Positions 1 to 64,000 of a stretch of 64,000 bases of DNA are shown in pieces. Each line of letters starts with the position of its first letter. Position 1 is the first letter of the stretch. A model generated the notes under the pieces. The model saw nothing but the letters and a program-made list of their open reading frames with translations. It was not told where the DNA came from and ran no database searches. A program made the position numbers and the translations under genes. Source of the stretch: Amyelois transitella (lineage: Eukaryota > Arthropoda > Insecta > Lepidoptera > Pyralidae). The stretch covers positions 2,569,501 to 2,633,500 of the forward strand of contig NC_083510.1 in assembly GCF_032362555.1 (NCBI RefSeq). The letters are read 5' to 3'.

Positions 1-797
1 TATTTTTTTTTAATAAAAATAATTTCCGTTCTTTTGTCAAAAAATTATTTTTATCATATTTGTGCTGTGTGCCATTTCTGAATTGGGTTTGTAGAAGATA
101 TTACTATTAGAAGGACACAATCAGGACAAACGCTAGGAAAATTATGAATGAATAGAAAAATTATTCATTATCGATGATGGAATCGGCCCTTAAATATTAT
201 AATTTGTATGATATTTTTCAAAGGATATACTAATTATACTCACTTTAGATACTGTTGATACATGTGCAAAGTTAGATTGGTCCGGATTCTCAGTTTGGCT
301 TCTCCTATGCTCCATTTTAAAACGTTATTGACTAACGATATCTGTAACAAGAGAAAGTTATTCACAAATTAAAATAGTTACTTAACAAACAACAGAATGT
401 CTACAATAAACCTGACAAAATTGCTCTTCTGTAAGCGATGTTATAAGCAGGTTAGTGTGTAGAATCTTTCTACTTAAAAGTACATTAAAATAAAACCATT
501 CGAACTCTTCATAATGAATATTATAGTTACGAGTAGGAGGTTACGAACAAAAGTATTTAAAACCAGTGCATCCAAAATTTCCAAGGGCGGTTGGTGTCAG
601 ACAGAAAGCCATAAGCCAAAGCTAAACCACAGGAATTAATGAAATAGATGAAATTAGCGATGTTAATTTGTTTTATCTTACAGCGGGCTAAGTCGAGGGC
701 ATTAGCTAGTTTTGCAATAAAGTTATATACTATACAATTGCGGTAACAGCTAGCAAAGCTACGTATAAAAGAAAATAATCAGCATTAATTAATATTC
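1..797. other. AT-rich noncoding stretch
   Basis: No coding exon, RNA gene or recognisable element is visible. Given the position of ABCD3 exons 1 and 2 to the right on the minus strand, this is probably intron or downstream gene space of ABCD3, but no further ABCD3 exon was recognised here. Confidence 0.4.
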
Positions 798-1034
798 GTC
801 GTGTGGTTCCCGGTGTTTGAGAATAGGACCACTCCATTTCTTTTCCATGTCGCTTGGGATTCTTCTTTAAGGCGATGGCCGAGCAAACTGTCATTATTTG
901 AAACTCAATTCCATGATTAAGCCATATACAGCTGAACGTTGCCTTCAGTCTTTGCGAGACTGTTGGCTCTGTCTACGCCGTAAAGGATATAGACGTGATG
1001 ATATGTATCTATGGATGTATGTTCATTCATTCAT
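798..1034 (+). mobile_element. Lep1-like dispersed element, diverged copy
   Basis: Begins with a degraded form of the head motif (CGTGTGGTTCCCGG), carries the middle blocks GGACCACTCCAT and GGCGATGG, and ends with GTTGGCTCTGTCTAC, GGATATAGACGTG and an ATGTAT-rich tail. It matches a family present about a dozen times in this window. Several substitutions and a deletion in the middle mark it as an old copy. Confidence 0.75.
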
Positions 1035-1409
1035 ATGCCTATACATAGATATTATAACCACGTGATCTTACGATGATAGTGTATGATAATTTTTAATCCG
1101 TACATGTGAGGTTGATAGTGCATAATATAAATAAGGGGGGAAATGATATCTCAGTAATTAAGATTATTGTTTAAATGTCAAATAAAAATTATATATGTAC
1201 TATGGCAGTACACCTTGGCATAAATATGCGCATACGCACCCCCTCTACTTGTTAATTATAAGGTATTGACTTACCATGGGCATAGCGATGAATAATTGTG
1301 TTAAAAATCGCTTGAAGTTGGGTAGATTCATTGTTATAATGGATCTGTAATAAAAAAAAATCTGTGAGTTTATTGTACTATTATTCATTTATACATTATT
1401 ACATTATAT

Positions 1410-1668
1410 ACATACACACGTCCATATCCCTTGCGGGGTAGATAGAGCCAACAGTTTAAAAAAAAACTAATAGGCCACGTTCAGCTGTTTGGCTTAATGA
1501 TAGAATTGAGATTCAAATAGTGATGACAGGTTGCTAGCCTGTCGCCTAAAAGAAGAATCCCAAGTTTATAAGCTTATCCCTTAGTCGCCTTTTACGACAT
1601 CCGTGGGAAAGAGATGGAGTGGTTCTATTATTTTTTGTATTGGTGCTGGGAACCACACGGCACTGCAC
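1410..1668 (-). mobile_element. Lep1-like dispersed element, near full length
   Basis: Reverse-oriented copy: ACAT tail on the left, then CCCTTGCGGGGTAGA, GGCCACGTTCAGCTG, TTAGTCGCCTTTTACGAC and finally GGGAACCACACGGCAC on the right. It is flanked by long imperfect direct repeats (about 1374-1406 and 1669-1704, both containing TTCATTTATACATTATTA), as expected for a target-site duplication made by retroposition. Confidence 0.8.
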
Positions 1669-1670
1669 TG

Positions 1671-2602
1671 TACTATTAATTCATTTATACATTATTATAT
1701 CATTAATTTATTTGTCTTACAGTATAACAGCCACATACCTACTTAAATAATAATGATCACATTTCATCAAACAGGTTCAGTATCAGATTCTGGGTTAATT
1801 TATTAGAATTAATAATTAAATCATAATTTAAAAGAAACATTATGTAAAATACAATAAGGTATAAAATTAATTTGAAATCCCAAAAAGTTGGAAAAAAATT
1901 AATAAAAAGTTGCATGTAATGACATCAATTCTTTTATTTATATGGGAAACTGCGGTCAGTTCGATACACTATTCCAGTTATGATGATAGATAATAAACAT
2001 TATTGACTTTTCATTATATTGTATTAGTGAATAATCTGACAATGACACAGCATAGCAAATACAATACTTTGCCATGTTTGCATACAATACCATATAATGC
2101 GAATGAATTGTCATCTTTAGCAATTTAAAGTACATTTTAGTTCATTAAAATAATAATTGATATACAAAGTCAACGGTTATATAGTTACTGGCACTTCAGA
2201 ATAATTCACTCTATCTCTTTCTTTTTTAGAATGCTTTTTGATTCTACTTTAAATATGGACTTGAAACATTGACCATCTCTCAATATCATTATCCTCCTGA
2301 TACATACAATTTTTTTTAAACATTATTGTCTCTTAGTTAAATGGCCAAACCTGCATAATAATTAAACAGAACTAAAGTGAAAATTATGTTTTTGAGTTTA
2401 GTTCTGGTTACATTCTCTTCTCTCAGGAAAAGACTCTGGGTCAGCCTTACACCAGGATAATCGTACCAATCTTACAAATATTAGATCATGCCTATATATT
2501 TTCACTATAGATTTCCTCAAAATGATTTTCCTTGCTGCTAGAAGAAGCCTGTTATTTAGTTAATTAATTTAGAGTAGTCTTAAAAAAAAATCGGATACCT
2601 AC
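1671..2602. other. Presumed intron 2 of ABCD3
   Basis: AT-rich sequence downstream (minus strand) of the ABCD3 exon 2 splice donor. A block near 2,400-2,460 has higher complexity (GGAAAAGACTCTGGGTCAGC) and resembles an interspersed repeat rather than an exon. The next ABCD3 exon was not found. Confidence 0.4.
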
Positions 2603-2860
2603 CCCTCAATCAATGTTGTGTGCTGAATAAGCCACAAATCACACATGGACCTTGAGATCAGTGAGAATGCTATCAGCACCATGAGTCCACTTTCCTTGGA
2701 CCAGAGCCCCGGAAACATAATCTTCCATAGTAACTTGAGTTCTGCCCAAAACCTCGCATCCACTTTTGCCTTTGGTCCTTTTTTGTCTCTCTCTTTAATC
2801 ATGTATTGTATCTGTTCTTCTGGTGATAATTTTGTGACTCTTGACACATTTTTGCTTTTA
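2603..2860 (-). CDS. ABCD3: ABCD3 (PMP70) exon 2, partial gene
   Basis: Second coding exon of a peroxisomal half-size ABC transporter, subfamily D member 3, which imports long- and branched-chain acyl-CoAs into peroxisomes. The exon encodes about 85 residues including a stretch (LLWKIMFPGLWSKESG then LMVLIAFSLISRSMCD, LWLIQHTTLIEG) that lines up with the start of the first transmembrane segment of animal ABCD3 (human KIMVPRTFCKETG, DVWMIQNGTLIE). The 5' boundary is a TTTTTTTAG acceptor and the 3' boundary a GTAGGT donor just before an in-frame TAG. Phase joins exactly with exon 1 (codon AG|T). The transporter core and the Walker motifs lie outside the window to the left. Family assignment is from remembered homologues; moderately high confidence. 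Confidence 0.82.
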
Positions 2861-3572
2861 CTAAAAAAACAAATATTTTTTTAATTAGGTTACTACTTAA
2901 AGAAATGATTGAGTTAATGTTTAAAAACAAAACACAAATTTCTTTTATTTATACTGAATAAAGCATATTGACAAGTTTTAAACCCACTTTATAGGGTGGA
3001 CAGTTTAAAAGATAAGTTTTTTTAAGTTAATAAGCAAAGTTTTGTACATATAGATTTTAAAGATGACAAGATATGATATAGTGAAACAACAAGGGTTCTA
3101 GCCCATATCAGAATTCCTGATTTTATTTACTTATTCCTGTTTTATATTTACTGCTTATAAGAAGTTCTATTAACATTAACAAGATAATGATGACTTGTTG
3201 ATACATAACAAATTAATGTTTGTTCAAGTAGTTATGTGCAGCAGTTGTAGATACAGGATTTCTGAAGAGCTAAAAATTTGCAAAGTCAAAAATATACCTT
3301 AGTTTTCTTGGTGATGTACATACTATTTTTATTAGATAAATTGTTAACCAGTATGCATAACAAACAATTTTATCAAGAATATTTTGAAAACTTTCTTTTT
3401 TAGTCTTTTTCCAAGACAATATTATAAAACCTTCTTAGAAGACAATATTTATATATATTATTTATTCCATAGATTTAAACCTGTGTCTAAAACTTACGGC
3501 ATTAATTATCATCGTTAAAAGTTAAGAAATTTAATTTTAGTCTATCGGAAAGTTACTCTCATAGATTGTTAC
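2861..3572. other. ABCD3 intron 1
   Basis: About 712 bp between the exon 1 donor (AAG|GTAACA, minus strand) and the exon 2 acceptor. AT-rich, with no other feature seen. Confidence 0.7.
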
Positions 3573-3679
3573 CTTGAGTTAAAATAATTTTTAATGCACC
3601 ATGCACTAAGAGCTGCTGAGGCAGCAAGCGCAATCTTCACATCTGTTCTTTGAGTAAACTTACTAAAATTCGGCGCCAT
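3573..3679 (-). CDS. ABCD3: ABCD3 exon 1 with start codon
   Basis: ATG at 3679 opens a 35-codon exon plus two bases: it starts MAPNFSKFTQRTD, continues with an alanine-rich helix (IALAASAALSAW) and ends NYFNS. ABCD3 proteins begin with such a short N-terminal peroxisomal targeting and membrane region. The donor AAG|GTAACA follows, and the frame continues without a stop into exon 2. The exon is too short to appear in an ordinary ORF scan. Transcription probably starts 30-150 bp to the right, in the region around 3,700-3,830. Confidence 0.75.
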
Positions 3680-5134
3680 TATTAGTTATAATTGCTTAAT
3701 GAAAATAAATATTGTACACTTGGATAAACCGTACACTTCACTACGAGCACTGACTATCAATGACTCAACTCAATGTCCATGTCCAACCAGAGAGGATATT
3801 ATCATCACTTGTCAATGTCTACGGTACGGACGTATGGATTTGAGGTACGAACACGGAGACGGAACTTTGACAACTTTGAAACTTGACTCTTCGATTTTTG
3901 GCTTTGATTATTCGTTGATAGGTAGGTACTAACTAGGTACCATTTACCTATGTAATTACTGGTACATAATACATAAAGTGTATGTTAGGCGTATTTTTCC
4001 TTTTTGGCTTTAGTACAATTTCTTTAGTATCGACATATTTAAAAATAATGCAATCTATGTCAATTGTCAACGCCAAGTGATGTCAAGTCAATGTCAAGTA
4101 AACAATCGTTGTCAACCAAGGTTGCCAACTTAGTGCTAATGTTACATTGAAGTAGAGCAGCCCACTAACAGCAATCAGGCGATTTTCAAATGATTGAAAT
4201 GAATTTACTAGATGAATGTGCGCCTATGTCCTTAGTCACATTTTTGTTATCCATGGGAAAGTGATGAAGTGGTCCTTTAAAATTCTGGAACCACATTACA
4301 AGTGTTTCTACTTTTATGTAGTTAGAGATTGTGAATTAGAAGTTTTATTTTATTACTTTTGAAGAATTCTTTGCAAAATACTGTAAGAAGTATTATTTGT
4401 TGTAGCTAGCGTAAATAAATAAATTACATTTAGTTTAACCGTTAACTTTTCAATGAAGACAGTTGGCAAGGCAACAGAGTAGTGACGTAGTGACTGACAC
4501 ACTCCAGTGATTCGAATTTTGAACTCGAGTTCAAAAAGTTTTGTTTGTTTGTTTTGTAAATTTACAACTTGGTCTTGGGAGCACTTGGGGATTGTTTCAA
4601 TAAAATTAAATATAATTATTAATTCGTATTGTAAACTTTATTTTTTTTGTGCCTACTAGAAACATTTTTGTTTAGACATTTGTTCGAATTCTATGCACGA
4701 GATGAAGATACATAATGGAGATACATACGGTATAGTTAAATTCTTTCAAAAAATTAAAATTGCCATTGTACATATTGAAATTGTTAAATTAATATGTTCA
4801 GAAGACTTAGTTTTTTTATGCACCAAATGACTCATTTCTTATTAAGTTTCTTGATGAGATGATAATCTGGATGGCATGGCACTGCATTTACAAAAGTTTT
4901 AACTATATATTTGTTTAACTATAGTTTGGAGAAATTGTATAAGTTTTATGTTAAAGTTTATTATAATTATTTATATTAAGGTTTTGCTTCCATATATTAA
5001 TGTGAAATGTATTGAAGTCTGTCTCTCTGAATGTGTAATTTGTCCAAATTAAGAATAGAAAAATTATGTATGTAATGACGCGTCCGAGGTTTTAGATTTA
5101 CTAAAACCACTGTCAGGTTTCAAATAAAATTCAG
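3680..5134. other. Intergenic region right of ABCD3
   Basis: Contains the presumed ABCD3 promoter (left end) and a badly decayed Lep1-like remnant at about 4,222-4,297 (CCTTAGTC, CATGGGAAAG, AGTGGTCC, GGAACCACA). A short open frame at 3,699-3,932 has no protein-like features. A weak candidate first exon at about 4,694-4,730 is discussed with the next entry. Nothing else is supported. Confidence 0.45.
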
Positions 5135-5340
5135 GAAATAATGGAAGACATATTATTACAGATTACACTCAGGTATCGGTGATCTTACCTACTGCCCTAC
5201 TAACTTGGGCTACTGTTTATCATTACATGAATGCATTTCCATTATTGAATAATAATCTTAAAGGCATGGGCTCACTGCTGCACTGTGTCATGGATTTTTT
5301 TATTCATCAAGCTTTTGAATATTGTTTCAACAAGTTTTAG
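5135..5340 (+). CDS. Possible terminal exon of a small membrane protein (weak)
   Basis: After an ATTCAG acceptor, 67 codons stay open to a TAG at 5,338-5,340. The peptide has one hydrophobic, membrane-like stretch (VSVILPTALLTWATVY) followed by HYMNAFPLL and ends FEYCFNKF. A tiny upstream exon (ATG at about 4,694, donor TACG|GTATAG at about 4,730) would join in phase to give an 80-residue protein. No homologue is recognised, the donor is weak, and an open frame of this size is not rare in AT-rich DNA, so this may be chance. Confidence 0.15.
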
Positions 5341-5690
5341 AATTCACATTACTTTTTCGATACCATGGTGCTGTATGTGCTGGTGTGGTGATATCATTGA
5401 AATAAGATTGACAATTATGCAGCAATCATTTTGGTTATCAGAGTGTAGTCCGGTAGGTTCAACCTACCATACTTACCAAATGATCAAAACTATTCCCTTA
5501 AGACTCTTATCAACCATTATCACCACATCATTACCACATTTATTTTTTAAAATAGACCCTAGTATTTGGCTATTCCCAGGACACCAAGGTCTTTCTTATT
5601 GGTGTCAGGGTGCAATTCATGTTCATAGACTTCAATTAATTATGAAATTTAATTAGAAATAAAATAAAACAAAAAGTATATTTTAACTAT
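5341..5690. other. Intergenic spacer downstream of Hsp70
   Basis: Lies beyond the Hsp70 polyadenylation signal. Open frames here show no conserved features. Nothing supported. Confidence 0.4.
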
Positions 5691-5696
5691 TTTATT
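5691..5696 (-). terminator. Hsp70 polyadenylation signal
   Basis: TTTATT on the plus strand reads AATAAA on the minus strand, about 140 bp after the Hsp70 stop codon, followed by an A/T-rich stretch (TTTTTGTTTTATTTTATTT on the minus strand). Another AATAAA-like signal lies nearer the stop at about 5,742-5,751. Confidence 0.5.
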
Positions 5697-5832
5697 CTTG
5701 CAGCAAGGTGATCATTTGTTGGTACACTTACAAAATACTAACTAAATAAATAACTATTTACAAAACATTTTAACTAGGAACTATCCAAGGTGGGACTAGA
5801 GATCATATTATTTGGTTCGCCTGTTCTTTGAT

Positions 5833-7737
5833 TTAGTCAACTTCTTCTACTGTAGGCCCGGAATGTTGTTGTGACTGCTGTTGATAGTTGGCTCCGCCCG
5901 CTCCAGCGCCAGCTCCATGCATTTTACTCATCAATGGCATACACACCCTTTGAAGCTCCTTTAGCTTATGTTCATACTCTTCTTTGTCTGCCAGGGTGTT
6001 ATTATCAATCCATTTGATGGCATCCTCACACTCGCGGCGAGCCGTCTCCTTGTCTTGTTCATTCAGCTTGTCTCCAGCATCGTCAAGGGCTTGTTTCACA
6101 TTGAAGACATAAGACTCTAACTGATTGCGGGCTGCAACTCTATCTCGTTGTCTTTCATCTTCTTCCTTGTACTGCTCCGCTTCGGAAACCATCCTATCTA
6201 TTTCAGCTTGTGATAAGCGGCCCTTATCGTTCTTGATTACTATATTCTTGCTTCGGCCTGTACTGTTTTCTTTTGCAGATACGTTGAGTATTCCATTGGC
6301 ATCTAGATCAAATGTTACATCTATTTTGGGTACTCCACGAGGCGCTGGTGGTATACCTGTGAGGTCGAATCTACCCAGTAGGTTGTTATCCTTTGTCATG
6401 GCACGTTCTCCTTCGTAGACCTGGATAGTGACCGCAGGTTGGTTGTCCGAGTACGTAGTAAATGTCTGTGATTGTTTGCAGGGGATTTTCGCATTTCTTT
6501 CGACGATTTTAGTCATCACTCCTCCAGCAGTTTCTATGCCCAGTGATAGTGGTGCAACATCAACTAATAGAACGTCTTGAATCTTGCTGTGCTGTTCACC
6601 ACTAAGTATGGCTGCTTGTACTGCTGCTCCATAAGCGACGGCTTCATCAGGATTTATAGATAGGTTCAACTTTTTGCCGGAGAAGAAGTTCTGAAGCATG
6701 CTCTGAATTTTCGGAATACGGGTTGAGCCACCTACTAATACAACGTCGTGGATAGAACTCTTGTCCAATTTTGCATCCTTTAGAGCTTTTTCTACAGGCT
6801 CTAATGTCCCACGGAATAGGTCCGCGTTGAGTTCTTCGAAGCGAGCGCGAGATACTCTAGTGTAGAAGTCAATACCCTCATGGAGTGCGTCTATTTCTAT
6901 TGTCGCCTCTGTGCTTGAAGACAATGTGCGTTTAGCCCTTTCGGCAGCAGTGCGCAGTCTGCGGAGTGCACGCGGATTGGACTTCATGTCTTTTTTGTAC
7001 TTGCGTTTGAATTCATCAGCCAGGTGGTTTACCAATCTGTTGTCGAAGTCTTCACCACCCAAATGAGTGTCTCCTGCAGTGGCTTTGACTTCAAACAGAG
7101 ATCCTTCATCGATAGTTAGAATAGATACATCAAATGTTCCACCGCCCAGGTCGAATATTAAGACGTTGCGTTCTCCTTTCAAGTTCTTGTCCAAGCCGTA
7201 TGCTAGTGCTGCTGCTGTGGGTTCGTTGATTATTCGCAGGACATTTAACCCAGCAATGGCTCCGGCATCTTTTGTGGCTTGTCGCTGTGAGTCATTAAAG
7301 TAGGCAGGAACAGTTATGACTGCGTCGCGTACAGTTGTTCCGAGGTAAGCTTCAGCAGTCTCTTTCATCTTTGTTAAGACCATGCTGCTGATTTCTTCTG
7401 GTGCAAATCTCTTTGTTTCACCTTTGAATTCTACTTGTATCTTTGGTTTCCCGCAATCATTAATAACTTTGAATGGCCAATGCTGCATATCCTGTTGAAT
7501 TTTTGTGTCGTCATATTTTCGACCAATTAATCGTTTCGCGTCGAAAACTGTGTTGCTAGGATTGAGAGCAACTTGATTTTTGGCAGCATCTCCAATCAAA
7601 CGTTCCGTATCAGTGAAAGCGACGTATGATGGTGTCGTCCGGTTTCCTTGATCGTTTGCGATGATTTCCACATTCCCATGTTGCCAAACTCCAACACACG
7701 AATACGTTGTTCCAAGATCAATTCCTATAGCTGGCAT
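5833..7737 (-). CDS. Hsp70: Heat shock protein 70, cytosolic, intronless
   Basis: Complete 634-residue Hsp70, an ATP-driven chaperone of the cytosol and nucleus that binds exposed hydrophobic peptides with J-domain and nucleotide-exchange partners. All three family signatures are present: GIDLGTTYS (residues 5-13 region), [12 protein letters not shown] (194-205) and [14 protein letters not shown] (332-345). The nucleotide-binding domain covers about 1-385, the substrate-binding domain 395-510, then a helical lid, a short Gly/Ala-rich tail (GAGAGAGG) and the EEVD C-terminus that docks TPR co-chaperones. Lack of introns, the MPAIGIDLG start and the heat-shock elements upstream mark it as a stress-inducible form rather than Hsc70. 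The start is the ATG at 7,737, preceded by ~103 nt of leader. The gene points away from the plus-strand heat-shock promoter at 10 kb. High confidence. Confidence 0.98.
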
Positions 7738-7837
7738 TTTTTTACTTTGTTTTGAATCACTTCAATAAAAACTCCTTCGAAAAGTTCGTTTGGTTTGGTG
7801 TTTCCACCGATTATTTCTTTGTCACTTGTTTTCAAAT

Positions 7838-7966
7838 ACTGAATGCCTTGGCGCGCTATCGGGCTGCTTTTATACCCCGAGTCCGCCAGCCAATAAGCTG
7901 TCAGAACAATCTCGAACGCACCAGATGGGCCAATCCACATCGTCAAGGGGTGGATCTTTCTAGAAA
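7838..7966 (-). promoter_or_regulatory. Hsp70 heat-shock promoter
   Basis: Minus-strand elements in order: a heat-shock element at 7,953-7,965 (TTC, two bases, GAA, with a degenerate third unit), a second at 7,904-7,916 (GAAcaATCtcGAA, one mismatch in the middle unit), CCAAT motifs at about 7,890 and 7,929, a TATA box TATAAAA at 7,874-7,868 and an arthropod initiator TCAGTA with its A at 7,840, 34 bp from the TATA box. This predicts HSF-driven induction of Hsp70. Confidence 0.8.
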
Positions 7967-8066
7967 TGCATTTATCGACGCCAATAAATGGCCTTGTTAG
8001 AAAGACAAGGACGTGTGTAGCTATATAGAAAGAGATGAAATTTAATGATGTTTCCATCTTGAAAAA

Positions 8067-9060
8067 TGCCCCATAATTTGAGGAGACTGTTTAAGCTAAG
8101 ATAATATTATTAATATTATTTTTTATAACATTAAATCATATTGTTTAAAAAAATCACACAAACAAATGTTCCAGTAATGTTATATTTAAGATATATTTTT
8201 TAACTTTGTTTTCATGTAATTTAACCATTATTTTAGTAAGTTGATAAATATAATTGTGTTTATGATATTTTATTCTATTTCAACTAAATTATATTTTAAC
8301 AAAACATAAATTTTATTTTCATGCACTTAGATTGAAATTTTATTTAATTCATATTAAATGTAGAAACGAAATATGTTCCAGCACATTTCTTTTTCATAAA
8401 CTAAATTACATACACAAACATATTCATATCTATATCCCTTGCGGGGTAGACAGAGCCAACAGTCTTGAAAAGACTGAAAGGTCACGTTGAGCTGTATGGT
8501 TTAATGGTGGAATGGAAAATTATTTTTTAATATTTCTTTTGTAGATCTTTTTATTATAAACATGTTATGCATTTACCCGCTGCTATATTAGTTATATTTA
8601 TAAAATCTTCTCCAGACTTCCTTCTCCTTTTATAAAAAAGATTGGTTCAGAAGATAACGCGTGAAGTAGAACAAACAAACAAGCTTACTTTCGCATGTAT
8701 AATATTATTTGGGATTGTCCTCTTGATCTTAAAAGATGTTGACTGATACTGATACAACATAAACGCATTTAAAATTATAATGGTCCGTTGAGAATTTATG
8801 ATGTTACTATTGACATTTTAAAATTACATTAGCATAATTATGAAAGTAATAGCAGCAGTTACTAGATATGATCTAATTTAGTACAAAACACATTGTCCCT
8901 ATTTCAACAGTTATCTATGAAGATAATAAATTACTGTAACGTGTTTTTATATTTTTTAGTTAACTTGGTGTAAAAGAAGTACGCACTTTGATTGGCAATA
9001 GAAAACTAATTTGTAAATAGAACTATGTAATTTTTCACTAAAGTTTTAGGGACTTCTTAT
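8067..9060. other. Spacer between the two heat-shock promoters, left part
   Basis: AT-rich with no coding signal. Holds one truncated Lep1-like element (listed separately). Confidence 0.5.
8404..8516 (-). mobile_element. Lep1-like element, tail fragment
   Basis: Tail end only: ACAAACATATTCAT, then TATCCCTTGCGGGGTAGAC, AACAGTCTTGAAAAGACTG and GTCACGTTGAGCTGTATGG. The head half is missing, which fits 5' truncation during retroposition. Confidence 0.75.
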
Positions 9061-9090
9061 TTTTAGTACGGAAACATTTTTCTGTAGACG

Positions 9091-9103
9091 TCTAGAATAT
9101 TCC
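9091..9103 (+). promoter_or_regulatory. Heat-shock element (distal)
   Basis: TCtaGAAtaTTCc: two perfect inverted nGAAn units plus a partial third. It lies ~990 bp upstream of the predicted plus-strand start site at 10,091 and ~1.25 kb upstream of the Hsp70 start, so it could serve either gene. Confidence 0.55.
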
Positions 9104-9169
9104 AATATTTAGTGATTAAAGACAGAGATATCTCTACATTTATCTCTTTCTGTGTTTATTATGCTGTCT

Positions 9170-9184
9170 GGAATATTCTAGAAA
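9170..9184 (+). promoter_or_regulatory. Heat-shock element, perfect three-unit
   Basis: gGAAtaTTCtaGAAa fits the nGAAnnTTCnnGAAn consensus with no mismatch. Together with the element 80 bp to the left it forms a distal heat-shock cluster between Hsp70 and the plus-strand transcription unit. Confidence 0.7.
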
Positions 9185-9248
9185 TGGTAAGATCCAGTGC
9201 TTTTCAAACATTTTAAATGTTTGTGATTTATTTTAAGAAAGTAGTTGT

Positions 9249-9334
9249 TTATTGCAAAAAAAAAAAACAAAATCTTACAAATGTCAGTTAAGTATATTTA
9301 TTGCAAAAAAAAAACAAAATCTTACAAATGTCAA
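9249..9334. repeat. Short tandem duplication
   Basis: A unit of about 50 bp is present twice: TTTATTGCAAAAAA, an A-run, then ACAAAATCTTACAAATGTCA. The copies differ mainly in A-run length, so this is a recent local duplication. Confidence 0.8.
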
Positions 9335-10027
9335 TAAAACAGGATTGATTAATTAAGATATTCACATTACATATGATAAAAGTATCGAGATAAATTACAA
9401 ATGTGATAATTTTTTTTATAAGAGATAATTTAACAAATAATTAAAAAAAAATATTAGGAGTCGATCATAAAATAAAGTTTGTTTGCAGTATTTCTTAATA
9501 ATAGAATAAAATTGATCAATGATTCCCAGTAGTCCCCTTTAACCTGTCCCCCAGGGTGACAACTAAGTGAAATTATATTAAAAATAGTAACCTTCTCAAT
9601 TAATAATTCTAGCTTTTTTAAAGTGAAATACGCATCTGATTCTTTATTAGTTGGCCGAGTTTTTTATATTTGTAAATAGAACTAAGCTAAAATCTGAACT
9701 ATATCCAAGGAAAAAGTTTACGGATGCAGAATTTATTAATTGCATCATTGATAAATTTTATTCTGTACTGTATATTGCTGTAGTTTTGTGTGTAATTTTT
9801 CCTAGTTTTCTTACAATGTGAAATTCGTTTTGGGAACCACTGGACAGCTGCGCGATGACGCTTCTGTTTGCAGCAGTGCTAAAGTGAGACAAATCAATGC
9901 TCAGTAGAGAGAGAGAGAGATACACTTAAAACTTAAAAAGTGTTTTCATTTTATATATCTTTGTCTTGCTCTATAACTGCAAATATTGTATTGTAGTGTA
10001 TATATCTGACTCACTCATTGCCGCTAT

Positions 10028-10096
10028 GGAATGTTCTAGAGCGATGACGACACGAAGGATATATAAGGGAAATACGGGGGGCCGCCCGTCATTCTA
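10028..10096 (+). promoter_or_regulatory. Heat-shock-type core promoter on the plus strand
   Basis: A proximal heat-shock element at 10,028-10,041 (gGAAtgTTCtaGAg, last base off consensus) stands 19 bp before a TATA box, TATATAA at 10,060-10,066. An initiator TCATTC follows with its A at 10,091, 31 bp from the TATA box, the canonical distance. With the two distal elements at 9,091 and 9,170 this has the layout of an insect heat-shock gene promoter, but no protein-coding gene follows. Confidence 0.72.
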
Positions 10097-10209
10097 ATTT
10101 CGTAGGTCTGATAGTCAGGTCGTTAATTGTATTTACTACATTTTATTAAGGAAGATTTTATATCCGTATAAAGCTGTGAAAACGTTGAAATAAAGTGCAA
10201 AAAGTTAAA

Positions 10210-10287
10210 ATGTGTAGAAAAAATAAGTTAAAACACAAAGGCGGCAGTTTTAGAACACGGCTAAGGTATCAATTACGGCCAAGTTGA
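10210..10287 (+). CDS. 25-codon upstream ORF in the lncRNA first exon
   Basis: ATG with A at -3, reading MCRKNKLKHKGG and continuing to TGA at 10,285-10,287: 25 residues, strongly basic. The length falls within the 23-27 codons reported for the hsr-omega ORF of Drosophila species. No sequence similarity to that peptide is claimed. In Drosophila the ORF is translated mainly as a ribosome sensor, with no stable peptide known. This could equally be a chance ORF. Confidence 0.3.
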   Translation: MCRKNKLKHKGGSFRTRLRYQLRPS

Positions 10288-10297
10288 GGCAAACAAA

Positions 10298-10345
10298 ATG
10301 GCGGCGTGTTCGCCGAGTTGGAAAGATTTCGCTAAATTCGTATAA
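10298..10345 (+). CDS. 15-codon ORF with strong start context
   Basis: CAAAATGG is a near-ideal initiation context. The frame reads MAACSPSWKDFAKFV and stops with TAA at 10,343-10,345. It begins 10 bp after the previous short ORF ends. Possibly a second translated micro-ORF; too short to judge. Confidence 0.2.
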   Translation: MAACSPSWKDFAKFV

Positions 10346-12958
10346 TCCAATACTGGTTAAGGAACATAATGTATAAAAGAAGGAAAATAGAGGATTATAC
10401 ATCGAGGTACGTAGTAAAATTTATTGTTATACAAGTATATTATTTAATAGAAATATAATTTATAGGAAAATTTTTGTGACGCAGGTAGTTCGACCTTGAG
10501 GATATTTCCTCAATTTGATCTTATTACATTATTCTACGTAGGTATTTGGTTGAAATCTCTTTAGTATATAAGATCTTAGTTTATCGTAAAATAAGTGCGA
10601 ACGTGTTCGCCCTCGAATACCTACCTAGTTATTAGTAGCCGTTTATGAAATATACCTACAAGGGACCATTTACTCAAATTAGTTTTAAGTAATACATAGC
10701 CTATGTAGGCTAATTTTTAGTTATAATTTACTCTTACTACTCCTCTTAGATATTAATGGGTATCTAGATTAAATATAATAATTCGAGAGTTTTAACACAC
10801 ATGTGGGTTATTGAATACGATAGATATCCAAAGCAAATAGTCGCCATACTTATTAGGTAAATAAATTAGGTATGTTGCCTAGGCGTTCACATTTAATTTT
10901 TCGTGATATTTATTACCAATAGGTTTCATTTTAGTAAGAGCACGTACCTACGTGGTAAGATGAACTTTCAGCGAATGGTTCAAACATTAATTTAGGCAGG
11001 CAGTTATACGTTTCATCTATTCGATGGACCAACCTAGAAATGTCAAAAAAAGCCCTAGTACATGATAATTGTAGAGCTATAGGTACTTAATATCTCTCGA
11101 AATGTTATATTTGTTCAATTTAACCCTGTTAGTATAAACCATAATTACAGAAATTTATTTAATACCCACCTAACATAACATTCCCATTTCAAATGTGTTT
11201 TTTATCATAATTTTACTGTGCTAATTTTTCAGGAAAGAGTACCTACCAATGGTTTTACTTATACCTACTCGTTTTTAATTCGTGACGGCCTCGACAACTT
11301 CAAATCTTTTCTTCGGACATCATTCTATTATCGTGTTCATTCTTGGTAGGTAACCCAAGATTTCTAACGGTATAGTTCAGTTAACTATTACATATTTTAT
11401 AATTTTAATTATTAAAAATAAAAATCACTTAAATATTTATTTAGGTATAATTTAATAACTGCTCAAAAAGATCGAGTAAATACCTATATAAAAAATATTT
11501 ACTAATATTTTGATAAATAAACATCATGTAACTAAACGCGCAATAGACGCTAATACGCACACACGCATTGTGTGTGTTATAAATAACATACACTAGGCCA
11601 TTTAAGAATTCATTAAGGAAAATTTGAACATCGAAGTACGTGATTGCATTGATATTTGATTTTCAGATCATTTATTTTAACGTTGGTGTTGAGGGTCCAA
11701 GCAGGTTCCAGAAATCGTTCGCCAAAGTAGATTCGAGTTAAACAAAGTATAAGTTTTCGTCATCAGTAAAAATAATTGTGAAAAATATTAAACATTAGTT
11801 TTTGAAGGTAAAGTAATTTTCTTATATTAATAATAAAAAATAACTATAAAATGTTAAACAGTTTTTGATAATTCTAATCCACTCAATTTGTATTTTGATA
11901 TTACCTACCTATTAGGTATTTGTAAAAAATGACAATACATATTACAAATCTTAAATTGCCGTCTTAAAGTTATTATTTTCTTAAATCCCTAGAACCTTTT
12001 CAGATGAGTAATTTAGATTGCATCATATTTTCAAATGTCGTGAAATAATGGCGAAACGCGAATGATTTCATCAACGTAGTTAACTAGTTGCATTGTTGTT
12101 GATTTAAAAATTTAATCTTTGATCGGAGAAAACATTGCCAACAAGCACATGAATCCTTCGACGTCATTTATTTGTTTAAGTTTTCTACAATGCCAGTATG
12201 TTCTGTACCAAATTCGAAAACTCTTCCCGGAAATATAATTTTCACCTAGAAGGAAATATATGTATCTACCTAAATGCAGATCAATCATTACACGAATCTC
12301 CTATGGATCCAAGCAATTTCGAAGTTGCTTCAGTAGAAGTGCTGTTTACTGCTGACCTATTTTTGGAAATGACAGAATTAAAAAAAATGGTTTTCCTTCA
12401 TTTCTTCTACACAAATGGATTACAATATTCTTCATAGACCTTTAACATACATATAATAAATTAAAAAAAAAATCTAGAGCCCAAGTCCCGTAATTTGCAA
12501 TTATCACGAAGCTAATTGGAAAATTTGAAAATGACAATAAGAATAATTAGAATAACGTTTACTTTTTTATGCTCTTTAAGATGAATGGTTAAGTTAACAA
12601 AAGTTTATTACGTGATTTGGTGCTCTAATATTTAGTAAGAAAATCTAAAAGGTACCTATATGCAGCACGGTTAGCAGTGAAGCAGCACTATTAGGACGTT
12701 TTGGCAGTTTCGAGAGGCGCGGAATATTTGACTTTGGAAAAAAAAAACAGGTAAAAATATTTTAGGATTAATAAGATAATTAAAACCACGGATTATTGCT
12801 TATGTAGGTATATACTTAGGTAATTGTGCTACCTTTGATATCTGAAACAAATAAGTACATACGGTTCGAAACTTCACTATAGGTATAACGTAAAGTACCC
12901 AATGTCCGACAGACCACCAATGATCGACACATAAAAAGTAAAATAAAAAAAAGAAATA

Positions 12959-13069
12959 CCTGGTTGACTGGAAGAAATCCCTCACAGGGATAAGTCCGCC
13001 CTTGTACGTCGTTATTTTTAATGTTTTTTATGTATTACTTATAAAGAATTTACAAACAAACAAACAAAA
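12959..13069 (+). mobile_element. 3' tail of a non-LTR retrotransposon or SINE
   Basis: The block GGTTGACTGGAAGAAATCCC, ACAGGGATAAGTCCGCCC, TTGTACGTCG is a recurrent 3' end in lepidopteran genomes. It is followed by T-rich sequence and a short ACAA microsatellite tail, as left by target-primed insertion. No coding part remains. Confidence 0.6.
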
Positions 13070-14454
13070 GGATATACTAATGTTGTGTATTTGAACGTAA
13101 ACGAAGCATAGGTTTAGACAAGGTTCATCCAGCTCTCATTGCAAGTGTCACTTTTTACATTCGGTTATTTTGATAAAAATGGTGGAGCTTTAAATATCGA
13201 CCGGCAGAAGTTTTTAACGGAAAGCCAGTTTTATTAGCGAAATCACTAAGGAAGTGAGTTAGGTTTATTGCTCATAACTTTTTTCGGTTTAAAGCTACCA
13301 TTCTAAATTTTTAGGCTGGGTGCACGATTAATGGACCGTTAAATATTTGGTGTCCATAAATAGAACATGTCTATTACTAGATCTCGATTATTGGAACATG
13401 TCGAAAACCGGTTGTCGGTAAATGGATTTCTGCAGTTGAATATTAGGCCAAAAATACCATTAATATATATTTGTATATCTTGTAAATTTTTATATCACAT
13501 TCATTTCTACTTTAATATATCATGCAAAATACCCTAAAATTTTACTCAAAACTTCAAAATATGATAAAATAATAAAAATAATACAAATATTGTAAAAATA
13601 CTAGAGTTCGTGCGTTAAAGTGTCGATGATTGGGGGTTTTACCGTAATTAAGAAACACGTTCATACATAATTGTTATAAGATTCCGATGGACGACTTGTA
13701 AACTTATTTTTTTAATACGTACTATGTAGTTGTTATAGAGGCCTTACCAATAGCATAATTTGAGGCAGTACATACCTACACATCTGTGTAAACAATTTTC
13801 GTTTTAAACTGAAGTACCTATAATAGGTATGTACTTAATTGAAGAGTTGTTACATATTTGAAAGGCTCTACTATTATATCTCCTTATAGTAAGACGAGTG
13901 TATAAGCGATAATATTTTGGTAAAATAGTATTTATATCAGAACAAAATTTACTTCCATAAGCTAGGTAGGTGGGTATCTAAAAGAAAGTTGTCTTCATGT
14001 TCACTAGATTGAAAAATTGGTTTAAGTTGTATACGAAAATTCTGTTAAATCGAGTTGAAAAATCGGTTACATAATAAACTCGTTAAAGATATACCTATGT
14101 ATTATAGATTACCTATACTGTTACTATTTATGGAAAACACAATAATATAAGTGAAACACCAGAAATACACTGCATATAAAAGTTATTATACGTACAAATT
14201 TAAGAGCACTACAGGTATAACGTAGGTACTTACGTATTCATAGGTAGGCAAGTACTTACAGTCAGTATTATACCTAGTAGCAAATTTAAATTTTCATTAA
14301 TATTACATGCCTTTTACATATTTGCATCTCGTATGACATAGAAGCATTTAGCAAAAGCGTTTTTACTGCGTGGTTTCTTGCGATTTCTACTAAAAGATTA
14401 TTAGATTTAAAGACTACTATTCTTATTAAACGTACCTATATGTTAAACAAAACA

Positions 14455-14520
14455 AGACCAATACTGGACTGAGTTTCTTTCGGCGTTTCTTCTCAGCAGT
14501 GGTCTTTCCGAAACGCTGGT
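14455..14520 (+). repeat. Dispersed repeat, copy 1 (LINE-tail-like)
   Basis: The block GAGTTTCTTTCGGCGTTTCT, TCTCAGCAGTGGTCTTTCCG, AAACGCTGGTA is repeated 340 bp further right. Its GC content is above its surroundings, and the block is common in lepidopteran retrotransposon 3' ends. Confidence 0.65.
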
Positions 14521-14793
14521 AAATAAAAATAAACAATCGCATAAAAAAGAAAAACTAAAAACCGGTAATAAAATATAAAAAAAAAATCGAATTAAAATAT
14601 TGCAAATTGAAAATAGTTTTACAGCATCCAGATATGTTATACGTTTAATTTAATATTTTGACTGGTAAAGGAAAAATCGTTAATATCCTGAGCGGAAGCG
14701 GAGGCCCGTTGAATAAAATCTTATAAGTTCGTCATATAGTTTAAAGGCATTAAAATATATTTAAACAAATTATTTTTTTATTTTGTTTTTAAA

Positions 14794-14860
14794 ACAGACC
14801 AATACTGTTGAGTTTCTTTCGGCGTTTCTTCTCAACAGTGGTCTTTCCGAAACGCTGGTA
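14794..14860 (+). repeat. Dispersed repeat, copy 2 (LINE-tail-like)
   Basis: Second copy of the same block, with few differences (TCTCAACAGTGG in place of TCTCAGCAGTGG). Two copies in the same orientation suggest separate insertions or a local duplication. Confidence 0.65.
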
Positions 14861-15469
14861 GAAGTATTAATAACAACAGTTTGCAATGACAAAATATAAA
14901 ATTAATAAATTAAAATTAAACTTTAAACAAACATACATTATAAATATAACAAATAAGAAGAATTTTACTTGGTATTTTGGAAAATAACAGTCGAGTGAAA
15001 AGTAAAAATACTTATAAAGTAGAAAAATAATTGAATGAAATACCAACAACAGTGTTACTGCAATTGATGTAAGACGAACAAGGAGAAAAGAAAAACGAAA
15101 GAAAAAGAAAGTGTTACTAGTAGCCTTTGACTTCGGAGTACATACATACAGTACATAAAATCACGTCTATTGTGTTGCGGATTATTTTTATTTATTATTA
15201 ATATGTATTGATAAAAAAAATTCATTCGGCTATTACTAGCAAAAAGACAACCTACATAATTAAGTGCCAATATAGTTTTAGAAACAATTTGCGAAGAATA
15301 ACAACGCATTTTCTAGAAAAAAATATTTATTTTAAAAACAAGAATCGTATCGGAATCAAAAGTTTACTAGCCATAAGTATGCGTATCGGAAAGTTGTAAG
15401 GTTAACTTATCGTAAAATCAATAAGAATAATAAGAATAAAAAATGATAATTTAATACAATAATATATAA

Positions 15470-16195
15470 GGTTGATAATCGAATAAGCTTTATTCTAGTA
15501 AGGTTAAAAAAACAAGAGTTTGAAGTATAGGTAAGCTTATTCCAGCAAGGTCAAGAAGCATAAGTTTACAAGTGTCGGAAAGCTTATTCTAGTAAGGTCG
15601 AGGAACAAAAGCTTAAAGTGTAAAATATTTAAAGAGTAAGGTTGATTGCAAGTAAAAGCTAAATGTTTAGAATATGAGAAAACCTATTCTAAGTTGAAAA
15701 ACAAGAGTTTAAAATACCGTAAAAACTAAACAGGTTGATAAACAAAAGTTTAAAGTAATGGGAAGCTAATTGTAGTAAGATTGAGAAAACAAGAGTGCTT
15801 ATTCTAGTAAGGTTTAGTAAAGCTTTTAAAAGGTTCACTAGGAGTCAGAGAAACTCATATTTAATGAATGTTTCAAATACCGGTAATTTAAGCTTATTCA
15901 ATTAAGATTGAGTACAAGTTTTATAATCAAGTATTGAAAGAATCGTGAAGCCTTATCGATTAATGTTAATTACAAAATAAATAAACGAGAAACAAGTTTA
16001 GGAACAAATGTTCTGGAAAGGTAGAAAAACATAAGTCTGAAAAAGCTTATTGAAGAGTTAAAAATATTGGAAAGATTATTTAAGTAAGGTTGAGAAACAA
16101 GAGTTTAAAATATGAGAAAGCTTATTGAAGAGTTATTGGAAAGCTTATACAAGTAAGGTTGAGAAAAGAAAGTAAAAAATTTTGAAAGACTTATT
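15470..16195 (+). repeat. Tandem repeat field, A-type (~46 bp), first part
   Basis: Degenerate tandem units of about 46 bp built from GGAAAGCTTATTCTAGTAAG, GTTGAGAAACAAGAG, TTTAAAGTATC. All run in the same direction. Units vary in length and carry many substitutions, so this is an old array. It stops at the antisense LINE and resumes on its far side, which shows that the LINE inserted into a pre-existing array. Confidence 0.85.
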
Positions 16196-19100
16196 CAAAA
16201 TTCAAAATTCAAAATTTTTTATTCATTATTATAGGATATTATTATATCGCTTAATAATTGTCGTATGGTTTAACAACTTGGTTGACGTCAAATATATTAC
16301 TTAAAAACTAAGTTTACTGCCGCTTCCAAGGCGTCAGTGCAGAAGAAGCGGTAACAAACTGCACTGCAGCATTTTCTTTAACAACGTCAACTTCACAATA
16401 TTAAATTATACTTAGAATATAATGTGGACGGGAGAATACATTGTTCACGGGAGATTTATATATTTATGAGATTTAATATTGAAAAAAGAAAAATATATAT
16501 ATATATTATATATATATATTTTATGGATTGCCAATTTTAAAAAGATTTATGTACAGAGTGTACTGAAATTTTGATTTAAGTTCAAATTAAACTACAATTA
16601 ATTACGAGGTTCCTGTGCCAAGCTCGAGCCAGATGTTTTTATCATTAAGGTAATCATCAGTCCTATAATAAGCCTTCTCACAAAGTACTTTCTTTACATA
16701 CTCTTTGAATTTTCGGTAGGGCATATCAAGAACAGACTCCGGCAACCTATTATAAAATCGTATACAGTTCCCCATAAATGATTTACTGACTTTGCTAAGC
16801 CTATGAAACGGTATGACTAATTTATGTTTATTACGTAAATTTCTATCAGTTGTGGCACTAACTTTTTGAAAAAAAGAGGTATTTTTCCTAACATACATTA
16901 TAAGATCAAAAATGTACTGGGACGCTACTGTAGGTATGTTTATTTTCTTAAAGAGTTGTCTTAATGAGTCTCTTGGTCCTAAGCCGTAAATTGCGCGAAC
17001 GGCCCTTTTCTGAATTATAAAAATAGTTTGTATATCAGCCGCGCTACCCCATAAAAGTAAACCATAAGATAACAAGCTATGAAAATAGCTGAAATAAACA
17101 AGCCTAGCTGTAGCTACATCTGTCAATTGTCGGATCCTCCTAACAGCATAAGCGGCAGAGCTAAGTCTATTGGATAGTTTAGAAATATGAGCACCCCACT
17201 GTAGCTTTGCATCAATTATAATTCCTAAAAACTTTGTATTTTCAACAAATTCTAATTTCTGGCCTTCCAGTATTATGTCAGTATTGGCCTGCCTTACGTT
17301 TGGAAGGGTAAATTTAATGCATTGGGTCTTATTAGCATTTAAAAGAAGATTGTTGGTTGAGAACCAGATAGATATGGCCGACAGTATATTATTAACCGAA
17401 CTTACATTTTCGCTATGGCGATCTAATTTAAATATTAAAGAAGTGTCATCGGCAAACAGCACTATACCCGCCTGTTTTTCCACCATAAAAGGCAGGTCAT
17501 TGACATATACCAAGAAGAGGAATGGTCCTAAAATTGAGCCCTGAGGAACACCCATTGAGACGCTTGATCCGCTTGACTTTACTCCATTAATATCTACAGT
17601 TTGAAGCCTATCAGTCAAATAGGATGCCATTAGTTTAGTTGATTTGTGGTCAAACCCATATTGACGAAGTTTACGCAAAAGTGTCTGATGATCTACGCAA
17701 TCAAATGCTTTAGAGAGATCGCAAAAGACTCCAACTGAATCCTGTGAACTCTCCCACGCGTCATAGATTTGAGTAACAAGTGCTACTCCCGCATCAGTGG
17801 TGGACTTCCCGGCAGTGAACCCATATTGTTGGGAATGGAAAATGTTATTGATTTTAAAATATTGTTGCATTTGATTAAGCATCATCTTCTCAAACACCTT
17901 GCTCAAAACTGGCAATATAGAAATAGGTCTATAATTGCCAAGGACTGTTTTCTCCCCTTTTTTGAATAGAGGTATTAATTTGCTACATTTCATTAAATTT
18001 GGAAAAATACCCTCATCAATACATTCATTAAATATAAAAGCTAGATCAGATGCAATAATATCTATGATTTGACTTATGATACTAACAGACATACCCCAAT
18101 GGTCTTCAGACTTTTTCAAATTAAGTTGTTTGAACGCCTTTAATATAATATCAGAGTTAACATATTTAAATTTAAAGACAGATTTGATGGGAGTTGTGTT
18201 ATTATTAAGTAGGGTTTCAGCGCGCAATGGACAAGAGTCAACGTCAGAAGTTAGCTCCACAGGGATTTTTGCAAAGAAATTATCAAAAGCATTTACTATG
18301 TCCTGAGTTTTAGAAATACTTTTGTTACCGGATGATATTTGTTTAATACTGTCTCTATCTTTGATTTTGCCAGATTCTTTATTAATAATGTTCCATGTTT
18401 CTTTAATTTTATTTGGTGCGTTGTTTATTTTACTACTTATGTGAAAAGACTTGGCTTGCCTGCAAACTTTTTTAAATAATTTTGAATAATTTTTGACATA
18501 TTCTACAAAACTGGGGTCAAAATTGTATTGTTTCTGGGCATATAAGTCATATAACTTATTCCTACTCTTGTGAATACCTAATGTAGCCCATTCACTGAAC
18601 TGTAATCTATTACGAATATTGACTTGTTTCTGCTTGAACCTTTTTGAGTATTCAGCAGAAATCATATTAAATAAATTGTTATAATGTTCATTAGGATTAT
18701 TTCCAGAATATGTTAAAGTATTTAATTGATTTGCAATGTTTATTTTAAATTTTCTTATGTTTTTGGAAGAAAGAGGTCTACACATAATTTTATCATTATT
18801 TAAATTGTTTAAGGACTCTTTCTCAAAGGTAACATATTGACCGGTGTGATCCGAGGGCAATTTGTGAATAATTGATTTCCGTATAAAAAGATTATTGCAA
18901 AAAAAATTATCCAGACACTTGGCAGATGTAGATGTTATTCGGGTTGGTTCGAAAAAAACATACTCTAAATTATAAGATTTAAACAAATTAATAAATTGTA
19001 TACTAACAGTTGATTTAACTAAAATGTCAATGTTAAAATCACCACAAATAATTAATTTTTTGTTACATTTTGAGGTAACATGTAACACTTGATCCATTAT

Positions 19101-19482
19101 TTTTAAAAATTGTTTAAATTCACTGTTTGGGGGACTGTACACACAAACAATTATATGATGATCTAGCTCGGCACAGGTCACTTCGGCACACCGCTCAACC
19201 GAAAGTCTGGTTATGTCTGTTCGCTCTTTACAGCGAAGACCGCATTTGATAAATATTATAGACCCACCTCTAATTGCAGACTTTCTGTTTAAGCAGCTCA
19301 CAATATTATAATTGTTTAGGCTGAACATCATCTCCCCCTCCATGAGCCAATGCTCAGTCAAACATAAAATGTCCACATTTAATTCTTCTAAAACTAGTTG
19401 TACTTCTAATTCTTTGCCGGGAAGACCTTGTATATTTTGATGGATAATTCTTAACCCTCGAGGGTTTCCCGTTGTATGAGTA
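16196..19482 (-). mobile_element. Non-LTR retrotransposon (LINE), 5'-truncated, inserted in the array
   Basis: About 3.3 kb. Its 3' end (left side) finishes in a short TTTTGAA-type microsatellite at 16,196-16,217, typical of target-primed insertion without poly(A). The body encodes endonuclease and reverse transcriptase. The 5' end near 19,482 cuts into the endonuclease reading frame, so ORF1 and the promoter are missing. A-type host repeat flanks both sides. The sequence looks like the Jockey/CR1 side of the LINEs; the exact clade is not determined. Confidence 0.85.
16602..19376 (-). CDS. LINE ORF2: endonuclease and reverse transcriptase
   Basis: 924 residues from the first in-frame Met; the frame stays open for roughly 30 further codons upstream (including NPRGLRIIHQNIQGLPGK, the first endonuclease motif) until the truncated 5' end. 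The apurinic-type endonuclease shows LTEHW (residues 6-10), GDFNID (112-117) and PSDHTGQ. The reverse transcriptase shows LSKAFDCVDH, PQGSILGPFLFLVYVNDL and the catalytic FADD (641-644). The C-terminal part carries IQKRAVRAIYGLGPRDS, common in arthropod LINEs. No frameshift or stop interrupts the domains, so the insertion is fairly young, but without ORF1 and 5' UTR it is probably dead. It runs antisense to the surrounding repeat RNA. Confidence 0.92.
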   Translation of the reverse strand: MDILCLTEHWLMEGEMMFSLNNYNIVSCLNRKSAIRGGSIIFIKCGLRCKERTDITRLSVERCAEVTCAELDHHIIVCVYSPPNSEFKQFLKIMDQVLHVTSKCNKKLIICGDFNIDILVKSTVSIQFINLFKSYNLEYVFFEPTRITSTSAKCLDNFFCNNLFIRKSIIHKLPSDHTGQYVTFEKESLNNLNNDKIMCRPLSSKNIRKFKINIANQLNTLTYSGNNPNEHYNNLFNMISAEYSKRFKQKQVNIRNRLQFSEWATLGIHKSRNKLYDLYAQKQYNFDPSFVEYVKNYSKLFKKVCRQAKSFHISSKINNAPNKIKETWNIINKESGKIKDRDSIKQISSGNKSISKTQDIVNAFDNFFAKIPVELTSDVDSCPLRAETLLNNNTTPIKSVFKFKYVNSDIILKAFKQLNLKKSEDHWGMSVSIISQIIDIIASDLAFIFNECIDEGIFPNLMKCSKLIPLFKKGEKTVLGNYRPISILPVLSKVFEKMMLNQMQQYFKINNIFHSQQYGFTAGKSTTDAGVALVTQIYDAWESSQDSVGVFCDLSKAFDCVDHQTLLRKLRQYGFDHKSTKLMASYLTDRLQTVDINGVKSSGSSVSMGVPQGSILGPFLFLVYVNDLPFMVEKQAGIVLFADDTSLIFKLDRHSENVSSVNNILSAISIWFSTNNLLLNANKTQCIKFTLPNVRQANTDIILEGQKLEFVENTKFLGIIIDAKLQWGAHISKLSNRLSSAAYAVRRIRQLTDVATARLVYFSYFHSLLSYGLLLWGSAADIQTIFIIQKRAVRAIYGLGPRDSLRQLFKKINIPTVASQYIFDLIMYVRKNTSFFQKVSATTDRNLRNKHKLVIPFHRLSKVSKSFMGNCIRFYNRLPESVLDMPYRKFKEYVKKVLCEKAYYRTDDYLNDKNIWLELGTGTS

Positions 19483-22424
19483 TTGTTGTTAGGTGGAGAA
19501 ACAAAGAGTTAAAAGTATTGGAAAGCTATAAAAGTAAAGTTAAATAAAAAGATGTATAAAGTATAAGAAAGCTTATTGTTGTTAGGTTGTGGAACGAGTT
19601 AGAAGTATTGGAATTCTTATTATAGTATAAACTACAAAAATACTAGTGATGTCAAGAAACGAGAGCTTAAAGTATCTGAAGTCGCATTGTGGTATAAAAT
19701 TTTAATATTAAGTAACAGGAGCTATAAGTATCGGAATACTTATTATAGTATAACGACTCAAGCAGTAGTAAGGTTAAGAAACAAAAGTATAGTATCGGAA
19801 TTCTTAATATTAGTATGAACAAGTAAAATAAGGTTGAGAAACAGAGTTAAAATTTCGGAAAGCTTATTCTAGTAAGGTTGAAAAACAAGAGTTAGCTTAA
19901 AATATTGGGAAACATTACCTATCAAAGATGATAACAAAATAAAGAAACTAGTAACAATTGTATTGAAGTAAAGAAAATATTATTTAAATTAATAAGTTGA
20001 GAAACAAGTGTTCAAAGTATCGGAAAGCTTATTCAAGTAAGTGAAGAAACAAGATTTTAAATTATAGGAATCTTATTTAAGTAAGTTTAAGGTACGAGAA
20101 AGCTTATTGAAGAGTTATAATTATTAAAAAACTTATTTCAAAAAGGTTGAAAAAAAAGTGTAAAAAGTAAAAGAAAGCTAATTGTTGTTGGGCTGAGAAA
20201 CAAGAGTTAAAAGTATTGGAATTCTTATGACAGCACTAGCGACTAAAATTTAGTAATGTCAAGAAACAAGAGGTTTAAGTATCTTTTTATAGTACTAAGT
20301 TCAAATTATAGTATAAACGACTATAATACTAGTAAGGATAAGGAACAAGATTATAAAGATCGGAATACTTATTATAGTATGAACGACTGAAACAGTAGTA
20401 AGGTTAAGAAACATAAAGTATCGGAATACTTATTATAGTATGAACGACTGAAACAGTAGTAAGGTTAAGAAACATAAAGTATCGAAATACTTATTATAGT
20501 ATGAACGACTGAAACAGTAGTAATGTTAAGAAACATAAAGTATCGGATTACTTATTATAGTATGAACGACTGAAACAGTAGTAAGGTTAAGAAACATAAA
20601 GTATCGGAATACTTATTATAGTATGAACGACTGAAACAGTAGTAGGCAAGGTTAAGAAACATAAAGTATCGGAATACTTATTAAAGTATGAACGACTGAA
20701 ACAGTAGTAAGGTTAAGAAACATAAAGTTTCGGAATACTTATTATAGTATGAACGACTGAAACAGTAGTAAGGTTAAGAAACATAAAGTATCGGAATAAT
20801 TATTATAGTATGAACGACTGAAACAGTAGTAAGGTTAAGAAACATAAAGTATCGGAATACTTATTATAGTATGTACGACTGAAACAGTAGTAAGGTTAAG
20901 AAACATAAAGTATCGGAATTTTTATTATAGTATGAACAACTGATATACTAGAAAGGTTTAGAAACAAGAATTAAAAGTTTCGTAAAGCTTATTGTTGTTA
21001 AGGTGAGAAACGAGTTAATTTAAAAATTATCATGAAGCATTACCTATCAAAGATGACTACAAAATAAAGAAACAAGTAACAATGGTTTTTTAAGTAAAAA
21101 AAAAAATACTTTTGTATAGTTAAGAAACAAGTGTTCAAAGTATCGTAAGCTTATTCAAGTAGGTTAAGAAACAAGATTTAAAAGTATAGGAAATCTTATT
21201 TAAATAAATTTGAGAAACAACAGTTTAAGGTATGACAAAGCTTATTGAAGAGTTAAAAGCATTGAAAAATTATACCAAAAAGGTTGAGAAAAAAGAGTAA
21301 AAAGTAAAGGAAATCTTATTATTGTTAGGTTGAGAAACGAGTTAAAAGTATTGGAAGGCTCATTTAAGTAATGTTGAGAAATAAGAGTTTAAAGTATAAG
21401 AGTATAGTACTTAGTTAAAATATTGGAAAGCTAATTCAAGTAAGGTTGACGAACAAGAGTAAAGTAACGGAATTAATATTAAAGTATCAACGACTAAAAT
21501 ACTAGGAAGGTTTAGCAATAAGAGTTCGAAGCATCGAAAATCTTATTTTAATGAGATATTGTAAACAAGAGTGCTTTTTCAGAAAAAAAGCTTGATGTAT
21601 CAGAATTCTTACTATAGTATAAACGACTAAAGTACTAGTAACGTTTAAAATAAGAGCTTAAACTATCGGGATTCTTATAATAGTATGTAACTATAAAAAT
21701 TCTATTAAGGCATAGAAAATAAAAGTAGGGGAATTTTTAATATAGTATCAACGACTAAAACACTAGCTAGGTTAAGAAACAAAGAGTTCATAGTATCGGA
21801 ACGCTTATTCTACCGATACTAAGGTTGAGAAACAAGAGTTTAAAGTATTAAAAAGCTTATTTCAGAAGGGATGAGAAAAAAGAGTAAAAAGATAATGTTT
21901 TAGGAAACCTTATTTTTGTTAGGTTAAGAAACAAGTGTTAAAAGCATTGGAAGGCTTATTCTATTAGAGTTGAGAAACAAGAGTTTAAAGTATAGGTAAT
22001 ATTAATTTGAATTTATAATAATATTTGAATTTATGTTATATCAACGATTAAATACTAGTAAGATTTAACGACTAGAGTTAAAAGTATAGAAAAGCTTATT
22101 CTAATGAGAGAGTGCTTATTCCAGTTAGGTTGAGAAACAAGAGTTAAAAGTATTGGAGGGCTTATTCTAGTAGGGTTGAGAAACAAGAGTGTAAAGTATA
22201 GGAAAGTTACTTGTTCTTAGGTTGCTAAACGAGTTAAATGTATTGGAAGGCTTATTCAAGTAAGGTTGACAAACAAGAGTAAAGTATCGGAATTTATATT
22301 ATAATATCAAAGACAAAAATACTAGTAGGGTTTAGGGTCAAGAGTTTATAGTATCGAAAAGCTTATTCTAATTAGACAGAGAAAACAAGAGCTTAAAGTA
22401 TCGTTATTCTTTCTCGTTTCTTCT
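19483..22424 (+). repeat. Tandem repeat field, A-type, second part
   Basis: Continuation of the ~46 bp A-type units beyond the LINE, same orientation, with mixed unit lengths (46 to 61 bp). Recurrent words are GGAAAGCTTATTCTAGTAAG, GGTTGAGAAACAAGAG, AAAGTATCGG and ACTAAAATACTAGTAAGG. A homogeneous 61-bp cluster lies inside (listed separately). No reading frame is maintained. Confidence 0.85.
20361..20950 (+). repeat. Homogeneous 61-bp tandem cluster
   Basis: Close to ten near-identical 61-bp units: CGGAATACTTATTATAGTAT, GAACGACTGAAACAGTAGTA, AGGTTAAGAAACATAAAGTA, T. One copy has a 4-bp insertion (AGTAGGCAAGG at about 20,640). The units are variants of the surrounding A-type repeat that have recently been amplified or homogenised. 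Confidence 0.92.
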
Positions 22425-22929
22425 TTCTTATCGGTAACCTATCACAAACTAGATTTGTTTTTCTTCGATTTTTATTTGTTCGAAAACGGTACAACGAAGT
22501 TTTAAATGCCAAATGGGTTCTTTACCATATTTTCTGTTTATATAAATCCAATAAATATATTTTTCGTCTTCAAAAAAAAACTATCTACCGAAAATCAAAG
22601 TATGTAATTTTTATTTGAAAATTTATTTGGTAACAAGAATTTTATTTTCTAGAAGTATTAATGATAGAAATAACTTCTTCCAAATTATTATTCACACAGA
22701 TTTTCAATAACTTCTATTTTATTAACAGTAATTTCGTACATGCAGGATTAATATATTATAATAAATGACACTTATTTAAGTAACAATAATATAAGTAACA
22801 ATAACTTTATTTTCTAGAAGTGTTAACAATAGAGGTAACTTCTTCTAAATTATTATTTATACAGATTTTAAATAACTTCAATTTAATTAACAGTAATTGT
22901 GTAAATGCAGAATTAATATATAACAATAT

Positions 22930-23324
22930 TCAAATTATTTTTGAAATTTCTTTCAAGTATTTTATTTCATTAAGATTTTCTTTAATTTCTATTATTTTTT
23001 TCAATTTTTCATCTTTAATGATATACTTTCTTCTTTTTTTTTCAGGCGGTGATCCGCATAACATCTTTTCTATCTCTGATTCCTTTATTATTGTCTCTTT
23101 TATAAGTTCTTTTATAAGGTGATAAAATCCGGGAGATTTTTTATCTATTATTTGGTTAATGTGATGATGCCAAGCTTCCGCTGAATTTTGAGTTCGTGGC
23201 AATTTTAATGTATTTATCAACTCGCAGCTCCAAAATTCCGGAATATATCTTGCGGGGGCACTGCAAGTGCCACTAACATAATTTTCTTCAAACCAATGGG
23301 CTAAAGAAATAATATCATCGTCGT
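22930..23324 (-). CDS. MULE transposase exon 2 (C-terminal part)
   Basis: 130 codons completing the transposase after a TTTTTCAG acceptor at 23,325-23,326. It contains the third catalytic acidic residue (HWFEENYV, E359 or E360 of the joined protein) and the hallmark PEFWSCE and RTQNSAEAWHHHIN blocks of MULE transposases, then a lysine-rich basic tail (KKRRKYIIKDEKLKK). The stop codon is at 22,930-22,932. Confidence 0.85.
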
Positions 23325-23421
23325 CTGAAAAAAAAAAACAATAGTAAAAATTAAAACTTGCCATGTTATATGTATAGCAAAGTATAAAAATGAGACGTAA
23401 AAAATGTAGTTATATATTTAC

Positions 23422-24460
23422 CTTTATAACTGACGAGTAATTTATTAAAATATATAGGAATCTCGTTCGGAGGCAAAAAACTCAGTGCCAAAAGACATTT
23501 TACATCTGTTTTAAACTTTATATCACTTGCATATCTTTGTGTTAAACCCCTTTGTTGAACTTGCCGATATAATATTTGCCCGAGATGAAAGTGGCAGCCA
23601 TGTAGTATCACATTCTCAAAATTAGATTTTAAACTTTGGATTGCCGCCTTTTCGAAGTCCAAAATACATATTTTTGGATGAAATTCTAAATCATTTTCCA
23701 CTCCGTATTCTTGTAATAATTCAAATATCATGTCGTATGTTTTCTTATCTTTGTTTGTGCATAAACAATACAGTAAAGGGAACGTTTTTGTTTTATTTCC
23801 TGTTACTGATAAATTACCATGTATGGTGTATAATTGTTGAAATATGTGTGGCACAATCTTAAATGTACCATCAAGGACCCAAAAATCTGCTTGTTGCAAT
23901 AATTGCATCATGTTTTTCGTTGACAGTAACAAAATTCGCTTATTATTATTGTAAATCCGATCTTTGATGACAAAACATTGACCATTTATTTGCATTTCAC
24001 TTTCATCTATTTCAAATAAAATATCAGTGGGCTCTTTCTTTTTTGGGACCTTTGATCTAGCTCTATACATCACCTGCTTAAGAGCTGATTGACTAGGTAA
24101 ATGATCTAGAAATTCTGGAGTGCAATCACTTTGATTATTTTGCAAAATTTGGCATACCTTTAATCCGGTTCTTGCATCCTCTTTCAATTTTTGCCTAAAA
24201 TCCGAGATTTCTTTATCAAGTGGATTTGGCTCATGATTGTGCTTATTACTGCATTTTAAAACATTATGTATCATATCATTTGCACTATTTACTTCTGTAA
24301 CTAATGTTGCACAACATTTATAAATGTAGTGTTTTCGTGAATCACAGCACCAGTAAAATTTAGTATTGTTCACTTTGTTTTTATAATAACTGAATCCTTC
24401 ATAATGTAATTTTAATCCACCTCTATTGGATTTATACACTTTTGCTAAATTATCAGACAT
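23422..24460 (-). CDS. MULE transposase exon 1 (FLYWCH zinc finger and DDE core)
   Basis: 346 codons plus one base from the MSDNLAKVYK start; an in-frame Met lies 8 codons further upstream. Residues 12-76 form a FLYWCH-type zinc finger (FYWCC, KCCATL, KHNHE) that would bind the transposon ends. The DDE core follows with FWVLDGTF (D197) and CILDFEKA (D268) and the C-x-H motif GCHFHLGQ (289-296). The donor AAAG|GTAAAT at 23,421 joins in phase to exon 2 across a 97-bp intron, giving about 477 residues with no disabling change visible. The family is MULE, FLYWCH/Phantom-like. Transcription is antisense to the surrounding repeat array. Confidence 0.88.
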
Positions 24461-24914
24461 TTTAATAATAATGATAAACAACAATATGTGTATGAGATGT
24501 TTAGACAGACAATGATGTTTATTATCTAACTACCGTAAAAATAATTAATAATATTAATTTTACAGCAACACAACAAAAAATGTTTTTGCTCCATTTATTT
24601 TACCAGGCTAAATGTTTTACTTTAGAAGATTAACACTATGTATTTAAACATTACGTTTTTGGATTACTCTATATCACATTTGAATCTTGTGACAGAGCGC
24701 TATAGGTAGGTTTAGGTTGCGGCGGGGTGGCCCTTGGGCCTTGGGGGTAACCTATCACAAACTAGATTTGATTTTCAATAACTTCTATTTTATTAGGACC
24801 CTAAAGGCCGAAGTAAAGTGAACCTGTAGAGTTATAAAAATAATAAGTGTTAGCGAAAAACAGCGCCGTAATTTTTTGAATGATTCATTAAATATAATAT
24901 AAATATATATGTCA
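24461..24914. other. MULE 5' non-coding region with an internal terminal-repeat copy
   Basis: Contains at 24,747-24,772 a second GGTAACCTATCACAAACTAG identical to the left end, preceded by an unusually GC-rich patch (GGCGGGGTGGCCCTTGGGCC at about 24,721). It may be a remnant of an earlier insertion of a related element or part of the promoter. Confidence 0.5.
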
Positions 24915-25234
24915 CAGTCAAAACTCTTAACCAGTCAAAAGTACTATTGACTAGCACTTAACCAGTCAAAAGTACTATTGACTAGCAAAATCAGTTAAAA
25001 GTACTTTTGACCGTTGCTGCATGAAGCAGGTACGCGCTCTTACTAACAAATAAGTAGTCGTATTCTTTTCGGACATTGTTCTCAGACGCGACATGCATGT
25101 GATAGGTTCGAAGGGTGATCGCGAGCGCAGCGAGCGATCACCCTTCGAGTGTTAGGTATTTTTTTTGTAAACCACCCAAAAAGCTTTTTTGTTGCTAGTC
25201 AAAAGTACTTTTGACTGGTTAAGAGTTTTGACTG
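24915..25234. mobile_element. MITE nested in the MULE
   Basis: Terminal inverted repeats of about 40 bp start CAGTCAAAACTCTTAACCAG on the left and mirror it on the right. Inside, a subterminal block AGTCAAAAGTACTATTGACT is present twice in tandem on the left. The centre carries a GC-rich perfect hairpin (25,108-25,122 pairs with 25,134-25,148). No coding sequence. CA flanks both ends, possibly a 2-bp target duplication. Confidence 0.75.
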
Positions 25235-27204
25235 CAACATATACATGGATAAATCACACAGATTGAGCCAAACCCAAAGTAAGTTCAAAACTTGTGTTAT
25301 GGGATACTAACTCAACGATACTATATTTTATAACAAATACTTAAATAAATAAACACCCAAGACCCGGATCAATCAGAAAAAGTTCATTTACACACAAATA
25401 GAACATAACTACAAAGTATATACTCTGTATATATAAACATTTTGGATTTCAAAATTATGATTGAACTTATTTGGTATTTGTCATGTTGTATTTTAATAAT
25501 AGCGAAAATAATTTTTAGTTTAAATAATTATTTTCTTTATGAAACGTACAGAAATAGTATCATCGGTTTAACGTTAGGTTGCAATGCAAAGCATATACAT
25601 TTAAAAATATAACCACCGAAAATCGGAATTTCAACCAGATGGAAATAAGATATTTCGGTCAAATGAAAATATTGAAAATAAAAAAAATTACGAAACGTTT
25701 TTGGTATTTTCAAATTCGTAACTAAAGAATTCTAGTTTGTGATAGGTAACCTTCTTATCGTTTTCTTATTATAGTATAAATGACTAAAATACTGGTAAGG
25801 TTAAGGCACAAGAGCTTAAAGTATCTGAAATCTAATTATACAATAAACGACTAAAGTACTACTAAGGTTTAAAATAAGAGCTTAAACTAACGGAATTCTT
25901 ATAATAGTATGAACTGAAATTCTAGTAAGGTAAAGAAACAAAAGTTTAAAGTTTCAATTACTAAAACACTATAAAGGTTAAGAAACAAAGTGTTCAAAGT
26001 ATCGGAGAGCTTATTCTAGTTAGGGTTAAGAAACAAGACTTTAAACTATAGTAGGTAAAAGTATTGAAAAGCTTATTCAAGTACGGTTGAGAAAACAAGT
26101 TTTGAGTAAAAATACTTTATTCCAAGAAGGATGGAAACAAAAATTTAAGATATCTTAAACTTATTCCAGTAAGGTTGAAAAACAATGTAAAGTGAAGACA
26201 ATTTTAATTTATTAATGCTCATAAACAATAGTTAAAAGTCTCAAAAAGTTTTAAGAATAAGGTTAATTGCGATTGTTGTTTAGAGTGTGTAAAAGCTTAT
26301 TCTAAGTTGAGTAACAAGAGTTTAAATATCTGAAAGCATATTTCCGTTAGGTTGAAGAAACAAGACTTTAAAGTATCGGAAAAACTTGTTTGAGAAAACC
26401 AAAGTGCTTTTTCTAGATAGGTTTAGTAATACTTTCGGAAGGTTAACTTGAAGTCAGAGAAACTAATATTCTTAGGATAATAATGTTTTTAATAACGGAA
26501 ATTTGAACTTACTCTAGTTAGATTGAATACGAAGTCTCATAATCACGTATTTGAGGTATCTGTTAGCATTACCTATTAAAGTTAACATCAAGATAAATAA
26601 AGGTAACAAGTAACAAAAGTGTTTATTAGGAAAAATGATTTAAGTAAGGTAGAGAAACAAGAGTTAAAAGTATAGTAAAGCTTATTAAAGTAGATAAGGA
26701 AACAAGATTTAAAATTATAGGAAATCTTATTTAAGTAAGTTTGAGGACATCAGTTTAAAGTATGAGAAGGCTTATTGAAGAGTTAAATTATAGAAGTATT
26801 GGAAAGCTGATTCAAGTTATGTTTAGAAACAAAAGTTTAAGAATAGAAAAACTTATTTGTTAGGATGAGAAACAAGAGTTAAAAGTATTGAAAAGCTTAT
26901 TGTTGTTAGGTTGAGACAAGAGTATAAAGTATAGGAAAGCTTATTGTTGTTAGGTTAAGAAATAAAAGAGTTAAAAGTATAGGAAAGCTTATTTATCTCA
27001 AGTTAAGAAACAAGAGTAAAGTATCGAAATTCATATTATAGTATCGACCAAAATATTAGTATCCAGTAAGGTTAAGATAAAGAGTTTAAAGTATCGAAAA
27101 ACTATAGTCTAATGCTAAAGCTTATCTTAGTAAAATTGAGAAACAAAGAGTCTATAGTATAGACAAGCTTATTCTAATGAGGTTAAGATACAAGAGCTTA
27201 AAGT

Positions 27205-27690
27205 GTGTAACGAACCCCCATTACTCAACTTCTCCATTTACTAAACAATTTTTCATATTTATTTTCTATTTACGTTTTTATTTCTAGACGGCACTAAATT
27301 GCAACGCCTTAACATAATAGTTAATTTAAACATAATTTGGTAAAATTAAGGCAGTTATTTCTTAATATGACCAATAACACCTGATCTCATAGTGGTAGTT
27401 GGTGGTTACATAGCCGATATAACCTCAGCTTCTGTGAAATGGTATTTTATAACGTATAAGAGTACAGAATGACATGATATTAGCGTTTGAGCTTTCAGGT
27501 ATTGGTGATAATCCCCCTTCGCTCATTCATATTTTTTTCGAATCAATAAAATACAATGAGACTGAATGTCTGTCTGTCAATACTGTCTGTAAGTTGATGT
27601 CCTGTCAAGGAACAAGAGGAGAGATAAAATGTCTCCAAGCCGATATTACGTTATCCTTCGATGCAGCATTAGCTTAAAATTGTATTGAGG
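27205..27690. other. Non-repetitive island inside the array
   Basis: About 480 bp that lacks array words: starts near GTAACGAACCCCCATTACTC and ends near GATGCAGCATTAGC. It contains a 67-codon open frame (27,474-27,677) with no recognisable domain. Probably an unclassified insertion; no terminal repeats were identified. Confidence 0.4.
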
Positions 27691-28689
27691 TATTTAGGTA
27701 TAGATAATTAAAGCTTATTTCAGCTACGTTGATTGCAAGTCTTCAAACAAGTAGGTATTTAAGGTATCGAAAAGCTTTACCCTAGTAAGATTAAAAGTAT
27801 CGTTAAGCTTAGATAAAGCTTAGGTATGGTATGGTTAAATACATGTCAAAGAAACTAATATTTAATGAATTATATTTTAAGTATCAAATTCAAGCTTGGT
27901 GTAGTAAGCTTTCGTACAAGCCGTAGAAACAAGGTTGAAAGCATCGGAAAGCTCAAATAAGATTGAGAAATTAGTGTTTAAGGTATCGGAAAGTATGAAT
28001 GAGAAAAAAGAGTTTAAATTATCGGAAAAGGGCGAGAAACAAGTATTGGACTGCTTATTCTGGTAAGGTTGAAAAACAAGAATTTAAATTATCAGCAAAG
28101 GATAAGAAATAAGAGTTTAAAGTATCAGAAAGTTCTTTTTTGTGAGAGTATGGAATTCCATACCCCATGCAATTGCATGTCCTAGAAAAATGCGTTAAGC
28201 AACAAGAGTTTGATGATAACTAATTTATTATCTTACGTCGTACGTCATTAAAGTTTCGGAAAAGTCGTTAAAAGTTGTATAATTACAACTTTTTAAAATA
28301 TCGTCAAGCTCAGAAAATGTTTACGTAGATTGTCTACTAATATTTAAAGAATATTTTTTTTAATGTCGGAAATGTAAGAAGTCGTAGGAAGGAAGGGTTC
28401 AAAGCATCGGAAAAATTAAGACAGATTGAGAAACAAGAATTAAGCTAATTAAGTAATTCTAGTGGAAAACTTATTCTAGTGGATCAACTCCACTGAAACA
28501 AGAGTTTCGAGTTTAGTAACGATGACTAAAGAACATTTAAACTTGTGCTTAAAGTAGGTACTAGAAAGCTTATTGCAGCATGGTTTTCTATATCAAGGAC
28601 TAATATTTTAAGAGGCATGTTTTAGTATCAGGGTTTTAAGTTGTTTCAGTATCAGGGTTTTAAGTTGATTATAGTATAATTCGATTTAG

Positions 28690-28790
28690 GTGGTAGGTAG
28701 TAAATATAATTATATTTAAGCGATGTGACGTCAATAAGTGAAACCTTGTATCCAATTTTGAAAATAAATTTATTCTATTCTATAGTTCAA
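28690..28790 (+). mobile_element. LINE 3' tail fragment (weak)
   Basis: CGATGTGACGTCAATAAGTG, AAACCTTGTATCC, then AAATTTATTCTATTCTA resembles lepidopteran LINE 3' ends with an ATTCT-type tail. It is not array sequence. Confidence 0.3.
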
Positions 28791-31389
28791 TACAAATATG
28801 AAAAGGCAACAAAATAGTGGGAAGCATATTTGATAAGGTCTTAAAAACTAATTTGTAAAGTTGCGGAAAGTTAAAAAAGTTCTGGTAAGGACGACTAAGT
28901 TAATTAAAACAGATGTTTATATGCATGGGAAAGCTCACGCTAGTCAATTAAGACTACAAACCAAAAAAATTAAAGCGTTTAAAAAAGGCACATATAGGAA
29001 ATTTAAAATAATCCTTTTTTTAAATAAGGCTCTTAATGTGGATGGGAACAGGATGTGGATACATAAAGTTGGATGTAATTTTTGGTAAGCTTCTTTGGAT
29101 TTGGCATGCCTGTTATTAAAATTAACTAACCTGTTAATTTTTTTAAATGAAAACTTTACAATGTGCTTACTTTGGGAGATTGTTATTTAATTGTGGCTGT
29201 TGTACAAGTTCAATGGAAATGTCTGGTCTATACCTATTACTCGAAGTTCAACTTCTGTGAAAATCATTATATTTCGGATCGAAAGTTTGTTCTCTTTGGT
29301 TCTGTTTAAAATGCTAAAACTTTGTAAATATGTGTTTTGTGAATCGTTATGGTCTTTATGTATTTAGTGCATTTCTTTGTTAAATTTTATTTGGGAATTA
29401 ATAGAAAAATAAATTTCCATTTCGCTGTAAGTATTTGGAGAAAACTACCTGGAATGGTGCGTTTGAAAATAGCTTAGCATGGTCCAATGCTGTTTCTATT
29501 AGTATCAATAGTGTTAAATGTATAACAAAGCTTTGTTTTTATTTCAATATTCATAAAACAAATATTCTAGGTTGACGGTACAGGATAAGGTGTAAAAGGT
29601 TTAGAAATAAAAAGCTAAGAAATAAATGAACGGCTGTGCTTTTTTTGAGTGAGGTTGAAAAGAAAATATAGGTACTAGTTTACATTTTGTAGATAATAAT
29701 GATAACGTGATTACGAGTATTGGAAAAATATCAATCGTTCAAAGTTTTAATAAAAAATCTAGTGTTATAGAATAGAAAAACTTGTCCTAGTAAGGTTGAC
29801 TTAAAGTGTTAGAAACGAGCATAGCATAGTATCGAAACGTAAATGTTTAAATCTGGACGAAAAGTTTTAGAAACGAGAGTTGAAAGTATTTGATAGTAGT
29901 CATATTAAAGAAAGGTTGATTACAAATCTTAAAACAAAAATTAATAGTTATATAGAAAGTTTGGAAATGTATAATAAAAGAATCGGATTGCGTAAAAAAA
30001 AATAACAAACTTATTGAAGAGTTTTGAAAAGTTTATTCTTTTTCTAACAAGTATAAAATAAGTATTAGAAAAAGCAGTAAGCGTAAAATGGACTACGTAT
30101 TTTAAAAAGAGGTGTTAAAAGTATTGGAAAGAAGATTCATGTGTATGTGAAAATATTTGGATTTATAATAAGGATTCATAAACAACGTAGTAGGTAGTTA
30201 AAATGTATACCAGTCTAAAAAAAGAATTGAAAGAAGTGAAAAGCATTTCTAGTACAAGTCTTAGAAAATTGTTACAAGAATATAAGTTTGAGTAACATTG
30301 ACTACAAAACTAAGAAAAAAATGTTGAAAAAAAAGCAATTTTCAGAAATAAATTAAGCCTTCGTTGGTTAATTTATAAGAGATCTGAAATGTTTTATTTT
30401 AGCTAGGTGCGAATCAGCCTAATTATGTCATGTATATGTATATTTTTAGAATAAAGGTATTTTGTAAAACACAGTGACACGATAGTCAAAAAATCACCTA
30501 AGTCATTTAGGTACCTACTTTAGTAAAATATAATTAAATTATGTTTATTATAGGTACAATATATTTATAGATCTGGATTAAAATTTGATTTTGGCTTTTG
30601 TGTCCGTTTCTGAAGAATGTGTAGTGTGTAGTCATTGTAAACAAATTTCTATGGTTAATAAAAAAAATAATTTACAGACGAAAGATTATTCTTGTGTTTT
30701 GTTGTTAAAATAAAAAAGCTTGATTATTTTTGACGTGATGTAAATGGGTCACAAATGTAACGAGTCCTGCATTTCCGTGTGCTTTGCGTTATACATATAT
30801 TATATATAAGAAAGGTTTTTCCGGTAATCAATATAGAGTTAATTACATCTTTAAATATCATTAAAGTGTAAATAATTTTAGCTCATTCCTGGAACGGTCC
30901 CCTTGACAATGGCTTAGCATGGTTTTTCAATAACATGTCTAATCTGATGTCTAGTTACTTGTCTAACATTTACACAAAAATTACAATAAGGTTAACAACC
31001 ATTTGTTTGCTTGATAAGATTGCCAAACTGGGAAAAGTAATTTAATAATAAATCATACTTGAATAGCCTAGAAAAAAAAATCGTATAAAGTACAACTGTT
31101 ATCATATTTATACATACATACATACATAAACTCACACACTCACACTCATATTTATAAATTATACATTTATAAGTAATCACATACCTGCCTAGGTGTAGGA
31201 GAGGAGGATCGGGTAATAAGGGGGGAAGATAGGAACTAAATGAAAAAAAAACATATTTGAAAAAAAAGGAAAGATAACAAAATTTTCAAAGGTATAAAAG
31301 AATAAGTGTAAGTGAGACTTTTTTGTAATTATATCGTTGATATAGATACTAATGCGAACTAGATCTAGATGGTAACCTCAAATGAAATT

Positions 31390-32180
31390 GGTTGTACATA
31401 AAAGTTTTGAAACAAATAAGTATTGATTACGAGACATAGAAACAGGTGTTAACGGTATTTAAGTGAGGTTGGCTATGAGTTTAAAAAAGTTTTCAAGAGC
31501 GTCGAAAGTTATATAGATACAAGCGTTTAAAGCATCAAAAAGTATATTTCTAATGTTATAATATCTTAGAAATAAGAAATTGAAAGTATCGAAAATTATA
31601 TTATAGTAAAATAAGACTGCAAATCTTAGAAATAGGCACTAAAAGTATTGAAAATTAAAGTATAAGTAAGATAGATTGCGAGCCTTGGAAATAAGTACTG
31701 AAAGTATCGAAAATTATATTATAGTAAAGTAGACTGAAAATCTTAGAAACATGCACTAAAAGTATTGAAAATTATATACAAGTAGATAGATTGCGGGTGT
31801 TGGAAAGAAGTATTTAAAGTATCAAACAGCACATAACAGTTAAAACTGCAAGCCTTAGAAATAGGCATTAAAAGTTTTGAAAAGTAAATAAAAGTAAGAT
31901 AGTATTGGAAACATGTATTGAAAGTATCGGAAAGCATATTATAGTGGACTGAAAGCCTTAGAAACGGGCATTAAAAATATTGTCAAGTAAATTAAATATA
32001 AGATGTATAGCATATTATAGTGAACTGAAAGCCTCAGAAACGGGCATTAAAAGTATTGTTAAGTAAATAAAAATAGGATAGACTGCGGGTCTTGGAAACA
32101 AGTATTGAAAGTATCGGAAAACTATAATATGGTTCTATGTGAGCCTTAGAAACAAATTTTAAAAGTATCGGAAAAATGAA
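31390..32180 (+). repeat. Dimeric variant repeat (~54 bp, ~108 bp pairs)
   Basis: Units alternate between an AAAGTATCGAAAATTATATT, ATAGTAAAGTAGACTG, TTAGAAACA form and an AAAGTATTGAAAATTATATA, AGATAGATTGCGGG, TTGGAAA form. It shares AAAGTAT(C/T)GAAA with the A- and B-type repeats, so it is a branch of the same family with its own higher-order pairing. Confidence 0.7.
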
Positions 32181-33759
32181 GGAGACTAAGAATTAAAAAC
32201 AATTATAATATCTAAGTAGTACCAAGTACTCAGGTCAGATAGGATAAGACATATTATTTATGAAGAAATATGGAAAGTGCACATGTTACTAACATGACGT
32301 ACCTATTCTTTAATAAAATTAATTTAATGTTGTAATGAACTAAATACACCTTGTAATTTTCTACGAGATATAGAGAGCCTTGAACTGCAAAATAATAATT
32401 ATAATTCTTCCATACTGAAAACAATACGCTTCACCTAAGCTTCGAGCACACTATTTCACCTTAGTATCTATTTCTGTTTATTCGTGTGATTGTGATTCAC
32501 TTCAATTAATATTTATGTCGGCAATTGGTATGTATGTATGTTTTAAGAGGTTGCTTAGCAGTTATGTTTTCACAAGCATGTATAAAATTTAATATTTAAA
32601 TGCGATGTGAACTGAACATGCTAAATAACGCACGTAGATACTTTTTTCGAAACCAAATTGTTTTTAATTGTCTAATTTTCAGAATATTTCTGCATTTGTG
32701 TTCATCATTGTATTTAACTAAACAAAATTATTTCTCAAAAAAAAAAACTATTATGCGTTGCTTTGTAATTACCATGACTTGATATACGTATATGAAATGG
32801 AGAAGAAATATTTTTGGCCATATAAGGCACACGAATAAGTCAGTTTATAAGCCTCTTAATCTTAGTAAGGACTCATAAAAGAAGGACAATAGCACACATT
32901 AGTTAAGAAATTAAACATCGCTTCAATGTTTTATGTTGAACATTTAACATTTATTAGGTTGATAATTTTGCTTACAAAACTGAGATAAATTTCTTATAAA
33001 ATCAATGTAAAAGGGTTAAAAGCCTAAAGTTATTAAAAGCACAGATTCTTACAGTCTGAATAGATTGAATATATCGGAAAGCTCGTACATTTTATTAAAA
33101 TGTGGTTGCCTACTATCCTATAAAATCAATTTCAGAAATATCAGACACCCAAGGTATAATAAAGTATTTTGCTATAAAAATTTAACATTATGCTCATTAG
33201 CTTATGAAATGCAAAGTATTTGGAAGCTTTAACCCCTCATCAGTCCAATTGATCAAAGTTTACTTAGTTGGACCGTTGACCACATAAGTTTAATACCATA
33301 AGTATTCCATAAGAATCTAGAAGTGATCACTAAAGTCATTTAAGGTATTATTCAAATATATTTTACGTCAAATTCTGATCTCAGAATTTTATCAGTGATA
33401 ATCTCCAATAAAACTGATTAATTACTCAATTTTTAAAAAAGCCTATAAAAAGCTCAGGTTTACTTGTGAGATACAAAGTTATATATTACATGTTCTTATT
33501 ATAGTGACACAAACGTTAAATCTTAGTTGGTAATCACTTTATGCACCTCGTAGTAAAAGGTACGACGTAAATTGACTTTACACCTTCAACTTAACACAAC
33601 AACGTAAAGTGAAGTAGCTACTTACTTATTTTGATTTACTAAAGTTGTTGATAAATTCGTTTTCATATTGTGTTTGAAAATGTCTTGAAATTCATTTGAC
33701 GAATTGGAAATCACTAAAACAAAACTTGGCACATGTGAAAAACAAAATATATAGGTACG
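32181..33759. other. Low-complexity transition region
   Basis: AT-rich, with only isolated array-like words (ATATCGGAAAGCTCG at about 33,075). No gene seen. Confidence 0.45.
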
Positions 33760-36700
33760 CTTCACATAAAAAAGCACATAAGTCATACATAACAAAGTTT
33801 GTGTTTAATTATTGTTTAGGTTTGCTTTATATTACTTAATTCTATCTATTGTCACAACTTATACACAGTTAAACTTAATAAATTCCTACTAGAATTGGTA
33901 ATGCGCTTTTAATTAAAGTTCAGCAAAAATTTTTCTTCGTTTTTTTAGCATGAATCAATTTGTGCAAATGTGGTGTAAAGACCTTAGCCATCGCACTTAA
34001 AAAATATCCTTATTCACTTTAATTTATTATTTCATAGGCAAGTTAACATATATTTAAATTTGTTTTTATATGAAATACAAATATTTTTTTAGACACAATT
34101 GTGTTGCTTTTTACAAACATATTATAGGTATTTAAGTTGAGGTTAGGATTGGTTATTTAAGGAAGTATCGAAATGCATTAATGATTTTAGTCAATTTGAC
34201 TTTCCTATATATCGGAAGCGTATTTAGAAAATAATTCGAATGTAACGTAACGTTATAAGTGTATGCTATATCGGAAAGCTATAATGGAAAAGAAGTTGGA
34301 TTCTAGGCTATATGACTAAGTATTGGAAAGCTATAAGTGTAAGAGCGAAAGATAAAGTAATAAGTGTATACAATGAAGTGTATCACACAAGCTATATGTT
34401 AGTAAAGTGATTGGCTACCTGTCTATGATATAAAGTGTGTAAGATATAGGACAGCTTTAAAGCAAATTGGTTGGCAGCTAGGGTTTGTGTCGGCATCGGA
34501 AAGCTACATGTTTGAGAGGTGAGCGAGGCTGTGTAATAAAATATAAGAAAGTTAGGTATTAAGACGTTGGCATCTTGACTATGGGAAAAAGCATATACAG
34601 TATTGGAAAGCTATACGTAGGTACATTGAGGTACAGTAAGGAGGTACAGGAAGATAGAGGGGTAATGTATCAAATAGCTATATGTTAAAGAGGTTGCTTA
34701 CTAAATCATATCACGCGTTTCTATTACAGTTATAATGAACATATTATTAGTTATAATGAACATATTAGTTGTAATCAACTTAATGAAGACTATTATTTTA
34801 TTGTATGATCATCACGGTTAAATTTTCATATTTGTTTTAATCATTTAATCGTGTAGTCTGAAAATTGGTATTAATTTGGTGTTTTACATGAATTTTTTTT
34901 TTGCAAAATAGTTCTAAAATTTAGACAACACCGGTAAAAATTGTTGGATATACATATGTCTATTAGTCCATATGTTTCACATATGCTTAAATCACATGAC
35001 TCACACATACCTACCCTTTGTTTGTGTTTAATTATTGATTGGGTTTGCTTGAAATACCTACTTTAATTACTGTACTGCTCTTGGCAATTAGTTATGTGCT
35101 TTTAACGGGGAAGTTAGCAAATATTTATGTCCGTTTTGTTAAGTAGCATGAATCAATATCCCAAAATGTGATACAATTAACCTCACAATCGCACTTAGAT
35201 TGCATTTTAATGCTCAAATTCACTCATTTATGGTCATTTAAGTTTATTTTATTGACAGTCAGTTTTACAACGAATAACTGCAGGTTAAATTAATTTATGA
35301 AAATAATTTAAGACTACATGAATAATATTTTTTCTTGAAAATCTAATAATGTTTCTAGTGACACTTTAATATATGGAAAATAGAGTTTACGCTGTATTGT
35401 AGATATTTATTTGTTAAAAAATGCAAATAGCCTATCAGTTAAAGTATTGGAAAGCTATATATTAACGAGGCTTGCTACTAAGCTACGTGATTAAGAAAAT
35501 AATCGGAAATCTATATGTTAAATAGTTTGGCTTCTAAGCTATATTATAAAATATCGGAAAGCTATATGTTAAAGAGGTTGCCTACTAAGCTATGTAATGA
35601 AGTATCGGAGTGTGAGGTTGTTCTCAGCATTTGAGATAAATCATGTCTTTACACAAAGCATCGTAGAGCTTTATAAATATATTTATTTGACACTAGGTAT
35701 TTAAGTAAAACTAAGTATCGGAAGTGCAGTTGGCCAAAAGATAACGTTAACTATTTAAGAGCGAGATAGGCTACTGGGCTTTGATATAAATCGTGTGAAA
35801 GCCATCGGAAACCTCCCAGAGGTTTAACTCTATGCAATTGCCACTAAGCTAAGATATGAAGTACGAGTATGTTAAATATAGGAAAGTTAAATTGGCCACT
35901 ACGTTATAATAAGAAGATAAAGATAACGTAACGTATTGGCGGGCGAGGTTGGCCATGTAACAGAGGTTAGTTCTAGGCTATATGGGACAAAATGGGACAA
36001 ACATAAAGTATAGCATCGGAAAGCTTTATGTTAGGTAAAAGGATTGAGATAGTGTTTAAGATATTATACATCTACATATATAGCAAATAGAGAGAGATGG
36101 ATTATTCATATTTTACACGTTGTCTTACCTATCGGAAAACTATAAATGAAATAAGTAGGTTGGCAACTAGGGCTGATGATAATGTATCAGAAAGCTATAA
36201 GTATGTTAAAAAATAAGGTTATGAGACAAAGTGCATTACTAATTGGAAAGCTATATATTACATAGATTAGCAACGTAGGATGTGTAATAAAGTAGCTGGA
36301 AGGTATATGTAAAAGACGTTAAATTCTTGATTATGCGTTAAAGGATACAAAGTATTCAAAAACTATAGGTAGAAACATTAATGATAGAGGGATAAAGTAT
36401 CGGAAAACTTAACTTAATGAAATCTATAATAGTACGATAAATTTTTTATCACGTTTGAATAATATTATCTTTTTCACATTTGTGTTAATAATTAATCATG
36501 TATTCTATACATTGATCTTAATTCGGTGTTCGAAAATTGTATGCAAATATTTCGATAATATTGACAATATCGAAAAAAATTATATCTTTTTATCTCGGAT
36601 CTACGTCTGTAGTACATACAAACCTTTGACCTACCCTTGTTTGTATTTAATTATTGATTGGGTTTGCTTGAAATGCCTACTTTAATTAATGCATTGCTCT

Positions 36701-38720
36701 TAAAGATTTTTTATGTGTGCAATTGGTTATGTGCATTCAACGGGGTGCTTAGCAAATATTTTATCTGCCGTTTTTGTTAGTTTGCATGAATCAATATCTG
36801 AAAATGTTATGCAAGAAACCTGGCAATCGCACTTAGTATTAGAAATGCTCCAATTCACTCAATTATGATCATAAAAGTTTATTATAGAAGTTTATATACT
36901 GGTTAGTTTGACAACGCGTACTTATAGGTTTAATTAATTTATTAAAAAATATAACTAGATTACTTACTTAAATAATATTAACTTGAGTAAATTTTTTTTT
37001 AAATACTTAAATTATTAATTAGATAAGTAAAGAATCGAAAAGTTTTGTGTTAAATAGATTGGCTACTAAGCTATTCGCTAAAGTAAGGTATCTGAAAGCT
37101 ATGTATATTTTAAATATATACTAGGCTATATGATCAAATGAAGTATCGGAAATCTATATGTTAAATAGTTTGGCTTCTAAGCTATATTATAAAATATCGG
37201 AAAGTTATATGTTAAAGAGGTTGCCTACTAAGCTATGTAATGAAGTATCGGAGTGCGACATTGTCCTCAGCCTTTGAGATAAATCATGTGTAAAGCTTTA
37301 TAAAGAGCTTAATTTGACACTAGGTTTTTAAGTAAAACTAAGTATGGGTAGTGCAGTTGATAACGTAAACTCGCTCTTAAATGAGCGAGGTTGGCCATTG
37401 GGCTTTGATATAAATCGTGTGAAAGCCATCGGTAACCTTTTAGAGATTTTAATACAATTGCCACTAGGCTAAGATATGAAGTGTGTTACGTATCGGAAAA
37501 TTGTTAAATATCGGATAGTTAAGTTGGCCACTAGGTTATAATAAGAATAAAAAGATAACGTAACGTATTGGCGGGCGAGGTTGACCATGAAACAGAGGTT
37601 AGTTCTAGGCTATATGACTAAGTAGAGTATTGGAAAACTATATATTATATTAATGGAACAAACATAAAGTATAGCATAGGAAAACTATATGTTATGTAAA
37701 AGGATTGACTACCAGGCTATGACATAGTGTTTAAGATATTTGACATCTATAAAGCAAATAGAGAGAGGGGATTATTCATATTTTACACGTTGTCTTACCT
37801 ATCGGAAGACTATACATGAAATAGGTTAGCAACTAGGGCTTGTGATAATGAATCAGAAACCTAAATGTTAAAAAGTAAGGTTGTGAGATAAAGTGGATTA
37901 CTAATTGGAAAGTAATATGTTACAGAGATAAGCAACGTAGATTGTGTAATAAAAGAGCAGAAAGTTATGTTAAAGACGTAAGCTTCTTGACTATGCGATA
38001 AAGGATATAAAAAAATGGAAATCAATAGATAAAGTATCGGAAAAATTTACTTAATGAAATCTTTAATTGTACGATGAATCTTTCACATTTGTGTTAATAA
38101 TTTAATCATGTAGTCTATAAATTGGAAAATTGTATGCAAATATTTAGATAACATTGACAATATCGAAAAAAATTTCAATCTTTTTATCTCGGATCTATGT
38201 CCATAGTACAAACGTTTTACATAAGTTTAAATCACATGACTCACACTTACCTACCCTTGTTTGTATTTAATTATTGATTGGGTTTGCTTGAAATACCTAC
38301 TTTAATTAATGCATTGCTCCTTAAGAATTTTTATGTGTGCAATTGGTTATGTGCTTTCAACGGGGTGCTTAGCAAATATTTCATCTGCGGTTTTTGTTAG
38401 CTTGCATGAATCAATATCTGAAAATGTTATGTAAGAAACCTGGCAATCGCACTTAGTATTGGAAAAGCCTAATTCACTCATTTATGGTCATAAAAGTTTA
38501 TTATAATAACTGTTAGTTTAACAATGCGTACTTACAGGTTTAATAAATTTATAAAAATTATTACAAATTATTTTTTCTTGAAAATACTTTATTAAATACG
38601 TTTTAATGAAGGCAAATGGGTTATGAGATAAGTAAAGAATCGAAGAGCTTTGCGTTAAATAGAGTAGCTACTTAGCGATTCGATAAAGTAAGGTATCTGA
38701 AAGCTATGTATATTTTTAAA
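33760..38720 (+). repeat. Higher-order repeat domain (~1.2-1.6 kb period)
   Basis: Alternates about 0.4-0.75 kb spacers with about 0.5-1 kb of diverged B-type units (TATCGGAAAGCTATATGTTA, AAGAGGTTGCCTACTAAGC). The spacer shows a recognisable string (TTTGTATTTAATTATTGATT, GGGTTTGCTTGAAATACC, GCATGAATCAATATCTGAAA, CAATCGCACTTAG) at about 33.8, 35.0, 36.64 and 38.26 kb. The last two periods are both close to 1.62 kb. A fifth spacer copy lies at 42.5 kb. Confidence 0.8.
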
Positions 38721-41700
38721 GTTAAATAGATTGGCTACTAGGCCATGAGATAAAGTATCGGAAAGCTATATGTTAAATAGGTTGGCTACTAGGCCATGAG
38801 ATAAAGTATCGGAAAGCTATATGTTAAATAGGTTGGCTACTAGGCCATGAGATAAAGTATCGGAAAGCTATATGTTAAATAGGTTGGCTACTAGGCCATG
38901 AGATAAAGTATCGGAAAGCTATATGTTAAATAGGTTGGCTACTAGGCCATGAGATAAAGTATCGGAAAGCTATATGTTAAATAGGTTGGCTACTAGGTCA
39001 TGAGATAAAGTATCGGAAAGCTATATGTTAAATAGGTTGGCTACTAGGCCATGAGATAAAGTATCGGAAAGCTATATGTTAAATAGGTTGGCTACTAGGC
39101 CATGAGATAAAGTATCGGAAAGCTATATGTTAAATAGGTTGGCTACTAGGTCATGAGATAAAGTATCGGAAAGCTATATGTTAAATAGGTTGGCTACTAG
39201 GCCATGAGATAAAGTATCGGAAAGCTATATGTTAAATAGGTTGGCTACTAGGCCATGAGATAAAGTATCGGAAAGCTATATGTTAAATAGGTTGGCTACT
39301 AGGCCATGAGATAAAGTATCGGAAAGCTATATGTTAAAAAGGTTGGCTGCTAGGCCATGAGATAAAGTATCGGAAAGCTATATGTTAAATAGGTTGGCTA
39401 CTAGGCCATGAGATAAAGTATCGGAAAGCAATATGTTAAAAAGGTTGGCTACTAGGCCATGAGATAAAGTAAAGTATCGGAAAGCTATATGTTGAAAAGG
39501 TTGGCTACAAGGCTGTGTGATAAAGAAAAATATCGTAAAGCTATTTGATGAATAGGTTAGCTACTAAGCCATGAGATAAATTATCGGAAAGCTATATGTT
39601 ATATAGATTGGCTACTCGGCTATGTGATAAAGTAAAGTATCGGAAAGCTATATGTTATATAGATTGGCTACTAGGTCATGAGATAAAGTATCGGAAAACT
39701 ATATGTTAAAAAGGTTGGCTACTAGGCCATGAGATAAAGTAAAGTATCGGAAATCTATATGTTAAATAGGTTGGTTATTAGGCCATGAGATAAAGTATCG
39801 GAAAGCTTTATGTTAAATAGGTTGGCTACTAGGTCATGAGATTAAGTATCGGAAAGCTATATCTACACTAATATTATAAAGAGGAAAACTTTGTTTGGTT
39901 GTAATGAATAGGCTCAAAAACTACTGGACCGATTTTAAAAATTCTTTCACCATTCGAAAGCTACATTATCCACGAGTAACATTTGGAAAAAAATAGGGTT
40001 CCGTAATAATATATAAAAATAATTGGCAAAACAGCGTTTGCCGGGTCAGCTAGTGTTATATAAATTGGCTACTAGGTCATGAGATAAAGTATCGGAAAAC
40101 TATATGTTAAATAGGTTGGCTACTAGGCCATGAGATAAAGTATCGGAAAGCTATATGTTATATAGATTGGCTACTAGGCCATGAGATAAAGTATCGGAAA
40201 GCTATATGTTATATAGATTGGCTGCTAGGCCATGCGATAAAGTATCGGAAATCTATATGTTAAATAGGTTGGCTACTAGGCCATGAGATAAAGTATCGGA
40301 AAGCTATATGTTATATAGATTGGCTACTAGGCCATGAGATAAAGTATCGGAAAGCTATATGTTATATAGATTGGCTGCTAGGCCATGCGATAAAGTATCG
40401 GAAATCTATATGTTAAATAGGTTGGCTACTAGGCCATGAGATAAAGTATCGGAAAGCTATATGTTATATAGATTGGCTACTAGGCCATGAGATAAAGTAT
40501 CGGAAAACTATATGTTAAATAGGTTAGCTACTAGGCCATGAGATAAAGTATCTGAAAGCTATATGTCAAATAGGTTGGCTACTAGGTCATGAGATAAAGT
40601 AAAGTATCGGAAAGCTATATGTTGAAAAGGTTGGCTACAAGGCTGTGTGATAAAGAAAAATATCGTTAAGCTATTTGATGAATAGGTTAGCTACTAAGCC
40701 ATGAGATAAATTATCGGAAAGCTATATGTTATATAGATTGGCTACTAGGCCATGAGATAAAGTATCGGAAAACTATATCTTAAAAAGGTTGGCTACTAGG
40801 CCATGAGATAAAGTATCGGAGAGCTATATGTTAAATAGGTTGGCTACTAGGTCATGAGATAAAGTATCGGAAAGCTTTATGTTAAATAGGTTGGCTACAA
40901 GGTCATGAGATTAAGTATCGGAAAGCTATATGTTATATAGATTGGCTACTAGACCATGAGATAATGTATCGCAAAGCTATATATTATATAGATTGGCTAC
41001 TAGGTCATGAGATAAAGTATCGGAAAACTATATGTTAAAAAGGTTGGCTACTGGGCCATGAGATACAGTAAAGTATCGGAAAGCTATATGTTAAATAGGT
41101 TGGCTACTAGGCCATGAGATAAAGTATCAGAAAACTATATGTTAAATAGATTGGCTACTAGGCCATGAGATAAAGTATCGGAAAGCTATATGTTGTATAG
41201 ATTGGGTACTAGGCCATGAGATAAAGTATCGGAAAGCTATATGTTATATAGATTGGCTACTTGGCCATGAGATAAAGTATCGGAAAGCTATATGTTATAT
41301 AGATTGGCTACTTGGCCATGAGATAAAGTATCGGAAAGCTATATGTTATATAGATTGGCTACTAGGCCATGAGATAAAGTATCGGAAAGCTATATGTTAA
41401 ATAGGTTGGCTACTAGGCCATGAGATAAAGTATCGGAAAGCTATATGTTAAATAGGTTGGCTACTAGGCCATGAGATAAAGTATCAGAAAGCTATATGTT
41501 AAATAGATTGGCTACTAGGCCATGAGATAAAGTATCGGAAAGCTATATGTTAAATAGGTTGGCTACTAGGCCATGAGATAAAGTATCGGAAAGCTATATG
41601 TTAAATAGGTTGGCCATGAGATAAAGTATCGGAAAGCTATATGTTAAATAGATTGGCTACTAGGCCATGAGATAAAGTATCGGAAAGCTATATGTTAAAT

Positions 41701-42225
41701 AGGTTGGCTACAAGGTCATGAGATAAAGTATCGGAAAGCCATATGTTAAATAGGTTGGCTACTAGGCCATGAGATAAAGTATCGGAAAGCTATATGTTAA
41801 ATAGGTTGGCCATGAGATAAAGTATCGGAAAGCTATATGTTAAATAGATTGGCTACTAGGCCATGAGATAAAGTATCGGAAAGCTATATGTTAAAAAGAT
41901 TGGTTACTAGGCCATGAGATAAAGTAACGAAAAGCTATTTGTTAAAAAGGTTGGCTACTAAGCTATGTGATTAAGTAAAGTATCGGAAAGCTATATGTGA
42001 AATAGGTTAGCTAATAGGCTATGTGATAAAAAAGTGTCGGAAAGCTATATGTTAAATAGGTTGGCTACTAATCTAATTTATAAAGTATCGGAGAGCTATA
42101 TGTTAAAGAGGTTGGCTACTAGGTTATATCATAGAGTATCGAAAAGCTATATGTTAAAGAGGTTCTCTATTAAGCTACGTGATTAAAAAAAGTATCGTAA
42201 ATCTATATGTAAAATAGTTTGGCTT
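38721..42225 (+). repeat. 51-bp tandem array B1
   Basis: Roughly 65 units (length divided by period) of GGAAAGCTATATGTTAAATA, GGTTGGCTACTAGGCCATGA, GATAAAGTATC, all on the plus strand. The left ~600 bp is nearly perfect; variants (GGTCATGAG, GTTATATAGATTGG, AAAGTAAAGTATC) recur in blocks, which shows segmental duplication. The consensus has 18 A, 14 T, 13 G and 6 C. Although 51 is divisible by three, all six frames have a stop in each unit. A 192-bp Helitron interrupts it at 39,862. Confidence 0.97.
39862..40053 (+). mobile_element. Short non-autonomous Helitron in the 51-bp array
   Basis: Starts TCTACACTAATATTATAAAG and ends GCCGGGTCAGCTAG. It lies exactly between A (39,861) and T (40,054), the Helitron target. 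Removing it restores an intact repeat unit (GGAAAGCTATA joined to TGTTATATA). It has no coding sequence. Confidence 0.9.
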
Positions 42226-42245
42226 CTAAGCTAGCTAGATCTAGA

Positions 42246-43003
42246 TACATTAAAGATAGAGGGATAAAGTATCGGAAAAATTAACTAATGAAATCTATAA
42301 TTGTACGTTGAATTTTATATCACGTTTGAATAATATTATCTTTTTCACATTTGTATTAATAATTTAATCATGTAGTCTATACATTGGTTTTAATTAGGTG
42401 TTCGAAAATTGTATGCAAATATTTAGATAACATTGACAATCTCGAAAAAAATTCTATCTTTTTATCTCGGATCTATGTCCATAGTACAAACGTTTCACAT
42501 AAGTTTAAATCACATGACTCACACTTACCTACCCTTGTTTGTATTTAATTATTGATTGGGTTTGTTTGAAATACCTACTTTAATTAATGCATTGCTCCTT
42601 AAGAATTTTTATGTGTGCAATTGGTTATGTGCTTTCAACGGGGTGCTTAGCAAATATTTCATCTGCGGTTTTTGTTAGCTTGCATGAATCAATATCTGAA
42701 AATGTTATGTAAGAAACCTGGCAATCGCACTTAGTATTAGAAAAGCTCCAATTCACTCATTTATGCTCATAAAAGTTTATTATAATAACTGTTAGTTTAA
42801 CAATGCGTACTTACAGGTTTAATAAATTTATAAAAATTATTACAAATTATTTTTTCTTGAAAATACTTTATTAAATACGCTTTAATGAAGGCAAATGGGT
42901 TATGAGATAAGTAAAGAATCGAAGAGCTTTGCGTTAAATAGAGTAGCTACTTAGCGATTCGATAAAGTAAGGTATCTGAAAGCTATGTATATTTTTAAAG
43001 TTA
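42246..43003 (+). repeat. Fifth copy of the higher-order spacer
   Basis: Almost identical over ~700 bp to 38,020-38,720, including the leading AAAGTATCGGAAAAATT, the CTTACCTACCCTTGTTTGTA block and the trailing GGTATCTGAAAGCTATG. It separates the two 51-bp arrays, so array B1 plus spacer appears to be a duplicated higher-order block. Confidence 0.88.
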
Positions 43004-44240
43004 AATAGATTGGCTACTAGGCCATGAGATAAATCGGAAAGCTAAGTTTATGTTAAAAAGGTAAGCTACTAGGCCATGAGATAAAGTATCGGAAAGCTAT
43101 ATGTTAAATAGGTTGGCTACTAGGCCATGAGATAAAGTATCGGAAAGCTATATGTTCAATAGGTTGGCTACTAGGTCATGAGATAAAGTATCGGAAAGCT
43201 ATATGTTAAATAGGTTGGCTACTAGGCCATGAGATAAAGTATCGGAAAGCTATATGTTAAATAGGTTGGCTACTAGGCCATGAGATAAAGAAAAGTATCG
43301 GAAAGCTTTATGTTAAATAGGTTGGCTACTAGGTCATGAGATAAAGTAAAGTATCGGAAAGGCCATGAGATAAAGTATCGGAGAGCTATATGTTAAATAG
43401 GTTGGCTACTAGGCCATGAGATAAAGTATCGGAGAGCTATATGTTAAATAGGTTGGCTACTAGGCCATGAGATAAAGTATCGGAAAGCTATTTGTTAAAT
43501 AGGTTGGCTACTAAGCTATGTGATTAAGTAAAGTATCGGAAAGCTATATGTTAAAAAGGTTGGCTACTAGGCATGAGATAAAGTAACGAAAAGCTATTTG
43601 TTAAATAGGTTGGCTACTAAGCTATGTGATTAAGTATCGGAAAGCAATATGTTAAAAAGGTTGGCTACTAGGCCATGAGATAAAGTAACGAAAAGCTATT
43701 TGTTAAATAGGTTGGCTACTAAGCTATGTGATTAAGTAAAGTATCGGAAAGCTATATGTTAAATAGGTTGGCTACTAGGTCATGAGATAAAGTAACGAAA
43801 AGCTATTTGTTAAATAGGTTTTCTACTAGGCCATGAGATAAAGAAACGAAAAGCTATTTGTTAAATAGGTTGGCTACTAAGCTATGTGATTAAGTTAAGT
43901 ATCGGAAAGCGATATGTTAAATAGGTTGGCTACTAGGTCATGAGATAAAGTATCGGAAAGCTATATGTTAAATAGGTTGGCTACAAGGTCATGAGATAAA
44001 GTATCAGAAAGCCATATGTTAAAAAGGTTGGCTACTAGGCCATGAGATAAAGTATCGGAAAGCTATATGTTAAATAGGTTGGCTACTAGGCCATGAGATA
44101 AAGTATCGGAAAGCTATATGTTAAAAAGGTTGGCTACTAGGCCATGAGATAAAGTATCGGAAAGCTTTATGTTAAATAGGTTGGCTACTAGGTCATGAGA
44201 AAAAGTATCGGAAAGCTATATGATAAAAAGGTTGGCTAGT
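43004..44240 (+). repeat. 51-bp tandem array B2
   Basis: About 24 units of the same 51-bp repeat as B1, with a recurring variant TAACGAAAAGCTATTTGTTA paired with AAGCTATGTGATTAAGT units. It ends abruptly near GGTTGGCTAGTACGAGATTG. Confidence 0.95.
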
Positions 44241-45850
44241 ACGAGATTGGTATGTTAAAAGATATTAGGGAAGTATAAGAACGCTTTATGTTAGAGATTG
44301 GAGTATCAGAAAACTATATGTAAAAGAGGTAAGCTATTATATTATGAAAAGAAGCGTGGTACGCGTCGGAAAAATTTATATAGAATCCTTAAATAATCCT
44401 TAGTACGTGTCCTTAAATCGGAAAGAGTATAGTTAAGATAAGTTTAGAAAAACGATTAAAAAATAAAGTCATTACATAGAAAACTAGTACGGGAGGTAGG
44501 TATGTAAGTTTGAGTGTAAGTGTTAAATAAGTTTTCAAACTATCGGAAAGCAGTGTATAAAATAACGAAGAATATTATTTGACTTAATATTAGGTTTTAA
44601 ATGCATCGAACGATTTAAAAATAAATATTCTTAAGTAACTAAAAGTAGTTTGTTCAAATTATTGAAAAGCGTGTAAAAGAAGTTTTAAGTATTGGAAAAC
44701 GTAAGAAAAATCTGAGAGGGAGGAATATCTGAAAAAATACTGTGTACATTTGAAACATTTGAAAAAAAAATAACCGCTGATAAATTTACAACGATGACGT
44801 TAAGGAAAGGTTAAAAAATCTAAAATGTGCATTACATTTGCTTTGGTAAACTACATTACCTACTTATTTATTATAAAAAGAATATGTGTTGTAGGTATGT
44901 AAGGATTCAACGAAATCATACTAGTTAATAACAGTTAAAGTAGATTGATGTATAAACAATGATAACTGCTGTTCGATCGTTATAAGACTACGCCGATCAT
45001 TAATAACTTTCGATTTTAAAAACAAGTGCGAAAATGTTAATAAATAATAAAGCTTTTTATAATTTTTTCCGCAAAAAATCTTGTAGGTAGAAATTATGAA
45101 CAAAAATATCTGCTTACTTTTGTTATTACTGACTCTATCTACTTATATGTTTTATTAAGTTTGTTTATAAAACCACCTGCGACCTGTTATTCGTTTTCTT
45201 GATTTACAGCTTATGTGTATTTATTTAATGACAGCTATTCATCATAAATACAGAAGTTGACTGCATCTGAGAAGAAAAGGTTAAAATAGTTGTACGACTA
45301 TTAAATTACTTATATTTTGTTGTGTTTTATGTTTAACCAAATTATGCACAAACCCTTTGCAATATTAGTTTGACCATCAATTGTAAAAGGAGGCTTGAAA
45401 TATATTTATCTACAAATTATACCTAAGTATATATTATAGTATCAAGTTTGCTATCATTGTGGTTTGTGGCTTGTGGTTTGACACAAAAAAAAAACAAATA
45501 TAAACCTCGTAATACCCTTAAAACGGAATGCTTAAACGTTTTTAACATATAAAGTCAAAAATTTAGAGATGTATCTAATATTTATATCTACTTATGTTAA
45601 TATTTGAATTTTTATGTTAATTTAATCAATGTGTCCTGTTTTCCAGTATGAGTAAACTAATTAATAGCAAAAATTCAGAATTCCATAGAAATATCACTAT
45701 ATTGGTTTTTGTGTTGACTTTTTTTTTATCCATTATTTTAGTTATAATTCCCTATACATTTAAGTAATATACTAACATCAGTATACCTTTAATGTTTTAA
45801 TGTATTAATTATTATATTATATTAATGCTACAACAATAATCAAATTAATA

Positions 45851-45920
45851 CATACATACATACATATGGTCACGTCTATATCCCTTGCGGGGTAGACAGA
45901 GCCAATAGTCTTGAAAAGAA
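45851..45920 (-). mobile_element. Lep1-like element, short tail fragment
   Basis: ACAT microsatellite, GGTCACGTCTATATCCCTTG, CGGGGTAGACAGAGCC and AGTCTTGAAAAG; the rest of the element is absent. Confidence 0.8.
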
Positions 45921-46521
45921 TTAATCAAATTAAATAACTAGGTACTAGATAAAAACTGTGAGTTCTTAACTATGCATATTTCGGTAACAAAATATAGGTT
46001 AATAATAGGTAGATGTTATGGAAATAAAAGCAGTAGGAAAATGTGGATGAATTTATTCGTGTGGGTACTGATTAAATAAGAATAGAAATGCTTTAAACAT
46101 AATTTTTTCTTTGTATTTTAATTTGTAGGTATATATTATATGTGTGTGTTGCTTTAGAATTCTTCCTAATCTTGAGCTCTGTTTTGAATGTGCGTTTAAA
46201 GATTTGGAGTAACACTAACAAGCATGGGTCGTGAGATGGAAGGATTAATTTGCCCGCTAGTATCACAAGGCTATTTTTTCAAAAGAATAATTGATAGAAT
46301 TAGAAGTTTGCTTCAAATCGTAACCATCTAATGTGGTCTTTTTGAATAATGGCATACAAGTATGATTAATTGCATCTGGTAATATTGGGTAAATTATCAG
46401 CATAGAAAATGAATTGCTTGTTTCAATTTAATAAAACATTAAAAATAGGCAATTATATTACTTAGATGAATGCTCATTGGATTGAACATGTTAATTTAAA
46501 TACTGCAATCGTTATAATTAG

Positions 46522-46790
46522 TGCCGTGTGGTTTCCGGCACCAATACAAAAAAGAATAGGACCACTCCATCTCTTTCCCATGGATGTCGTAAAAGGCGAC
46601 TAAGGGATAGGCTTACAAACTTGAGATTCTTTTTTAGGCGATAGGCTAGCAACTTGTCACTATTCGAATCTCAATTCTATCTTAAAGCCAAATAGCTGAA
46701 CGTGGCCTATCAGTCCGCTCAGGACTGTTGGCTCTGTCTACCCCGCAAGGGATATAGACGTGATTATATGTATGTATGTATGTATGTATG
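46522..46790 (+). mobile_element. Lep1-like element, full length
   Basis: Complete copy from TGCCGTGTGGTTTCCGGCAC through GGACCACTCCATCTCTTTCC, GTCGTAAAAGGCGACTAAGG and GCTCTGTCTACCCCGCAAGG to a TATG tail. It is flanked by a perfect 10-bp direct repeat TTATAATTAG (46,512-46,521 and 46,791-46,800), a clear target-site duplication. Confidence 0.92.
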
Positions 46791-48693
46791 TTATAATTAG
46801 TTAACGTAGATGTACGCGTAAAAGTATAGAATTTTGTATTAAGTATTATATAGGTATTAGGCATGCATGTAAGTAATTTTCCCCATATAGAAATATAAAT
46901 CTTGTCACATATAAATGTTTTACTATGTGTCGATTGTAAAGGTCTTGAATAGTAGGTACCCAAATCCTTCAAGTGCATACGAGTAGATACCTACATAAAA
47001 TAAATAACAAATATATGCACGTTGTAAGAGTATGTACGATTAGATAGGTGTGTATGTTAATTTTAAGAAAAGTAGGTATATACAATTTTATGTAAAAGAA
47101 TGTTCTGTCTTGTAAAACCAATATAAGTATAATAATAAAAAAACTTTCTAAGAGAGCCTATGGCTAGTAAGTACCTACCTAGTGAATTAAGTTGGGTAAA
47201 ATACTTAAATATTAAATTTCTTGACTCTGCGTTAAAAAATAAGAAATCTTTAGCAGTCAGTCAGTACCTGAGGATGAAATAAGTAGGAATTAATGAACGA
47301 AATATGGCGTATCTATACGAGAAAATCATAAACGTTATAAAATGGCATTAAGATGGAAAGATATTCTTGAAAAAAAAAATAAGCATAATACATTGAAATA
47401 TAATAAATATGTAACAGAGTTAACAAAAATATTGAAATAATGTTAATTTATTAACGCTAGGAATCGGAAATATCTTTAGATGCAGCATTAGCAAAAACAA
47501 TTTTTTATGGATAGCCACATAATAGGTATTCAGAATATTTTATTACATTATTAAGATATCTGACTTGTATGTTTGAAATATCTTTATGGTGTAGACCACC
47601 ATGTTAGTATGACTACAAACAATAAGCTCGAACATGCGCAAGCGCTTTATTGAAAGTTAACTTGAAAGGAAAAGATACTGATGAGATATTAGAATCTGAA
47701 ATATCGTAACGGAACAAACATAAAAATATCAAAGTGCAATATGCAGGCAACGACTTACAATTAATGAAATAAATAACTAACAATTGCTTTAGTCAGAAAA
47801 TCTACAGCGTATATCGGAAATAAATCTTTACATATACATCATATATATGGTAAAATTCTTTATATCTAGAACCGAGGACCATGATAAATATTTAGTCAGT
47901 AAGTAACAGACTCATGTCAATGTGACGAATGCTTTCTAACAGAACCACTTAAGATATTAAAAACACAAAAATATGGGATTATATCTAAGTATATAAAGTC
48001 TATATTAAGTGAGGTATAAAAACTGCAAAAATGTCTGAATTATTTTAATATGAGATAACTACGCCATCTATAACTTTCTATTTATATAAAAAAATTATCC
48101 GTTGACCTATGCGTAAGAAAACGTATCAAACTTATTATGATAGTGATTGAAGTATTTCAGAATTTAAGAACTAAAGTAAATCGTTTTACAATAAAAATTC
48201 ATAGAATAGAAACTATACTGTAGATTATAATAAAAGAGAACTCGATATTAAAAGTAATGCTATACACTATATTCTAAAATCGTAACAAATTTATATATCA
48301 GTACGTACAGGGAAAACATATACCTACCTACATTTGTTAAAAAGTTAATAAGTGCTGATTACTGCGGGTTTATCCTAATGGAATCTCTTCCAGTAGAGAA
48401 AATTTTAGGAAAAAAAATGAAAAAAGTGAGTGTAAAAATACATGAGCAAAAATAAGAACATAACAAAAGTTCAAATACCCATTTAAATAACAAAACGTAT
48501 AAAAAGTGCAAACGTCTTAAATTATATAATTTGTAATAAAAATAACATCAACGGCCTCCGTCTGCGTCAATATTTGAATCTATGAAAACGCAAAAACTCA
48601 AAGAAAAAAAACAAAATTCAATAATAATTAAATTAAGTATTTCTGAAATATTTGTAAATGAAAAATATACAATGGATGACAAAATTATAAAAC

Positions 48694-48728
48694 AATAAAC
48701 TTGATTGACACCAATAAATACAAATAAA
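48694..48728 (+). terminator. Cluster of three polyadenylation signals
   Basis: AATAAA occurs at 48,694, 48,713 and 48,723. A T-rich, GT-containing tract follows (GTGTACTTTCTTTAAAG, then TTTTTTATATTTTGTTG near 48,800). Base composition flips here from A-rich to T-rich (17 A, 34 T at 48,841-48,900). This is the best candidate 3' end for the plus-strand transcript. Confidence 0.5.
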
Positions 48729-48745
48729 ATATATAATGTACCTAC

Positions 48746-49370
48746 CTGCTTAATATTAAATTATGCAAGTGTACTTTCTTTAAAGATTTGAACTTTTTTA
48801 TATTTTGTTGCAAAAATTGCGGATTTCAATAATTTCAAAATTTAATTAATTTTTGATAATGTTATTTTGATTTGTTTTGCATTTTAAAACTGATTCTAAT
48901 ATTTTTAATTTTGTTTAATTAATATCTTCTTATTTATTTATTATTAATATTTTCTTTTATTTTATTATTTAAATTTTGGTGAAATGATCTTGAAAGATCT
49001 AAATGTACACTTGATCGTCCTAAAATAATATAATTAAATACATAAAAACAAATAAATGCCTTTAAACTTATTCTCTCGTTTTATTTCCTCACCCACACTC
49101 CATAGACGAAAAATAAAACTAACCTTAAATATTTACCTACTGTCCATTATTGTGTATATTATTGTTTTCTTTTTATTTTTCGTCTGTAGAGAATTCTATA
49201 AATCTTAAGTACAGTCAATCGCATATCAGATTAACCTACATGGAACTTATGCACTAACAGAGGCGAATTTGCAATATGGTTACATACATTATATATAGCA
49301 TTGGGTAGGTTGATATGCTTTCGACTGTACCTAAAGAGAATCTGCAAACAAATGGCAGTTCTGTGCCTAA
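48746..49370. other. AT-rich spacer
   Basis: T-rich, then mixed sequence with no gene or element recognised. Confidence 0.45.
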
Positions 49371-49718
49371 TTTAGTTTTGAGGAGCCAGTTTATCAGGTG
49401 CATGCTGTCTATAAAATTACATTGCGAGTTTGTGGGGAACCATAATTAGGGCCTCTAAAACTTAACCAGGGCCCCAGAATAACGCAAAATGAGGACGAAA
49501 GAGAAAAAATCATGTTCGCTCTACTTTTCTCTATGGAATGTTCATTTAGTTTTGAGGAGCCAGTTTATCAAAGGTGCATGCTGTCTATAAAATTACATTG
49601 CGAGTTTGTGGGAACCATAATTAGGGCCTCTAAAACTTAACCAGGGCCCCAGAATAACGCAAAATGAGGAGGAAAGAGAAAAAAGCATGTTCGCTCTACT
49701 TTTCTCTATGGAATGTTC
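49371..49718 (+). repeat. Tandem duplication, 174-bp unit, two copies
   Basis: Copy 1 is 49,371-49,544 and copy 2 is 49,545-49,718. They are almost identical (TTTAGTTTTGAGGAGCCAGT to CTATGGAATGTTC) and differ by small indels and a few substitutions. The unit is moderately GC-rich with no coding frame. Nature unknown. Confidence 0.92.
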
Positions 49719-50714
49719 TCATTGAAAATGTTTTTCAAGATGTAGAAATGAAGGACAAAAGCTAGTTTACAAAAACCCTAGGTACCGAAACATATTGTTC
49801 ATTAATTTGAGCGTAAAAGGAAATAGGTGCATTCACCTAGTGCAAAGCTTTTACCATGATCTTTAGTATGGTTTGGGTTGCCTTCAAAAGGTTACGGAGG
49901 TTGGACGGGAGACGCCTCGTGTAACAACCTGATTAGGTAACCGAATTTAAACCATGGGCAAAATGCGCACCCCGGGCTCTACACCAGAGAGATGAGAATA
50001 CCGAAAATAGAGCCAAAGGGAAGAAAAAGACAATGCGTATGTTGAGAGAGACAGAGAGCGTTCTGGATTGGTATTTTAGATAGTGGCTCCCTCTGTCGAT
50101 CTACAGTGGTACCACCTTATAGCCAGAATGTGCGATGTAGATTGTAAATGCCTATAAGTACCTAACATGCAGTAGTACTTTCTGGAGCTGGGCTGGCTGT
50201 AAGTGGAAAACATGTAGAAAAAGAATCATCAGAACAAACAACTGAGAATTTATTTAGTAACTTTGCTAGTTTTCATTAATAGATATACCTACCTAATGCC
50301 TGATACCTAGGTGATTATTTGGTAAATATAAATTCGCCATTTTGTCATCGATCTCAATCTCAAGGCAGAACAGAAAAGCATGCTCTTTGATAATAACTAA
50401 TGCTTTAAATCGCCAGTAGATGGCGTAATAGGTACTATTTTTTATAAGAGAAGGAGGAGAGGTGTTTCCAGTATGCCTGACGATAAATCTTGTTATTAGG
50501 TTCATATAATAACCAATTCTTATCAGTGGCCTACTTTCAGTTCTAAATCCACAAATCCTAACAGCTTTTCTCTACATTTCATCATAATTAATTTAGTGAT
50601 TCCACATTGATTCGATAGGTAAGTATAGCGATACTTTTAAAAGTTTTAAACAACATGTACCTAACTGTGGCTGTAGTATCTCTAAACACACATGTACATT
50701 GACAGGAAAATCAC
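49719..50714. other. Intergenic, possible old repeat
   Basis: The stretch 49,880-50,000 (AAAGGTTACGGAGGTTGGAC, GGGAGACGCCTCGTGTAAC) has the feel of a retrotransposon 3' end, but the family could not be named. No gene seen. Confidence 0.35.
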
Positions 50715-50995
50715 GTCTTTATCGCTTACGGGGTAGACAGGCCTAATAATCTTAAAGATAAACATAAGATTTCCATTTCTATAAATGGAAATCTTATGTT
50801 TATCTTACCGCACAAATTTTCAAAGTCAATCAAGGGCCACGCTCATAAACTTGGGAACCTTCTATAGGTGATGAACTAGCAAGCTGTCATTATCATTAAA
50901 TCTAAATTTCATCAGCCATTCAGCTAAATGTAACCGAGATGCATTCGAGATTTATGTCTGCCTTCCCCGTTATTGATAGATATAGTGGTGGTGAG
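50715..50995 (-). mobile_element. Decayed Lep1-like element with inserted hairpin
   Basis: Recognisable remnants (CGCTTACGGGGTAGACAG, AAACTTGGGAACCTTC, AACTAGCAAGCTGTCATTAT, CAGCCATTCAGCTAAATG) in a rearranged order, interrupted by a perfect inverted repeat at 50,755-50,806. An old mosaic copy. Confidence 0.45.
50755..50806. repeat. Perfect 24-bp inverted repeat (hairpin)
   Basis: Left arm 50,755-50,778 (AAGATAAACATAAGATTTCC and four more bases), 4-base loop CTAT, and right arm 50,783-50,806, its exact complement. No mismatch. Confidence 0.97.
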
Positions 50996-51432
50996 GTAGG
51001 TATGTACTTATCAACCGCCTCTCTAGTCCTTTAATTTAGCGGTTTTATTATGAATTGTTTTGGGGTCTATTAAACTCCCACTGGACCAAGTTCTTTGGCT
51101 ACTCATTCCTAGTTTGGGGTGTGTTGAAACTCAAATACTTATCTAAAAATAATTATTACTCAAACAATATGAACTTACCTGATTCCGATTTTTATGTGCG
51201 CTGTATCGATACAGTATGACACTTACATATTTTGGGAAGGAATGAAACACAACGTGAATGTGTAAAATTATGTATATTGAATCATAATAACTGTCACAAC
51301 AAGAAATTGCCTCGAACCTACCTTACACACTGCGGCTGGCGTCACTCTTACCTTAATCACTTATATACTATCTTAATCAACTTAACTTTACATCACATTT
51401 AGAACGAGATATTGTTTTATATATAAGTAACA

Positions 51433-51504
51433 ATGGCCGACGATATTTATATCACCACAGAGCAATTCGTAACCATAGACATTGGAATAAAGACTGTACA
51501 AGTG
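51433..51504 (+). CDS. Candidate first coding exon (24 codons)
   Basis: ATG in good context (AACAATGG) with an in-frame stop just upstream, 24 open codons (MADDIYITTEQFVTIDIG and six more) and then a perfect donor GTG|GTAAGT at 51,505. Codon 24 ends in phase 0. No acceptor that continues an open frame was found close by, and no family is recognised, so the partner exon may be far to the right or this may be chance. Confidence 0.3.
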
Positions 51505-51599
51505 GTAAGTAATGGTGAAATGTGTTGTCCTGTCCTTTATATTGCATCTCAATTCTAAGATTAATTGACGGCATTGCACTATGTAGAAAAATACTTACG

Positions 51600-51725
51600 A
51601 TGAGTCAACGACAGCCGGAGTGGCAACATTGGGTTGACCTTCCAAATCATCGATATGCAACTGTTTCAGAAAGACTTGGTTCAACTAGACATTGGCTTGA
51701 GCGCGATTTAAGCAAAAAGCCATTG
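51600..51725 (+). CDS. Candidate exon, Trp- and Arg-rich peptide
   Basis: ATG at 51,600 opens 42 codons (MSQRQPEWQHWVDLPNHR, then YATVSERLGSTRHWLERDL) ending at a possible donor TTG|GTGCGT. Base composition is more balanced than the flanks and the peptide looks protein-like. It does not join in phase with the 51,433 exon, so it would be a separate start or belong to another transcript. The frame also runs on for 18 codons past the donor to TAA. Not recognised. Confidence 0.3.
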
Positions 51726-51782
51726 GTGCGTCAAAAACATACCTACAATAATTATTTATACCACTTCTATTGTCTTAAATAA

Positions 51783-53030
51783 ATCTAAAATCTACGGCGG
51801 CGATCTCCATTGCCCTGTGGGTACCACCTTACTCCGTTTTCATCAATTCTTAGCCCTAATTCAATATATATTTACTCATGTTAGCCGAAAAGGGTAGATA
51901 AATTAATATTCAATACTTAGATAAAATCGTAAGAAGGTATGTCTTTTTTTTAAATTAAGTATACTTAGTTATCTAACAAAAGGAACAGGTACCTAAATAA
52001 ATTTGAAATTGAGTGCGAATATAATCAGTCGAAAAACAAAACTTCATCTTTAATATAGATATTCATAAACATTTAATTTTTTTTTTATATTTTAGGATAA
52101 TTAATAAAGACCGTTTTCTACATTATTTAACTACATCAACCCTTACTTTAGCCAGATTTTTTTAGTTTGTACGTCTTGTCCTATGCCTATGTCCATATAA
52201 TTATACTTAGGTACCTATGTAAGGGCCTTGTGAAAATCGCATAATCAATTATTTTTATACAAAGATTTATATAAAGAGAAATAAATATAAAAAAATAATC
52301 ACAAGAAAAGCTATTGAGACAAGACAACATTGCTAATCCTTTTTTACGTTTTTTTTTCACCTGAAACTTATAGGTACTTAAGTATGTAGTAAGTAATTTG
52401 CAATTCTCCAAATAATTTTACTACGTATACCATCTTTGGCAGACTTGGTGTTATTTTGGAGGAACAGCCTACAATATTATCGTGAACAAACATTTTGTCA
52501 GTGAAGGGAAAGGTTTAGGTATATACTTGATATTTTACTTTAAAGCGATGGGTTAGCCAGTAATTTTATTTCAATTAATGTGCAAAAGTTCAAGTACCTA
52601 GTTATCGGTATATTTTTAAGACAAAAATATAAATAAAGTTGTGGATGAACTTTTGCTTTTTTGTATTACATTGTTCCCTCCGTCCTATTAGTACAATATT
52701 GATTCAGCAAAATTCCGGAAAACCGGATTACATTTTATCTATCCCTTCCTTTAAAAACATAACCCTTTCCGGCCAACTTCTAGAGAAAATTCTCGTTATA
52801 AAAAGCGAATTGTGCGTATATATTTTGCTTATTATAATAAAACTAGTTTCATCAACAAAAATATCACCTTACAGCGTACATATTATGCGAAATTGTATAT
52901 GTTGGCTACATTTCAGTCAGTCTTAGTGTAGCCGATTACCTAAAAATGTATGAATTGCAAAAAGTTCATAAAATACGTAGTAATTGACATAGAACACACA
53001 AATTGGAAAGGAGACGAAAGGGAGTAAGGT
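51783..53030. other. AT-rich intergenic stretch
   Basis: No supported gene. Open frames here are low-complexity and Leu/Ile/Phe-rich, as expected by chance in AT-rich DNA. Confidence 0.45.
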
Positions 53031-53053
53031 GTTCGCGCGGCTGCCTAACAGTT

Positions 53054-53509
53054 TTATCTTTTATTTTTATTCTTCATGGTGAGACGCCGCCAGAAGCTCG
53101 TCTTCTCCGCTGGCGGCTGCTCCTCCCTGGTCTCCTCTGCTCTGGTCTCACCCCGCAACATGTCTAGGAACGTGGGGTCGTTCTTTCGTACGTTTTTCTC
53201 GATCTTCACCGCTTCCGCACTGAGTTCCGCCTTCAGTTTCTCCGGGCTCGTGTTTTCGACCTTAAACTCGTTAGGATCTTCAACGAACGCCTGCTGAAGG
53301 TCACGCATGATCTTTTTCCGTATGGTCTTTTTCATACTTAAGTGCCTCTCTAGAGTTTTGACGTCTCCATTAGCGTAAGAGCGGTAGTCTTCCTTTTTCT
53401 TCTTGGTCTTTTTGTTTTTATCTTCGTTGTCGTCGAAACTCTTGGTGTCGTATTGTTGGTTGAGGCCGAAGATGTCCCTGAGGTGAGGGATGGCCCGCTC
53501 CGACGTCAT
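53054..53509 (-). CDS. Small basic, charged protein of unknown function
   Basis: 151 residues starting MTSERAIPHLRDIFGLNQQY. The start is the ATG at 53,509, because the upstream frame meets a TGA right after the splice acceptor. Features: a lysine cluster (KNKKTKKKKED, about residues 32-42), a helical basic stretch (LSMKKTIRKKIMRDLQQAF) with VEDPNEF, an acidic Glu-rich part (RAEETREEQPPAE) and a basic aromatic C-terminus (SFWRRLTMKNKNKR). No signal peptide or membrane segment. GC content and codon balance stand well above the surroundings, which supports a real gene. An acceptor TATTCCAG at 53,567 links it to a 5' exon near 56.7 kb. The AATAAA sequence lies inside the last codons. Family not recognised. 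Confidence 0.8.
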   Translation of the reverse strand: MTSERAIPHLRDIFGLNQQYDTKSFDDNEDKNKKTKKKKEDYRSYANGDVKTLERHLSMKKTIRKKIMRDLQQAFVEDPNEFKVENTSPEKLKAELSAEAVKIEKNVRKNDPTFLDMLRGETRAEETREEQPPAEKTSFWRRLTMKNKNKR

Positions 53510-53566
53510 GTTGGAAGGTGGCACCGCTCCCGCCCGATGTGTATCACAGACACATCATCGTGGATC
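53510..53566 (-). other. 5' UTR part of exon 2 of the small basic-protein gene
   Basis: Between the acceptor (TTTCTCTATTCCAG, AG at 53,568-53,567) and the ATG. It contains a stop (TGA) in frame with the main ORF, so the coding start cannot lie upstream. Confidence 0.6.
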
Positions 53567-55034
53567 CTGGAATAGAGAAAAGAAACACTTGAGTAACACA
53601 TCAAAATAACTAACAATGGTCACTGGGCTGACAAGTGAAAATGAGAATCTGAAATTGCTGCTAATCTCATAAATCAAAATTCAGACACAAATGAAAGTAA
53701 AGCGCCGTGGAAAGATTCGTACAAATGAAACTGATCAAATATACAATCTGAGTCTCGTTACAAGTGCAATTCTTTGCAAACGTCCAGTGGTTAACACGCG
53801 AGATAAATTTTTGCCGACATTGGAAACCGTGAGACTGTCATCCTAACAATAAAGTTGCTATCCGGCTTCCAAAAGCAATAAATCAAATGCTATTACTTGA
53901 TATGCCACGCAAGTATGCGTCTGTTGGCTGCCGGTGTTAGAATATGTAAAGGGTACAGAAGTGTAGTTTTCATTCAAATCTGTTGGGTGAATGACTTATT
54001 TATTAAGTTATGTAGGTACACAAAACATATAGGAGCCTTAATTAAACTGGACCCCTTAGCTATTGATTCTCTATCTATAACTAAGATATTTGTTGTCTGA
54101 CCTCATCCTATATACTTAATCATTTCTTATCTGTTTGTTATTTCTAATGGTTGATTGGCGCGATGCTAATGGTAATAAATATACTGTTTAAGCTTTGAAG
54201 TACAGTAGGTACTTACAAATAAACCCTACATATTTCCCTTTGATATTCTTATTGTTTTTCCTTTTTCCGTAAAAAGAAATACATAGAAAAGACATTTTGA
54301 ATAGATATAGAATAGGAGCGAGTTTTTTTAATGAAAAAAGTTCATTTTGCCAAAGCAAAATTTACTTCACTGAAGCTTTAGTTAGGTATAACTAGTAAAA
54401 TAAAAGCTATTTTATTTTCGTAATATCTTATTCTGTATTCTCATTGTTTTGTCCTCTGAATGTTAGCAGCTAGTTAGCACACGCTCTCAGTTCTAACACA
54501 CAATGGCGATAAAGAACAGACGCTTCGTACCGTAACTGCGATACGCACTGGGTACAGTAACTACTTCCCTCGTGGCAGCTTACGTACTGCCGAGTGAAAA
54601 ATGCTTTCCTTTGAAAGCTTTTCACGTCTCTTTCTCGTTGATACAGAGCCTACATCCTTTCACTTGTCACGATCTCTGCTTCATTCCCATTCATCAATCT
54701 TTTCATGCAAGCTTGTTTGTTAAGGGAGTCTTATTGTGACCTGACATTTCAATAAGACGTTCCTTGATTTGATCAAGGTAAGTACGTTCGTTTTGGCCAT
54801 CCCGTTCCAACGTTTGAAACATGTAACAACAAATAATAAAACATCTTCAGTTTGTAAATAAAATTATAAAAATTGGGAAGAGACGGGTATGTTTTTCCAA
54901 TTAGAAACCACAGAGCTTTTAGATAACAAACTTCATCATCCTAATTTTATTTTCTTGTTGTGTCAGGAGCCCGTTTGCCACCTATGACCACGATCCAGGA
55001 ATATTACGACATTAAGTATTTAATCAATTCAATT

Positions 55035-55139
55035 TCATTAAGCCAAATAGCTGAACGTGGCCATTCAGTCTTTTCAAGACTGTTGGCTCTGTCTACCCCG
55101 CAAGGGATATAGACGTGACCATATGTATGTATGTATGTA
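55035..55139 (+). mobile_element. Lep1-like element, 5'-truncated
   Basis: Retains CATTAAGCCAAATAGCTGAA, CGTGGCCATTCAGTC, GCTCTGTCTACCCCGCAAGG, ATATAGACGTGACC and a TATG tail. The head half is missing. Confidence 0.88.
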
Positions 55140-56508
55140 GTATTTAATCTAAGCATCTTTCATCTGACCCTGATAACAGACGAATCTAATCCAGCTTGGA
55201 TCATTTTTGTTGGACTTGATGAAAGTAGTTCTTTGTTCGCCTACTTAATAATTTATACTTAAGGAAATATCGTCATCTGGAGATTTTTTCGGTACAAATA
55301 ATTTTCGTGTTTTTACTGGAAATAACACAAGAATGTCTGGAGTTAGCTGTTCCACTGTACATAACAGCTCCCTCGCAGACTGCATTGTTCGAAATTAATA
55401 AAGTTCGCTTGACTGAGCCTCTCGCCGACTGAGCCATACAATGCATGGCGTTATACCGCCATTTCAAATCTTAGGAAAGACAGGAAATTAACGAGGAACA
55501 ACTATTATTTGGTTTGATTTGATGGGTAACTCCGAAGACGATGCTGCCTAGTCCTGTGGCCTAGTCAATGTACAATTGCCTACAAGTAATTATGATTAAA
55601 AGTAAGATTTTGGTAAAATCAAGTAAGTCATAATTCTAATAAATAAAGATGGAGCAGTTAATAAATCTGTCGATCCTTTACTTCAGACTTACTAGGGATT
55701 TTTGTCAACAATAAGAAAAATCATATAAATTTCATAGAGTATTGACAGATGAAACAATACCAACTATGTTTAAAAACTAACTATTATTTATATACATAGC
55801 TATAATATACTGCACGATATTTTAAACGATAGAAATATTGACATTTAAATAATCTTTTATTGCTACATATAATTTTTTTAATTAAATACATTTTATCATA
55901 TAATTTATTTATTTTAAATATAATACAACAATTTTTATATTATTGTTATATTCACCATAATGTTGTTCATCATACAGGGTTCATATTGTACCTACTTGTA
56001 AGCAGTAAATTAAATAAATATTTTGAATCGAATTGGATTCCAAGCCACATTTCCAGCAAAAAATCAATCGCAATATGATTTCGACACTCATTGAAAAGCT
56101 TTACTGTATCTTGGAGAAACTTTCTTAACTTTCCATGTTAAATTTATCCAAGCAGATGCTGAATGGTAAAAAAAAATTAATGTAATACCATTATCGTCAG
56201 CATGACTTATTATTGTGAGAGGTTTAGAAGTGTTACGTTTCTTATTTTTACCAATAATGCGCTATAATGAAATTCTGCTAGGTACGAACAAAATAAGGTT
56301 TTCTTTTTCGTCTGTTTTTACGTTTTCTTCTATGTGTAGATTCATTAAGATTTATTGTATTTGTGTCAAATTTTATACTTATTTTTTAATTAGTACTTGG
56401 GTACTTTTTTGGCTACAAGAAATGTTTTGGGACTACCTTTAACTACTTATCCCACTTATTTTTTTACTTTTTGTTGTTGAAAACAGTAAGTAGGTATTAG
56501 TTAACACA

Positions 56509-56622
56509 CACATACATACATATAATCACGTCTATACCCCTTGCGGGGTAGACAGAGTCTTGAAGAGACTGATAGGCTAGTGCTATCCTTTTTTGTGTTA
56601 GTGCCGAAAACCACACGGAACG
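56509..56622 (-). mobile_element. Lep1-like element with internal deletion
   Basis: Has both ends (ACATACATACATATAATCAC, CCTTGCGGGGTAGACAG and GTGCCGAAAACCACACGG) but lacks most of the middle. Confidence 0.82.
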
Positions 56623-56689
56623 ACACGGTAAAGACACACAAACTTAGTTACATCAACTTGTATTGAGTAGTAAACCAAGCCGTACTTAC

Positions 56690-56815
56690 CTCGGACATTA
56701 GTGCTACTTACAGCTATATCGTAAATCTACGACCGATAATTGTGTAAACCGTTTAACAGCTGACATTAACATTGAAGGGGTCAGTGTACTACCTAACTCC
56801 GGCTAGGATCGGCGG
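56690..56815 (-). promoter_or_regulatory. First (noncoding) exon and promoter of the small basic-protein gene
   Basis: Minus strand: a perfect CRE-type TGACGTCA (56,826-56,833) is followed by CAAGATGGCCGCCGATC, a YY1-like start-site motif typical of TATA-less housekeeping promoters. About 125 nt then run to an excellent donor, CGAG|GTAAGTACG (exon end 56,690). Splicing to 53,566 leaves only short upstream ORFs before the ATG at 53,509. The exon link is inferred from matching splice sites; no other partner is visible. Confidence 0.55.
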
Positions 56816-56833
56816 CCATCTTGTGTGACGTCA

Positions 56834-57766
56834 GATTTAACGATATTTTCGTTTTATGCCCGTCTCTAAAAGGGAATGAGTGTGTTTACTTGTAGAAACT
56901 TGAACTTCGAAGGAAAGGATCATTTAACATAATTATTTACGTCGGAGCCATGACTAACTAAAAAATAAAGTTGAATGTGGTCTTTCATTACTCCGCTTTG
57001 AACTATGAAATTGGATTTAATTTTAATGCAATAGTTTTGAGAATCAACCAGGCTTTTATATTGAAGTGTCAAAAGCCAATCTGTAAACTATGATTTTTGC
57101 TGTTGGTAGGTACTTACAATCTATCCGTGCTTAAATACTTATTGGTTTGTGAACATTTTGTTACTTAGTAGGTAGCGTCACGCACATCACTATAGCATGT
57201 CAGTGGTTGTAAACCTTAGAAATCAGAATTAATTCAAACACATTAATGGTGTAAACAGTCAAATATCTTTTAAGTACTAACGCAAAGTTTATGTTTACAT
57301 TTCATTGTACCTCCGTGTTGACGAGCATAACACGGGCATGTCGGAACATGTACTCTCTGTTTGTTTGTTTGTTCAGGCATCCTAAACCAACACAGCATTT
57401 GACAACGTCACGCGGCTTAGCTCCATTTCCTAAACCAATTTAGCTGTATTATCTTAAGATATTAATAGCTTGCGAGCTATTTTTGGACGAAATAACATTT
57501 GAAAGGTAGGTATATTCTATATTATTAGAGATTATGAATTTGCACATTATTTGAAATGAAGTACGTAGATTTATTTATATTTTAATCTAAGAGTTGTTGC
57601 TGCGTGATTTGTGAAATAATAATTTGGTCGAACATAATCAAATAGGTGACTTTAACGAAGGGAAAGGGAAGCAATACCTACCTACTATAACCTAACTAAC
57701 TAATATTAACTACTTCATGATTGACCGATAAAAAATGCCTCAACACATGCTGAGTGGACATCGTAT
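56834..57766. other. Intergenic
   Basis: No gene recognised. A short TTTG microsatellite lies at about 57,357-57,374. Confidence 0.4.
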
Positions 57767-57770
57767 TACA

Positions 57771-58016
57771 TACATACTTATATATAATCACTTCTATATC
57801 CCTTGCGGGGTAGACAGAATCAACAGTCTTGAAAATACTGATAGGCCTCGTTCAGCTGTTTGGCTTACTGATAGAATTGAGATTCTTATAAAGTGACAGG
57901 TTGCTAGTCCCTTGCCTAAAAGAAGAATCCCAAGTTTATATACCTATCCCTTAGTCGCCTTTAACTCCGCCTTTGTCCTTTTCTTTTTATATTGGTGCCG
58001 GGAACCACACGGCACA
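57771..58016 (-). mobile_element. Lep1-like element, full length
   Basis: Tail on the left (ACATACTTATATATAATCAC), then CCCTTGCGGGGTAGACAG, GGCTTACTGATAGAATTGAG, ATCCCTTAGTCGCC and GGTGCCGGGAACCACACGGC at the right. It is flanked by a perfect 9-bp direct repeat CGTATTACA (57,762-57,770 and 58,017-58,025). Confidence 0.92.
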
Positions 58017-58025
58017 CGTATTACA

Positions 58026-58751
58026 ACTATTTGTTTTTTCTTTAAATAGTTTTTTTCTTTAAATTCTTTAGCGTAAAATAATCGGGTAATGCTTTTATTC
58101 ATTAAGTCATTCATTTATTTCATGAATTCATTCAATATACATATGTATTCGCGTTTGTCTGATTTTCAGCAGTCAAGCCTCATGTTTGGTAATCACAAAC
58201 GCGGAAAACTTAGAACCCAACTTGTCACGTTTAAAGGCGTGAAATTATTTGAACTATACAATAGAATCTCTAGTAAGTGTAGTAAGACACCATGAAATTG
58301 ACGAAAATATACCTATAGTGAGATATGAATGGATATAATGTAATTTTGTGTAGGTAAAAATAAGGTTGCAAAACTGGGTAAGAGCGAAAGTTAATACAAA
58401 TTTAATAGAAATAGTTAATATAGATTAAATATAGTTTATCGACTGAGCATATTCTGTAATAGTACTCAGTTAATTAACATAGAGGTGAGATTTAAGGGAT
58501 GAAATTAAATAATTCTAGGAACTGGCTCTATCTGTGTAATTTGTTGCTAAATTACTATTTTTCATTGTCAAAATGACCTCAGTAACAATTAATAGGCGTG
58601 TGATAAATTCGGTTCACACAAAACATAGCAACTCACTGGTAATTAAAGTGTTATTGTCTGTTGTTACTGGGCATTTGGGCCTATGGATAGGGCTGCCATC
58701 TGTCCGGGAGTTGACCCAATTTTGAGGTCGCTCCCGGGTTTGTTGGAAAGG
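58026..58751. other. Intergenic
   Basis: No supported feature; the open frame at 58,089-58,295 has no domain features. Confidence 0.4.
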
Positions 58752-58762
58752 GGTTTTAAGGG

Positions 58763-59027
58763 ATGCCGTGTGGTTCCCGGCACCATTGCAAAAAAGAATA
58801 GGACCACTCCATCTCTTTCCCACGGATGTCGTAAAAGGCGACTAAGGGATAGGCTTATAAACTTGAGATTCCTCTTTTAGGTGATGGGCTAGCAACCTGT
58901 CACTATTTGAATTTCAATGCTATCACTAAGCCGTAGTAGCTGAGCGTGGCCAATCAGTCTTTTCAAGACTGGTGGCTCTGTCTACCCCGCTAGGGATATA
59001 GACGTGATCATATGTATGTATGTATGG
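58763..59027 (+). mobile_element. Lep1-like element, full length
   Basis: TGCCGTGTGGTTCCCGGCAC to a TATG tail with all middle blocks (GGACCACTCCATCTCTTTCC, GTCGTAAAAGGCGACTAAGG, GGCTCTGTCTACCCC). GGTTTTAA occurs just left (58,752-58,759) and directly after the tail, a probable target duplication. Confidence 0.9.
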
Positions 59028-59581
59028 GTTTTAATTCTTTGACAGCCATCAACACCTTTCTATTGGAAACTACAACTTAAAATCCTTAGGAAATCGATTT
59101 AAAACACCTAATTATTAAAGTTCTGTGATGTATTGTATATTAAGGTCTGAGAATTTTAGACACGCTTGTCAGTTTTATTTGTAGCAATCAAGGGCCAGAA
59201 ATTGTCCCGAAGTAGGTAAAATCCAGATACTATATGTGTCAAGGGAATCCCAATTAGTTGAAAGAAATGTAAAAGTATTAGGTAAATGTCACTTAAATGT
59301 CGAGGTCTTAAAAGGTTTTCCTGGTGTCGTGAATAAATGGTAGCCCTATTTAGGGCCAGTAGGTATGTAGGTCAGTGGACTGCTGTAAAAGTGGAATCAT
59401 TGGCGAGAAAACTATTTGGATTTGTTCAACGTTTTTAATTGCTTCGTATTGTGTTCCGAATTGATCGACTACGGCCGCACAGATGGTGTTATACAAACTG
59501 TTTTAATGACGTCAGTTGAGATTGGGATAACTTTAGTTTGGTAATTATTGTCTTTTTGCCCAAATTGAATACCTAAAAAAA
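59028..59581. other. Intergenic
   Basis: No gene or element recognised. Confidence 0.4.
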
Positions 59582-59729
59582 TTGCCGTGTGGTTCCCGGC
59601 ACCAATACAAAAAAGAGTAGGACCACTCCATCACTTTCCCATGGATGTCGTAAAAGGCGACTAAGGGATAGGCTTACAAACTTGGGATTATTTTTAGGCG
59701 ATGGCCTAGACGTGACCATATGTATGTTA
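59582..59729 (+). mobile_element. Lep1-like element with internal deletion
   Basis: The head and first half are intact (TGCCGTGTGGTTCCCGGCAC, GTCGTAAAAGGCGACTAAGG, GGCGATGGCCTAG). The sequence then jumps directly to GACGTGACCATATGTATG, skipping about 110 bp. Confidence 0.88.
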
Positions 59730-59837
59730 ATTACTAAAAATGCATTTGCTATCACTGACTGTAAGCTACCGATAATATAAATAATATTAATTCAAAGTAT
59801 CATTATGTTGCCTCATAAAGGTTCTAAAGGTTTTAAA

Positions 59838-59881
59838 TACATACATATAGTCACCTCTCTATTCCTTGCGCGGAAGACAGA
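59838..59881 (-). mobile_element. Lep1-like element, tiny tail fragment
   Basis: ACATACATATAGTCACCTCT, ATTCCTTGCGCGGAAGACAG: the last ~45 bp of the family with several changes. Confidence 0.55.
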
Positions 59882-60102
59882 AGGTCCTTACAATAATTTG
59901 GGTTTGTCCATATGGATTAATTGTAGGAGTCATTACTCTTATTACTCCGGAGAAGTGCAAATTGGTTTAAAGTCAACATTATCATTCAGGCGAGTCTTGA
60001 TAAGTGTAATGCCAACAATGTCCCCGTTTATGTAGCAATTGTGAGAGTCGCTAATTGCAGGTTATTGTCATGATATACCTACATGGTTATTTATATAACA
60101 CA

Positions 60103-60373
60103 CTAGCTGTGCCCGCAACTTCGTTCGCGTGGAATAGTTATTTTGGGCATCGTTGAAGACCTCAAGGATGAATAATTTTCCCCGTCTTTTTCACATTTTC
60201 CATTATTTCTTTGCACCTTATGTATAGTTGCAAAGTGATTTTATATAGCCTAAAGCCTTCCTCGACAAAAATGGTCTATTCAACGCAAAAATAATTTTTC
60301 AATTCGAACCAGTAGTTCCTGAGATTAGCCCGTTCAAACAAACAACTCTTCAGCTTTATAATATTAGTATAGA
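60103..60373 (-). mobile_element. Non-autonomous Helitron
   Basis: Reverse orientation: CTAGCTGTGCCCGCAACTTC on the left and TTATAATATTAGTATAGA on the right, the complement of a TCTATACTAATATTATAA start. It lies between A (60,102) and T (60,374). Its end motifs match those of the Helitron in the 51-bp array. Confidence 0.8.
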
Positions 60374-60835
60374 TATCCCTTACGACTAAATAAAGACAGT
60401 AGCAACAAGACTCAAAAAGTCTTATAATGGAAGTACTTAATATGAAAAATTGTATCTTTATTTCTTTTCACAAAATAAATTGCAACAACGTGCATAAAAT
60501 GACAACGTCGCCCTTGCGGTTTTACCTGTATCATTGTTACACCCATTAAATGTTTGTTCAAGTGTTCGCATAATGATCGCATTTGTTGTCCCAGACAACA
60601 CTTTTTAGAACAATAGTATTCAGAATACCAATAATTAATTGATCTGAAATACTTAATTATTTGGAAAAAATATTCCAAAATAATAAGAAAATGGAAATAC
60701 ATCATCTATAACTGGCAAGAAAGAGAAAAAATACCTTAGTGTGCGGCATTGCAAAAGTAAACTTATAACTAGACAGCATTCTATCACTAATCTCTGAACC
60801 TCACTTCCAAGTTCAGTTACACGCGGCTTTCGAGT
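60374..60835. other. Intergenic
   Basis: No supported feature. Confidence 0.4.
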
Positions 60836-60884
60836 CCTGCGACTGTTGGCTCTATCTACCCCGTAAGGGAAAAGTCGTGATATA
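60836..60884 (+). mobile_element. Lep1-like element, tail fragment
   Basis: CTGCGACTGTTGGCTCTATC, TACCCCGTAAGGGAAAAGTC, GTGATAT: end part only. Confidence 0.6.
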
Positions 60885-61159
60885 CTCGTATTTTAGTATA
60901 TGTGTTTTAATAGATATAAGTACACTACAAGATGCCTTTAATCTATGCTGACGCTACGTGACGACTCACTCAGCAATATAATGTGGAAACATCATTTCAC
61001 TTAAATTAATATGGTAGGTACATTTGTTACGCCGGTTATTAGACACAAACAGATGAGCTATCCCCGCGATGTGTATCTGACAGTTATTTATCGCACAAAT
61101 TAGTCCACGCGAGTGGCTCTCGCCCAAGAATAGAAGACACAGATGAGGCGCTTCACGAT

Positions 61160-61390
61160 TTACATACATACATATGGTCACCCTTGTGGGGTAGACAGAG
61201 CCAACAGTCTTAAAAGATTGATCGGCCACGTTCAGCTATTTGGCCTTAATGATAGAATTGAGATTCAAATAGTGACAGGTCGCTAGCCCATCGCCTAAAA
61301 TAGAATCGCAAGTTTGTAAGCCCTATCCCTTAGTCGCCTTTATGTCGTTAAAGCCATGGGAAAGAGATGGAGTGGTCCTATTCTATTTAT
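61160..61390 (-). mobile_element. Lep1-like element, nearly full length
   Basis: ACATACATACATATGGTCAC, CCTTGTGGGGTAGACAGAGC, GGCCACGTTCAGC, TAGTCGCCTTTATGTCG and ATGGGAAAGAGATGGAGTGG; the terminal GGAACCACACGG part is missing. Confidence 0.85.
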
Positions 61391-64000
61391 TATGTTTGAC
61401 CACCGGTGAATTTATATCAAAAAAACCATAACAGATTTCCCTGGGAAATCTTCATCAAAGCATAGGTACTGATGACAACTAGGTATTATCAATCCGTTCA
61501 AATAATTCAACTCCTTTTATGGCTCTTTTTAGGGTTAACAAATAGATAAACGGTCTTAAATGTGTGTGGTTTTACGTTATTTTGTGGTTCAGTATAACGC
61601 GTCGCGCCCTACTTATCACACGCACACGAAGTACGCAACTTTTGTTTTCAAATATTGTTTAAAATACTTAACTGTCAGCGTTTTATAAACATTTTATAAA
61701 TGGCGATTAACCTCGAAGATAGCTGCGAAGGCTCAATACAAAACAATTGATATTTATACAGTAATGGGAAATATGAGTTTCCTACATTGAAACAATGTAA
61801 TTTTTTTTCGCCACGTTTTGCAGATCTGAATTTCAATTTTAAAGTTTAATTTTACACTCCGCTGTTGGCCACATTGACATTTCATACTTATAGAAATATG
61901 AGTACCTAATGAGGTAATAAAATATTTTCTTTTAAATATTGCTTTTATAAATTATTATTTTGGATTGATGGATTAAAGTACCTACAGAATCAAAACCTTA
62001 AAATTCTTCGGTGTATTTCGGGTTGAACTTATTACTTTTCTTTAATCTTTGTGTATATTTGGATAGAAATTTTATAAAATTTATCGAGATCCCGACAGAA
62101 ACAGAGCATCTACATATTTTCTAACATTGAAAGGAGGTTCGGTTCACTCGTGGGTGCAGATTTAGCGAAGACAAAAATGGAATTAGAATTGCTAATAGCT
62201 TTTGTTGTGTCAATAATATAATTCACAGACGAAAGTGATCGTTGTCACCCTACGCTTTGCTATTGTTATCAATGCTGGCATGAGTTTGTCTGTACATGTT
62301 GCATGATGTTCTTGCATTTTCATTTGCAACGCATTTCAAAGTAGTAGCGAGGAAGACAAAATTAAAAAAAAAAGACTACTGATAAAAAAAATAAAGTTAA
62401 AATCCAACAGTTTACAAAGAGTTTCTAATTTCAAATTAAAGTTTTTGCCTGAAAGATCTTATTTTTTTTAAATTTATTTCGCGCCAGTCAACTTTGTTTA
62501 GTGAATGGTTGCATACAATAATGCCACATAAGATTATAATAATACTAGACGTAGGTATAATAACCTAATCTAACATAAAATAGCAGAATATGTTTAGCTT
62601 CCACTGACCAGGTAAGTAGGTATAATTGAGAACAAAGACACCAACCAAGTACATACAACATTCATTTATTTTTCACAACAAAATTTTCCCCATTTACTTA
62701 AGTAAAAATTTGTGTTACACGTATTGTATTTTATGTGACAAAGGTTCAATAAATTGATATTGTTTTCAGTACTAAAGACCACGTCTTATAATAAAGTGCT
62801 TTACTTTATTTTTTTATCACGTTTAATTTTATATTCATTCAATGATTTATTTAACTCTGTGTCATGGTCTTAGACGTGACCCACTGTTCTCTCAAACAAA
62901 ATAATGGTAAGTTTCGCCATGTAAATAATCATTATGGCAAAAAGTTACGTGTTTCACGTCATTCTTGAAACTGCTTTGCTTTGACTCACCAAAATGATTT
63001 CTAGTAGATTTTTGTAAAACGAACAGCTTTATTTTCTTTTAAAAGTAAATAACTAATTTAAAATGTCATGGTAATTATTATTTTCGAAAACGGTTTATGC
63101 AATGAGTGTAGCCCACTTGGCTTGTCTCAGACTGATTTAACCGTGGCTTCCGTACGGTGTAATACTCATGGTATTATATCTATAATAAGGTTTCGTATGG
63201 CTATACTTTATTTTTTGTTTGTGCCGTTCAGAATAAATTTTATTTGATGGTCAATTTAATTTTGAGAACAGTGCATTTTATCTCAACCTACCCACTGCTG
63301 TTATAAGACGAGGCATTTCATCATAAGACTTTGAATCATAATACACCCTTTCTGGCAGAAACTATAACAGAAGCTGTTACCAAACAGATCCTTATTAAAT
63401 TATGCACTTAATCGATTATTCGACAACATGAAGAGTTGGTCCCCAAAATCTAATACCCTTTTGGATTCGTTTTTAATTAGTTTTTTTAACATTTTGATCA
63501 GAATGGATCAGTTCGGACAAAAGTAATAATAAACATAATGAATAGTGCATCCGTTTGAGAGATAAGACCGGCTTAACTAGAAAAGAAGACCAAATTTTCG
63601 TGTACTTAATCCCCTGACGCCTCAAACGAAACAGAAACCAAACAGTAGTATTATGACAAGACGTGGTTCCCACGGGTTGGTTCTTATGGTTGGATAATAA
63701 GATAATAAAGAGTTACTTAACCACGAGCATTGACTGTTGCGCAAAGAGCCAAGGTTCCCGACGTGTGATCTTGGTCACAATGGCTGCGATGTCTGTCTGT
63801 ACGTTGTTCGTTGGCGATATAGATAAATTAATTAATTGGGACATGTGCTGCCAAATTAGTTTGTGTGCTCAGTTGGAACCATAGAATATCTGTTAGGTAC
63901 ATCGTAGGCTACCTATTTTTGTATGTGATTATATATCTTTTGTTGTCATAGATGCTGATCTATTAGGTATTTGAGCACATCCATATAAAAATATTACTTA
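61391..64000. other. Intergenic, right end of window
   Basis: AT-rich. A 17-codon ORF with good start context lies at about 61,700 (ATGGCGATTAACC) but has no support as a gene. The open frame at 63,663-63,884 shows no recognisable domain. No repeats were recognised. Confidence 0.4.

Follow-up and report, generated by a model that had tools for sequence, protein, structure and literature searches.

A locus beside an Hsp70 gene in the window, the 64,000-nucleotide stretch of DNA analysed here (C6:2569501-2633500), may hold an HSF-driven long non-coding RNA gene that starts near 10091 on the plus strand and works like Drosophila hsr-omega, an explanation to which, in full, we give a probability of roughly one half. 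The sequence anatomy is real and well delimited: it comprises the promoter layout, the orientation of the repeats and, at the sensitivity of the search, their restriction to this locus, the absence of long plus-strand ORFs and the boundaries in composition. From it we infer transcription, heat induction, splicing, continuity and scaffold function of the candidate, with promoter and repeats belonging to one heat-induced RNA. That the locus is a heat-inducible non-coding unit at all seems on balance probable, and the more specific reading, in which a second insect order has a scaffold gene like hsr-omega, is offered tentatively. The features on which the argument draws are the following.

5833..7761, minus strand: Hsp70 gene, an intronless open frame of 642 codons (Pfam HSP70, 2.3e-257); the divergent neighbour
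9090..9183, no strand: HSE units in two clusters, the candidate start lying about 0.9-1.0 kb downstream
9907..9920, no strand: GAGA tract of seven GA units, upstream of the core promoter
10029..10093, plus strand: core promoter with HSE, TATA, GC-rich spacer and initiator; predicted start near 10091
10091..10406, plus strand: putative exon 1 with micro-ORFs and a donor
10407..14838, plus strand: putative intron, neutral in composition, with donor GAG/GTACGT at 10407 and acceptor candidates at 14500 and 14839
14839..15382, plus strand: start of putative exon 2, purine-rich
15383..44703, plus strand: repeat tract of units of about 44-61 bp sharing AAAGTATCGGAAAGC, in one orientation, interrupted by transposons
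16602..19508, minus strand: frame of a LINE-type element with endonuclease and reverse transcriptase domains, an antisense insertion in the tract
22930..24529, minus strand: MULE-type transposase frames with a FLYWCH domain, an antisense insertion in the tract
38721..44238, plus strand: youngest-looking sub-arrays, of 51-bp and 56-bp units, dense in TAGG
46850..48745, plus strand: A-rich unique 3' region ending at AATAAA 48694, 48713 and 48723

The promoter that the first-pass annotation described, an HSE, a TATATAA box and an initiator at 31 bp, is present. The HSE (GAATGTTCTAGAG, an 8/9 match) begins at 10029, TATATAA lies at 10060 and the initiator TCATT at 10089, all on the plus strand, with the initiator A (10091) 31 bp from the first T of the TATA box; at the level of sequence only, this is a heat-shock-type promoter (HSE, TATA, initiator) of the kind expected of hsr-omega. 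HSE-like sites alone were discarded as promoter evidence because their count is at chance level (19 in the window versus 22.4, sd 5.4, in 30 block shuffles), so that the HSE by itself proves nothing. A composite pattern was also defined, in which an HSE matching in at least 8 of 9 positions lies at most 70 bp upstream of TATAWA and TCA[GT]T follows 25-38 bp from the TATA start. Searched on both strands, it matches twice in the window, at the Hsp70 promoter (7874, minus strand) and at the candidate (10060, plus strand). Its mean in 60 block shuffles was 0.2, with at least one match in 8 of the 60 and at least two in 3, and there was no match on either strand of 20 control stretches of 10 kb (200 kb).

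The candidate also resembles the Hsp70-family promoters in its proportions. Its TATA-to-initiator offset is 29 bp, and five of the seven Hsp70-family promoters examined have offsets of 29, 29, 30, 30 and 32 bp, these five including two divergent pairs with near-identical promoters; the other two (L007 and L012) have no TATA-initiator pair by the composite rule. A looser pattern (TTCTAGA, TATAWA, TCAKT), searched across 33 contigs and 327 Mb of genome, gave 65 matches versus 69 for a reversed control, indicating that most of these matches arise by chance, and since it is not enriched we place the weight on the composite pattern, the GC-rich spacer and the context. For any 5 kb of a single strand the expectation is about 0.0005 looser-pattern matches. 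The GC content of the candidate's TATA-initiator spacer is 0.74, the highest among 63 genome-wide looser-pattern matches (the 65 minus two that overlap; median 0.27), and three Hsp70 promoters have spacers of 0.54-0.65. The 601-bp 5' region is single-copy, its sole match in the genome being its own locus, and is thus neither a high-copy transposon nor a sequence recognisably copied from another promoter. This single match, together with an Hsp70 search that listed nothing in 10-48 kb, gives no support to an origin as a copied Hsp70 promoter or Hsp70 relic. The GAGA tract at 9907..9920 may be a binding site for GAGA factor.

These results bear on the proposal that chance alone is at work, the promoter match being accidental or a decayed remnant and the repeats a minisatellite that grew locally and is not transcribed. 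The 8 of 60 shuffles with a composite match and the chance-level count of the looser pattern are in keeping with it, as are the ability of tandem growth to account for both orientation and skew and the occurrence of skewed stretches elsewhere (below). The agreement of the GC-rich spacer and the offset with the Hsp70 promoters, the empty 200 kb of controls, and a position 2.2 kb from Hsp70 on the repeat strand all argue against coincidence, and we regard this proposal as quite unlikely.

The neighbouring Hsp70 gene has its own HSE-TATA-initiator promoter, with TATA at 7874 on the minus strand, and the candidate, on the same strand as the repeats, is located 2.2 kb from that gene. Other members of the Hsp70 family are encoded elsewhere in the genome, some of them arranged as divergent pairs on contigs C17 and C24. 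The HSE clusters at 9090-9183, between Hsp70 and the candidate start, are possibly a shared heat-shock enhancer. The second of them contains the window's only perfect three-unit HSE, at 9171; one perfect HSE per window equals the shuffle mean, which leaves the role of this site uncertain. Divergence from Hsp70 and HSE clusters between the two starts would also suit a local regulator, in which transcription or RNA, together with the clusters at 9.09-9.18 kb, opens or insulates Hsp70 and the repeat RNA has no scaffold role. This would leave the retention of a 29-kb tract of one repeat family unexplained, and in flanks of about 1.5 kb around other Hsp70-family loci there are no copies of the repeat core, so the arrangement is not general there; we consider a purely local role very unlikely.

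Downstream of the promoter, the putative short exon, micro-ORFs, donor and intron-like spacer noted in the first-pass annotation can all be located, but the donor is of a type common in controls and the micro-ORFs are chance-like. The first ATG of exon 1 (10210) opens 25 codons, compared with the 23-27-codon ORF-omega, a length that random sequence also gives; a second micro-ORF (10298) has 15 codons and a third (10369) is still open at the donor. The micro-ORFs were set aside as evidence. Of 16 donors in 10090-16500 the one at 10407 scores best, and equally good donors occur at 2.2 per 10 kb per strand in controls. Among 361 AG sites the acceptor candidates 14500 and 14839 rank 1-3 and 2-5, respectively, varying with the length of tract scored; neither passes the cut-off of a stricter score, by which no good acceptor lies outside the MULE. 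Acceptors scoring at least 6 between 10405 and 48700 number two on the plus strand, both in the MULE, versus nine on the minus strand and an expectation of about 9.8, a plus-strand shortage that is due in part to the purine-rich repeats. Both acceptor candidates sit in a short sequence found twice within 350 bp, which we take to be transposon-derived. Segmentation places a break in purine content at 14849 (gain 20.4), near the acceptor at 14839; segmentation of the 200 kb of controls gave four breaks with gains of at least 8, one of them stronger (57.1). The 14849 break is near the start of the purine-rich repeat tract and so is not independent of it.

Coding capacity is low throughout. On the plus strand the longest ATG-initiated ORF between 10090 and 48745 is 89 aa long and lies inside the LINE, with a maximum of 79 aa outside it, so that the locus, like hsr-omega, has no significant protein-coding capacity. 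Both transposons that interrupt the tract are antisense to the candidate; within the MULE-type region the frame 22930-23409 had no Pfam match. The ORF that begins at the third ATG (10369) does not close before the donor, so that putative exon 1 might be imagined as the first exon of a heat-inducible protein-coding gene with downstream coding exons. This ORF stops after 32 codons when joined to 14839, and every one of the window's five open frames of 150 codons or more is on the minus strand, making a protein-coding gene highly improbable. A search of Rfam gave no match at the gathering threshold.

The repeat tract bears out the earlier description of about 29 kb of tandem repeats with a shared core in one orientation. 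With up to three mismatches allowed, the 15-bp core occurs in 184 copies on the plus strand and none on the minus strand between 15522 and 44686; five shuffles, counted on one strand, gave 0-4 copies, and the 200 kb of controls gave 15 (11 plus, 4 minus). A profile search (E of at most 10) found 235 plus-strand matches, two of them outside the tract, and one minus-strand match. The tract spans about 29.3 kb including the two transposons, and profile matches cover 8.9 kb. Units that share the core measure about 44-47, 61, 59/115 and 51/56 bp, and direct duplications of up to 2.4 kb connect parts of the tract. Probes from the 51-bp, 61-bp and 59/115-bp arrays matched the genome 26, 6 and 1 times, always at this locus, a confinement that holds at the sensitivity of the search, which skips very common words. 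The locus thus has a long 3' one-way tandem repeat tract at a single site, as hsr-omega does. An exact 26-base repeat word had no matches in viral and prokaryote contigs, as expected. An 89-bp inverted match joins an interruption of the 51-bp arrays (39859-39947) to a distant site in the window (60376-60289) and is perhaps a small mobile element.

UAGG is an hnRNP A1-type motif, and on the plus strand TAGG reaches 21/kb in the 51-bp arrays (controls: mean 2.9/kb, maximum 4.5); elsewhere in the locus it occurs at 3.4-6.2/kb, close to the 4.0 of the downstream flank. Other properties of the repeats were less distinctive. Within the 51-bp unit, conservation of the core does not significantly exceed that of the remaining positions (p=0.09) and was rejected as evidence of constraint, and none of three pieces folded better as RNA than its shuffles. 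GC skew is high over the tract and similarly so in one of 20 control stretches (L030, 0.18 over 10 kb); in that stretch (C12:1200001-1210000) the skew over the first 4 kb is 0.22-0.46, matching the candidate locus. Tandem growth by itself yields a single orientation, which is therefore not evidence of transcription. A plus-strand depletion of AATAAA, ATTAAA and GTRAGT was dropped, as it is limited to the repeat tract, whose units merely lack these words.

At the 3' side, the poly(A) cluster and compositional switch named in the first-pass annotation are both there, but such clusters are common in controls (30 AATAAA-type triplets in 200 kb, both strands), and the triplet was set aside as evidence. 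AT skew over 46.85-48.7 kb is 0.179, compared with a maximum of 0.134 in 100 control windows; purine content over the same interval (0.576) is inside the control range. Directly after the AATAAA words at 48694, 48713 and 48723 the AT skew flips at 48.75 kb, with a step of 0.439 that is reached at a fraction of 0.0003 of 3,680 control positions, the position having been picked after the profile had been viewed. Purine segmentation of 44-53 kb gave a sole break at 44819 and none at 48.75 kb, and the composition of 44.7-46.45 kb is neutral. A SINE-like element is present in several copies and both orientations (46520-46789, about 1391-1664, 57767-58015, 58764-59024 and 61161-61388), the first of which falls within the proposed 3' part of the transcript. 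Shortly beyond the candidate 3' end, at 49370-49718, a 175-bp unit is present in two tandem copies with 97% matches. An open frame of 166 codons (53054-53554, minus strand), located in DNA that is GC-richer and with no Pfam match, is probably an exon of a gene convergent with the candidate.

The transcript might instead end much earlier, as a short heat-inducible non-coding RNA terminating near 14.9-15.4 kb, with the repeats a neutral minisatellite outside it. Poly(A)-signal words on the plus strand at 14904, 14909, 14915 and 15435 are consistent with such an end, which the first three could mark, and the repeat core lacks clear constraint. Skewed composition runs past the repeats, however, through unique sequence to the flip at the poly(A) cluster, and promoter and repeat share a strand (a one-in-two chance), so that we judge a short RNA alone to be unlikely.

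Under the preferred explanation, a long hsr-omega-like RNA, HSF bound to the HSE upon heat shock would switch on the TATA promoter. Transcription would then cross a short exon, a 4.4-kb intron and the roughly 29 kb of purine-rich repeats with their UAGG motifs before reaching a poly(A) site near 48.73 kb, which would yield a single transcript of the whole 38.7 kb, induced by heat and with its splice donor at 10407. Once made, the repeat RNA would remain nuclear and, like Drosophila hsr-omega, act in stress as an architectural RNA to which hnRNP-type proteins are drawn; an additional short transcript ending near 14.9-15.4 kb is possible. This explanation draws on the two composite promoters of the window and their absence from the controls, the Hsp70-like spacer and offset, the 184/0 strand bias of the core, the single-locus probes, the short plus-strand ORFs and antisense transposons, the 14849 break near the acceptor at 14839, the AT-skew flip at the poly(A) cluster and the TAGG density of 21/kb. 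Against it stand the chance-level HSE count, the 8 of 60 shuffles with a composite match, the unenriched looser pattern, the common donor and poly(A) triplet, the p=0.09 for the core, ordinary folding, the control with matching GC skew, the 44819 break, the lack of an acceptor outside the MULE by the stricter score, TAGG near flank level outside the 51-bp arrays, the orientation expected of tandem growth, and purine content in the control range at 46.85-48.7 kb. Donor, micro-ORFs, poly(A) cluster and one-way repeats each carry little weight alone.

In hsr-omega, exon 1 measures about 475 bp and contains an ORF of 23-27 codons, the intron measures about 700 bp and exon 2 about 750 bp, and the 280-bp repeats that follow occupy 5-15 kb (PMC9865238). 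Its RNA collects hnRNPs in omega speckles, which have so far been described from D. melanogaster alone and not thoroughly examined in other species (PMC9530788). At the level of sequence the locus has in common with hsr-omega an HSE-type promoter and, at one site, kilobases of tandem repeats in one direction with no long ORF; a putative short first exon with a small ORF and a candidate intron may be further parallels. They differ in repeat unit (about 44-61 bp here, with no 280-bp unit as in D. melanogaster), in tract (about 29 kb with transposons versus 5-15 kb), in intron (a putative 4.4 kb versus about 0.7 kb) and in setting, since the locus adjoins Hsp70 whereas hsr-omega (93D) is not known to lie beside it. 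Among Drosophila species the length of the hsr-omega repeat unit varies. For the hsr-omega repeat nonamer, ATAGGTAGG, no confirming paper was found in the open-licence literature; the 51-bp units carry ATAGGTTGG, one mismatch away, and exact copies number three on the plus and one on the minus strand of the window, none in the 51-bp arrays. What the arrays offer is a near match to the nonamer only.

Human satellite III RNAs of nuclear stress bodies are HSF-dependent and proposed to gather RNA-processing proteins (PMC9032817, PMC9530788). The likeness lies in an HSF-dependent repeat RNA, at our locus a predicted one; satellite III forms pericentric arrays on several chromosomes, whereas the present repeat was found at one place behind a discrete promoter. 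TCAST of Tribolium castaneum is likewise an insect tandem repeat, with heat-shock-responsive small RNAs (PMC9032817), but it is a major pericentric satellite for which siRNAs are the product discussed. No lepidopteran counterpart of hsr-omega was found in titles and opening abstracts among the matches listed from the open-licence literature. Of the hsr-omega-like architecture first proposed, a promoter followed by a non-coding, one-way, single-locus tract stands, while the unit length differs and several cues are weak; the layout resembles that of hsr-omega, and we do not claim membership.

The locus provides exact coordinates at which the idea of a repeat-RNA stress scaffold can be tested. 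It is possible, and we put it forward tentatively, that a non-fly insect order has its own heat-shock-driven architectural RNA gene, in which an unrelated 44-61-bp repeat lies beside Hsp70 and the units of the youngest arrays have by convergence become UAGG-rich and able to bind hnRNP A-type proteins. If this is true, stress scaffolds of repeat RNA, as in hsr-omega and satellite III, would have arisen repeatedly, and the same gene design in a second insect lineage would suggest that repeat RNA is what cells turn to again and again to hold RNA-binding proteins in stress.
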